Source: Caenorhabditis remanei (taxonomy: Eukaryota > Nematoda > Chromadorea > Rhabditida > Rhabditidae). From it: DNA of 64,000 nt. The stretch covers positions 19,592,001 through 19,656,000 of the forward strand of contig NC_071331.1 of the NCBI RefSeq assembly GCF_010183535.1, read 5' to 3'. Of the stretch, positions 1-64,000 are shown in pieces. A model generated the notes under the pieces. It was not told where the DNA came from. It did not search any database and saw nothing but the letters and a program-made list of their open reading frames with translations. Both the position numbers and the translations under genes were made by a program. The stretch's first letter is position 1. Each line of letters starts with the position of its first letter.

Positions 1-893
1 CCCATGTCTAATTTCCTCGGTTTTCTCAACAATTCCTAATTTCCCTCCATTTAATGTCTCCGAATTGTTAGTAGTGTCAACTGCAGAGTACTCTCTCTCC
101 CATATCTCTTCTTTCTAGTAAAGAAAAGAAAAGAGAAGAACGCAGGCAATTTCCGTTTGTTTCTCCGCTCCGAAGATGCTCTCTCTACAATTATGTAAAT
201 CACTATATTCCATTGAACCCCTCTACTTCTTTTTGGTCCCCTTCCTCTCGTTTTTTCAAGATAAAAAGTGTCCGTGGTCGACCTTACTCGAAAATCCCAT
301 AAAAGTGCTTCCTTTTTGAAAAAAGTTTTCGAAGCATTTTGGAGATAGGAGGGGCTCAGATTGAACTAAATTCAGAGAAGAGTCATTTTGAAAATTGGAT
401 TAGAACCTTTTGGTCTTGTTCTAACAGGGTTCAGAATTTACTAAATAAGAAATTACTACCTAAAAGAAATAGATATCAAAGATTGGAAAACAATTAAGTT
501 AGCAATTTTTGAATTTTCGTAAACCGTAAATTTTATAAGATTTTTTGTTTTACATTTTTTCAAATAGTTTCTTACAGCATGTAAATATAAAATTAGCTTT
601 TTTGTTTGTCTAGTCTACGATTTTCCTCGTGCAAAAAGTTTCAATTTTAAAAAATCATCAAAGAAAGGAATAACGCCGTTAACTGAAGAATATAGAAATG
701 GCTAATTTTATTTAACTTTATGAAACTTTTTTCAACAAATAAGAAAATGATTCTTGAAATATAATTTTGCTACTACTCTCATGCATTTCCAAAATTTCGC
801 CATAATTATGATAATTGTTAGGAATTCGACCCAAAATACATTTTTACTGTTTCAATTATTTTTGGAAGCTATTCAACTAATTGCCTTTGTCAT

Positions 894-914
894 TCTTTCA
901 TCAGTTTCTTATTC
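894..914 (+). ncRNA. predicted 21U-RNA
   Basis: The octamer at 847-854 is followed by CATT, whose final T at 894 lies 40 nt past the octamer. Prediction from motif spacing only. Confidence 0.4.
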
Positions 915-1062
915 TGAAAATTTAGAAACATGCCCTTAATTTTCAGTTAGCGTTTACAATGCTTCTGTTTTTTAGTCAATAATAAAAATTGATGAAGCAG
1001 ATTTTTTCCAAGTTTTACTGTTTCAAGGAAAACTTGAACATCGAAATGTTATTGTTCCTCAT

Positions 1063-1083
1063 TCTCTTTGGAAATTAACTTTT
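1063..1083 (+). ncRNA. predicted 21U-RNA
   Basis: The octamer at 1018-1025 is followed by CATT with its T at 1063, 38 nt downstream. Prediction from motif spacing only. Confidence 0.4.
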
Positions 1084-1803
1084 TAAAGAATTTACGCCAA
1101 AATAAATATCGAATTTCTATTTCGTAAAAAGAGAAGATACTCAACGATTTTGCCCAGATTCATCAAAATATATGTTCTGTCTGGAACAGTAATCTGTTAG
1201 GAGGATGTAACTATTTCCATCTACTCAAGAACAAAAATACTCCTAACTATCAAAAAAACCTGAAACAGAAAAAGAATGTAATATCTTGGAAAACCATTGT
1301 AACAGTATTAGCTAGAATTTGAAATAGGACTTTTGAGACGGTTTTTCTCAAAAATTTACTGTTTCAGAAAATAATTTTCAATCGCAGCATGATCAAAACA
1401 TATTCGTTTTCTATTGTCGTAAGACATATTGTCTTCTGATTTAAAATTAAAATTGAAATTCGAAATGTATCTTATCAAAAATAATTAGTAGACCAAACAC
1501 TAATCCCTTCCTCCTATCATAATAGTTCTTTTTTTGAACTTTTTGATATTTACACGTTTCTCCAAGATACATCGATATTTGATATCTTTGAGATTTTACA
1601 ATCTTGACCTGAAACAGTAAAAAATGAGAGTAGAGTAAAATGGATACTGTTTCAAAAACATAGTTTCTACGAATTTTTTCCCAGATATGAATTAGTTTGG
1701 TATTCTGACAGTTCTCAAATTATTGGTCACTTTTTATTGAGAAATCTTGAAAAATTACTGTTTCAACAATTAACAGAAGAAGGTTTCAAACTTCATTCGA
1801 TAG

Positions 1804-1824
1804 TTTACGATTTTCAAAATCTCT
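1804..1824 (+). ncRNA. predicted 21U-RNA
   Basis: The octamer at 1758-1765 is followed by TAGT with its T at 1804, 39 nt downstream. Prediction from motif spacing only. Confidence 0.4.
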
Positions 1825-1958
1825 CACTATGCAGAACCTCCACCGATATCCTACCAATCCTGAAAAAATAAGTATTAGAAACTTTTCTACGTGATCTGCA
1901 ACTCAAAAAAAACTGTTTCAGAGAAATAACATTTCGGGTTTTTATAACTGACATGTGA

Positions 1959-1979
1959 TAGGATCATAGTATTATATAC
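1959..1979 (+). ncRNA. predicted 21U-RNA
   Basis: The octamer at 1913-1920 is followed by TGAT with its T at 1959, 39 nt downstream. Prediction from motif spacing only. Confidence 0.4.
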
Positions 1980-2653
1980 GTTTGACAGAAATTCAAGAAT
2001 TTCATAAAAAATCACTACCGTAATTTTGTCTTTTGTGTGGCAATTGGTTGTTTAAATTATCCACCCTATCTTTTTAATCCTTTTCTCTTACTACATTAGT
2101 ACTAATTCTGAATTTTCCGATATTGTTTTCATACTTTTCAAATACTTACAGAGAATAATATGTATTTATTTGAAAACAAAACTGTTTTATTTCACTGAAA
2201 AATAGGCAAATTCATGTTTAATTTAGCTTATTATTCAATGCTAGAAAGTTCCTAAATCTATTTAACTTTTCTAACTTTTTTTTCAAAAATATACTGTTTA
2301 AAAAAATAGATTTTTGAAAGCCCAGAAATTTTACCCCAGTTTTCCAGAACTTTTCTCCTTGGACTGAGCCACAAAAAATACTGTTCCAGAGAAATAACAT
2401 TTCAGATTTACATAACTGACATGTGATTTTGATAAGCTTGGTCTTTAAGTACACTCATTAATTTTGTCAAAAGGTCAGAATAATTATTGTTTCAGAAAAG
2501 CCATTATGGGAATTCCGTTAATGCTGTAGTAATGATTTCATGGTTAGTGACCGAACTCTTAAATTATCAAATCTGACTATTTTGAATAATTTTTTAAAAC
2601 AAAGTTTACTGTTTCAAAACATAAAAATATAATTTTTTGATTTAGGCAGGTAG

Positions 2654-2674
2654 TGCTGTGTCTTTATTTTTCAT
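2654..2674 (+). ncRNA. predicted 21U-RNA
   Basis: The octamer at 2609-2616 is followed by TAGT with its T at 2654, 38 nt downstream. Prediction from motif spacing only. Confidence 0.4.
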
Positions 2675-2827
2675 CTTCTTATCTACAGTAGTACAGTGAA
2701 AACGGAAATCTTGAAAACTTTTCTGGAATTGCTGTATAGTTGCTGTTTCAGAAAATTTCACAATTCCCAAGTTTCACTTTGCACTCGACATTTCCAACTG
2801 CACTGTTAATATTTGAAAACTTTTATG

Positions 2828-2967
2828 TTAGCTCATTACAGTTCTTACAACTGCGCTCCTCCGAAATACCCTTGAAAAATGTCTCTCTTTCTCTGAGTCT
2901 CTCAATTTCGCACACTATTTTCTGTGGTTTCGGTAGAGCGCGGTTGTAAGAAGCGTGTCGTGCTAAT
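2828..2967. mobile_element. Short inverted-repeat element (MITE), copy A
   Basis: A roughly 140 bp element whose ends are inverted copies built around CTTACAACTGCGCTC and GAGCGCGGTTGTAAG, with a CT-rich middle (TCTCTCAATTTCRCACAC). Two relatives lie at 6512-6648 and 15692-15837. Outer limits are approximate; flanks are TTAG/CTAA-like. Confidence 0.7.
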
Positions 2968-5113
2968 AGCTACTGTTTCAGAAAATACCCAAAAAAAGAT
3001 ACAAATTCAATTTACTAGCCATCCCTCTGGATTCTTCTATAACTTGTATTCTTCGAAAAACGCCTTGTCCAAAACGTATTTTCGTATTTTCAGCCATTCC
3101 TGGACACCCTGAAAGTTCCATTTTTACTCAATTTTCTGTCCCCTCTTCCCTCATATTTTTCACCTGTTCCCTCGTCTTCTCCTCGTCACAACAATCGAAA
3201 TCTTTTCTTCCATTGTTATTTATTTCTCTTTCAAGAACTTACACTCACATTTTCAGCTTTTCTGACTTTTTCTTTCCATTCAAATTCTTTTTGTTTTCTG
3301 TGTAAAATCCCCCCTTCTGCAACCTTATCCTCCTAAATATTTGACCTCTGGATTTTGTGTGAAACAAGAAGAAACAAAGAGAAGGAGAGAAATGAAAAGT
3401 TTTGTCGAGTGAAATATGTGAAATATGAACCCAATGGGCAGCCCATCATCATCTACTCACTTTTCGTCCTGCTCAGGTTTTTTCAGAGTTTGTGTAGACT
3501 ACTGGATGGGAGAGAGAGAGGGAAGGGGCAAAGAGCACACAATTTATTGTTTCGGGTCAAAACTCAATGTAAAAAATTTCTTCGTTGCAAAATGTCCAGG
3601 TTCTAAAATATCTCGGTTTTCAACTAACAAAAGAACAAACTCCAATACCATGCATTTTTTACTGTACCACGATATTGCAAACGATACCAATGCAAACACG
3701 CTCCAATGAGAAAAACGTGGAAATGTAATATTTTCCCCGTTTCCTAAATATTTCTGTAGGAAAATAGTTTCACAAGTTCACCTCCACGTAATGCGGATCA
3801 TGTCTTTCTTGGTGAAGATTTTAGAGCGTATTTGCATAGGTAGCGTTTGCCATATAGTGAAGTATCAAATTCCTTTAAAAAATTGTATTCATCTAGAACC
3901 CCCAAAACAGTAAATTAAATTTTTGATCTGTGTTGCCCAAAATCCGATTCTTGCTCTTTCTCTTGCTACCTTCTTTCCGCTACAAAAGCTGTGTCCACAT
4001 GACAATTCAGCCCAATTTTTCTACATTTTTCGATACAATTTTTTCACTATTTCACTTTTTTTTGACAGACCAGTTTCCAGTTAATCACCAGTTTAGATTT
4101 AAAAGCAATACGGTTTCAAGTTTTTTTTAAATATAGAAATTTGTAATTCGAGTGCTTGTTATATGTCCCGTTCTGTTTGACAATTTTCTGAAAAGACAAC
4201 GTTTAAAATATAAAAACCTTTATGTCGCGTTCCGTTATATCCGTTTATCATACTGTTTGCTCTAACTTTTTCTTTCAATTAACTAGTTTTCACTGTTTCA
4301 GATTCTTCCCGAAGTCATCATCAAAAACATCAGTGGATACGTTTGTCAGATAGTTTTTTTTTTCAGTTTTCTAGTTTTGCAAATCACCAAAAATTTGTGA
4401 GTTGGAGTTTACAAAGTCTCTTCATTTGATTTAAAGCGATTCTTTCAATTTCTGCTGTTTTTTGCTCTATACCAATCTTTACTATCGTCCACAACATAGA
4501 AAATGTTCGGCGCTTTATTCCAAAGTTATTTGACTTCAACAAAAATTTAGCAACATTTAATCGTTTTCAAGAAAAATGCATATGTTTGAAATTCCCTATC
4601 TTTTACGTTTTGGTATCAAAATTTAATATTTACTGCTTGAAAAGTTAACGTCAATTAATGTTCACGGAATCCCTCTAAAAATTGGTTCAGATTGATTCCA
4701 TGCTCTGAATTTGAATTGTTCTGACAATATTCTGAGGAAATTTTTATTGTTTCAGAAAATACTCAAAACGTTTTGTAAGTAAAACATAATTATTAATTCG
4801 AACAATACGATTTCAAGCATTTTTTTTCAAAATCATATCAGTGTGACAACGGTTAGACCAAAAACCATTCGAATTTCAAAAAAAAAAAGTTTTTCAAAAA
4901 GTTTTTCGATTTCAAAAATTCCAAGTAATCTTTTGTTAACAAAACTCTTTCCTGCAGAAATGAACGCAAAGTGAAACATTTCCACAGTTTCAATTGGAGA
5001 ACTTCATTGTAGTCAATCAACCATATTTTTATAAACTTTCTTGAAAATTAAAAACTTATTCTTTGACTGTTTCAAGAACTTCTGAAGTCACAGATTTGTA
5101 TTCTTACAATTAG

Positions 5114-5134
5114 TTTAGGAACTAAATTCAAGAT
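5114..5134 (+). ncRNA. predicted 21U-RNA
   Basis: The octamer at 5067-5074 is followed by TAGT with its T at 5114, 40 nt downstream. Prediction from motif spacing only. Confidence 0.4.
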
Positions 5135-6511
5135 ATTTTTTACAGTTCCAAACTTTTCACATAAATCCAATGAACCCGCTTCAATTCATTTGTTGAGTTT
5201 CATCCATCTCAAAATTGTTTTTTCCCCAGAAGAAAAAATCCCCCAAAAAATGAGTAATCTTTATGAAAAGGCCGAGGGAGCAGAGAGCGGTTCATTTGAA
5301 TTTACAATGAGATTAAGAGAGCAGCTCCGTTTTATTTTCATTTTTGGGTTGAGGCTCATTTCATTTTTTGGTCAAAAAGAAGAGATGGGAGAAGGCATTT
5401 TTATTTTGGAATTTAGATTCGAGATACGTATTTGAAATCCTCAAGAAATCTACTGTTTCAGTAAAATTTTAGTTTCACAAAACGCAAAATTGAATAGAAT
5501 GATAGCCATACAATAAAAATCACTTCAATCATATGTTTTCCGTCTCTATTCTGAATCTTTTTGTTTTCTATACTATTACTATTCACAATAAAAACTGAAA
5601 TGTTGACACACTTTTGGAAAAAAGGTGAAACAGTAAAATTCCTCACTTTTTGAAACTGTATTAATAACCCAAAATTGACTGCGGCACGGTTCTTGAAGCT
5701 CCGCCCATTACTAGCGGCAGTGTTAAAAAACTGAATTTGACAGGAAGCTCTCTATAACACTTTTCCCTGAAAATATACTTTCTATAATAGCAAAAAAACC
5801 GAGAACAACAAAAAATAGCGTAGGCAGATTAAATGATGCAAACGGATTAGTTCTCAAATGTAAGAGATCTGTTTTCTTTGAGCTACAAATATGTATATAG
5901 CTTGGTCATTCGGTTTTTTTCTGTTTTAAAGCTATTAAGAAAAAGTCTTTAGGAGTTCAAAGAGGTGTTATATTATCTCTGTTTAAACTTTTCTACTAGT
6001 GGTTGCAGAGAGTTGAAACAGTAGATTTTTTCTGTTTCAATAAGTTTACACAATTTTGAAAAATGCGTCTCCGTCACCCCAGCCTCTTCTCGTAAAACAT
6101 CCATAGAACAGAAAAAGAAAAAACATATAGTATTTTGAAGTGGTGTACATTTGTGGGGGTAGTAAATTGTCTAGTTTCTAGTTGTTTCCTTCTTCTTTTC
6201 TTATTTTGAAAGTGTTTCCATAGGAATCAAGAAATCATGTTTTGCGTGTTTTGATTTTGTTTCAAGAGTTATTCCATGCCAAACGTTTGTAGGAACTCAT
6301 AATAAGTTATCACCAAAAATTGAAACAGTAAGTTATTTCTGAACATACTAGGTATTAACTAATAGTAAGAAGTATTACTTAAATTATCTGTTTATACTGA
6401 AACTGTAATTTTTAACGGTCGAGACTTTAAAAAAGGGGTTTCCAATGTTATATCAAGTGTTGATGCTTTTTGAAATTACGGAAATGTAATTTACGAAACA
6501 GTATATTTTAG

Positions 6512-6648
6512 TATTAGCTCGGCAAAGTTCTACAACTGCGCTCCACCGGAATTCCGTAAAAAGATGTATTTTTTCTCTGAGTCTCTCAATTTCACACACT
6601 ATTTTCTTCAGTTTCGGTAGAGCGCAGTTGTAAGCGTACCGTGTTAAT
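6512..6648. mobile_element. Short inverted-repeat element (MITE), copy B
   Basis: Same family as 2828-2967. The ends carry CTACAACTGCGCTCCACCGG and CGGTAGAGCGCAGTTGTAAG, and the CT-rich interior is conserved. No protein-coding capacity. Confidence 0.7.
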
Positions 6649-7322
6649 AATTCATCTATAAACTTTTAAATTTAAAAAAACAAGTTGAATTGAGTTGCAG
6701 CACTAGATGGCAAGAATTTTTAGATTTTTAGTATTCAAAGAAACAGTAATTTTTAGCATATTGTTTGGAAAATTTAAGTGAACACGTAAGTGAGCACATT
6801 GAGAAGTCCCATATTTTTGAACAATTTTGGTTGAAACAGTGAAAAAATCTCATCCTTCAAAAGTATGTTAGATATGCTAGTTTCAAACAAAAACTTGGAA
6901 TTTTTCACTAAATGCAACGTATTCTCTCAATAAACTAAAATTGCTTTTTTTTTGGAATCTAGTGTTTTTGAAACAGTAAAAAACATAAAAATCACTTACT
7001 TCCCACAGATTCTATGTACTATTAAGTGGAACACCAGCATGTGTGGTGAGGGTTCACATGACTCAATTTTCAAGTACCTGTAATTAATTTCTTCTTGTTA
7101 TATTGTGTGTTTCACATTCCAATGTGGGATGTAAATAATTACTGTTTCAATAATTTCAAAAGTTTATTTCTGGATTTTCTGAATTGTTTCGCGTGGTCTT
7201 ATCAGGGCAAGTTAATTTTTCATAAAATGGTCAAAATATGACTAAAAACATTGGATTTGTCAATTTTTTTGGGTACTGTTTCAAGGAAAACTCATGTCTG
7301 TTCATAAGATTCTTATCTTTAG

Positions 7323-7343
7323 TTTCTGATCCAATGCTTCTTG
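7323..7343 (+). ncRNA. predicted 21U-RNA
   Basis: The octamer at 7276-7283 is followed by TAGT with its T at 7323, 40 nt downstream. Similar predictions of equal weight start at 1404, 7188 and 7415. Confidence 0.4.
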
Positions 7344-10184
7344 TCATAATTCTAAATACATTTTTTACTGTTTCAATACATTTTAAACTATTTTCCTACT
7401 TTCCTCGCCCCCAGTTTTCACATGGTATCGTCAACATTTTTTCTATAACTCGAAAACTCTGAAACCTTTCCCATTTGACATCATGTGAAATACCTTGTGT
7501 CAACCCATCTTCCATCTCATATTTCTCTGTTTTTTGCTCTCTCTGTTCCCGCTCCAATAGTTCCATTTTCCTTTAGGAGACAAGGTTCGATGATCTACCT
7601 AACTAGGATTCCGTTTTTCAGAATTCTTGGTTTTTTTAAGAAGGAAAAAAGGAGACTCAGAAATCTACTCGCCCAGAATAAATGCTTGGTAGTTTTCCAG
7701 GAATTTTATACGACTTGAATCTCAATTATATTTATTTTCGGGGCTGAAATAGTCGGAGAGGAGGAATGCCATTCTTTAAGTACAGGGACTTGTTGGAATT
7801 ATATAGGTATTACCTGAGAAAGCGCGGAAGGTGCGCCAGATGTAATTTATTTTGAGAAAAGAAGCAATGAAAACATTTATACTGTTATCAATATCAGTTT
7901 TTAATGAAATAGAAGATTTTATGATGCGTTTTCCTGGAAAATTTTGATACGGCAAAACTTCAGGGCCTAAAACTTCTAGTGCCCACTTCATTTTACCAGA
8001 AACGCTATTCTGATGAAGCAATGAAGCATTAAGGAATTACTAAATGCTTCATTCTAGTCAAGTTTAAAAAAAATGTTGGAAACAATAAAACATTAACTTT
8101 AGAGATTTCTGAGATTTCTGAAAGTAGTTTTTAAACCCGGATGTTTTCAAACTTAAATTAGTGGGAACATTCGAATGAAAAATTCTGTTTCAAAACTAAA
8201 TAAATGGGACGTTCATATTTTTTCAGTTATTATGATAAGAGTTTGAAATACACTAATTTTCAATTTCCAAACTTTCTGAAACAGTAAATCTATAAGAAAC
8301 GGCTTCAGGACGTTTTGAAACCAGACACCAGACGTTTTGTTCAATTTCAACATGTCCGGTTTTGAAATGTCAATGTTCAAAAACACCCGGCACAAGAAAT
8401 TTTAGGCCTTCTTTTTTTTCAATTTTTTTTCCTGTTTCAAAATTTCATGGTTTTTTTCTCTAATGTTCTTCCAATATTCCCATTTTTCCTATATATTTCA
8501 ACCCATCACATATAAATACCAGCCATCATCAGTCCATTTCATTTTTTGACCTTTTCTGGGAAAATCTCCTCCTCTACCCCTATTTATTACTTTTCTCCTC
8601 CCACTTGACCAGTTCCTAACTTTTGACCGGAAGAATCGAGTGCCCAATTTTAATCAATTATTCCACGTCTTCTCAAGAAGAATTCTATTGAGAAACACGG
8701 CTGCAGACCTGAGAAGAAATCCGCGTGTGAGGGAGAGGGTATGAATTATTGCTGATGGCTTTCAGACCTGCTTTTTTTTGGGAAATATGTTGAGAAAGTT
8801 GTGGTGTGACCATAATCAGACTAAAATTTTCAAGCCCTAAAATCTCGGTCCACCATGTAACATTCTAATTTAAATAAATTTTAAGACAGAAAATAAAAAA
8901 TTAATTTTTGACCTTGATTTTTGTTTTTTTTTCTTCCTTGAACCCGTTTTCCCTAATTCAGAAGAAGTCATCTGAATTAGAGAAGCATGAATTTCTGTTT
9001 TCTTGCTCTTTCCTCTTCTTCAGAAGAAGAAATTCTTCAGAAAAAAATGTAGTCGTCATCGTCAGGTGAGAGATTATCACTTCCTGATTATTTCTTTGCT
9101 TGACATGTCTCCTGTTAGGTGCATTTTTTGACCAGACGTGCAAATTTTGATGTGATGTTTTACATGTTTATTTTTGGATTTTTTTAAAGGAAAATTGAAA
9201 AAAACGGAACTGTAAAAATCAAGAATAGCTTTTGAAACAGGGGAAAAACGTTTCTCTAATTCCAATAAAATTAAGAGCATCAATTTTTTCGAATGTCTAA
9301 AACTAAGAAATTTATCTGAAACAGTATTTTTGAAAGTTTTTCTTGTAAACACTAGAACGTAAACAATACTGTTTAAATACCGTAAATCTTTCAATTCCAC
9401 TGAAACAGTTCATAACTTTTATGCTCTGACATCTACATATGACTCACGAACTTTCTCAGGATCTCTGAATTCTCCGTTCCATACAAAAAGTGCTTTTGAT
9501 TCTCTATGAAGAATTAATTATTCTCCTCACACAGGATGAATAATTACTCTGGGTGCTCTTTTACTGAAAATTCGAAATGAATAGAAATAGAAGGGAGAAC
9601 GAAAGTTCGGGCTTCATTACCCATGAAGTTTTAGAAAAATTTACTGTTTCAATATTTTTCCGAATGTCTTACTTGTATTTAAACCAACTCGTTACTCTTT
9701 CGGCCAAGAGGTTCTTCACTTTGTGATAACGCGCCAACGACACCCTAGACTCAATTTTGAAGTTTTCAATTTCTATGTTCTGTCTAAAAACCTAACTGAA
9801 GAATCCGTAACGATCTGAAAAAAGTTGAAAACATTTCAATTTTTATACGGTTTCAATAATTATATTTTTTTGACGTCTTCCAGAGTAGTTTAGTGATATT
9901 GGGGATCGTGAAATTTCAATAATTGAAAAAACAACTCACTTTTATTGTTTCGAGCATTTATTTTAATACTCAAATACAAAAAGTTGATAGGACTCCTAGA
10001 TTTAGTGGAAGTTTCGAAAACGCGCCGACTTCACACCAGTTGTCAAAAAATTTACCGTTTTAGCAATTCCATAATATTTTTTGAAAACCATCTTTGTCAG
10101 TAAATTCCCTGTAGGATTTATAAAAAATTTCATTTCTCAAAGGAATAATTGATTTCTACAAACTAAATTTAAAGAAATCTAAAT

Positions 10185-10228
10185 CCTAGAAATGCGTTAA
10201 CGTCACCCCAGCCTAGAAATGCGTTAAC
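10185..10228. repeat. Tandem duplication of CCTAGAAATGCGTTAACG
   Basis: Two direct copies separated by TCACCCCAG. The string CGTCACCCCAGCCT next to them also occurs near 6072 and 10364, so a short dispersed motif is involved. Function unknown. Confidence 0.5.
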
Positions 10229-10333
10229 GGTTGACAATTGGGTGGAGAGGATACCGTATGAGAAATTCCGCCCCAAGTATTTTTTCACTGTTTCAAAACG
10301 CATTTGTTCACAAACTCTTGATCGAAAAACTAC

Positions 10334-10354
10334 TTACACTCCAACTCTATGAAC
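10334..10354 (+). ncRNA. predicted 21U-RNA
   Basis: The octamer at 10288-10295 is followed by TACT with its T at 10334, 39 nt downstream. Similar predictions start at 10810, 10918, 11310 and 11464. Confidence 0.4.
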
Positions 10355-12032
10355 GCGCCAACGTCACCCCAGCCTCTGATCTCTCTCTTTCTAAAAATCA
10401 TGTCAATTTCACAATCAGTTTCAAGTTTCATCTGCAACAAGTTCTCCATGTACTTTTTGAATTCGTTCTCTCATTTTTCAGTCATACTTTTTTCTTCTCC
10501 AATTCCATTTTTCAAGTGTTTTGTACTTCTTCTTCTTCTGTCTGATGATTCTGAATCATTGTTCAATTTTTCATTCTTCTAAATTCTCTTCTCAAGTACA
10601 TTTGTAAACTAATACAACATGTGTTGTGTCCCCCCTGGTTTGACCTATCCGATTTGATGGATCATGTGTCAGAATGGGACCACTCTGCTGAAGGGTGATA
10701 CTATTACTACGTTATCACAGCCACTATATAAACATAGTGTTCCCTAGAACTGAAAACTGTTTACTGTTTCAAGGAAATATCTTTTAATTTCAATTTTAGT
10801 TCAATTTATTCCTAGAGCTATGGTCAAACCCTATGAATGCAGTTTCTTCCAAAGCAGAACAGTATTTTTCTACTGTTTCACTATAAACATTTATATCTGT
10901 AGAAATGTTTAGATTGGTAATTTCTGTCAATACACATTTAACCAAATTTTGTTTATAAAGGCAAAACTTCAAAAATCTCGAATCAATTTCAGTACCAGTA
11001 CAGTTTTTTTATTAGTCAAAATTAACTGTTCACTAAATGTTGGAAACAGCTCTTAAATTTTGTTTTCCTCTGAAACAGTAAGTTTTTTGAGGAGATTTTA
11101 CTGTAACAGTACTAGATGGAGCTCGGTAATTTATATTTTTAAGTATCTCTGTAGAATTAACATTATATTAAATAAAAATGAGTTATGTTACAAAAAATAT
11201 TGAGACAGTAATATTCGAAGCTAGAATAGCATACATCTAATAGAAGTGTTAAAATTTTTTTTACTGTTTCACCACAATTTTCAATGGCTAGTGCGAATTT
11301 AAAACACAATATCAGGAACCAATAGTTGTTACAAGAAAAAAATGTTATTTTTGAAGTTTCATGTTTCGAAAAATAATAGATTACGGCTCTAAGTAATTTT
11401 TCTGCAAATGTTTTTACTGTTTCAGGTTTTTTTGAAGTGGTTGTTCTATTGACAGTTCATCGTTTCATCCGGGATTTCTCCAAAATTCAAAAACTTCCCA
11501 AACTTTGGTATTCAATACCAAAAACTATCAAAAAAATTAGCAAGCTTAAGTAAAACTTCCTTATCAAAATAAATAATTCTCCACTCCAAATGGACCACAA
11601 AAAAAAAGAATTTTCAGTTTCATAATGAAGTTTTCTGAAACAGTAATAATTCATCCTGAGAAAATTCCAGTAAGACCAACCCTATCCATTTCAGATATTC
11701 ATGTTCTCTCCTCCATTTTTTCTTCTAGTTTTTTGTTGTTTTTTCGTGTTTTCTTAGTCACTTCCCCTTCTTTTTCAGACATAATTACACATTCTTTTTT
11801 TCCCGCGCCTCTTCTCCCCCTTAACCCGTATCTCTATTTTCTTTTACTTCTTCCGGGGGGCTCTCTCCACTTCTTTGGATTCAATGGTTTCTGGAACACT
11901 GATTTTTAGAGAAAAACATTTTCCAGTTTCTATTTACAACTGACGGCAATTTTCTCTGGGAAATATTGAATAGTAGAAGTTTCGTTCTACTGTTTCAGGG
12001 GTAGTTGTTCTTCGTTGAGTCCTTCTCTGATA

Positions 12033-13178
12033 CAGTAGCGAGCATAAGTGAGTACCCCTAGGTACTTTTATGTGTAACTCAGCTGAAACATGCCCGTTTT
12101 GCCTAAACTTTTTTTTGAAAGGAAACCAAAATATTGAGCAATACGAATATATGTTTTTTGAAAAACTTCCATCGCTGATTTTTTCGATAATCGATTTTTC
12201 CTGATCTTAATTTGAAAATCCGAAAAAAAACTTTTTATTTTTCTCTTGGAGTTATTGAGTTTTTTGTTTTGAAATGTTGGAAAATGATCAGATAAACAAA
12301 AAATTGTGTTGAATTGGCTTCTCAACTCCTGAGCATCGTGCTAGAGCTCCAGAAGTCAAAAGTAATGTCCACGGAAAAATCGTCATAACTCATCAAAAAA
12401 GGTTTCAAATTAGCCAAAACATGCACCAAAAGACGTGTCTTCTGTTTTTCTACAAACCAACATTAAAAAATTACAGATTAAGAAAAAATAAATTTTCTAA
12501 TTTTTTTAACAAAAAATTTTTTAATTCCTATTTTTTCTCAATTTCTGGTATTTTCTGACTACAGCACGAACAAGGAACACATAAATGTGTTTTATTGTGT
12601 GTGATAAAGCATCTTACATGCAATTTTTGAAAGTTATGTTTGTTTTTCATCCAGAAAATACCAGAAATTGAGAAAAAATAGGATTTAAAAAAATTTTTAG
12701 TGAAAAAAATTAGAAAAATTATTTTTTCTTAATCTGTAATTTGTTGATGTTGGTTTGTAAAAAAACAGAAGACACGTCTTTTGGTGCATGTTTTGGCTAA
12801 TTTGAAACATTATTTTTATGAATTATGAAGATTTTTCCGAGGACATTACTTTTGACTTCTGGAGCTCTAGCACGATGCTCATGAGTTGAGAAGCCAATTC
12901 AACATAATTTTTTGTTTATTTGATCATTTTCCAACATTTCGAAACAAAAAACTCAATAACTCCAAGAGAAAAATAAAAAGTTTTTTTTCGGATTTTCAAA
13001 TTAAGATCAGGAAAAATCGATTATCGAAAAAATCAGCGATGGAAGTTTTTCAAAAAACATATATTCGTATTGCTCAATATTTTGGCTTCTCTTCAAAAAA
13101 AAGTTTAGGCAAAACGGACATGATTCAGCTGAGTTACACATAAAAGTACCTAGGGGTACTCACTTATGCTCGCTACTG
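12033..13178. mobile_element. 1.15 kb palindromic TA-target transposon (Tc/mariner-like MITE)
   Basis: The two halves are inverted copies almost to the centre near 12,600. The element begins CAGTAGCGAGCATAAGTGAG, ends with the inverse, and is bounded by TA at 12031-12032 and 13179-13180. CAGT termini with a TA duplication are typical of Tc1/mariner-type elements. An 85-codon open frame occurs in each arm (12068-12325 on -, 12886-13143 on +). Because they are mirror images of one arm they look like a by-product rather than a gene. No transposase is visible, so movement would need an enzyme supplied in trans. Confidence 0.85.
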
Positions 13179-13238
13179 TACATTGGTAATAGGCAATAGA
13201 CTGTGACAGTAAAATTTCTGTTCATCTCAAAAAAAGTT

Positions 13239-15598
13239 CTGTTTCAAAAATAATTAAAGTTTCCATCAACATGTAGTTTTTCTATTCTTGCGCTGTTTCT
13301 GTTGCTTATTTTCAAAATTTCCATTCAAAGCGGTTTGCCTTTCTAATGTTCAAATAATCCCAATGTTCTCCTGAAAAAGTAATTTCTCTCAAAGAGGTGT
13401 TTATTTAATTCAACGTGAATTAGTTTTTTGATCGATTATTCAACAAAACCAATGCGAAAAATAATAATCGATACCGGTTTGAAACGAAGCATTCAAAAAA
13501 GTCTTTGTATATATTGTTTTCGGTCAAAATAATTATTTTGAATTTCGAATTCGAGACTTTCTGTTTCAAAAATATCTAAAAGTTTCTTTATCGTTTCGTG
13601 CCTGCAGTCGGAAGCGTTTGGTGTAACAATATTTAGTTTCTGTGCCAAAAAAAACTGCTGTTTTCTATTTTTGTTTTATGAAAATACTAGTTTAAGTATT
13701 TACTCAATAATTACTCAATAGTTAAAACACTAATTAGAAATCGATTGGGAAAGTATTCTGAAAATCCCGTAATTCCAAAATTAGAGAAGTAGAAAAAATC
13801 TACTGTTTCAGTAGTCATCATTAGTTAGATTCTGATTTAATTTATATTTCAATGCGTATCCGTGTTCGATATTAACGAAACAAAGAAACTGAATAAAAGT
13901 GGGCGGAGCGTATTCAAATAAGTTTTTTTTAGTAAGCAGTTTTAATAAAAATCGAACTATTACTTCGTCTAGTATATATTTGTTTTTGGGTTTTCATTGA
14001 AACAGTAATACACTTTACATTTGTTTTTGTTTTTACTGTTTCAAGAGCCATTCAAATTTTTCAGCATAAGTTTCCTTCTTAATCTTTTAATATTTTTCAA
14101 ATTTGTGTCAAACAGAAATTTATGATATATAGTATGAATATCTAGTTAGAGACAAAATGAGAAATAGTTCATTTTTCTGTTTCAAATATTATCTTTGTCT
14201 ACCTCAGAATGGAAAAAATGTTAGCCCTACTTTTTTGAAAACTGTCCATCAGTTCCTCTCAAACTGTATAACTTCTCAAAAAAAAAATCTACTGTTTCAG
14301 GGGTGTGGGTTATATAGACTTTCAAAGTATACTTCAATTAATGTCCTTTTCTCCCACATCAGTTTTTTCTCTAATAATGAAAGAAGCATAAATGGGAGGA
14401 GCTTGTTTGAAAAGTTTTCTCTAATCTCAACTTTATATTTCAAAATTATGACTGACTTTTTCGAATAAAGTCAAGTATTGCTAATGATAAAATCTTCATA
14501 ACCTGTTTCGGTTGTCCATCAACACAACAACTCAGTTGAAACTGTGGAAGTTTCAGTGAAACAGTAAATTTCCATAGAAATCTCATGAAATTTACTGTTT
14601 CAATATTTTTCGGTTAGAAATAGCATAAATACACCGTTTGATTTTGAATTAGGACCACGAAACTGTTTTGATATAAAAGAAACATCATAAAAGTGGATTG
14701 AGCGCAACCATAAAAGTTTTGAAAAAAAGAATGTGAAACGAACTTAATATTGCCTTCTTACAATTTTTAGTCTCAGTTTCTGACTGAAACAGTAGTGCAC
14801 ATTTTGGATATTTCAAAGAAAAAATAAAGTATATCAAGCAAATAACACTCGTTACGAAAATATTTATTGTTGAAACAGTAGAATTTTTACTGTTTCAACG
14901 TATATCGTTTAGCTACAGAAATCATTGCCCATTAAACATTTTTTGCTAACAACAATCTAGATAGTTGCCAGAACAAACAACAATCTATGTTTTTATTTTA
15001 ATGCATTGACGGAAGCAATAATACACTTTTTGTTTTGTTTATAATTTTACTGTTTCAAGGCGTGTTCTAATTTTTCATCGGAATTGTGCTCCTCACTATT
15101 AATGATTTAATTTCTACATTATTTTCTTTTTTCACATTCTCTTTGGATGCTGTTTTCTTAAATGAGCAAGTTTCACCAGAAACCAGAAATATTAGCGATT
15201 TTAATGAAACAGTATAATATTGGAAAACGTTAAAATTTCTCACTGTTTCAAAAATCTCAGATTAGAAATGTTCATAACCTGCTTGGTCGCTTGAGCCATT
15301 CCTTCCTTTCTCATTTGTGTCCAGCTCCATAATTCCCATTGACCCCTCATACCTCTATTTCTCTCCCTTCTCTCTCTCTCTCTCTCTCTCTCAATTACCT
15401 TCTGTTTCAAACCCAAAAATCACAATTTTCTTCTCTGTTTGTTTTTCGGTTTACTCACTCCTAATTGTCCTTCTCTTTCTTTTCTTCCCCAACTTTTTCT
15501 CACCGTTTCATCTGAAGAATGAAATTTGAACTGTCACATATCAAGTTGATTTTTACAATTAGGCTTTTGGATATTTTCTGCAAAAATATGCTGTTTCA
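13239..15598 (+). promoter_or_regulatory. 12 plus-strand 21U-RNA promoter octamers, 13.2-15.6 kb
   Basis: CTGTTTCA starts at 13239, 13561, 13803, 14036, 14177, 14292, 14595, 14890, 15050, 15243, 15402 and 15591. At about one per 200 bp this is one of the densest stretches in the window. No protein gene is supported between the 12 kb transposon and the GPCR at 16.4 kb. Confidence 0.85.
13998..15212 (-). promoter_or_regulatory. 5 minus-strand 21U-RNA promoter octamers, 14-15.2 kb
   Basis: TGAAACAG starts at 13998, 14557, 14785, 14871 and 15205. Several form divergent or convergent pairs with plus-strand octamers only 19-40 bp away (13998/14036, 14557/14595, 14871/14890, 15205/15243). Confidence 0.8.
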
Positions 15599-15691
15599 AA
15601 AGATAGTATTGTATTTTGAAGTTTAATAACAAATTGATATTCGAAAGTTTCATACTTCGTCTTGAACCAGTTTTATACATTTCTTATTCAA

Positions 15692-15837
15692 TTATTAGCT
15701 CTGCAGAGATCTTTCAAGTGCGCTCCACCGAAATGCTCTTGAAAAATGACAATTTTTCTCTGAATCTCTCAATTTCACGCACAATTTACTTCGGTTTCGG
15801 TAGAGCGCGGTTGTAAGAAGCGTGGCGTGCCAATAAT
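15692..15837. mobile_element. Short inverted-repeat element (MITE), copy C
   Basis: Third member of the family at 2828 and 6512. The left arm is more diverged (CTTTCAAGTGCGCTCCACCG); the right arm reads CGGTAGAGCGCGGTTGTAAG. Confidence 0.7.
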
Positions 15838-16404
15838 TTTGATTCGAACTTCTTTTTTTTTCCGTTTCAAATTTAATTTATGAGAAAACTTTCAACCGTA
15901 ACCATGATTCGCCTTCTGATTGTTCATTGTCTCACCTTTTTTCTCAAATCAACCTCTCATAGTAACTCGATTTGTACGGCGGACATTTCCGACTAAAAAT
16001 GTTTTTTTTAAGGTTTTTGTAAACAATAACTGTTTCTAAAACTTTTCTTGTTATTGCAATTTCTTATCTTCCAATTCTTCCTAGAAAAAAAAAACTTCTG
16101 CTCCATTTATCTCGATTCATTCAACTTCGTTTTTTTCTGTTTCCAACCATTTTAATATGAAAAACTACGAGATATCATTTTGTTGCTGGAATCAAATGTT
16201 CTTGGAATAATGCTTTCGTAGTTTTTCATAAGCTGCTTCATTTTTGTTTTCCATCCAGGATTTTTGGATTTTTTTCATGTCATTTCCAGAATTGCTGTTC
16301 TTTTTCTTTTCTCTCCCGTTCTTCATCTCTTATTACGTATGAACCCATAAATCCCTTTACTCTGAAATTGCAGATCGAACGACTCATCGAAAAACAAATA
16401 CGCG

Positions 16405-19400
16405 ATGGATGAAGGAGGAGGAGGTGGTGTCCTTCTTCAGAGAATCACAACGACCGCTTCTGAAATTATAATGAGAAATGAGATGATGACTACTTCTACA
16501 ACGACTACATCGAATCCAGCAGTCGAGGAAGCTTATCATATCTATTATTTGACACCCACTATGAAAGTGAGTTTTGATTTTTCAATGCTGTCAGATTTGA
16601 TATGAAACGAATTATATAAAACACTTGATGTTCTCAGATGCTGTGCATTCTATTCTACAGTATTCTCTGCGTGTGTTGTGTCTATGGAAACGTGCTTGTA
16701 ATACTTGTCATTGTCTACTTTAAACGATTACGAACGGCTACGAATATTCTGATTCTCAATTTGGCAGTTGGTGAGTGACTAGCGAACAGATTGAACTGAC
16801 AACTTCAGAAAATTTATTTATATTGAAGCAGTAAAAATTTTATGTTGATTTTTATGAGTTCTGTAAATATTTATTTTTTTCAAAATAGTCGCCCGGAAAA
16901 TGAGGCCCGAAAGTTCAGCACTGGAAAAAATTCATTTTTTTAGGAGTAAAACTATTTAAGACTGATTATTTGTAGGTTTCAAAGGTTTTTGAGGAATACA
17001 GTTGTGAGAAAATATGGAAAAATTTGAAAATTATTGTAGTGATTAAGTTCAAAAATTTCAATGCGGGATGGGCGACCCGGAACTTCGCAAGTCTGATTTA
17101 TACTGTTCCGGTCTCCAATTATGATTTGATTTTTTCAAACATTGACCTGAATCCAGTTCATTTTTTACAGACTTCTATCAAAAAATCTTAGTGTCTCAGC
17201 GAACCTCCCATAATTTACTTATTTTTCTCATTCACAATATCCAAATAACTTTATTTCAATTCCTAAAAATATGTAATCTCGCACCAACAGTACAGTTGTT
17301 TTCTCTTATCAAATTCCAATTTCACATGAAACAGTGATTTTTTTGAAAATAGTATCAGAATAAATTTTACCGTTCACAGTCTATTTTCAGTATTATAAAT
17401 TTGCCTTCGAAATATTTCAATGCCCATCACCAAGGAATCAATAAAAACAATCAGTGCTTCAATTTTAATTCTAAATTGAAACAGCAAGCTTCTTATAATT
17501 ATTAACTGAATTATGAATTTTGAAAAGCTCATAAATCTGAACTTTAAAAAGGAAAAGTTCTTTAATCTATTTATTCTTGCCAGGAAACAACTTACTTTTT
17601 CTCTGAAATTGTATTATTCTACTGAAACAGTGAAATTTTCAAAGAATTCATTGCTCATTTTACACAAATTTCATAATCCGAAATTTCCATGACTAAAAAT
17701 TAAGTTTTCTTTTCAATTTTTAATTTCTGGTTGAAACAGGAAACTTATTTAGAAACTGAGTTAAAAAATTTTCCACACTTCATACAGAGAAAATCAATGC
17801 GTCTAACCATTGTTTCAAGCTTCAATACCAACTGAAACCGTGAAAATTTTGCAATTCTTAATTCCAGCCGACCTTCTAATCTCCGTCTTCTGCATTCCAT
17901 TCAGTTACTGGCAAGTGCTCATTTTCGACGACCAACGATGGCTCTTCGGTTCCATGATGTGCTCTCTTCTGGCTTTTCTGCAAGCAATGGCCGTATTTCT
18001 CTCCGCTTGGACTCTCGTGGTCATCAGTTTCGACCGTTGGATGGCCATCATGTTCGTCTTGACTCCATCGATTCGAATCACCACTCGAAGAGCTTTATAT
18101 CTTGTAGCCGCCACATGGATCTTTAGTATTCTGATGGCACTTCCTCTTCTCTTCACCACGAGATCCTTCGAAATCCAGGAAGGAATCGAGAATTGTGGAG
18201 AGAATTGGACATATTTCGGTGATGCGGGAGAGCAAGTCCGGAAAGTCTATTCGTCGATGGTTGTGATTCTACAGTATATTGTACCACAAGCAGTTTTGAT
18301 CATCACTTATACACATATCGGAATAAAGATGTGGAATAGTCGGGTGCCGGGAATGCAGAATGGAGCAACGAAGAAGATGATTGTGGATAGACATGAAAGT
18401 GTGAAAAAGGTGAGTGGTTTTAAAACGTCCGGTTTTGAAACGTTCCAGAGGCGGAGAATAATATTAAAAACTCGGATTATTAAAACTGGAACTTATTTGA
18501 AACTGAAGTGATATTTTTGAAACTGAAAAAAAAAAATTTATACGAAATATAAATTTTTTGGTTGAATCAATTTATTATCTAGATACCTAAAAGAAGTTTT
18601 AGTTAGAAAAAAACGCCATAAAACTGAATATTAACAAAAATGTCTAAGACGTCCACATGAAAAATTTTATTGAAACAGAAAATTTTAGAGATCTATTATT
18701 TTTTTATAAGCAGATAAAAAATTTTAAACATGCGTCGAATCAAATAGTTTGTTAATCTTAATAAATTAACTTAAAAATAAGAATTTTGAAACTGCAAAAA
18801 GATCTACAATCATAACGCATAACTAGAGACCGCAACATTTTTTTCAAACTCAATTTTTCATTAAAATTTCCATCCTGACCTTTTCTTCAGGTAAATGGAA
18901 GTACATGCCCAAATTTTTTTCTGAAAATATTCACACTCTCCAAAGTTACAGGACCTTTTAGTCAGCCATGGTTTCTACTGAATTTCTCTTGGGGAGGCAT
19001 AACATCCACCAACTACTCATTTCTCTGTTAGAAAGTATTTGAAACAGGAAATTTTTGTACTTCTTTTACAAGAACTTAGTGTAAAAGAAGTTCAATAATG
19101 ACCGCATTAGACTTTAAACCTTTTATTTTCCCAGACAGTAATTGTTTGGACTCCAAACGATTGTATTTACATCGGCTCATAGAACATCATCTTAATAGAT
19201 ATAATTAGTAACATTCAAAATTCAAAAATGTTTTGAAACAGCAATTTTGATCCTATGATGTGCAACGTTTTCCTTTGATTAAGTTTACCTTTCTCAGTTA
19301 GCTGGAACAGTAAATTTCACTGTTTGAGGATTATGTGAAAAGTGTAAATTTCGGAAAAGACGGTAATAATAACTGGAAATACTGAAAGTTCAAAAATTGT

Positions 19401-21430
19401 CGTATTCAATCTTCAGTTTATTATTCTTATCTCATTTCATGATTAGCTGAAACAGAAACTTCAAAATATCGGATATAACTAAACTCCTAACATCTTCCTC
19501 TCTGTTAATTTCTCTCTGAAACAGTTAAAAAGTCCGAAAATTTCAGCTCGTCCCAATGGTCATCCTCATCTCGGCTCTCTTCGCTCTATGCTGGCTTCCA
19601 TTGCTCATTCTGATCAATGTGATTCCAGAATTTTATCCGAATATCAACAGTTGGGGATACATTCTGTACTTGTGGTTAGTCTTTGGGATAGTGGAAATAA
19701 TTTATTAGTTTTTGCTGAAACAGTAAAACAATTTCTTTATTCCAGGTGGTTTGCCCACGGGCTCGCAATGCTGCACTCCATCGTCAATCCCGTCATTTAT
19801 TTCATCCGTAACGCCCGTTTCCGTGAGGGATTCTGCTACTTCTCTTCCAAACTTCTCCCATGTATTGCATTCAAAGAATTCCGTCTGCTGACGGATAATA
19901 ATACCAGTAGGAGGTCAGTTTTTCACTTTTTTCTTTGAAAAAAACTTTAAGTTTTCAAGTGGATATTTTTCCCTTATGTTTCTCATTTTCATCAGATATA
20001 ATTGATCAATTTAACCCAATTATCTAACCATTTTTATTTATTCAGTTTCCGAAATCGTTCTCGTTTTTCTGGCGTCATAAATCCGGCGTCGAGTGATGAT
20101 AAATCTGCTGTAAGGATGATATAATCTTACTAATTTTCTTTTGGTTTTTTTTGTTGGTTTTTTGCTTCTTTGGCTGAATTCTAGACACGCTTTTTTGAAT
20201 TGCATTCTGCACCTCTAATCTGTTGATTTCTTGGCTGAGTTTTGTAGATATATGTACAGTATTCTAGGGTTACGGTAGAGTATGCAAATTTTCGTGCACC
20301 CGATTTTACGACACTATGCGTATGATTACTGTAGTGTGAGGAACGGTAGAGATTATGTTGGTTTGGCTGATTTGTCCTGGAAAACGTCCGTCCATTTCCC
20401 TAAAATAATGTCAAAAAATTACTGTTTCGAGTTTTCTTTCGTATTTTAAAGACGTCCCAAAAATTTGTTTTCTTCGAGTTTATCAGACATTAATTAAATT
20501 TATTTCTGTTTTTCTCTCAACGACTCTGAAAACCACTAAAAAAAAGCTCAAGGACTTTTTGAAACGAAGGTCACTGTTTCAAAACATTTAGATTGCTGAA
20601 GCAAATTCAATTTGAGCTAATTAGACAATAATTTCTAGGTCCCAAATCACCAAATACGGCTCCGGGACGGTTTGAAACTGAGGAATTCTCTATCACGCAC
20701 ATTTCGCAACCTGTTGGGTACCTCGGAACCCCAAAAAATGGTTTTTCGAACATTTTGTTACAATGTTTAATTTTGAAATGTCTAAGCACAAATTGAGCTA
20801 TTGATCCTCATGATATCCATTTTTTAAGCAGAAAAACCATAAAATTTGGAGAAACTTTGAAACCGTGACGTTTCGAAACTTATTTACTTCGAATTAAAAT
20901 TTGGACCAAGATTATCAAATTTACTGTTTCAAAGTGTTTCCGATTTCTGCCGGACTTTTTTGAATCTATTCTCAGTATGAAAGCATCAAGATAATTTTGA
21001 AACTTTTAAAATCGGACGTTATACAACTGAGACATTTCGAAACCGACCTATCATCAGTCTTGAAAAATTCTGTTGCAGGTCCAATTTTACAAAACTACTG
21101 TTTCAAAGTATTAGGTAGCTGAAACAGTTTCAGAAAATATTAGTTTTGAAAAGACCATATCAAGCTTCCTAACTCCCTCACATCCTTCAGTTTCACACGT
21201 AGACGCTTCAGTTCCAATTCCATGTTTTCTCCTTTTTTGCCTCTACTCCTATTCCACTGCTTTCTCCACTACATTCCATCCATATAAAATAAATATTATA
21301 TTTTCAGGCACCGTTTACGAGATATTCACGAGGTGGAGGCCTTGACCGGCAAACATTCCGTTCGGCACGTTTCTTCGAAGCACGACCGCTTGTCGTCATC
21401 CGAAATAACTCTGCCAATTCTCTCGCGTAG
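16405..21430 (+). CDS. Neuropeptide-receptor-like class A GPCR, seven exons
   Basis: Exons 16405-16566, 16638-16770, 17868-18409, 19547-19674, 19746-19913, 20046-20109 and 21308-21430 join in frame to 439 codons plus TAG; all introns are GT-AG. An acceptor TTGCAG ends at 16373, upstream of the chosen ATG. Rhodopsin-family landmarks: GN in TM1 (71-72), NLAVAD in TM2 (D100), Cys130 at the top of TM3, DRW (154-156) in place of DRY, Cys208 and an NWT sequon (211) in loop 2, CWLP in TM6 (294-297), NPVIY in TM7 (336-340). The 54-residue N-terminus is acidic, then Thr/Ser-rich, and lacks an obvious signal peptide; the C-tail is Arg/Ser-rich. The pattern fits nematode NPY/RFamide-type receptors acting at the neuronal plasma membrane. 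Ligand and orthologue are not assigned. Introns 2, 3 and 5 are full of antisense 21U promoter motifs. Confidence 0.85.
17327..19723 (-). promoter_or_regulatory. 10 intronic 21U-RNA promoter octamers, antisense to the GPCR
   Basis: TGAAACAG starts at 17327, 17477, 17623, 17732, 18671, 19040, 19234, 19448, 19517 and 19716. All ten lie in introns 2, 3 or 4 and all face against the host gene. Seven have a correctly oriented YRNT with its T at 38-40 nt: 17289, 17437, 17692, 18633, 19001, 19194 and 19478. One more (17623) has it at 37 nt. Confidence 0.8.
19458..19478 (-). ncRNA. predicted intronic 21U-RNA, antisense to the GPCR
   Basis: The octamer at 19517-19524 (minus) is followed 39 nt on by TAGT with its T at 19478. 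The octamer is preserved in the second GPCR copy at 27499. Equivalent predictions have their T at 17289, 17437, 17692, 18633, 19001 and 19194. Confidence 0.4.
20574..21127. promoter_or_regulatory. 21U-RNA promoter octamers in GPCR intron 6
   Basis: Plus-strand octamers start at 20574, 20924 and 21098; a minus-strand one is at 21120. In this last intron the strand preference flips to sense with the gene. A decayed octamer (CTGTTTCG) lies near 20422, where the second GPCR copy has an intact one at 28409. Confidence 0.75.
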
Positions 21431-21481
21431 CTTCTCGAGAGTCCTTCGAAAGATTGATTTACCATGTACTTGAATTAAAGA

Positions 21482-21824
21482 GGAGAGTGAGAGAGAGGGT
21501 GCAGACAACGAGAGTGTCTAACTTCTCTGCGTCTCTCCTTAATTTGATGGTTTGTATCTCATGACTCAAAATAGCTACAAACATAAAAAATATACAATTG
21601 AACGCAAAATGTCACGTAGATCATTTTTATAGTTGACAACTTTTTTGTATCTCTTCAGCCTTTTGTGATCACGCGCTTCGAAGTTAAGACGCAGACTGCT
21701 AGACACTCTCGTTTCTCTGCGTCTCTCTCTCTTTCTTCTAGAACCTTTCGTTTACTTGAAGTAATGAGAGACTAGAGAACACAGACAGCTAGAGTGTCTG
21801 CATCTCTGCACCCTCTCTCTCTCC
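21482..21824. mobile_element. Inverted-repeat element in the GPCR 3' flank, long form
   Basis: The ends read GGAGAGTGAGAGAGAGGGTG and, inverted, TGCACCCTCTCTCTCTCC, each followed inward by an inverted copy of GAGTGTCT. It starts about 50 bp after the GPCR stop codon. The equivalent element behind the second GPCR copy (29493-29647) is about 190 bp shorter, so the interior was gained or lost after duplication. Confidence 0.6.
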
Positions 21825-23115
21825 TTGTCTACTTTTCCCCATAATTTCCCGTGATCTCGATTAATCGTAAGAAACAATATCTGTAGTTTTCTCTCTCTCA
21901 TCCTTCATTTCGTGTTCTCTCATTTTTGTATAGGCAATAATTTGGTATTTGTGTCCAAAAGAAACTTCTCATACCGGTATGTTCTTATTCTAACTTTTGT
22001 CATGAAGAATGATGTATTTATCGTTATTTTGCGAGTTTTCTTATTTCATTCGTTTATTTGATTTAAATGAAATGAACAATATTTTCACAAATTTAGAAAT
22101 AGTTTTTTGCTATGAAAATTATTCTTTCTCCTGAACCAGTGAAACAAATATTTAACGGATGCAACCATTGCGGAACACTTATTAGTTATAGCAAGATTTT
22201 ATTATGGACATTTTGAAACAGTAAAACTTGCCCCACAGAGTGATGTGAGTTTCCTGACGGAAATGCACCTCTTTACCACTTTTCCCCTTATTAGTTGTTT
22301 TGTTGAATAATTCTTGCCCTAACCGTCAAAATGTTTCTTTCAAACTTTGGATAAAAACTTGATTGGGTGACCAAAGTAACAATAGCATCCAGAACACAAT
22401 TTATACAGTACGCAGTCGAAACATTACGAAATTATGGACAAATGAGGTGAAAAATTTCTGAAACAGTGAAAAATATCACTTGGTTACTGATTGTTCAGAA
22501 GCCGCCGAACTTTCTCTTGCAAAAGTTTTTTTTTTTTACTGCTGAAACTAAAACCAACCCTACTAAAGTAGACAATATAATTAACATTATTGAAAAACTA
22601 CTTTTAAAATGATGAAACAGTAACATTTTTCAATCGAACAGAAGATGTGACATTACCCTTTGATATAACTCTTATTATTAGATACAATTTTTGATTAGTT
22701 TATAATATTCAATAGATACAATAAATAATTTTCTCACTTCAAATATTGCAGTAAAGTTATACCTCATACTTGCATTTCCAGCCAAAATAAGAAAATATCA
22801 ATTCAAAGTATTTCTCTAGTTTTACTGTTTCAATATTATTCAAATGTAAGGCAGTAAACAAAACTGCTCTGTTACTTATGTTTCAGTTTTGAAACAGCAA
22901 AAAAAGTACCTAAGATTGTAGAGAGAATTTAAACTCAGCCCTATTGAAATTCAAACTGTAGAATCAGTAAAATTTGGGAATAAGTATGTACTGTTTTGCC
23001 AAAATGGAACTAAAACAATTTTGGTTAAGTTGAATATGTTCGGGTTTTGAAACTGGAAAGTGAACATTTTCATAAACTTTGAAATTTGCATCAGAAGAGC
23101 CACATCAAATAGAAG

Positions 23116-23374
23116 CTCAGGACTCCACAATTTTTTAAAAATTTCTTTGTCCTTGTCATATCAGGAATCAGAATAAACCCACTACTTGTTTTTGGGAATT
23201 TGAACAAATCGATTTTTTAACAGAAACGACTGTTTCAATCACTTTGTAAAACGTAAATTTTGTTCAATAGCTTGATTTGTCTGTTCAAATTCCCTAAAAT
23301 AAGTAGTGAGTTTATTCTGATTCCTGATATGACAAAGACAAAGAAATTTTTAAAAATTGTGGAGTCCTGAGCTA
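23116..23374. repeat. Palindromic element with arms of about 95 bp
   Basis: The left arm begins GCTCAGGACTCCACAATTTT and the right arm ends with its inverse. The arms also share inverted TATCAGGAATCAGAATAAAC. The short spacer carries a 21U octamer at 23230. No open frame. Probably a MITE; no target duplication identified. Confidence 0.7.
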
Positions 23375-23411
23375 CTATTTTATGAGACTCTTCTGATACA
23401 GTTATCCCCAC

Positions 23412-23738
23412 TGCAGATAAAATATTTTTGCTTTTTATTTTTCGTTTTTTGGTATTAATCTACGGTCAAGAGATCGACTCCGGATGTTGGCAAAATCTTT
23501 TTTATTGATTTTTTTTTATCTAAACAAAAAAACGGACATCTCAAAAATAAGAAACATATCACGATGAAACCATTAACTCATGTTTTCTTTAAATCAGGCG
23601 TTTTTAGATGCCGGTTTTTTTGTTAAGATTTAAAAAATCAATAAAAAAGATGTTGCCAACATCCTGAGTCGATCCCTCGACCGTAGACTAATACCAAAAA
23701 ACGAAAAATAAAAAGCAAAAATATTTTATCTGCAGTGG
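23412..23738. repeat. Palindrome whose arms each hold a tRNA-like unit
   Basis: The outer arms are inverted copies (CTGCAGATAAAATATTTTTG and its inverse), continuing through GGTATTAATCTACGGTC and the tRNA-like unit in each arm. The loop of about 140 bp contains inverted CGGACATC/GATGCCGG sequence. Confidence 0.7.
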
Positions 23739-23911
23739 GAATCGAACCTTGGTCTACAGATTGATACCAAAAAGCTAAAAACAAAAAACAAAAAAGTTTT
23801 GCCGCCAGTGGGGATCGAACCCTGGTTGTCAGATTCGTACCAAAAGACCAAAAACGGAATGCAAAAAAGTTTTGCCAGGCCCGGTGTCGAACCCCGGACC
23901 CTCGGAACCAT
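23449..23911. repeat. Cluster of five tRNA-like, B-box-bearing units
   Basis: One unit runs on + (23449-23504) and four on - (23649-23700, 23730-23774, 23794-23846, 23862-23911). Read on the coding strand, each has GGTA..AATCT, then a T-arm-like segment such as GGGTTCGATCCCCAC (a good Pol III B-box match in the later copies). The better-preserved units then have GGCAAAACTTTTTT, a T-run that could end Pol III transcription. No complete tRNA cloverleaf or convincing A box is visible, so these look like tRNA-derived SINE-like pieces. Confidence 0.5.
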
Positions 23912-23953
23912 AATATTACCTCTTTTCTAGAGTGAAATTTATACGCGTTTTAC

Positions 23954-24020
23954 CGGTTTCGAAATGTCCGGTTTCGAAATGTCTGGTTTCGAAATGTCCT
24001 GTTTCAAAATGTCCCGGACC
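23954..24020. repeat. Minisatellite of GTTTCGAAATGTCC
   Basis: Four head-to-tail units of about 15 bp end in GTCCCGGACCC. The pattern (CGAAATGTC units ending at CCCGG) recurs with different spacers at 41289-41498 and 62715-63016, suggesting one repeat class. Confidence 0.65.
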
Positions 24021-24772
24021 CATAATTTTGAAGCTACATCGAATGCAGACCTTGGAAAATTTTTTCACTGTTTCAAAAAATTTAGTAATTTTTGAGATTT
24101 TGTGATTTTCAGTTATTCTATAGAGTGCGCGATATATCTTTTTTATCACTTTTCGTACCCGCGAACAACCAAAAAGTCACCTTTCAGCCGCGAAACATCT
24201 TTAGGACCACCTAAAAAATCGAATTTTAAGTTTAATTTAAGAATTTTTTTCCTGGTAAAACTGTTTCATGTGGTCGAAAAACATTCCTTTTGTTGTTTTT
24301 AAGTATTTTCTTTGTTATTCCGTGTTTTTCGAACCAGAAATCGAATATTTGACATTTTCGAATTTTCACCCATCCGAAATATTCACTGTTTCAGAACTTC
24401 AATGCTTGCATCTCAGTGCCCAGATCACGTACCATTCTGAAACTTTCTTGTAAAGTTAATGAAGACATTTATAATAGAAATCAACAATAAATTTGTAAAA
24501 ACATTCATTTTCTGGTAACTTTCATCCAGGATTCTCGAACCCATTTCGACCAAATTCCACTATTTTCAAATCTGTGTCCAAGAAACAAATTCTTGGATCA
24601 GAATGAAAAAAACACTTTAAAAAATGCCAAAATACCGCTAATGTATATCAAAGTTTAGACACTTTCTCCATGTCTTGGACACTCTTGGACACGCACCATG
24701 TTCCCTTTATTTTTATGGTTCTCATTATCAAAAACAGAGGAAAACAGTGAAATGTACTGTAGTTCATGTACG

Positions 24773-24985
24773 ATTGCGAGACTCGCGAGTCTCGCAATAT
24801 TTTTTGCGATCATCACGCGAGCATTAGAAAATGCGATCACGTGCGAGAACAAGCATTAGCGAGGCGAGAAATATGCGAGCATTTTCGAGAATGAAAATGT
24901 TCTCGCATTTACGCAAGAATAAAACATAAAATTCGAGTAATGCGAGTGCGAGAAACAGCGAGAATTGCGAGAATCGTCTTGCAAA
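24773..24985. repeat. GCGAG-rich low-complexity tract
   Basis: About 200 bp dominated by GCGAG/CTCGC words, with the local palindrome GCGAGACTCGCGAGTCTCGC. No open frame. Composition is unlike the flanks. A TTATATATAAAACG junction follows at about 25,013; similar TATATATAAGAATGAT strings occur near 50,585 and 57,313. Confidence 0.5.
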
Positions 24986-25813
24986 TCGGAACACTAATAA
25001 AAATCATCATTCTTATATATAAAACGACGTATGTGGGGTCTGTCCGAATCTTCGTCACAATGTAGAAATAAAGGTGAACAAAAAAAATTAAACTGACTTC
25101 TACCGAGCAGCGACCATCTTTGTAACCGACTGAAAAATTTATGGTCATGAAACAGTAACCCGTATTCAGATACCAATATAAAAAATAGTGCAAATCTCAC
25201 AGTCTTGTGTTTCTTATGTATGAAAGTTCAAAAATTCAAATCTGGGCCGGACCGACCCGGAGTTTTTCAAGTTTGAGTTTTACGGTAAACAGTTATTGTT
25301 TTGAATTCATCTAACATTGACCAGAATCCAGTACTTTCAATAGACTTTCATAAAAAATCTTTGTGCTACAACGAACCGCCTAAGTTTTCTTACTTTACTC
25401 ATTTATTGTAAAGTCCGAATAATTTTTTTTGAATCAAAATGAACCTCCATAACTGTAACTTTTTTTTACTGTTTCTTACAAATTTCATACAATTTATTCA
25501 AATTCGAGCAGTTTAGGTTCACGGTCTCCTTTCATTTTATTACTGTTTCATGAAAAATTTTGAAAAACAAGCACTGTTTTAACTTTAATTCCAAACGTAA
25601 CAGTTTTTTATATTTATTAACTACTCCATGCACTTTGAAAAGCCCATATATCCCAATTTTGTATACATAAGAGTTGACTACAAAATTGGATTTTTTCTAT
25701 ATTTATTTTTGCCAAGTAACAACTTGTTCTCAGAAATTTTATTATTCAAATTTCATAATCCGAAATTTCCATGAATAAAAATTAAGTTTTCTTTTCAATC
25801 TTTGATTTCTGGT

Positions 25814-27705
25814 TGAAACAGTATATTAATTTAGAAACCGAGTTTAAGAACTGCATACAGAGAAAATCAATGCGTCTAACCATTGTTTCAAGTTTGAATA
25901 CCAACTGAAACAGTCAAATTTTCCAATTTTTTTTATTCCAGCCGACCTCCTAATCTCGGTCTTCTGCATTCCATTCAGTTACTGGCAAGTGCTCATTTTC
26001 GACGACCAACGATGGCTCTTCGGTTCCATGATGTGCTCTCTTCTGGCCTTTCTGCAAGCAATGGCCGTATTTCTCTCCGCGTGGACTCTCGTTGTCATTA
26101 GTTTCGACCGTTGGATGGCCATCATGTTCGTCTTGACTCCATCGATTCGAATCACCACTCGAAGAGCTTTATATCTTGTAGCCGCCACATGGATCTTTAG
26201 TATTCTAATGGCCCTCCCTCTTCTCTTCACCACAAGATCCTTCGAAATCCAGGAAGGAATCGAGAATTGTGGAGAGAATTGGACATATTTCGGTGATGCG
26301 GGAGAGCAAGTCCGGAAAGTCTATTCGTCGATGGTTGTCATTCTACAGTATATTGTACCACAGGCTGTTCTCATAATCACTTATACACATATCGGAATAA
26401 AGATGTGGAATAGTCGGGTGCCGGGAATGCAGAATGGAGCAACGAAGAAGATGATTGTGGATAGACATGAAAGTGTGAAAAAGGTGAGGATGACGGGACG
26501 GGGAATCTGGATATATGTATGGGAAACCGAGAAATTTCTACATCGAACGTGAAGTCGTGATCCAGATTGAACAAAAAGAGCTCTGTTAATTTGTCCATGT
26601 TTGATGTCAAAATGTTGTGGTTTCAAAACGTCCGGTTTTTAAACGTTCCAGAGGCGGAGAATCATCGAAAAAGCTCGAATCATTAAAACTGGAACTCATT
26701 TGAAACTGAAGTGATATTTTTGAAACTGAAAAAAAAATAATAAAATATAATTTATACGCAATATAAAGTTTAACTTTAAGTTAGAAAAAAACGCCATAAA
26801 GCTGAATATTAACAAAATTGTCTAAGACGTCCACATGAAAAATTTTATTGAAACAGAAATTTATAGAGATCTATTATTTTTTTAATAAGCAGATCAACAA
26901 TTTTAAACATACGTCGAACCAAATAATTTGTTAATCTAAGATTTAAACAATAAGAATTTTGAAACTACAAAAAGATCTACAATCATAACACATAACATCC
27001 ACCAACTACTCATTTCTCTGTTAGAAAGTATTTGAAACAGTAAATTTTAGTACTTCTTTTACAAGAACTTAGTGTAAAACAAGTTTAATAATGACCGCAT
27101 TAGAATTAAAACATTTTATTTCCCCAGAAAGTAATTTTTTGGACTCCGAACGATTGTATTTTTATCGGCTCATAGAACATCATCTTATCGCTGTAATTAG
27201 TAACATTCAAAATTCAAAAATGTTTTGAAACAGCAATCCTGATCCTACAATGTGCAACGTCTTCCTTTGATTAAGTTAGTTAGCTGAAACAGTAAATTTC
27301 ACTGTTTGAGGATTATGTGAAAAGTGAAAATTTCGGAAAAGACGGTAATAATAACTGGAAATACGGAAAGTTCAAAAATTGTCGTATTCAATCTTCAGTT
27401 TATTATTCTTTTCTCATTTCATGGTTAGCGGAACCAGTAACTTTAAAATAACGGATATAACTAAACTCCTAACATCTTCCTCTCTGTTAATTTCTCTCTG
27501 AAACAGTTAAAAAATCCGAAAATTTCAGCTTGTCCCAATGGTCATCCTCATCTCGGCTCTCTTCGCTCTATGCTGGCTTCCGTTGCTCATTCTGATCAAT
27601 GTGATCCCAGAATTTTATCCGAATATCAACAGTTGGGGATACATTCTGTACTTGTGGTTAGTCTTTGGGATAGTGGAAATAATTTATTAGTTTTTGCTGA
27701 AACAG
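25814..27705 (-). promoter_or_regulatory. 8 antisense 21U-RNA promoter octamers in the second GPCR copy
   Basis: TGAAACAG starts at 25814, 25906, 26849, 27033, 27226, 27285, 27499 and 27698. Six match intact sites in the first copy (17732, 18671, 19040, 19234, 19517, 19716). Those at 25906 and 27285 are intact here but broken in the first copy. Confidence 0.8.
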
Positions 27706-29441
27706 TAAAACAATTCCTCTATTCCAGGTGGTTTGCTCACGGGCTCGCAATGCTGCACTCCATCGTCAATCCCGTCATTTATTTCATCCGTAACGCCCGT
27801 TTCCGTGAGGGATTCTGCTACTTCTCATCCAAACTTCTCCCATGTATTGCATTCAAAGAATTCCGACTGCTGACGGATAATAATACCAGTCGGAGGTCAG
27901 TTTTTCACCTTTTCGTTGAAAAAAACTTTAAGTTTTCAAGTGGATATTTTTCCCTTATGTTTCTCATTTTCATCAGATATAATTGATCAATTAACCCAAT
28001 TATCTAACCATTTTTATTTATTCAGTTTCCGAAATCGTTCTCGTTTTTCTCGCGTCATAAATCCGGCGTCGAGTGATGATAAATCTGCTGTAAGGATGAT
28101 ATAATCTTACTAATTTTCTTTTGGTTTTATTTTGGTTTTTGCTTCTTTGGCTGAATTCTAGACACGCTTTTTTGAATTGCATTCTGCACCTCTAATCTGT
28201 TGATTTCTTGGCTAAGTTTTGTACATAGATATGCACAGTATTCTAGGGTTACGGTAGAGAATGCAAACTGTCGTGCACCCGATTTTACGACACTTTGCGT
28301 AACCCATTTGATTACTACAGTGTGAGGAACGGTAGAGATTATGTTGGTTTGGCTTATTCTTCTTGAAAAATGTCTGTTCATTACCATTAAAATACTGACA
28401 AAAATGAACTGTTTCAAGTTTCTTTTATATTTTAAAGAAGTCCCAAAAATTTGTTTTTTTCGAGTTTATCAGACATAAATTAAATTTTTTTCTGTTTTTT
28501 TCTCAACGACTCCGAAAACCTCTAAAAAAAGCTTAAAGACTTTTTGAAACCAAGGTCACTGTTTCAAAACTTTCAGATTACTGGAGTATTTTCAACTCGA
28601 GCTAATGAGTCGATAATACATTTCAATATAATAAACATATTTGAGCTTAAAACACCGAATATGGCTTCGGGACGATCTGAAACTGAGGAATTCTCTATCG
28701 CGGATATTTCGCAACCGGTTGAGTACCTCGGAGCCATAAAAATTAGTTTTTCGAAATTTCTGTTTCAATGTTGTATTTTGAAATGTTTAAGTACAAATTG
28801 AGCTATTAGTCCTCATGATATCCATTTTTTAAGAAGAAAAACTATAAAATTTGGGGACACTTTGAAACCGTGACGTTTCGAAACTTATTTACTTTGAATT
28901 AAAATTTGGACCAAGATTATCAAATTTACTGTTTCAAAATGTTTCCAATTCCAGCCGGACTTTTTTGAATCTACTCTCAATATCGAAATATCAAGATAAT
29001 TTTGGAACATTTTAAAATCGGACGTTATACAACTGAGACATTTCGAAACCGACCTATCATCAGTCTTGAAAAATTCTGTTGCAAGTCCAAGTTTAAAAAC
29101 TACTGTTTTAAAGAATTAGGTAGCTGAAACAGTTTCAGGAAATATTAGTTTTGAAAAGACCATATCAAGCCTCCTAACTCCCTCACATCCTTCAGTTTTA
29201 CACCTAGACGCTTCTGTTCCAATTCCATGTTTTCTCCTTTTTTGCCTCTACTCCTATTCCACTGCTTTTTCCACCACCACCACACATTCAATCCATATAA
29301 AATCAATATAATTTTCAGGCACCGTTTACGAGATATTCACGAGGTGGAGGCCTTGACCGGCAAACATTCCGTTCGGCACGTTTCTTCGAAGCACGACCGC
29401 TTGTCGTCATCCGAAATAACTCTGCCAATTCTCTCGCGTAG
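25942..29441 (+). CDS. Second GPCR copy: exons 3-7 only, 5' exons absent
   Basis: Exons 25942-26483, 27529-27656, 27728-27895, 28026-28089 and 29319-29441 have exactly the lengths, phases and splice sites of exons 3-7 of the first copy. They encode TM2 (from the Asp) to the C-terminus. No counterpart of exon 1 or 2 (TM1, first part of TM2) is visible between 21.4 and 25.9 kb. I see about 15 silent differences and no amino-acid change in exon 3. Over exons 3-7 the only replacement noticed is Gly to Arg in exon 6 (TCTGGCGTC to TCTCGCGTC). The first in-frame Met is at 25989, in a truncated receptor. It may use unseen 5' exons, share exons 1-2 of the first gene by long-range splicing, be a very recent pseudogene, or be an uncollapsed allele in the assembly. 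Confidence 0.75.
28409..29132. promoter_or_regulatory. 21U-RNA promoter octamers in intron 6 of the second GPCR copy
   Basis: Plus strand at 28409, 28559, 28760 and 28929; minus strand at 29125. The plus site matching 21098 of the first copy is broken here (CTGTTTTA near 29103). Confidence 0.75.
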
Positions 29442-29492
29442 TTTCTCGCGAGTCCTTCGAAAGATTGATTTACCATGTACTTGAATTAAAGA

Positions 29493-29647
29493 GGAGAGTG
29501 AGAGAGAGAGGGTGCAGACAACGAGAGTGTCTAACTTCTCTGCGTCTAGCTTGAGCGCTTATATCTCAAAGCCTAAAAGAAATACTGAAACTCAAAAGAG
29601 AACACAGACAGGTAGAGTGTCTGGATCTCTGCACCCTCTCTCTCTCC
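29493..29647. mobile_element. Inverted-repeat element in the 3' flank, short form
   Basis: Same ends as 21482-21824 (GAGAGAGGGTGCAGAC and its inverse) but only 155 bp. Confidence 0.6.
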
Positions 29648-30468
29648 TTGTCTACTTTTCCCCCATAATTTCCCGTGATCTCGATTAATCGTAAGAAACA
29701 ATATCTGTAGTTTTCTCTCTCTCATCCTCCATTTCGTGTTCTCTATTTTTTGTATAGGCAATAATTTGGTATTTGTGTCCAAAAGAAACCTCTCATACCG
29801 GTCTGTTTTTGTTTTTATTTTTGTCATAAAGAATGATGTATTTATCTTTATTTTGCGAGTTTTCTTATTTCATTTGTTTGTTTAATTTAAATGAAATGAA
29901 AATTGTTTTCACAGATTTTGAAATAGTTGTTTCCTATGAAAATTATTCTTTACTAAAATCTCCTGAACAAGTGAAACAAATATTTAACGGATGTAGATAC
30001 TGCGGAACACTTATTAGTTTTAGCAAAGTTTTATTATGGACATTTTGAAACAGTAAAACTTACTCCACAGAGTGATGTGAGTTTCCTGACGGAAATGTAT
30101 GTACCTCTTTACCACTTTTCCCTTATTAGTTTTTTTGTTGAATAATTCTTGCCCTAACCGTTAAATTGTTTCTTTCAAGCTCTGGATAAAAACTGGATTG
30201 GGTTACCAAAGTAACAATAGCATCCAGAACACAATTTATACAGTACGCAGTCGAAACAGTGAAAATGTCATTGGCTGAAAGTAAATATTTTAATAAATCT
30301 GTTTCAAAGTTTTTTGGAATTTATTTTTTTGAGTTATTCATAATTAAACATGAAAAAGTCACATAAGATTTGTTAGAAAACTTTATATATCGAATTTTTT
30401 GAAATAATTTTTCTCAAAACTGAAAAATTTTACAGTTTCAAACAGAAGTAGTTTAGGTTCTTGCGTAT

Positions 30469-30565
30469 TATTGAAGCTCCATCGAATGCAGACCTTGGAA
30501 AATTTTTTCACTGTTTCAAAAAACTTAGTAATTTTTTGAGGTGTTGTGATTTTCAGTTATTCCAT
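30469..30565. repeat. Duplicated 21U unit (five related copies)
   Basis: A segment of about 90 bp (GAAGCTCCATCGAATGCAGA ... CACTGTTTCAAAAA ... TTTTCAGTTATTC) also occurs at about 24,027-24,120, 33,570-33,660, 39,243-39,300 and 39,557-39,640. The octamer is intact in all five while the sequence downstream differs, as expected if promoters are copied and the piRNA bodies then diverge. Confidence 0.7.
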
Positions 30566-32539
30566 ATTAACGTTCCTAGTCAGTGTACAGAAATGACGAA
30601 ATCAGTTTAAACTGATAGTCATTTATACTATTCGCGTCAACTAGTCGAAAGGAAATAATTATCGATATAGTCATAATCATTTTAGAAATGACGAAAACGA
30701 TAGTCGATTCAGCTATTTCGTCAAAGCTTGAAGCTTTTGTGATAACGCGCCCCCATAATTCTCCATGATCTTAATCAATCGTAAGAAACAATATCTGTAG
30801 TTTTCTCTCTCTCATCCTCCATTTCGTGTTCTCTCTTTTTTGTATAGGCAATAATTTGGTATTTGTGTCCAAAAGAAACTTCTTATACCGGTCAGATTGT
30901 TTTTATTTTTGTCATAAAGAATAATCCATTTATCTTTATTTTGCGAGTTTTTTTGAATGGAATTGAAATTAACATTGTTCACAGATTTAGAAAGATTTTT
31001 TGCTATGAAAATAATTAATTCAAATCCTCGGTTGCCTATTAATCAATTTATTCAAAACAGCATATTACAAACATCTCACTAGTCAGATGAAACAAAAAAA
31101 TTCTACGGTTTCAGAAAATATTCAAACTTTCAGAATTCAGAGTTCTTTAATTTTTAGCTCGAAATTATTAAAATCCCACGTATCTCCAGTTTCTTGTTTT
31201 TTCACACGTTTCTGAGATATTTATCCCAAACATCGTACATACAGTAGGAAAGTACTGCCCGTCTAACTGAACTGGATCTACTTTTTTGTATGTTGATCAA
31301 TTTTTCCGTTTCAAAGTGCTATAGATTCAGGATGAAATTTAGAAACTTCTCATGGGGCCAGTTTTTACGTTATAAAAGAGAAAACGAGAGATAAAAATTA
31401 CTGTGAGAGGCGCAACGTGCAAATTAATAAAATTTTTCACGCGTAGGAGACCGTGAAAACACCATATTACAAACACCTCACTAGTCAGATAAAACAAAAA
31501 ATTCTACGGTTTCACAAAATATTCAAACTTTCAGAATTCAATCGGTATGTATTGGCTGACTGTTTTTTTTTTTCTGTTTCAACTGAATTTTGTAAAAAAG
31601 ATTCTGACTGGTCTCAGTGATTTTCTTGGACAATGCCTAGAGATTTTACTGTTTCGAAAAGCAAATTCAGAATTTGGACTACCAATATTGAATTTTTACT
31701 TTTTCATAAAAATAAGTACTTCTTTTCGTGTTCAGAAATTTTTCACTGTTTCAAAAAATAGATTACAATTTTTGAAGTTTACGCTCAATCAGTTAGATAA
31801 AAAACAAAAATTATTGATTTTTTTAACTGTTTCATAAAGTGAAATAATAATTTTTAGTTTTTATGAATTTCAATAAGACAACCAGGCATTAATCGTTTAT
31901 TACAGTTTTTACAGTATTTATTTCTATGGTCTAGTCTTGAACCATTAAAATGTTCATAAAGTTTCACATATTTTTTGACTGTTTCAAGACTGAATAAATA
32001 GGAAAACATTAATTTGTAAATTTGATCGAGGGTGAATTTGTATTTCATAATTGTCGAACTGTTTCAAAATTTTGATTCAAGCTTTTTTAAACATCGATCG
32101 GCATACGTCTTTTGATGTATTGTTAAAAATATTTTCATTTGTAATCGATTTGATATTTTCCAATAAGTTGGAACAACATATTACCGCAATAATTTAGATA
32201 AAGTTTCAAGTTATGGCATTGAAACAGTGAAAAAACAATATCAAAATTTCATAAACTTGGGAACAATATAACGTCGAACTCATTGAGATAAATTATGTTT
32301 GGGTCTAAACTATGAAGAGATTTAGATAGTTCTGGTAGTACAAATGTAAGTAACGAAGAATAATAACACTATTTTTTTTCACTACCTTTAGTCTTTTGTG
32401 CCAAAATTTTAAAATGTGCAAGCTAGTCCAGGTAAAACTAATTTTATTGTTTCAATATTTTTTTTCCAAAAAAAAATTGGATGATTCGAGATTGTTGTCA
32501 GTTTAACGCGTTTGGATAAAACTGCCAACTTTACGGCTC

Positions 32540-32860
32540 GGTAATTCCGGGTCACATTGATTTTCCCCGCAAAATCCCCCGAAATTATGAGCCGAACTCT
32601 CACACAGTTATTCCTCTTTATTTATGATCGCCCTTTCCCGATTTATTCCATCGAAATCGGTCAATTCTACCAAATTCTACTAATTTATTGCCGAGCCTCA
32701 TTATTTAAACGGCGCGCGCATTTGTCTACAGTATCCCGTCGCGAGACCCGGATGCGCAGGCAACACACAGCCTTTTTTAGGGCAACGCCCGTTGCCTGTC
32801 GAGTCTCTTCGCCACCGCACTTCTACTACTTTTTACGCCACGTTGCGGTCCGTTGAATAC
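32540..32860. repeat. GC-richer island, probable dispersed repeat
   Basis: About 320 bp clearly richer in GC than its flanks. It contains GGCGCGCGCATTTGTCTACA followed by TCGCGAGACCCG, a wording I associate with a common Caenorhabditis dispersed repeat, and an inverted CAGGCAAC/GTTGCCTG pair. A 99-codon open frame (32557-32856, +) shows no recognisable domain and is not called. Confidence 0.4.
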
Positions 32861-34376
32861 TATTATTATTCTGTCTGCTGAATAATTTCTCAAAATGAAA
32901 CGGTAATCCTTTTTTGACACGACATTGATAAATTATGTATACCAATAGTCTATATCTCAAAATTTTTATAATTTCCAGTCGAAACAGTAAGAAACATTAT
33001 TTTCAAAATTGAATTTTACTGTTTTAAAGTTTTTAGAATGCCTCGAATTCATAATTACAACAAAAATGTTACTGTAAAATCTTCTGAAAAAGTTGTTTTT
33101 AATTGGGTCCTGTTTCCATTGCGGAGCACTTATTAGTTTCAGCAAGATTTTATTATGAAAATTTTGAAACTGTGAATTTTACCCCACAGATGTTGGCTAA
33201 TTCCTCTCCCTACCGTTAATTTTTTTCAAACTCTAGATAAAATTGAGTAAAACACTGTTTAAAAGGATTATTATCCATGATTATGTAAGCTCAATAACTT
33301 CTAAAACTGAAAACATTAAATTTTGTATCATCAAAAAAACAATTGCATCTAGAACACAATTTATACAGTCGAAACAGTAAAAAATGTCAAAGCCGAAACA
33401 AATGTTTTTTATAAATGTTTAAAATATTTGTTTAAAATATGGTAAATATTTCTTCGAGTTCAGGCTATCTATAATTAGAAAGCCAACTTTTTGAAACAAT
33501 AATATATTTCAAAATTAAAACTGGTTACAGTTTCAAGCAGAAGTAGTTTCTGTTATTGAGTTTTATTGAAGCTCCATCGAATACAGATACTGGAAATTTT
33601 TTCGCTGTTTCAAAAAATTAAGAAGTTTTTTGAAGTTTCATGTTTTTAGTTGTTCCACATCTTTCCTGTAAAAAATGTAGAAAAAACTACTCGTATTTCT
33701 ACTCATTGTGATTTACAAAACCTTTTTGCTGTTTTATGATCGAACCGAGGCACTGATCATATTTTTTTAGTTGGGATCCACTGAGAATTATGGATCATTG
33801 AAGAATATTTCCGAAATTGTAGAACTGAAATCTTGAAACAGGGAATTTTCTGCATTGTGCATACCATTTATATTTTCAAATACCACAAAATTTAACAAAA
33901 TTTTGAAACAGTAAAAAAATGTTCTCCTAACTTCCCCACAGATCCCCGCCCTTTTCCCATGACTATACCCCTCCTGGATTTCCAATATAGATCCATAAAA
34001 AATGCTCTGACACAGTACATTCTCTGATTGAGATTCTAGGTATAGTATCCTATTGTAAGATCTTTAACATATACATCACTACCCAACTTTTTCGAGTTTC
34101 CCGCTTCCAGATGACCTGGTAGCTCTTCATGAAACGATAGTTATAATAGGATCTCCATTTCTGATCTTCCTGATAAAATAAACGGAACTGTAGTACCACC
34201 AGCGGGTAAGACAATTAAAAAAAAAAGACAAGTTTTGAAACAGTAAATGTTCAAACCGAAAAATGATAGTGTTAATTATTCCTATTCTGCGAGGTTGTAT
34301 AGCGGTGATATTGTTAGAGAAAACCGCTGAAGTGCTCATAAAATAGCTAAAACAGAAAAAAATTAATAGAAACTTA

Positions 34377-35873
34377 TCTTTACTAATAATATTCAACAGA
34401 TCCGTCTGTGTATTTATTTGTCGCCGATCATAACTCCGTCCGTAGTGGACCGATTTCTATGAAACCTAGATAGATAGATAGGAAATTGCGCTTAGATGAT
34501 GCCCGAACTTTTCTTTTTTCAAAAATCTCAATTTTGACGTCTTCTGGAGACGATGTCGATTTCCACAGTAAAAAGCGTTGAGACAAGGTGTGTCCCGACA
34601 GGGTGGTAGAAAGCTCAGAACTACTGACTCGGTGTTTCTTGACTGCATTCTCGATAGCGCCCGGCCGCGCATGTTTGGTGTAGCGGTCTGCACAGATGAC
34701 TCTTACGCGTGGGGTGATGAGTTCGCTCCCGCCAAGTCGAAAAACTTTTTGTTGCTTTTTTTGTTTTGGAAAAGCTTTTTGATCTAAAAATCGAGGGAAT
34801 ATAAGTTATTGTGATGAAAAATTTGTCAATAGCCCTGTTTTCGTCGGAGATGTTGTTAAATTGGCCTGTATCAGAGGTTCGATAGAAATGCCATTAGTTT
34901 GAAATTGTTATTCAAGGGATTTTGAGAGGGGCTGTGCGGTTGCGTTGCGTGCACACTGATATCTCTGTTAATTGAGAGAAAATTGTATGAAAATTTTGTC
35001 AAGAGCCCAAAAATTTGCGTTGAAAATGGTCCAAAAGACTGCCGTAATCCTAAGACTCATATTTTTTCATGAACGCGCCAGACCGATAACATTTCCAGCG
35101 ACCCCGGCGATGTTAGCGGACTCGAAAGATCAATTCGAATTTTGAATCCCGCTCACATACATAATCGGAAGGAGGGGAACCGGGGAAGCACTTTTCAGTT
35201 AGCGAAATATACTAGAGAACTGAATAAATAAAATAATGTTACTCAAGAAGTGAAGGTTACTCAAGAAGTGAACCCATCAAAAAGAAGATTTTAGTGTGTA
35301 TAAAAGAAAATCTTGAAATTTTCTGAGAGAGGGAGGCGGCATCGCCGCCGATCAGTCAAAAACTTGGGAAAAATAGCTTTTTGGATCAAAGCCGTCTAAA
35401 AAGAAGATTTCAGTATTAATGAAAAAATCTTGAAATTTTCTGGAGCAGGGAGAGTTCAATTTTAATTTTGAAATTTGCTCACATTCAAAGGTTTACAATA
35501 AGAATTCCTTCCGCAGCTTCATGGGGGATGGAGGCGGCTTTGCCGCCGATCGGTTAAAAACTCAAAAAGGGTACCCCGGATGTCTCAACCACAAAAGAAA
35601 CGGCGTAGACGCTGTTACCAGAGTTCCAGTTCTTCAGTAAGATTATTTCGAAATAAGTAAAACATCGGAAGAAAGTTCATATTGGTAAAACCGCTAATTT
35701 TGAATTCCATATTCCATCAGGATAGAAAAAATAATTGAGATCCAGAAGTAGGAAAGAATTTCTGATTCCCCTACTGTCAGAGTGATTTAAGAAGCGCCGG
35801 AGGCGCTGTAGAACTGAGAAGGGTGGTGTAGGGAAGGAGGTTCAGTCGCCGTTAGGCGACGTGAACCGACTGG
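34377..35873 (+). mobile_element. Non-autonomous Helitron-like element, copy 1
   Basis: Starts TCTTTACTAATAATATTC directly after an A and ends ...CGACTGG directly before a T, the A/T insertion context and TC...CTRR ends of Helitrons. A GTCGCC-GTTA-GGCGAC hairpin sits just before the 3' end. Internal GC hairpins include GGCGGCATCGCCGCC and GCGCCGGAGGCGC. No helicase or Rep frame is visible in 1.5 kb, so it is non-autonomous. It shares both ends and several internal blocks with 54567-56131. A tRNA-like segment lies at 34672-34738. A roughly 25 bp block (GAAGGTTACTCAAGAAGTGA region, about 35,240-35,275) is nearly tandemly repeated. Confidence 0.75.
34672..34738 (+). repeat. tRNA-like segment inside Helitron-like copy 1
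   Basis: An A-box-like TGGTGTAGCGG, a GACTCTTACG that could mimic an anticodon loop, and a B-box-like GAGTTCGCTCCC occur in tRNA order over 67 bp. Stem pairing is weak, so a functional tRNA is unlikely. A matching segment sits at the corresponding place in the second Helitron-like copy (54876-54938). Confidence 0.4.
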
Positions 35874-35988
35874 TTGATTTAAGATTTGAAGAAATTATTT
35901 TTTTTTGTTGTAACCATTGAAACTGTAATTTTTTTCTGAAACAGTGAAAAATTAATTTCATATGAAATGTAAACGTTATCGAACAGTA

Positions 35989-36615
35989 CACGGTCTCCCA
36001 CAGTGCGAAAAAGAACTGCAAGGAACGTGAAGGCGATTTTTTCACGTTTTAATTCAATTCTTTTATTTTTTGCACTGAAAATTCAGTTTTTTCCGGTTTT
36101 TAGACGGCGCAAGGGATGAAAAAAGGTCCCGTCCTACAGAATTGTAGAAAATTAAATTCTCTATCTTATGAGCCAGAAAACGTGAAATTTGGTCTGAAAT
36201 TCACTTTTTCTATACAGAAAAACTGATTTTCAGAAAATTGAGATTTTCTGCCATTTCATCCAATATTTTTTTTCAAAAACATTGTAACAGTTTTGGAGTA
36301 TCCTCAAGAACATTATGTGCAAGTTTTATTAGAAAAAGTTTTCTACCAAAAAAGTTTTACTCAATTTTCTGAAAATCAGTTTTTCTGTATAGAAAAAGTG
36401 AATTTCAGACCAAATTTCACGTTTTCTGGCTCATAAGATAGAGAATTTAATTTTCTACAATTCTGTAGGACACGACCTTTTTTCATCCCTTGCGCCGTCT
36501 AAAAACCTGAAAAACCTGCATTTTCAGTGCAAAAAATAAAAATGAATTGAATTAAAACGTGAAAAAATCACCTTCACGTTCCTTGCAGTTCTTTTTCGCA
36601 GTATGGGAGACCGTG
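35989..36615. mobile_element. Palindromic MITE, CACGGTCTC family, copy 1
   Basis: The 627 bp element is an inverted repeat over nearly its full length. It begins CACGGTCTCCCACAGTGCG and ends with the inverse, flanked by a direct CAGTA repeat (35984-35988, 36616-36620) consistent with a 5 bp target duplication. A relative lies at 41543-42032. No coding capacity. Confidence 0.8.
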
Positions 36616-37203
36616 CAGTAACAATTTATTTCTTTTTAGAAGGTATTGTAATCTTTTGGTTAGAGCAACATAACTACATTATGGATATAAAAATGATGAA
36701 AAATAATGAGAAACACCCATCTAAGCGAGGCTATTGTTTTTGAACATTTTTGAAACAGTTTTTAATTTTTTCTCTCTTTGTAAACTGGTAGTGAATTTTG
36801 TTCTAAGTTTTTAATACTCGGTTTTACTATAACAAAAAACTTCAAAAACAATGAAAAAATCATATAAAATTATAATATTTTTAGAACGTTTTGAAATTGA
36901 AAGGGTTTTCAAAGATGAAGCAGTGAGTCTGACAATAGAATTGATAAGGAACTAAAATCAACAACAAGACTAAAAAATATGAACTCTAGGAGAAGAGATG
37001 TAAAGGAGTGAAACAGAAAAAATTGTTTTTGAAACGAAAATGTTTCAGTCGGATTAAACAAAAAATTATGTTCTTCCAAGTTTTGTATACTGTAGCAAAT
37101 AATATTTCAACAAACTTCTAAACATTCTTCTGGAGTTGAATGCGGATTTACGAAAATATTGGAAATGGATTTACAGTATCTCATGTAGATTTACCAAACT
37201 CAC

Positions 37204-37493
37204 TCTGACTCCCACTCCTTCTCCTTCATTTGATCTCTCAACAACGTGTTCTCTACTGAAATAACGAAAAATTCATTTTCCTGGGTGCCAACTTTTTCTT
37301 GAAGTTGACGGACAATCTCTTCAAGCTCTGGAATTTTTGAGGATCTGGAAATATTGAGTTTCAATTGGAAACAGTGATTACGGACATACTCATTTCCACG
37401 TCCTTGCTTCGTTGGTGTCTTGAAATCTGGATTTTGATCTACAGAGGCATACTGGTCATCAGAGTTGAAGATTTTCTCATAGTCATCCCAAGA
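37204..37493 (-). pseudogene. Truncated copy of coiled-coil gene exons 1-2
   Basis: 37204-37344 and 37390-37493 correspond to exon 2 and part of exon 1 of the coiled-coil gene at 42457-43992. The 141 nt exon 2, the 45 nt intron and both splice junctions are conserved in length and the frame stays open. The start codon and about 55 nt of exon 1 are missing, and no exon 3 follows before 36.6 kb. The similarity continues upstream (about 37,500-37,960 against 44,050-44,640), so this is a segmental duplicate. Confidence 0.75.
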
Positions 37494-40479
37494 CGAAAAA
37501 ACAATTGGAAATAAGAAAAATGAAGGAACAGTGATTAGTTTAGTGAAACAGTAAAGAAACTTCGTTGATGATAAAGGTAATAAGTTTCACGTACGTTCAA
37601 AAAAGAAAGGCGAATTTTTGAAACAGTAAATTTTGGTCACTTGTCAATTTATTTATGTCTGTATAATCTTTCCTGTCGAACAAGAAATATGCGATTGTGA
37701 GATAAAAAATGCTTGCTGGAACGGTAAATGTATTTATTTCGCGGCTAATGAAGATAATTCACAAAAAAGTCTTGTTAGCTTAATCACTCAGGTTGAAACA
37801 GTAACTTTAAAAAAATTATTTGTCAAAGTTAAATTCTAAAATATCGGGTTAAAGAAGAAATAGAACCGATTCGGATGGAAAAGTAAACATTTGAAGCAAA
37901 ACGGAACTAAAACAAGAACTCGCTTTTTCGGCTCAAATAACATCAACTAAATTTTTGAAACAGTATTTTCCTTGAATATTGGGTAAAATACATATCGACA
38001 CCTAACAAGGGAAGTTCATGACGAGGCGGGTTGAACTTTTTCTATAAATTGACCTCAGATACTTTCGACCCTGCTGATTTCAAAACTGTAAGAAAAATCA
38101 GCCAAATGCTCACGTATATAATTTTCCGGCACCGATTGTGAAATTAGAAACGTAATTATTCATTCATTTATTCATGTTTCTGAATTGTGTTTTTTCACTG
38201 TTTCATAAGGGAATATGATAATTTTCAGTTTTTAAGAATTTCACTGACACAATCAAGAAATACGAAAGAAGTGTCTACTACAGTTTTCACGGTATGCGTT
38301 TCTATGGTATAGTTTTGAAACAGTAAAATACATTCTTCAACTTATAATTTTTTCACTGTTTCAAGACTGAATAAATAGGAAAACAGTAATTTGTAAATTT
38401 GATTATCTGTCAATTAGCTAGAAGTGTTGTCTAACTGTTTTAAAATTTTGATTTAAACTTATTAAACTGCGGTATACGTCTTCTGATGTATTCGTAAAAG
38501 TTCTCTCATTGATATTTGCCATTCATTTTGAACATCAATTACCGCAATATGTTGAATAAAGTTTCAAGTTTTACTATTAGTATTGAAACAGTGAAAAACA
38601 ATTTTACTGTTTCAAAATTTCATAAACTTGGGAACACTATAACGTTCAACTCATTTCAATCCATTATCTTCGACGATAAACTTTAAAGATACTTACATAG
38701 TTCCGGTAGCACATATGTACTTAATAAATGAACAGAAAGTTTTGAAAAAATATTGTTTCAAAAATTCAAATCCTCAAGATTTCCAGGCGAAGAATAATAC
38801 TCCTATTTTCTTCTTGATCTTAAAGTTTAGTCTGTTGTGTCAAAAATTTCAGAGAGTACGAACTATTCCAGGTAGAAAAAATTATTTTATTGTTTCAGAG
38901 TATTTCCGAAAGTTTGTGTCGGTTTTTGAGAACTGCTATAAAAAGTTGCTTCTTTTCAAAAACATGGGTGACTGAAAGTGGACCATCTTTAGATAAGCAT
39001 TGTAAAATAATGATCCATATTTCAAAATGTTTATAATTTCCAGTCGAAACAGTAAAATACAACATTGTCGATACTAAATTTTACTGTTTCGAAATTTTGA
39101 AAGTAAAAATCCCTGGTTAGTAATTGAAATTCACACAAGATTCATTTGAGAAACTGTTATTGAAACAGTAGTTTTTTTCGAAACTAAAAATTTAACTGTT
39201 TCTAACAGAAGTGGTTTCTGCTACAACTACTCTTGCGTATTAGTGAAGCTCCATCAAAGACAGTCAAATTTTTTACTGTTTCAAAAAAGTAACACAATTT
39301 TTGGATTTTAAAAGCGTCAGTGCTTTTATACCGAAGACACTTATTGCTGGCCCAACCGTTAAAATTTTTCTGTCTAACTCTGGATGAAACTGGGTAACTC
39401 TTTGCTGACCAAAAAAAAATTTAATCCATAAGAAAATTTATACAGTACTCAGTCGAAACAGGGAAAAATGTCGTTGTTGAAACGAAATTTTACTGTTTTG
39501 AAGTTTTTTGGAATGTATTTTTTGGAGGTCTTCATAATTAGAAAGTGATTTTTTTTGAATACAGATGCTGGAAAACTTTTTCGCTGTTTCAAAAAATTAA
39601 CACATTTTTAAAGGTTTTGTTATTTTTAGTTGTTACATATTTTCTGGAGAAAAATTAGAAAAATTACTCGTATTCTCACTCATTGTGATTTTCAAAATAT
39701 ATTTACTGTTTCAGTGTATGATCGAACCAATGCACTCTTTTCGTTGAGATTCGTTGAGATTCACTCTTTATTGATCAGTAAAATTACTTCCAAACTTGTA
39801 AAATAGAAATTTTAAAACAATGCTTTTTTTTCTTTTTTTTTTGATCTAACTGATAAATCTCCAAATCGAACTAACTAGATAACAGGAAATGTTCAAAACG
39901 AAAAAGGGTACTGTTTAGTATTCTGATTCTGTGAGGTCTTTGTTGTTTGAAAAAACCAATAAAGTGCGTATTCGCTATTATTTTTGAACATTTTTGAAAC
40001 AGTAATTAATTTTTTTTCTGTTTTTGTAAACTGGTAGTGAATTGCGTTCTTAGTTTAAATTTCTAGGCTTTACTATGAAAATTCTTCAAAAATAACTGAA
40101 AATTCTATAAAATTATTATATTTTTAGAACGTTTTAAAATAGTAAGGGTATTTAAAGCCAAAGCAGAGAGTCTGGCGATAAGATTGATTGAGTTACTGAA
40201 ATCGAAAACAATTTAAAAGGTGAACTCCAAGAGAGAAGGTAAAACAGAGTGAAACAGAAAAAATTGATTCTGAAACAAGAGTTTTTCGGATTAAACACAA
40301 CAATGATTTACTTCCAAGTTCAGTATACTGTAGCAAATTATAATTCTGCAAATTTTCCAAAATGTTTCAACAATAATCTTTCAGCATACAATTAGCAACG
40401 TATTGTAAAGTTAAGTTACAAGCAATTAATGTTTACTGCTGTCCATTTGAGTTCGCTTTTGAAACAGTATAATACTATC

Positions 40480-40790
40480 TTTTAAAATTAAGGAATATTA
40501 GTAGCGCAAAGCGAATGATTACACAGAAATTGAAAACTGATAGCGTAGAAGAGTTGGAAGTCGCTGACTATGCAAGGTGTCGGCGAGGGGCGCCACGTGG
40601 TAAAGGGTGGCGAGGAATTGGCGGCGCGGGCTGGAGGCAGTTCTGAAATGGCAGATGGTTGGGATCTGGGATTGGGACGTTTTAAAACCGCGAAACTTCG
40701 AAATGTTGAAAGCTTAAAAAGGATCCGTAACATTTTTGGTATTTACGTGAACGGAATTATAATGGGTACATAGTTTCAAAATAAGACAAC
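40480..40790. other. GC-rich patch of unknown nature
   Basis: 40,560-40,690 is rich in GGCG/GCGCC words (GGCGAGGGGCGCCACGTGG) within AT-rich piRNA DNA. Open frames exist on both strands (40570-40773 +, 40488-40733 -) but neither has recognisable features or splice context. It could be a repeat fragment or foreign insert. No call made. Confidence 0.25.
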
Positions 40791-41288
40791 GAAAAGAAGT
40801 ATTCGATAACACGACGCGCAAGAAGAAACACAACTACTCATCATTTAGTATTGAAACAGTAAAAATTTGTATGTTCTTTGTCCATAGGGAGTCGAATTTA
40901 GAATAAATTTATAGAATTTGGTATTGTATAGTTTTCCGTCAAAACGAATTACTCGATTTCGTTTTGAAACTATTTAAAACTTGCTGAAACAGTTAATTAT
41001 AAATTTAAAAATAACAAACGTGTCACGGGACGGGCCGGGACGGTATGATTTCTAATTTTTCACAAGTCCGGCCCGGGGGGAGTGCTTCCGTGGTAAACAA
41101 TGAAAAATCAAAGTTTCCACTCAGACACTCTGAATGCGGAAAAACTAAAAAGCCGCTATGTATGCGTTTTTTGAAACTGTGAGTTTTTTCGGTAAATTTT
41201 TCAGAATGTGCGCAGGATTGAAAACCTTGATATACCAACTGCAAATTGATTTCATATACGTAACAGTTATTTGAAACATAACTTTTTT

Positions 41289-41498
41289 GCCTCCGGGACA
41301 TTTCGCCACTAAACGTTTCGCCACCAAAAAATGGATAATTTCCAAAGCTTTATAGGGATAAAAGCACATCACTATAACTAGCATAATCAAAGCGTACTAG
41401 TGGTATGTTTTTTTCAGTATGAAGCTTTGGAAATTCTCCATTTTTTGGTGGCGAAACGTCTGGTGGCGAAATGTCCGGTGGCGAAATGTCCCGGAGCC
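41289..41498. mobile_element. Small inverted-repeat element with CGAAATGTC arrays
   Basis: Ends are GCCTCCGGGACATTTCGCC and the inverse GGCGAAATGTCCCGGAGCC. Inside are tandem GTGGCGAAAYGTC units (three on the right, two on the left) and inverted CCATTTTTTGGTGGCG arms. Same design as 62715-63016 and the single array at 23954-24020. Confidence 0.7.
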
Positions 41499-41542
41499 AC
41501 TTTTTTAAGTGAAATTATATTGCACAAAAATATTCAACTGCG

Positions 41543-42032
41543 CACGGTCTCTCACACTGCGAAAAAAAACTACAAGAAACGTGAAGCCGATTTTTTCACG
41601 CTTTAATTCAATTCTTTAATGTTTTGCACTGAAAATGCAGTATTTTTAGGTTTTCAGACAATTGGAGGAAAAGTGTGTACCTTTTTGTGCAGAAAACTGT
41701 TTCAACATAATGTGCTTGAGGAGGCTCTGAAACTGCTAAAATATTCAGAAAAATATATATTGGCTGAAATTGTTGAAAATCTCATTTTTCCGAAACTCGG
41801 TTTTTCTGCATCAAAAAATCATTCTCTTACCAAAATTCACGTTTTTTGGCTCATTCGATAAGGAATTTAATTTTACACAATTCTGATGGATGGGATTTCC
41901 TCCTTTGCGACGTCTGAAAACCTTTAAAAAAATACTGCATTTTCAGTGCAAAAAATATAAGAATTGAATTAAAACGTGAAAAAATTGGTCTCACGTTTCT
42001 TGCAGTTCTTTTTTGCTGTGTGGGAGACCGTG
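41543..42032. mobile_element. Palindromic MITE, CACGGTCTC family, copy 2
   Basis: 490 bp; starts CACGGTCTCTCACACTGCG and ends GCTGTGTGGGAGACCGTG, flanked by CTGCG and CTGCC, compatible with a decayed 5 bp target duplication. The interior matches 35989-36615 in the outer arms but is shorter. Confidence 0.75.
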
Positions 42033-42456
42033 CTGCCTGCATAACTATAAATCCATTGCAAATATTTTTTGTTCAATATGAGATTTATGATTTAGTTTTA
42101 AAACAGTAAAAATAACATTATATTTGATAATTTGTTTTAAAATGTAGTAAATTTCAAAATTCTTTTAGTTTTTGTGGAAAAAATGAACTGATAACTTTGA
42201 AACAGTAATATTTGAGAGATTTTAAGTTGTTTTAAACAAATAATAAGTTGACAACGATATCTGTCGGAGCCGGAACAGTAAATTTTTGTTGATGCTGACA
42301 AAAAAAACAAACACAGACCAAACATGAATATAGGCAGAAAGAAAACAAAAATTTGTTGAAACAGAAAAAAAATCAGTGAGAAATAGGTAATTATGTGAAT
42401 AATTAGAAAAGTTAATATGAAACAAAGAATCGCACGCTTAAAAAGATTAAATTCAT

Positions 42457-43992
42457 TCATTTCTTGCCCTCCATCATCTCCTTCTCCTTGACCTTTTCCT
42501 CGACTACAGTAACCCGGGTTACTGTAGCTTCCTCCTCTTCCGCCTCCTCTATAACCACCTCCAATCTCTCAATTTTCTCCTGCACACTGAATTTCAGATT
42601 GTTCAAAATTCGCTCCACATACTGCTTCTTTTTCTGGAATTTCTGTTTCAACCGGTCCAATTTTTCTTGAAGAATCTTGTTATGCTGGATAACAACTGAT
42701 GGTCGGAGTACTTTCCTTGTCTCGTTGGCTAATTCCATCTCCAGATTTTCGATTTTATGCTGGAGTAGTTTGATGGAAGCGTCTTTGTCAGTGAGTTTCA
42801 GTTGGAGGTCTGCCAGGTTGTATTGTTTTTTGTAAATTTCCAGATTTCCGTTTTCATTGGAGGATTCCTCATTTCTAATCTTCTGCTGACAAATCCTCGC
42901 CATTTGCATCCGTTCCATCATCAGATCCCCCTCCAGATTCCCAATTTTCTCCTTCAATTTCCGATTCTCTGCTTCCAACGCCTCGAACTGATCCCTCTGG
43001 TAATAGACAACTTTCAAATCCTTCCGATTCAAGTCTCTCACAAAAAACTCGTGAGATTTCTTGTTTCTCGCTTTCTCATCCTCCAGTTGCATTATTTTCA
43101 GATACTGACGACTCCACTCCTCTTTGTATCCCTCACATTCTTGTTGGAGGTCCAGAATTTTGGTGTCTTGAGTGGAGATTTGGTTGCGAAGAGCATAGAT
43201 GACGTTTCTGGAAGGAGAAGGGGTTGGTGTGGATTTACGGAGGCTTGGATGTAGATTTACGGGGACTAGGGATAGATTTACGGAAGCAAGAAGCGTGGTG
43301 TAGATTTACGAGAGGTCAGGTGTAGAATTACAGAAATTATAAGCAAGAGGTAGATTAACGGAGTACACGTGTAGATTTACAAAAGGCGAGGTGTAAATTT
43401 AGGAAATCTAAATGGTAATTTACGGGATTTTAAGTGTAGATTTACGGAGGCTTAGATGTAGATTTACGGTGGCAAGAGGGAAAATTTACAGAAAATAGAA
43501 GTCTGGTGTAGATAGTACACGTGTAGGTTAACAAAAGACTGGGTGTAGATTCACGGAAGTCTAAGTGTCGATTACGGTAGGTTAAATGTGGATTTACAAA
43601 ATGTTGGAAACACATTTACAGTATCTCATGTAGATTTACCAAACTCACTCTGACTCCCACTCCTTCTCCTTCATTTGATCTCTCAACAACGTATTCTCCA
43701 CTGAAATATCGAAAAATTCATTTTCCTGGATGCCAACTTTTTCTTGAAGTTGACGGACAAGCGCTTCAAGCTCTTGGATTTTTGAGGATCTGGAAATATT
43801 GTGTTTTAGCTGGAAACAGTGATTATGGACATACTCATTTTTACTGTTTCTATTTCCTTGTTTAGTTGGTGTCTTGAAATCTGGATTTTGATCTACAGAA
43901 GCATCCTGGTCATCAGAGTTGAAGATTTTCTCATAGTCATCCTCATCAAGACTAGAAACGGAGGATTTACGGGATTGGGGGTCCTGAGACAT
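42457..43992 (-). CDS. Coiled-coil protein, three exons
   Basis: Exons (transcript order) 43992-43835, 43789-43649 and 43207-42457 join in frame to 349 codons plus TGA. Introns are 45 nt and 441 nt, GT-AG. The ATG lies 10 nt after a TTTTCCAG acceptor, typical of a trans-spliced start. The N-terminal 50 residues are acidic and Ser-rich (SLDEDDYEKIFNSDDQD) with no signal peptide. From about residue 60 to the end it is almost all heptad-type coiled coil (LEALVRQLQEKV, LEAENRKLKEKIGNLEGDL), ending in an acidic/Lys tail. No enzymatic domain is seen and the protein is not recognised. It resembles the coiled-coil genes at 47.8, 61.7 and 63.7 kb in composition. Intron 2 is a minisatellite. A plus-strand 21U octamer (42643) falls in exon 3 by sequence chance or as an antisense site. 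Confidence 0.75.
42504..42527. other. Perfect 24 bp palindrome inside the coiled-coil exon
   Basis: CTACAGTAACCC is followed immediately by its exact inverse complement. It encodes part of the acidic C-terminal region (VTRVTV). TACTGTAG-type words are common in Caenorhabditis repeats. Confidence 0.6.
43228..43640. repeat. Intronic minisatellite of GTAGATTTACGG
   Basis: About a dozen irregular units of roughly 25-35 bp, each centred on TGTAGATTTACGG or a near variant, fill intron 2 of the coiled-coil gene. The similar wording at about 37,140-37,200 beside the truncated copy shows part of the array was duplicated with the exons. Confidence 0.7.
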
Positions 43993-46900
43993 GCTTTGAT
44001 AGCTGGAAAATAGGGAAAATCGGTTGTGTCGGATGAAAACACATTGGAAATAAGAGAAATGAAGAAGTAGTGATCAGTTGGGGAAACAGTAAAAAAAAGA
44101 GATGACAGATTTAATAGGCTTGAGGAACGTTCAAAAAATGGGCTGGGGGTCCTGAGGGTTCTGAGACATGCTACTTAGAAAATGGGAAACTCTAATAAAA
44201 AGACAATTGGAAATAAGAGAAATGAAGGAACAATGATAAGTTTCTTGTTGACGTAATAGATTTTCGTACGTTCAAAAAAGAAAGGCAAATTTTGGAAACA
44301 TTAAATTTTGGTCACTTGTCCATTTATTCTGGTTCATATAATTTTTCCTGTCAAACAAGAAATTGTGAGATCGCGAGATAATAATTCTTATTGGAACAGT
44401 AAATAATTTTATTACACGAGTTATGGAGATAATTCACAAAAAAGTGTTGCTAGCTTAATCAATCAGGTTGAAACAGTTTTTTTTTCAAAATAAGACTATT
44501 TGTCAAAATTAAATTCAAAAAAAAAATTGGTTTAAAGAAGAAATTGAACCGATTTTTGAAAATTGAAATCAAAACAGAATTAATATTAGAACTCGCTTTT
44601 TCAAATATTATTAACTCAAGTTTTGAAACAGTATTTGCCTAGAAGACGAAAACAGAGCATTGATAAACATAGATAGTTCACAAAATTCAAACTTGTTGTA
44701 AAACAGTTAAAAAATTTAAAAAATATAGTAGAAATTTGACTACATCAATTTCTGAAGCAGTAAGCGCAAACGACACTTGTTATTGCTGACTTGGACAAAA
44801 CTCATTTTAAAAAACTCAATAAAGCAGTAATTCTGAAATTTTGATATAAATATTTTATTCGTTTATCAAAAACTGAAATATAAGGAAAACTCATTATATT
44901 CAGTGAAACAGTAAGTTTTTTCATAACGGCTATATTGTCATAAACTAGATTATATTATAAAAAGATACAGTTCTGAAACAGTATTGTTATAGGGAAGTTA
45001 TTAACTTGGAACAGTCAAAAACCATAGGAAAGACATGCAGAATCAATAAAAAGTGACCAGCAGAGCGTAATTGATGGTTGACACAATGTCGCACTAAGAC
45101 TCCCCAGATAGGCAATAACTCTGGGAAGAATCGTGGAAATAGCACTATGGAACGAGAGACAGCAGACAATGGGTAGGTTATTGAGTGCCACGTCACTACT
45201 GGATACGGTAAATGGGTTATGGAGCGTATTTTTGTTGTGAAAAATGGAGTAGTGTTGTCCAAAGGAGTACTGGCTTTTGGAGATATTTTGAAACAGGAAA
45301 AGTTATTCGGTTGATTGGTATTTCTGCATGAACAAACTCAGCTTACAGTGTATAGTAATGCTGTAGTCTAGTAGATTTTCAATCAGATTTCTTATTAAAA
45401 AACGCTTGAAAAATGATAAGCTGAAATCCGAATATCTTCAAAAAAGTCATATCGGCTTTCAAATTAACATGACATTATTTTTATAATTGTGGTTACTGGG
45501 TGTGCAGTTTGCTAAAACATAATTACCAAACAGCAATTACTGAAACATTTTTTTTCTTATGATAGAAAATTGAGCTCAATAATTTTTAGTATAGTGCGCT
45601 AGCTAAACTGCACCTTGGAAACGGTAAGTTTTCGACTATCAACTCTGATTTCTATGTAGAATCAAAAAAGTTCTGATAATTGGATGCGTAGTAATAGAAA
45701 TAGCTGAAATAGGAAATGGGACAACTGTGAAACAGTAGGAAAAGTTTTATGGAAGGTGGCTGAAAAATTTCAGTTTTCAAGCATTAGTAAAATTCTAAGA
45801 CGATTTGAAGATCCCTCTTTTTTCCGAACATGTAAAAACTGCAATGAAATAATATCAAAATGAAAGCTGAATGAACAATAATATGAAAATACTCTTTTTT
45901 TGGGAAATAGTGAAACAGTGAATTTTTTGCAAACTGAAAACAAAGAGCGGATTCTAAAAATCGTGATACTAATTGCATTTTATTCATTGAATTATTTAAA
46001 AAAGTAATTTGACGGTTGAAAAATTTTACATTGCAACTTTGACAAAAACTTAATTCCAATTATTCATATGAAACGGTATTTTTTTAAATAGATATCATTA
46101 TTAGTCACTATTTTCAAAACATTGTGAACTAGCTGAAACAGTATATAAAAAGAAAACAATTTCTGTAAACAAACCGGTAATTTTGAGAAATTTAGTAATT
46201 AGCCTTTATTTCTGAAACACTAAATGTTGGTCAAGCATTATCTTGCTGATTTTATGATTCCTTTGAAATAATTTGTTAAATCAATATTCAAATTATGATT
46301 GAGATACGTAAAATGTTAGGCAACATTCGCACAACGGGATTTGGAAAATCATGGTCATAGCTCCTTGAGATCGCAAATATGAAACAATAATTTAGAAAAT
46401 CTGATTTAAAAATTTAAACTATTTTTGAAATAAACACTACTTTTTCAAACCCAAATTGATAGCTTTTGGGAGAAACTGAAAGTTATTTTGAATCGATGGG
46501 AAAGATACATTTATTGTACCGACAGGATTTTGATAACCTCGTTGGAAACATTGAGCCTAGTAAAATTCAAAATAAAAAGATGGGACTGAAACAGTTTTAA
46601 AAAATCAGTTGTCTTAGTTAATAGGAATTTGTTAAAGACCAATTTGGTACGAACTAATATAAAACATGAATATAGGATTAAATAGAAAACAACCAATTTA
46701 GGAGACACCCAGTATAAGTATGATATTTTTCTGAAACATTAACAATTTTTTGAATTTCTTTTTCAATCAACCCAGAACTGAAATTGGAAAACGATAAAGC
46801 TGTCAAGTAAACCTCTGGAAAAGCAAATAATACCACAATAGTGCTTGCAGATAAATAGAAACTGAAACAGTAAAAGCTACTACATTTTTTGAAGAATTAA

Positions 46901-47816
46901 AAAACGGTTTGTCTGGAATTTTGGATTTCTGTACAAAAAACACACTGCTGAAAAAAGGAGAATTAAAGACATAAATATTAAAATTTTTTGGAATATTCTG
47001 ATTGAAACAGTAAAGTTAAAAAACGAGCACATTGTCAAATATCAGTTCTAATTATCGCATGAAACAAATGTCAGCATTTTAAAAGCTGTTAATTTGAAAA
47101 TTTGCGGTTCAGTTGTTTCTGGCCAACCCAGGGAGTAGTACTTCAAAATTCCATATCAAAAACTAGGAAGCACTACACTAGGAATCCACAATTTTAAACT
47201 GAATGATAAAGCTGCACGACAAGATTAGAAGAAATGAGAACGTCAGTTATTTTTGAAATAGTAATTTTCCGATAAGAAATGCCAGAGGAAGACAGAATGA
47301 GCAGCCACGGTAATGATTTGGTACTGTAGTTTTTTGATTCGCGGTTTTATGAACATATCACAAAGTGAGTACTGATTGAAAACAATTTTCTGAAACAGCG
47401 AAAAAAGTTGGGAATGAAACTTGGAACAGCTAGGAAGATTTGAAATCACTAAAAAATGGGGCATTTTCTGCTCATGTCAAAATTTCAAGGTTACGAAGTG
47501 TCTCAGTTTCCAAATGCCTGGTTTTGAAATGACCTGGTGTCTTATAGTTAGAAGGTTGGAGACAAGACTGAACTGATGTGAAATTTGAACCGTATCTAAA
47601 GTTGGCTTCAAACAAAAACAATCCAGTGAAAAAAACCCGGTTAGGCCTACTGTAATTCACCAGAGAGGGTTCATAACATGCTGTAAATCCACTCCGAGCT
47701 TCGTAAATCACCACTGAATTTTTGTTCAAGAAGATCTAAAACAGGTCATTTTACCGCTTTATTGAAACTTGATAAAAATGATAAAGTGATAAAATTGTGT
47801 TGAAACAATACAAAAA

Positions 47817-49986
47817 TTACTTATTTTTCAACTCCCAAATCTCCTCCTCCCGTGCAATCAGTCGATCCTTCAACTCTCTAATCTGCTTCTCGTACCCAGC
47901 ACTGTCTTGTTGTCTCGTCATCTCATTGCTCTCAAAAATCATACTAATCTGCTCATTTGCAAATGCCAATTCCTGTTTTGCCTGCTCCAGCTCACTTCTG
48001 GTCAGTTGCAACTCTTCTTCCAGGTTTCCAGGATCTCTTAATTTTTTCGATTTTTTAACTTTTTTCAGTTGTTTCTTCAAGGTTGCCACCTCCCGATTCT
48101 TCTCTGCCAACTCCAATTTCAAGTTCTTAACCTCGTAAGTCAGATGAACCTCAACAGGATCATCTGAATCCATCAATGACATGTTCTTAGTCTTCTCCTC
48201 CATCAAATCCGCCTTCAACTCCATCATTTTCATCTTCAATTTTTCGTTTTCCTCCATCAACTTCTCATCCGCATCCTCTTTGATATAATTTATCTTTTTG
48301 TCCTTGCTTGCCTCCAGTAACATTATTATTTCATCGTGTTGCTCTTCGGTTTTCCGTTTTTCTTTTTCGAGCTCTTCATTTTTTTGTTTCACTTCGAGAA
48401 GTTCCAAATGGAGACTGCTTTGCTTCAACAATGATTCGTAGACCTTCTCGTCTTGCTCAACAATACAGTAACGGAGATTGGCCAGCTCCGCTTGAAGAGA
48501 TTCGATTTCTTTTCTGAAATTGTAGTGGTTTAAAAAAAAAATTGTGAGAAAAACACTATCCAACACAACACAACTTTAATTTTTATTTTTATTTTTTACT
48601 TGAAACAGTAAAATTAAAATAAACGTTTGAAAGTGGACCTGCTAAGCGATAAGATGTTTACCTAAGGTTGAGAGTTAGATCTACTGAAGACCATTGTCAC
48701 ATTTTAGCACATTATTTCTTGAAACAGTATTTTTTAAAGTTTTGAAACAAATATTGTCTGCCTGAATCAAATCTGTAAGTTTTTGGAAAACACTGATCAA
48801 AAAACAACCAAAAATATCACGCTGAACTTTATATCCAAAATTTGAAACAGTAAAACTCTATACTGGTAAATGTATACAAAAACGTTTTGTTTACGGAGAA
48901 TTGCACTTTCTATCGTCATTATTGTGATATTTCTTACTTAAAACAGTAAAACTTTAGTTTTCAAAATTTCTGGCACCTACATCGTCGTCTCTCTTCAAAA
49001 TGAATCATTCAATTTATTTTTGAAACAGTAAAGTTTAGAAAAGTTTGAATGAAAATTATTTTAAAACATTGACTCAAAATGTTAATTCTGAAACAATGAT
49101 ATTACGATATGCTCTACTAAATTTCCAAAATTTTGCTAGTGCTCACGCGGTGAATAAGATAAAACGAATGTTACTAATCAGAATTCTGACTAAGAACAAT
49201 TATAGTGAATCAGTACTTTCTAAAATCTCCTAAACTTGATAATACTATCATTGAACCAAATGAAAAGTGGATATTTTTGTTTTGAAACAGTAAAATTAAA
49301 ATTTTTCACAAAGTTGAACAAATTTCAGTTAGTTTTTTTACTCAACACTTTACAAATATGTTTATGACATTTTATGATCTTTTAATTTTGAAGTACTATT
49401 TTTCAAATCAATAATTCCTATTCCAGCCCAACGCATATCAGCAAAAGTTTGAACACTCAACAGTGCTAAAATTTTTTGAAACAGTAACTAACATATGTCT
49501 CTCCTCCACTGTTTCTGATTCATCCGTTGGTTCCATAAGCCAGTTCTCTCTGAAAATAATAATATCAAAATTGAAGAAGAAACGAAAAAAGTTTGAACTT
49601 CTCGGAAATTAATTTTTGTGAAACAGTACAATTTTCTTTCAAAAGGAATTAGAGTTTTGTATAAACGTTCCGGCTTATTCAGATATGTTTTGTCTAGCCA
49701 CCGTCCAATTACTCAATCAAAAAACCAAAATTTCTAAACAAAAATTTTGAAACAGTAATTTTTACCCACATTTTTTTCTGATCCTTCTTTGATACTGCTG
49801 TTTTTTCCGAGGTACCTGGTTGATCAGAATCGCTTTCCCTTGAATCTTGACTGGGGACCTGAAAATACATTTATATTTAGAAAAAAAACACGAAAATCTT
49901 GATCTTACCTGCTCATAATCACTGTCAATCTCAAAGTCGGAACTATCCGATGAGCAATTTTTTGCTCGACGGAAGAATTTGGACAT
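47817..49986 (-). CDS. Coiled-coil protein, four exons
   Basis: Exons (transcript order) 49986-49909, 49858-49770, 49549-49493 and 48513-47817 join in frame to 306 codons plus TAA. The ATG lies 3 nt behind TTTTTCAG, a likely trans-splice acceptor. The N-terminus is basic then acidic and Ser-rich (SSDSSDFEIDSDYEQ). The last exon is nearly pure coiled coil (ESLQAELANLR, LKLELAEKNREVATLKKQLK). No signal peptide, membrane segment or enzyme domain. The donor of exon 2 is chosen as GTGGGT because only that keeps the frame into exon 3, so this junction is the weakest. Intron 3 (979 nt) and the short introns contain several 21U promoter octamers. Not recognised; an intracellular structural or scaffold role is only inference. 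Confidence 0.7.
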
Positions 49987-50331
49987 TTTCTGAAAAATAA
50001 AATAAAATTCGGAGTTTTCAGTGTGAAAATCAATGAAAAACAACTGAAAATAAGGAAAACTGCCAAGAATTTATGTTTTCCCTTAAGCCCCGCCCATTTA
50101 TCTCCGAAGAAACATTGCGAAATTGAGAAAATTCACGTCATTCCGACAGAAAACATAGGAGATCCAGGGAAAGAGAAAAAGAAGAAGAGTGGAGCAGAGA
50201 AAAACAGAAAGAGCTATGCGCGTACTGTCGATACAAAAAAAGAGGGGTAAGAGGTGACCCGGGAAGAGGAGGGGGGACCATGAGAATGGTCCCGCCCGAC
50301 TGTTAATCTGAGGAGAGTACATAGAAAACGA

Positions 50332-50431
50332 GGAGGGCGCAGACAATATCGACCGAACCGTCGGACACTCTCGGGCGGTTATTAGGCGGACCATTCTGGC
50401 CAAGGAGACGGTTTTTATTTGTGCGCCCTCC
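50332..50431. repeat. Short inverted repeat GGAGGGCGCA ... TGCGCCCTCC
   Basis: Ten-base inverted ends enclose about 80 bp of GC-richer DNA upstream of the coiled-coil gene. Possibly a small MITE. The region 50,450-51,650 otherwise holds only two plus- and two minus-strand 21U octamers. Confidence 0.4.
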
Positions 50432-51015
50432 AAGACACCCTCTCCTAGACACCTCTCTTACTAGAGACATCTCTTAGCACACAGACAGAAAGCGCCTTAG
50501 TAATTATCGCTTCTTTACGGTTGACGCCTTCAAAAAATATTATAGTTTCTGTGTAGCCGTCCCGACAGAAAGTTATTTAAATATATATATAAGAATGATT
50601 TTTGAAAAATTAGACTAATAAAATTCAGAAACTTTGAAGCATGAGAAAACGTGCTGAAACAGAAATTTTCTGACAAAAATCTAAATTTCCGGTTTTATAT
50701 ATATATTTTTAAACTATTCTGATTCTCAAATCTGTTAGTTAACTCAGACAATAACCAAAGTTTAACTCCATACCAGCGCATCATTGCAGTTTTTCATCTA
50801 TTTTTAATTTTAAAAACGTTTTTAAAACGTGGAAATCCTGTGAGTTAGCGGTTTACAGCAAGCTTTTTATTTACTGTTCCAGAAAACTATTAATTTTGTG
50901 TATATTGTTTTAAAAAACTGTTTCTCCAAAATTACACATTTTATAGAGTTTTTGTGAAAATAACGTCTGAACGCATTGTCTTTCTATTTTTGTGCTAAAT
51001 TATTGTATTTTTTTT

Positions 51016-51556
51016 CTGTTTCAAAATATTTATGGTATTGGGTTTTAAAAAGTTTTACAGCTATTATCGTTTTCACATTTTTTTAGTTCTCAAAATTTGT
51101 CATTGATAAGAACTGCGCGATTTTTTGTAGCTCTAGTAATACATACAAAAACAATGAAATACTTACAATTTGTTAAACGGTAATTTGTGTTAATCTATAT
51201 TAACGAGAACCAAACAATGACAATAACAAAAACCACAAACACTTTTCAACTTTCTGAAACAGTAAAAAATTGATTCAATTTTGAACTGAAAATTTTTTTT
51301 TGCTCACTTGTTTTATACTTTTTCAAGAAACTTTTAGGAAAAATCAAAAACATTTTCATAATTCAAGAAATTTCAATGTTGCTAAAAAGATATGGGATCA
51401 CAAAACAACTCTCAATAAATGATTTTTGTGTTAATTTTAAAATTGAAACAAAAATTCTAAAAAGCAAAAGCCATAATAATAATTTATTCATTGGTTAAAT
51501 ACAAACTAACAGCAAGTGTTAAAACAGTAAGATTTGATAAAAATGTTACTGTTTCA
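51016..51556 (+). promoter_or_regulatory. 2 plus-strand 21U-RNA promoter octamers
   Basis: CTGTTTCA at 51016 and 51549. The latter is the last octamer before a gap of about 4.6 kb without any. Confidence 0.7.
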
Positions 51557-51978
51557 GAAAATTTTAGCATTGTTCAATTACTGAAGTTAAAGATTCACCA
51601 ATCTTAATTTAAGTATTTATTGAAAAATCTCACAGAACCGGTAATTAGAAATTAGATTTGGCAGTGGGAGGAAGTCGTGATAGCTGAAAGAAAAAAGTTT
51701 ATGTGTTGTCATTATATTACAAACCAATTTTTCAGGCAGTACCTCACGAAGAAACCTCAACGGATCTTAGGATTGGAATCGTTCCAAATTGCTACCAGGT
51801 TATAAGGAGAACTTGAATACACATATCCGAAATTTTGTTTTGTGTTCGTCACTTGCCTCTGAGAAAACCGTCTCAACGCTTTTGGAAGCCATTGTCAGAG
51901 TGCTGTCTCTCTTCCATTAGCTATTTGGAACGATTCCAAACTTGCGGGCCTCTGAGGTTCCCTTGTAAGAAGGATAAC

Positions 51979-53736
51979 TCACAATTGACTGTACATTCTT
52001 AACTGAATGACTTGTGGCTCATCGTTATCATAATGATAGTCAATTGTCCATTTGTATAAGAGGGATCCGTTCAAAGGAAACCCACCTGATTGTGCAGTTC
52101 CATAGAGAGAGTACAATTGGTCACCCGGAAATTTAGTAACATAAGATCCATCCGTACTCGCAATTGTATAATTCATTGATACGAATGAATTGTCAAGTGC
52201 TGCAATAAGTAATATAGCTTTAACTTAGAAATTATTCTTACTGTGGTTTTGAATAGTTATTGCAAATAAACTATATTCTGTATGATTCGGTACAGAAGTT
52301 TTGAATACCGGTATTTCGATTCTACCCGATCCAGAAACCACAAAGTTTCGAGCAATGAATTGATAAGGTTTGCCAAGTATCCAGGTCATCTCGTCAAAAG
52401 CCTGAAAATTTGTCGTCAAAAACCGGAACGTACAAAACTAACTAGGGGAGGCCACGGGGTGACCGTGGAGTTATGGGTCGTGACCTATATCATTAGAAAG
52501 CTGAGAAAACGCGGATTCCAAATATACATTCAGTTTTTGCCCACGAGGCCTGATATTCCGGAAAAACAAGGTCAAAGTTCGGAAAAATTACTAATTATTG
52601 CCTTTCTGATACGCGAAAAAAAATTTGATTTTTTTTGCAATTTTCGCGTGTTAAAACGGCAATAATTTGTCATTTTTCCTAACTTTGACCTTGTTTTTCT
52701 CGAATAGCAGTTCTCGAGGGCAAAAACTGAATATATCGTTGGAATCCGCGTTTTCTCAGCGTTCCAATGATATAGGTCACGTCCCATAACTCCACGTTCA
52801 CCCCGAGGCCTTCCCTAGCAAGGTCAAAGATTTGAACGTTTACTACAGTGACTATGATTTGTTTCCAATTTTCACTTTTTCTTCAAGGACTCACATTAAC
52901 AAGGTCTCTGCCGCTGGCAAATACACAGTATCCATTGGTTTGCAGTGACATTTCGTATAGTGTTGCAGAGTTGGAACCGCCCGATGGATTACTGTCGACA
53001 GCTATGCGCACCGTCACACGATTGGCTCGTAGTTGGGATATGGTGTCAGATACGTCAGATTCATTTGGATACCGTTTTACAGCTATGAATACTTGGGCTC
53101 CACAAATTGGAACTATTTTATTGTTAAGAAACTTCTGAAATATTTGCTGAATTGGAGTTACTAGGGAAGGCCCCCGAGTAACCGTGGAGTTATTAGACGT
53201 GAAGCCTGGTATTTGAGAAAAATGAAGTCAAGTTTTTAACACGCAAACTTTAGCTTTGTTTTTCTCGAATACCAGACCTCGAGGGCAAAAACAGAGAATA
53301 CATCTGGAATCAGCGTTTTCTCAGCTTTCCAATATCACCGTCACGTTTCATAACTCCACGGTGTCTCGGGAGCCTTTCCTAGTTAGAGGAAAATAGTACA
53401 AACCTTCAAAACGTTGTACAAGTTGCTTTCAGTTGTTTTAACACCATATCCAAGTGATGGATCAGGTTTACGAGAAAATAGAGAATTATTCAAACTCCTG
53501 TAATGAAAAGGTCACATAAAACAGCAAAAACTGAAAAGAAACATACTTTTTATCCGAGTGATACTCAATCTCCTCTTCCTCTTTTGTGTCAAATCGAACA
53601 TTTGCCATTGTTGCATACATATCAGCATAGTGGACCATATTATGTACACCATACCAATATGTATCATAGTCGATATCAGTTGAATAAGCGTACAGAATTG
53701 TGTTGTTCTGATAAGGAAGACATGCGGCCGGTGGAA
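51979..53736 (-). CDS. Probable secreted nematode-specific VWA/CUB-like protein, 5' end not found
   Basis: Exons (transcript order) 53736-53547, 53497-53404, 53134-52895, 52401-52242 and 52199-51979 join in frame for about 301 codons ending in TGA. The first begins in mid-codon (phase 2) after ATATTTCAG, so at least one upstream exon with the start and any signal peptide is missing; I found none before the Helitron-like element at 56.1 kb. Features: YAYSTDID and NVRFDTK early, VFIAVKRYP, NPSGG and TNGYC in the middle, and a beta-rich C-terminus with several N-x-S/T sequons and scattered Cys. From memory these match nematode-specific extracellular proteins with VWA-like and CUB-like regions, some pathogen-responsive in C. 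elegans; family assignment is moderate. An alternative donor at 51,983 could join an exon near 51,680. Introns 2 and 3 each hold a MITE. Confidence 0.65.
52442..52818. mobile_element. Inverted-repeat MITE in an intron, copy 1
   Basis: 377 bp with inverted arms of about 140 bp; ends CTAGGGGAGGCC and GGCCTTCCCTAG. The arms share GTGGAGTTATGG, GAAAACGCGGATTCCAA and CAAGGTCAAAG. Sits in intron 3 of the minus-strand gene. Confidence 0.75.
53161..53382. mobile_element. Inverted-repeat MITE in an intron, copy 2
   Basis: 222 bp member of the same family (CTAGGGAAGGCC ... AGCCTTTCCTAG), flanked by TTA on both sides, which suggests a 3 bp target duplication. It occupies most of intron 2 of the same gene. 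Confidence 0.75.
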
Positions 53737-53759
53737 CTGAAATATTTTCAATGTGTTAG

Positions 53760-54566
53760 AAATTCTTTTTTTATTTTTGAATCTGAAATTAAATATTTAT
53801 TTGATTTTGTTTCCCCCCGCTTCTGATATGTGTCCCTATGATGAATATTAGTTCGGAAGGGAGGGGGTGGTAGAATAGAATATGAATAAGAGAAATGAGT
53901 GTGCAAGAAACACTTTCTTGTTATCAGTGAAGAGTCATAACGACTTTATACCACACTCGTAAAAGGTTAAAAAGGAGGAACAAAGAGAAAAAATTGGAAA
54001 GTAGTCGATAAATGTCGCCTGTTTTCCTCTCTCCCTTATTGATTTTCCCACACTTATAATGCAATCTAACAGTGTAATTGTCCGGTACCTACCGGTTTTA
54101 TCTCTAAAAAGTCCATAAAGTCATGTCAAGTTTCAGACAGCTTGGGCCTTGTGTTAGGTCGTTTTTTACCCGTTTTGTCAAGTTTCGCCCGTTTATACTT
54201 TTTGGGTGGTTTTTAGTCACCTTTTTTCTATTGTTTTCTTTGTCTAGTAGGCATTAGTTTTTATTCAAATTCCAACCATTTTGTGTAGCAATTGTCTTGT
54301 TGGCAATTGTAGAAATTGAGATCAATAAATTAGTAGTTGACTCGAAAACTTGTGTTTTATTGATTTCTCGTCTTTGCGCTTATTGTCTTTTCACCAGAAG
54401 CTAGCGTGACACCGTTGTCACGTCTAACTTTCTGACTTAATAAAACATTTTCGGACAAATTATTGATGATTTTTTTATAACAACTAATGAAAAAACTTTT
54501 TTAGAAAAACAATAAGCACTTAGATTTGTTTTAAAACGGAAAAATAAATCTCAAAGAATTAAACCA
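53760..54566. other. Gene-free flank; possible regulatory or LTR-like remnant
   Basis: No exon with a signal peptide could be found here for the gene ending at 53736. The interval 54,110-54,430 has AATAAA, TTTTATTG and an inverted CGTGACA/TGTCACG pair that could belong to an old LTR, but no clear TG...CA ends or target duplication. Confidence 0.3.
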
Positions 54567-56131
54567 TCTTTACTAATAATATTCAACAGATTCCGTTTGT
54601 CCGTTTATTTGTTGCACGCCATAACTCCCTTCGTAGAGGACCGATTTTAATGAAACCTGGATAAATGGATTGGAAATTTGACTTAGATGATGCCCGAACT
54701 TTTCTTTTTTCAAAAATATCAAATTTGACGTCTTCTGGAGACGATGAGGTTTTTAGTGCTAAATTTCGTTGAAGAGGGTGTGTCCCGACAGGGTGGTAGA
54801 AAGCTCAAAGTACCAACCTAACACTACTGACTCGATGTTTCTTGACTGCACTCTCGACAGGCGCGGGCCGCGCGCGTGTGGTGTAGTGGTCTACACAGAT
54901 GACTCTTACGCATGGGGTGGCGAGTTCGTTCCCATCAAATTAGAAATATTTTTTTTTGCTTTTTTGTTATGGGAAAGTAATTTATTGAGGAGCTTTTGGA
55001 TTTAAATGGAGGGAAAAACAGTGACTATGTTAAAAAAATTTGTCAATAAGTCTGCTCCGCATCTTGCATTTGAGAGAAAATTGAATGAAAATTTGGTCAA
55101 GAGCCCGAAAACTCCCGTTGGCTACGGGTCAAAAGATTACCGTAATCTTAGAATTCATATTTCATCATGAACGCGCCAGACCGATAGCATTCGGTATTTT
55201 CGGATTCGAAAGTTCTATTTGAGATTTGAATACCGCTCATCAGTGCTGTAAAATTTTCGATAGGGGAGCCGGAAGAAGGAAGAGGGAAGTACATTTTTGA
55301 AAAAGAAAAGCGGAAGAAGGAAGTCAGTCAAAAATTCCAAAATGTTTGTAAACTTTTTTGAAAGTCGGAAGTGGCAAAAAAGTTTCAACGGAAAACTGAA
55401 GCGGAAAGTCGGAAGTAAATTTTCTAAAAAGGAAAGTCGGAAGAAGGAGGAAGAAAGTGAAATTTTCAAAAGGGATGTCGGAAGAGAGAAGAAGGAAGTG
55501 AAAAAAGCCCGGAAGAAGAAAGAAGGTAGTCGGAGGAAGGAATTCCGCACAGCTCTGCCGCTCACATACATAATGGGAATCAAAGGAACCGGGAGACCAT
55601 GTTTTCTGATAGCGAAGCCTAAAATAAATGGAAGACCACTACTCAAGAAGCTGATATGTGAATAAGGACCCGTCGTAGCTCGGTTGCCTACAAAAAAATT
55701 ATGAATTCTTGGATGAGAATTTGTTAAAGCACCGTCTTAGTCTGCCATATTCCGAGAAGGGAGGCGGCGTTGCCGCCGATCAGTTAAAAATAAAAAATAT
55801 ATCGACTTGATCACTCGCCTTTTGGGAACGGAAGAAAGAAAAGTTATCAAGTTCAAGTTCTTCTGTGAGATTGTTTTGAAATGAGGAAAACATAGGAAGA
55901 AAGTTCAAATCGGTAAATTCAAAAACAGCTCATTCTAAATTCCATACTCTATCAGGATAGAAAAAGTCATTGAGAAAGTTTGTAGAATTTGAGTCTGAAA
56001 AGGAGAGATTTTACAATTGTGCTTTATCGGAATGAACTGCTCGACTAAGAAGCGCCGCAGGCGCTGTAAAACTGAGAAGGGTGGTGTAGGGAAGGAGGTT
56101 TAGTCGCCGTTAGGCGACGTAAACCGACTGG
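54567..56131 (+). mobile_element. Non-autonomous Helitron-like element, copy 2
   Basis: Starts TCTTTACTAATAATATTC after A and ends ...CGACTGG before T, exactly like 34377-35873, with the same terminal GTCGCC-GTTA-GGCGAC hairpin and internal GGCGGCGTTGCCGCC and GCGCCGCAGGCGC hairpins. The middle (about 55,250-55,570) is a purine-rich AAGCGGAAGAAGGAAGTC array not present in copy 1; the 122- and 143-codon frames there are low-complexity artefacts. Confidence 0.75.
54876..54938 (+). repeat. tRNA-like segment inside Helitron-like copy 2
   Basis: TGGTGTAGTGG (matches the A-box pattern), GACTCTTACG and GAGTTCGTTCCC in order, as in copy 1. GTGTAG/CTACAC can pair as a D-arm-like stem; the other arms are poor. 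Confidence 0.4.
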
Positions 56132-56145
56132 TAATTAAATGTTTA

Positions 56146-56243
56146 CTGTTTCAAGAAACCAGAATCTTTCCGTAAAGTTTGTAAATATAATCACTCAATG
56201 ATATAGAAAAAAATGTAACAACTATCAAACTTTTACTGTTTCA
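56146..56243 (+). promoter_or_regulatory. 2 plus-strand 21U-RNA promoter octamers
   Basis: CTGTTTCA at 56146 and 56236, resuming the cluster immediately after the Helitron-like element. Confidence 0.75.
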
Positions 56244-56386
56244 CAGTTTCCATGATAAACAAGGTATCTGATGAGTTTTTCAATGCGTGTCTCATATCCG
56301 TCGTTATTATGAATGCTATTCAAAAATATTTGGGTTTTTTTTACTCGAATTTTTATCCATCGAAACAGAAAAAAGTAAACTATTTA

Positions 56387-56638
56387 CTGTGAAAAAAATA
56401 AAGTTTCGACAAGGATTTTCAAAAAAATTTCGCGGGCTGGAACACGCAAGCGCATAAAGTTGTGGGCGGAACTTAAACTGCAATCGGTTCTTAATTTGAA
56501 AAAAAAACAACTGGAATTAGAACCGCGCCGCTTGTTTAAGCTTGCAGTTTAAGCTCCGCCCACAACTTTATGCGCTTGCGTGTTCCAGCCCGCGAAATTT
56601 TTTTTTTTAATCCTGGTCGAAACTTTATTTTTTCACAG
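56387..56638. mobile_element. Palindromic MITE with TA target
   Basis: 252 bp; CTGTGAAAAAAATAAAGTTT with its inverse at the other end, bounded by TA. Long inner arms share GGGCTGGAACACGCAAGCGC and AAAGTTGTGGGCGGA. No coding capacity. Confidence 0.75.
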
Positions 56639-57196
56639 TACATATTTTCATTAAATAATGGAACGAGTTTGTACTATAATCCATTTTTTATAAATAGCTT
56701 CGGTTTTATTTTTTATTTTATGAGACAGGTGGTCATATCAGGGTGAAAAAATGTTTTTCATGGCCATACATGCTATGTATGACACTACTGTTTTTGAAAA
56801 TATCTCATATTTTCCTTTGATGATTAAATTTCAGTTTTCTCTTTCTTATTCCTATTCAATTGAAACAGTAAGAAACATTTGCTCTTTTAATGGCGGTTTT
56901 TATTGATAGTACTCTCGTAGCTATTGTTATTCGTTGGCTTTGTTCAGTGAGTTTTGTCATTTCAACTGTAATTTCCATGGAGCAAACTTTAAGAAAATAT
57001 TTGTTTCTTACAAGATTTGAACTTATTTCTAACATTTCATTTGATATTTTTTCTGTTTCCGCAATTATTCAAAACCAGCCTGGCTGCCCCCCCCCCCCTC
57101 CCCGCGAATTACTATAATAGGAGATATCATACACGGTGGTTGGTCTGGCTGACTTCCTCTTATTTCCCTGTTCACCCTCTCACGGAAGTTTTCACG

Positions 57197-57235
57197 TAGC
57201 CGAGTGGTTAACGCTCAAAATGATCGACTTCAGCC
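57197..57235 (+). repeat. tRNA-like 5' fragment
   Basis: GTAGCCGAGTGGTTAACGC matches the D-arm/A-box region of Ser/Leu-type tRNAs. No anticodon arm, B box or T-run follows, so it is a fragment. A run of C (about 57,085-57,098) lies upstream. Confidence 0.4.
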
Positions 57236-58189
57236 GATGGCGCGCTCCCCCTTTATTTCTCAAAAATCTTACGGATATTCTGAAAAACACACAGACAAAT
57301 CGACAGATAGTTTTATATATAAGAATGATAAGCATAGGTTGAACTAGTAGGATCTTCTCATCGCGTTTTTTAAAGACATGCAGCACTTGAATGTTTTCTG
57401 TTTTAGAATGACTATCTATTGGAATTAATTTTAATTTAAGTAATATATATTTCGATTTTCGGTTTCAAACCAATTTAAATTCCTATTATTATTGATTGAC
57501 ACAATATAAACTAAATCAATATTAAATATTATAGGAGTAATCGAACTATAAGATGAGAAAGATTTTATGATTTTTCAACTTTTTGAAAATTTCACTGTTA
57601 ATATCGGAAACGTTTACTTTGTTTATACTCAAATTGTAAATCAAAATGCTGGGAATCTGGAGTATGCCTACACTTTTTAGTGTAGTCAGAGTAGACTCAA
57701 CAAAAACTAAATTGAAAGATTGAAAAAAAAATCACTAATAACAAATCAGAAACAGTAGAGTTCTAGAAACTTCAAAATTCTGCTCATAATGACGCAAATG
57801 TCTTATTGAAATCGTTTTTTCTTATTGTTAGAAAAAAAAAATTGATAGTTGGAACAGAAAAAAAATTTCTTGCTGTTTCAGGAAAATTAATTCATTTGAA
57901 TCTACATTTCTATGCACTTAATATCAACGTTTCAATATTACTTTTTACTGTAATCCAAAAATTAAAATGTTTCTGAAACAGTGAGTTCTACAAAACTACT
58001 TACTGTTTTACGGTTCACAAAAAATAGTTTCTTTCTCGAATAAAATAGTTGGATAGTATACAGTGCCGCTCAAAAGGGTATCAACTTTGACTGTTTTCAG
58101 TGGAAAATGATCAGCTTTGACAGTGTGTTTCGGTGTCACCCTATTGTTCGATAAATTCATTTTTAAATGAGTTGTACAGAGGAAAAAAA

Positions 58190-58376
58190 TTTTAAAAAAT
58201 TTTTAGTTGACCATTTTTTGTAGGGACACTATCTTGGAAGTTACAGGTTGTCAAAGTGAAAATCTCCAAAATTTCGCTAATGAGCACTGAAATTAGTCAT
58301 TTTTGGGGGGAAATGACTTTGACAACCTGTAACTTGCAACATAGTGTTCATACAAAAAAATGGTCAACTAAAAAAT
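58190..58376. repeat. Imperfect inverted repeat
   Basis: TTAGTTGACCATTTTTTGTA and GTTACAGGTTGTCAAAGT on the left are mirrored on the right by ACTTTGACAACCTGTAAC and AAAAAATGGTCAACTAAA. Arms of about 55 bp, loop of about 75 bp. Probably a degraded MITE. Confidence 0.6.
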
Positions 58377-59324
58377 TATGCCATTGTTTACAGTATTTTT
58401 TAAAGTTTTTTTGTATAGAAAAAATTACTGTTTCAGATATCTTCCTTTTATTGCAGGAATGTATTGACCAACAATAAAGGGCACAGTTTTAAACAGTTGA
58501 TAATTCGTTTCTCTTCCGTATTTAGTTCTGTTTCAAATAAAATGTATTGCCATTGTAAGTTAAAATTATTATTCTGTAGTAGTTTTTAAAATATTACCAG
58601 CCTGTCTGACCCGACTTTGTATTGTTAGAAATAAAAGTAAAATTTTGATATCCTGACACAGTCCAGACAACCCAATTGTCTTTTATATATATAAATGATT
58701 TTATGTTACCATTGGTTTTCTTGTCTCACTATTAGGAACTCTTGTCTTACAACAATAAGAAACAACAATTTTTAAACTCAACTTAGAATAATTACTGTAT
58801 CAGAATTATTATACAAAGTAGGAATTTTATCATTTCTAGTACTAATTTTTTGAGTCATGTTTATCTATAATCCTCAATCAAAATACTGTAGTTTTTATTT
58901 CCCAAATTTTAATTTTCTTTTAACCATTTCAATTCTCAGTCTGAACAAAACATGGTTAAAAAAATAAGTTCTTGTATTACGTTTGTTCTGTTTCAATTTT
59001 TATAAATTGGATTTTGAAAAATCTAAAATTTGCATTTCTAAGTGAACTGAAGTTTCTGAAGTAGTACTGTTTCCGGAAAAAAAACCCCCATCTACATAAA
59101 AGTAACATTTTTACAGAGGCACAATCCATTTTTCAAATTAAACCAATAATTTTCTCCGTTTAGTAGTTCGAAAATCTCATGATTAAGAGGAATTGGTCAG
59201 AATTTGTGGAAATAATCGAAGATAGTCTATTTCCGAGAGATTTTTGCATTTAAAACCAAAAATTATGCCGCATTTCAAACACCGGCACTTTTGAATTTGC
59301 ACTTCCCTTTTCACTAGCTTTCAT

Positions 59325-59457
59325 TTGATACCCATATCGAACTGCTCCTGATAATTTTGAATTCGAAGCTGAAGCCGTGACGCGACCGCACCGAATCACC
59401 CCAAAACTTTAAATGTAGATGGAAATATGAAATAGGTCGATATGGGTATCAAATAGA
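59325..59457. repeat. Short inverted repeat with TTTGATACCCATATCGA ends
   Basis: ATTTGATACCCATATCGA is mirrored at 59,436-59,455. The same TTTGATACCCAT wording recurs near 59,620. Confidence 0.5.
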
Positions 59458-61412
59458 AGTAATGATCTCGGCAATTCTGAAAATATGAAACCATCTAATC
59501 CAAATCTGTTCAGATAAGATTTTATACCCTTTTTCAGTGACAAAGTGCAATTTTAGCCTCACAAATGACAGAAAGCAGTGTTTCTTCACATATTGAGATA
59601 TGTTCAATAGACAGCTTTAGTTTGATACCCATTTGGACCAATATATTATTTTCTGTTTCAAGTTAATTTCAAGTTCAAATTTATTTAAACGTTTATAATT
59701 GCATGATTCTAGTTTGCCTAAAAAAAATGCTACAAATTTTAATTTTGAGAATGTTATGAATGCTACTGTTCCAACAACAATTTTTTCCGATTAGTTTAAA
59801 TAAAACTTGTCAGTCTTCGACATTTTATTGTTTCAAAGTTTATTGATTCTCTGAAAAGTTGTTCTGTTTCGATGAGGATGAGACTCTACCAATACATTCA
59901 GCTAAGTTTCGCTCAAAACATCACTGTTTCAAAGTCTCAAAAATTGCAAACCACAGAAAAAGTCAATAATGGAGACCCTTCGGTTTTGATATTGTGCATC
60001 AATCGTGTGTGCGAAAGTATACCGAAATATAGATCTCAGCGAGTTCTATGACTCTGATAAAATACAGACCTGGCTATTTATGACAATTTTGATTCGTCAG
60101 ACCGATCAGCGGACTAATAAGAGATCTCAAGCGGGCCCGTAATGCATTAGACACATTAAACTAGCTGAGATCTTTATTTGGTATACTTTTGGACATGTAA
60201 TATTTATTACAACGCAAGGTGACAACTGACCCAAAGGATGACAAATTTGAAAATGGTAAGAAAAAGAAATATCGCTTCAAATTTTGAAAAAAAAATCATA
60301 AAATGAATTGTACTCAAATGATTTTTATTTTAAAAAAACGATAATTTAAATCAGAAACGTTGCCCTTCTTCTTATTTCACAAATTATGTTTTTGTTTCAA
60401 CACTTCACTTTGTAATTGTTTTTTCTTTTGATCAAGGCAAAATCGAATAAATCCGTTTGCAGTACCATAAACAAAATTAACATATTTACTGTGAGTAGAG
60501 TGATGTTATATTCAATGAATGTTGTTGTAAAATTGCAAACTATCCTTCAATATTTTTTTAATGATAATGCATTTGAGCACATTTTCCTTGATTTTTTACT
60601 GTTTTGTGACAATTAATAAATACATTGTGTGATCCGCATTTTGATATCAAGTTTGTATAAACAATTTATTAGTTTGTAGAATGAAAATATTGGGGAACTA
60701 TGAAAATAATGAGTTTTACGTAAAAGTTGCTGTTTCACACCTGGGCTTTCTGAATTCATATAGGAATCATGACATTTCGACAAATTTTCTCAAATTCTTT
60801 GTTATTAATTGCAGAACAGAAAAGTTTACTGTTTTAAGTTTTTGCATTTACAGTTCCAAGAATATTTGCTAGCAATACTCGTTTTCACTGTCCAGAACTA
60901 TTGATTCTAAAAACTGATTAAAATCAATCGCTAAATCGGCTAGTGATAAAATTACATATATCTCTTTCAAAAATTGAACCATACAGATTGCAGACTATAA
61001 TATTGGGAGCTTCAAGCATTTTCTATGAAACAGTGCTTTTTAACATTTCATTTATTTAAATACAGCTACTGTTTCACAGTAGTTTCATATATTTGAGTAA
61101 AATTAATCTAGCCGTTTATATCACTGCTGAATTTGTCATACCACAAACTTATTTCGAGTGCCCCGACTTTGAATTTATTGTTTCGAAATTCAATTTTTCA
61201 AATAAAAACAGTATGAACTCTGATACTGTTGTTGAATTGCTATGAATATTCACAAAATTCACTGTTTCATGAATCTTTTATTGCTTTCTAAGTTTGAAGT
61301 GGCACTGGTACAGTATTTTTCGTTGGTTTGATTCAATGCAATACAGTACTATAAAATAACAATTCCAGCTTGATGTGTCTAAAATATAGCTGTCTCAAAA
61401 TGATAAAAGTTA

Positions 61413-61606
61413 CTGTTTCAGAAATTGATGATCGCTTCAATATATTGCAACCCTTCACTTGTGTCAGGAACAGTTCTGTAGCTGAATCCATATCAATATT
61501 CCCAGATTCCTCAAACCATCATAGCACGATCGATAGTTTTCCCTGTCTTGGGATGTCGTTAAAACGAGTGGAGGGTCCGCAAACACAGATGGAAGGATAC
61601 CTGTAG
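61413..61606. repeat. Upstream flank duplicated in front of both plus-strand coiled-coil genes
   Basis: 61,413-61,606 is nearly matched at 63,308-63,531 (TTTCAGAAATTGATGATCGC, then GAACAGTTCT, then GATTCCTCAAACCATCATAG). Both copies begin at a 21U octamer. Open frames exist (61370-61606, 63268-63531) but frame preservation is imperfect and I do not call them exons. Confidence 0.6.
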
Positions 61607-61731
61607 AAGGATGGATGGGAAGTCTCATTCACTATTTCTCCCTCTTTGTTTTTTCACCTCACCCCTCCCGCTCTAGACCAATCGGCCTAGCCCTCCTTTG
61701 ATTTTATTGATTTTCAAAAACGACCTTACCA

Positions 61732-62136
61732 ATGTCGTCGTCTTCATCTTCTGCTATTTCTTCTGTTTTGGGACTCAAAACTGATTTGGAAAAGAAGAGA
61801 GCTGAGGTCCAGAATCTCAAAGAGAAATTGAAGAAGGTCCAGCTGGAAGAATCGATACTCAATCAGAAATTGGATATAGGGGAATTTGAAAAAATAGAGA
61901 TTTACAACGATTTAGTGAAGAATGAGAAAGAGATGAAAGCTAAAAATATGCGAATTGACGAACTGAAATCCCACATTCGTTCCGCGGAGAAACTGTTTAA
62001 GAAGCAGCAGAAAGAGATCGATATGCTCCGTGCAGCTCAGGAACAGAAGAAGGAAAATCAGAAACTCTGCAGCTACGGCGAGTCCTGTTGGAGATTCGTT
62101 CAAAATATCGAGAAGAATGAGAATAGTATTTTGTAG
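61732..62136 (+). CDS. Short coiled-coil protein, single exon
   Basis: 134 codons. It starts with a Ser run (MSSSSSSAISS), then a nearly uninterrupted heptad region (residues about 16-115: LEKKRAEVQNLKEKLKK, MKAKNMRIDELKSHI), ending RFVQNIEKNENSIL. No signal peptide or enzyme domain. AATAAA at 62387-62392 is a plausible poly(A) signal. Tandem paralogue of the gene starting at 63703: both follow a conserved CTAGACCA..GGCCTAGCCC promoter-proximal block and TTATTGATTTTCA. Here that string continues AAAACG, so the AG acceptor seen in the paralogue is lost. This copy may be translated from an unprocessed leader, use another acceptor, or be decaying. Confidence 0.6.
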   Translation: MSSSSSSAISSVLGLKTDLEKKRAEVQNLKEKLKKVQLEESILNQKLDIGEFEKIEIYNDLVKNEKEMKAKNMRIDELKSHIRSAEKLFKKQQKEIDMLRAAQEQKKENQKLCSYGESCWRFVQNIEKNENSIL

Positions 62137-62221
62137 ACATGTAATAAGAAGGAGGGATTCTATGGACAATAGAGAGAGATTAGGTTACGGAATCTCTTTT
62201 TACCTCATAGTACTCTCCCAT

Positions 62222-62224
<3 letters not shown>

Positions 62225-62319
<95 letters not shown>

Positions 62320-62321
62320 TC
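62225..62321. repeat. (CT)n microsatellite
   Basis: About 97 bp of CT repeats with one CTAT interruption, in the probable 3' UTR of the coiled-coil gene. Confidence 0.95.
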
Positions 62322-62714
62322 CTACAGTATGCCTCAATCTTGGCCTACAGTATTCTCAAATATCATTACTTTAATTGATTGGTTTTAATAAATCAGTTTC
62401 TTCTATAACTGTTTTCATTTATGGGCAATTAGTTACACTTCATTTCAAGCACAATTAAGTATGATTAAGAAGGCCTGACAGCCAAAAATTACTATTTCAA
62501 ACAAACGTGACATATTTAGTATGAACTTATTGCTAATTGAAGCAGGATCGAAACTATGTTTTATGAATCTGAAAACAAGTAGACATTTTTTGCATAAAAA
62601 TCTGAACAGTACCAAGAGATATCAATGACTCCATTATAACTTAGCTATCAATTTGTACAGTTTCAATAGAATACAAAAACTACAATTTCGACAAATACAA
62701 AAGTTTCTTTCATA

Positions 62715-63016
62715 GCCATTTCGCAACTACGACACTTCGCAACCACGACGTTTCGCAACCACGGCGTTTCGCAACCACACCGCATTTGCATATTTAGGTC
62801 AGTTGAAAATGTTGAAACCGAAGGGTCTGGGAGCATATTTGAAAACATTAAATAGAAGAAAAAGTTATCTGACCCATTTTTAGACAAAACTAGGTTAAAC
62901 TTGCTAGTTCTATGGTTGCGAAACGCCGCAGTTGCGAAATGTCGCAGTTGCGAAACTTCGTAGTTGCGAAATGTCGTAGTTGCGAAATGTCGCAGTTGCG
63001 AATTGTCGCGGAGCCC
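62715..63016. mobile_element. Inverted-repeat element with GTTGCGAAATGTCGC arrays
   Basis: The left arm (62715-62778) holds about four CGCAACCACGACGTTT-like units. The right arm (62914-63016) holds about six inverted GTTGCGAAATGTCGCA units and ends CGCGGAGCCC. Same architecture as 41289-41498 with a different spacer word. The frame across it (62663-63046, -) is repeat translation. Confidence 0.65.
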
Positions 63017-63110
63017 TAAATTGATAGTAATACGATACATTTTCAAGTTTCAAAACGTTGCGTTCACAAGATCCCTATTGATCTTTCAAATTGTTTAAAA
63101 AATAGATAGT

Positions 63111-63118
63111 TGAAACAG
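63111..63118 (-). promoter_or_regulatory. minus-strand 21U-RNA promoter octamer
   Basis: Isolated TGAAACAG followed by GAAA rather than TA, so a weaker match to the extended consensus. Confidence 0.45.
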
Positions 63119-63307
63119 GAAAAAAAATTTTGGCTGTTTTAAAAAATACTGAATTCGTTTTTATATTTATTCGAACCTGGTTATCGAGATAAAATTCAGT
63201 TCTTAGAAGAAATGCACGTTGTTAACAAACGAGAAAAAACTGAAAAGTTTCACTGCTCTAACATGCTGTGCTTAAAAATTATAGCTTACTCAAAATGAAA
63301 AAAGTGA

Positions 63308-63315
63308 CTGTTTCA
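63308..63315 (+). promoter_or_regulatory. plus-strand 21U-RNA promoter octamer
   Basis: Counterpart of the octamer at 61413 in the duplicated flank. Confidence 0.65.
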
Positions 63316-63702
63316 GAAATTGATGATCGCTTCTATAATATACAACCCTTCCCTTTTTTCAGGAACAGTTCTATAGCTGAATCCATATCAGTATTCCCAG
63401 ATTCCTCAAACCATCATAGCTCGATCGATAGTCATCCCACCGTCAAAAAACTAGTAAGAGTCCGCAAACACTGTGTGGTCATCTCAGACTGCGTTCGCGC
63501 GCAAACAGGACAGATGGTTGGATACCTGTAGAAGGACGGATGGAGAGTCACTCAGTCATTCATTCTCATTCACCTTCTTTTGGGTGTGACGGTTCATTCT
63601 CCCTTCTCTTGCTCTTTGCCTATTGACCTCATCCCTCTTGTGCTAGACCAAAGTGGCCTAGCCCTTCTTTCATTTTATTGATTTTCAGAAACTACAGTAC
63701 TG

Positions 63703-64000
63703 ATGCCGTCGTCTTCTTCATCTCGTTGTTCTTCTTCTGCCTCTTTGGCTTCTACTACTTTGTCTGTTTCTTCTTCTACATCTTCTTCTATTTCTTCATC
63801 AATCTGGAAAGCTGTAGAACTTAAAACTCTACCACTGCCATCCTCTTCTTCTTCTTCGTCTATGTTTTTTCATTCTGCTTTTTCAATCCCCACGAAACTT
63901 TGTGGAGTCGAAATTGAACTTGAAATGGAGCCGGCTGTTATCCAAAATCTGACAGAGGAACTGGAGAAAGCCGAGCTCGAAAACTCTATCCTTAAGCAAA
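63703..64000 (+). CDS. Coiled-coil protein, 5' part; runs off the window
   Basis: Open for 99 codons to the window edge. The ATG follows TTATTGATTTTCAG by 14 nt, a good trans-splice acceptor. The first 60 or so residues are Ser/Thr-rich low complexity; from about residue 85 a heptad region starts (IQNLTEELEKAELENSILKQ) that aligns with VQNLKEKLKKVQLEESILNQ of the gene at 61732. The N-terminal Ser region is much longer here. Not otherwise recognised. Confidence 0.65.
   Translation, partial: MPSSSSSRCSSSASLASTTLSVSSSTSSSISSSIWKAVELKTLPLPSSSSSSSMFFHSAFSIPTKLCGVEIELEMEPAVIQNLTEELEKAELENSILKQ

Follow-up and report, generated by a model that had tools for sequence, protein, structure and literature searches.

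The window, by which we mean the whole 64,000-nt stretch of DNA analysed, corresponds to positions 19,592,001-19,656,000 on the right arm of chromosome IV in C. remanei PX506. The octamer CTGTTTCA was found 173 times, 82 times on the + strand and 91 times on the - strand from position 847 to 63315, which matches the count given in the original prediction. With the strands pooled, no other 8-mer in the window is as frequent as this octamer, whose reversed form occurs rarely (n=2). The claimed excess over composition was confirmed as well, since only 7.6 copies are expected on both strands from trinucleotide content (order-2 Markov), the corresponding values for order 1, order 3 and order 4 being 4.4, 13.2 and 31.6. 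Over the whole genome (130.47 Mb) there are 19,000 octamers and 6,781 reversed-octamer controls. Based on whole-genome totals with all chromosomes pooled, octamer density is 2.70/kb in the window against a genome mean of 0.146/kb, that is 18.6 times the background. Octamers listed for chromosome I appeared unevenly spread over the two strands beyond about 0.5 Mb, and only the genome-wide totals are used here. The octamers are clustered on chromosome IV, on both strands, relative to this genome mean; two 17-mers derived from the window have all of their matches on chromosome IV (13/13 and 8/8).

Two gaps had been described in the octamer field, of which a single large one exists (Table 1), the next in length being 1,826, 1,736, 1,701 and 1,698 bp. 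The large gap contains repeats and its G+C is higher (37.9% at 52001-56000). Neither Rfam nor tRNA scanning produced a match in the window. Eleven stop-to-stop frames, which are frames and not gene models, were checked and five of them contain octamers, seven in all. The octamer at 19716 lies in sequence that reads as intron, just upstream of a likely splice acceptor.

Table 1. Coordinates of octamer-bearing and other features, given as positions in the window
Feature	Position	Strand	Remarks
Putative type-I 21U-RNA (piRNA) gene field	847..63315		173 CTGTTTCA on both strands; YRNT peak at +46/+47
Example unit, octamer through predicted 21-mer end	847..914	+	T at +47
Example unit	1758..1824	+	T at +46
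Example unit	5567..5633	-	T at +46
Example unit	6909..6976	-	T at +47
Example unit, first of tandem two 92 bp apart	7276..7343	+	T at +47
Example unit, second of tandem two	7368..7435	+	T at +47
Divergent octamer pair	14557..14602		Starts 38 bp apart
Close divergent octamer pair	14871..14897		Starts 19 bp apart
Segmental duplication block A	17600..22450		13 octamers; 7tm receptor gene
Segmental duplication block B	25680..30280		14 octamers, 10 in common with block A
Longest single-strand run	44469..50662	-	21/21 octamers on -, from strand-run count
Sole large octamer-free gap	51557..56145		4,597 bp between octamers at 51,549 and 56,146

piRNAs are small RNAs with a protective role in the worm germline, and the original prediction had read the window as a field of independent piRNA mini-genes. 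The spacing between octamer and initiator bears directly on this reading. A YRNT whose T lies 46 or 47 nt past the octamer start was observed for 51/173 and 47/173 octamers respectively, compared with a mean of 13.8 (sd 3.8, maximum 26) at the other offsets (12-120 minus 43-50). Together, 98 of the 173 octamers show YRNT at these two offsets against a control of 26.7. When any offset from 44 to 49 is allowed the number rises to 146/173, compared with 66-82 of 173 across eleven control windows, and 27/173 octamers remain without YRNT. The distance from the octamer end to the U-encoding T is 38-39 nt, inside the type-I 21U-RNA range; in C. elegans the spacer is put at about 35-42 nt (PMC3597512), and in C. 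briggsae Y/R is found at -3/-2 (PMC9683057). Given that YRNT peaks at a fixed 46/47 offset from the octamer, the architecture reads as that of 21U-RNA genes. Judging by the excess of initiators, between about half (offsets 46/47) and three quarters (44-49) of the 173 octamers may form units. Octamer, flank, spacing, initiator, mixed strands, location on chromosome IV and a PIWI-clade Argonaute exon in the genome all fit type-I 21U-RNA genes, so that the original prediction is largely supported, with the amendment that some octamers may not belong to a unit. The 98 predicted units with YRNT at +46 or +47 each yield one candidate 21-mer, and G+C downstream of the U, at +20 to +34, is 25-26% against 27-33% at control YRNT sites, which is a small difference.

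The octamers could instead be parts of a repeat, dispersed or tandem, without any promoter role. Self-similar segments do make up 35.5% of the window and contain 59/173 octamers, and a 10-kb stretch on the same arm at IV:23.70 Mb (L027) is both octamer-rich, with 50 copies, and repeat-bearing, with no YRNT peak at 46/47. However, the initiator peak is equally strong outside self-similar DNA, where 62/114 octamers carry YRNT at 46/47 (control 17.3), as it is inside (36/59, control 9.4), so repeats are not the source of the peak. Moreover, just one of the 173 octamers overlaps a tandem array and 159/173 are left once block 25,680-30,280 is removed. The window contains nine divergent octamer pairs with spacings of up to 43 bp, and past the core their flanks are unlike, as judged by eye and unaligned, which speaks against a repeat and led us to discard common descent of these pairs. 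The initiator peak outside self-similar DNA all but refutes the repeat explanation, which we hold to be very improbable. Between the two duplication blocks, 10/13 and 10/14 octamers are intact in the partner block while this is true for 64% of all ungapped 8-mers; consequently, no clear excess conservation over 8-mers, and no clear purifying selection on the octamers, is seen between blocks A and B.

With its flank the octamer reads TTTACTGTTTCAA, and this flank is stronger than in the stretches sampled from the left of chromosome IV. Indeed, an A precedes the octamer in 132/173 cases in the window vs 18/50 on the left (P = 3e-7). The base that follows is A in 103/173 and G in 46/173, and G is thereby above its base-composition level. 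The worm 3' splice acceptor is TTTCAG, and the G excess could mean that CTGTTTCAG is mostly this acceptor and marks introns. Such an explanation is extremely unlikely, as A follows the majority of octamers and CTGTTTCAG sites themselves carry the initiator (20/46, control 7.2), CTGTTTCAA sites more so (61/103, control 15.5). Octamer variants beginning with A, G or T are found at 35 sites, 10 of them with initiator (control 5.4). The initiator was also looked for at all 24 single-base variants of the octamer; the highest z values were obtained for CCGTTTCA (4/5, control 0.7, z 4.2) and CTGTTTTA (9/19, control 3.0, z 3.8), followed by six variants with z of 2.0-2.8 on 2-12 sites, and ATGTTTCA (9 sites vs 8.3 expected, z 0.8) and TTGTTTCA (24 vs 13.0 expected, z 1.2) were also scored. 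Since these are 24 tests with few sites each, the variant scores support no conclusion. A 14-mer considered as a map of the left-type flank has 16 matches, 9 on chromosome IV, and was not used because three pairs about 1.08 kb apart suggest a repeat.

The arrangement of the octamers is also constrained. Octamers on the same strand lie less than 69 bp apart once only, 69 bp being just beyond the predicted 21-mer end. This single same-strand pair at 9-68 bp compares with 19.5 expected under local jitter and 6.0 expected when positions are fixed and strands shuffled. An 8-kb stretch at IV:19.48 Mb (L030) likewise has no same-strand pair below 70 bp and exhibits its own initiator peak (11/34 at +46, control 2.4). 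Strand runs in the window number 63 vs 87.3 expected (sd 6.5). It is conceivable that the octamers are forkhead-type or snRNA-type (SNAPc) factor sites for gene regulation and not piRNA units, given that binding of forkhead proteins to a CTGTTTCA probe has been seen in vitro (PMC3597512) and that the Ruby motif originates from a SNAPc promoter element (PMC6436959). Enhancer sites would presumably produce neither a fixed +46/47 initiator nor a 69-bp limit, and we give this possibility hardly any credence.

Very probably, then, the window belongs to a dense cluster of type-I 21U-RNA (piRNA) genes on the C. remanei chromosome IV right arm. The working unit of this putative cluster would span about 68 bp and comprise the Ruby octamer CTGTTTCA with its A/T-rich flank, then 38-39 bp from the octamer end to the T that would become the 5' U, the YR initiator standing 3 and 2 bases before this T, and lastly the 21-mer and slightly A/T-richer DNA. 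By analogy with published work on C. elegans and C. briggsae, the motif would be recognised by the USTC complex (PRDE-1, TOFU-4/5, SNPC-4), RNA polymerase II would start at the YR and produce an RNA of about 28 nt, and after trimming the 21U-RNA would load PRG-1 and survey germline transcripts. In C. elegans a 5' C in the octamer is the mark of male-germline units (PMC3597512), and since A-, G- or T-initial variants are few here, we predict that the units may be expressed mainly in spermatogenesis. A PIWI-clade Argonaute exon is present in the genome on chromosome III (L047); its eleven best solved-structure matches are all Piwi proteins, with E values from 3.1e-38 to 2.6e-31, followed by HrAgo1 (9.8e-19) and Argonaute-2 (1.8e-16). 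Another locus (L040) was rejected as PIWI, its best match being Argonaute-2 and not Piwi.

The C. elegans type-I 21U-RNA clusters lie on chromosome IV at 4.75-7.5 and 13.5-17.5 Mb (PMC9683057), and the window has in common with them CTGTTTCA, a spacer within about 35-42 nt, the YRNT initiator and the chromosome. A C. briggsae-specific cluster at chromosome IV 13.0-15.0 Mb, whose syntenic C. elegans regions do not make piRNAs robustly, has strong A/T-rich motifs flanking the Ruby motif on either side (PMC9683057); the window octamers are similarly A/T-flanked, with TTTA before and A-rich sequence after, a likeness in motif and not orthology. No counterpart of the C. briggsae chromosome I cluster was seen among 21 chromosome I matches of one pattern, which is a weak test. 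A primary C. remanei small-RNA paper is reportedly Shi et al. 2013. In a review (PMC6468775), C. remanei is reported to make 2-3 times more 21U-RNAs than C. elegans; these RNAs, profiled by small-RNA sequencing in the species of the window, are said there to largely match those of C. elegans in their features. Both the 21U-RNAs of C. remanei and their clustering on chromosome IV in Caenorhabditis had thus been described before, while the stronger right-side flank, the octamers without a +46/47 initiator at 23.7 Mb and the lack of a clear octamer conservation excess between the blocks are less expected. What is added is the position of a very dense predicted piRNA cluster, with 98 candidate 21-mers, in an outcrossing Caenorhabditis whose assembly is chromosome-scale.

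A more speculative reading, which we consider rather unlikely, is that the right-arm cluster (points about 19.3 to 19.73 Mb) has a promoter subtype of its own that differs from the left part of chromosome IV, may be of the C. briggsae IV:13-15 Mb kind, and may have been seeded by the octamer repeat near 23.4-24.0 Mb. It is based on the more frequent A before the octamer, on an initiator that may lie one base farther from it than on the left (P = 0.03) and on the near-strict occupancy of one unit per 69-bp slot, the octamer-rich repeat near 23.4-24.0 Mb having little or no initiator. If true, it would show the birth of a piRNA domain, with motifs before initiators. Three octamer-bearing kinds on one chromosome (left, right, and with little or no initiator) offer a natural series for piRNA cluster origins. 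The last kind is also a warning that density can mislead, and since IV:23.70 Mb is dense yet without the +46/47 initiator, octamer density alone proves nothing. That stretch shows tandem periods up to 279 bp and same-strand octamers 20-60 bp apart, whereas in the window the initiator is present and same-strand octamers come closer than 69 bp just once, so that it does not qualify as a repeat of this type. The divergent pairs of the window, at spacings of 18-23 and 37-43 bp, resemble in this respect those at IV:23.70 Mb (18-20, 37, 40).

The octamer CTGTTTCA, which is the core of the Ruby motif upstream of type-I 21U-RNA (piRNA) genes, was counted in 173 exact copies in the window, 82 on the + strand and 91 on the - strand, spanning 847 to 63315. 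For both strands of the window, the Markov expectation is 4.4, 7.6, 13.2 and 31.6 at orders 1, 2, 3 and 4 respectively, the order-4 null including much of the CTGTTTCA motif itself. The original count, about 173 octamers with the same numbers on each strand and far above chance, was exact. In the whole genome (130,466,896 bases), 19,000 octamers are observed compared to 6,781 for the reversed-octamer control, and the density of the window is 18.6 times the genome mean, hence not equal to that of the rest of the genome.

Octamers acting as promoters of 21U-RNA genes should be followed by a YRNT initiator at a fixed distance, its T giving the 5' U of the predicted 21-mer. Counted from the octamer start, this T lies at +46 for 51 of the 173 octamers and at +47 for another 47, compared to a background mean of 13.8 (sd 3.8, maximum 26) over offsets 12-120 without 43-50. 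Taken together, 98/173 octamers display the initiator at +46 or +47 (control 26.7), and 146/173 have it anywhere in 44-49 compared to 66-82 in control windows. This excess over background suggests that about half to three quarters of the 173 octamers would be 21U units. The signal persists without the self-similar DNA of the window since, outside all of it, YRNT is at +46/47 in 62/114 octamers (control 17.3); within it the figure is 36/59 (control 9.4). The resulting spacer of 38-39 nt is inside the range of 35-42 nt given for C. elegans in PMC3597512. Judged by its sequence, with the octamer excess and this initiator, the window is very probably a C. remanei cluster of type-I 21U-RNA genes, and a very dense one, in line with the piRNA gene field first proposed. 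Clusters of this kind are known; the window would add a further one, with some unusual features open to testing. C. remanei 21U-RNAs have already been profiled and are 2-3 times more numerous than those of C. elegans according to PMC6468775. A partial literature search, which is no proof of absence, found neither a piRNA cluster map on a C. remanei assembly nor a 69-bp spacing limit of 21U-RNA units.

Such a limit, with one exception, is seen in the arrangement of the octamers. In the window, the six closest same-strand pairs are 59, 69, 69, 70, 70 and 75 bp apart, so that a single pair falls within 9-68 bp compared to 19.5 expected under a local jitter null (0 vs 11.3 at 9-43 bp and 1 vs 8.2 at 44-68 bp). 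A gentler null, in which positions are fixed and strands shuffled, expects 6.0 pairs, 5.0 and 1.0 in the two bins, with P = 0.002 for the 9-43 bp bin. Given a unit length of 67-68 bp from octamer to 21-mer, the next unit may start at the end of the preceding 21-mer. The stretch at IV:19.482-19.490 Mb (L030; 34 octamers) agrees with both the spacing limit and the initiator of the window, with a minimum same-strand spacing of 70 bp and YRNT at +46 in 11/34. Divergent pairs at ≤43 bp are in excess (9 vs 3.3 expected, P ~0.005). Furthermore, strands are grouped, as 63 strand runs are observed compared to 87.3 expected (sd 6.5).

Twenty evenly stepped 10-kb stretches of chromosome IV served as controls. 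The eight located between 2.9 and 12.0 Mb contain 50 octamers, 0-9 apiece, with YRNT at 46/47 in 25/50 (control 6.6), and eleven of the remaining twelve hold 0-7 each (16 total). Seven of these 16 are at 18.5 Mb, where 4 have the initiator (control 0.8). The last of the twenty, the repeat-bearing stretch L027 (G000:C4:23,700,001-23,710,000, C4 being chromosome IV) contains 50 octamers in 10 kb, with tandem repeats and same-strand octamers 20-60 bp apart; YRNT is at 46/47 in 4 (control 8.6) and at +44 in 8/50 (control 3.5). At ~23.60 Mb, L029 (C4:23,598,001-23,606,000) has 33 octamers in 8 kb, and counts of 4, 4, 3 and 6 at +44, +45, +46 and +47 (control 2.5) form a peak that is weak at best. 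Both stretches are octamer-dense with short same-strand spacings, yet display little or no 46/47 initiator signal. In L031 (19.70-19.71 Mb), by contrast, all 7 octamers are in the final 3 kb, with YRNT at +47 in 4 (control 0.6). Hence, dense octamers are a hint, and the deciding feature is the initiator. A related divergent octamer pair was also found at 1.14 Mb on contig C2 and on contig C79.

The window (G000:C4:19,592,001-19,656,000) lies on the right arm of chromosome IV, since this arm begins at 17.1 Mb in the reference strain PX506 (Table 1 of PMC10461856). An A directly 5' of the octamer is present in 132/173 cases in the window compared to 18/50 on the left side (P = 2.8e-7), and in 30/34 in L030, 6/7 in L031, 4/7 in L023 (another comparison stretch), 32/33 in L029 and 44/50 in L027. 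In the window, the three bases before that A are mostly T, A is preferred directly 3' of the octamer and G+C is slightly lower 3' of the predicted 21-mer. The initiator offset shows a weak shift, from 45-46 on the left to 46-47 on the right (P = 0.03). Two extended 17-mers match chromosome IV only (13/13 and 8/8), with 20/21 matches at 19.33-19.73 or 23.38-23.97 Mb, both 17-mers being derived from the window and thus biased to the right side. In the C. briggsae-specific cluster at IV:13-15 Mb, strong A/T-rich motifs flank the Ruby motif on both sides, as described in PMC9683057.

Octamers occur in 5/11 stop-to-stop frames checked (7 octamers in total), frames which extend beyond exon ends. The octamer at 19716 reads as intronic because it is directly upstream of a likely splice acceptor. 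It is plausible that octamers are set apart from coding exons, as originally worded. The duplicated blocks contain 13 and 14 octamers, of which 10 are shared (10/13 and 10/14), compared to 2,662/4,153 (64%) identical ungapped 8-mers, giving no clear single-unit conservation in these blocks. According to PMC9683057, piRNA sequences diverge fast between species. The blocks carry a 7tm_1 receptor gene and match at 83-94%, piece by piece; best matches of a window 7tm receptor include the C. remanei proteins CRE_16480 and CRE_21057.

Regarding PIWI proteins, 67 matches were obtained when the genome was searched with PF02171. Among solved structures, Piwi proteins are the top matches of the L047 exon on contig C3 (E 3.1e-38 to 2.6e-31), followed by HrAgo1 (9.8e-19) and Argonaute-2 (1.8e-16). 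Since L041, L043 and L046 on contig C1 are very similar to this exon in their letters, C. remanei may possess four PIWI-clade Argonaute loci, the structure comparison being for L047 only. The 21U-RNA transcript length is ~28 nt in PMC6436959, and the role of USTC in the 21U-RNA system is that given in PMC6468775.

Among the other features of the window, the five coiled-coil-looking frames match no Pfam family above cut-off, and those at 37.2 and 43.6 kb sit in segments 89% identical. The palindromic repeats are possibly transposon remnants.

Features of the window, in window positions
Feature	Position	Strand	Detail or basis
Longest strand run	44,469 to 50,662	-	21 octamers; strand-run count
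Duplicated block pair	17.6-22.4 kb and 25.7-30.3 kb		4,062/4,391 aligned bases identical
Duplicated 7tm_1 receptor gene	17807-18508 + 19483-19935; 25848-26552 + 27465-27986		neuropeptide-receptor-like
Coiled-coil-looking open frames	37200-37586, 43645-44073, 42457-43305, 47817-48575, 61711-62136		by eye
Palindromic (inverted self-matching) repeats	12031-13180, 35989-36615, 52442-52818, 23087-23400, 23404-23742, 56377-56648, 41285-41486		0.2-1.15 kb
49-copy TC run and two 16-bp tandem repeats	62224-62321, 62719-62778, 62915-63009
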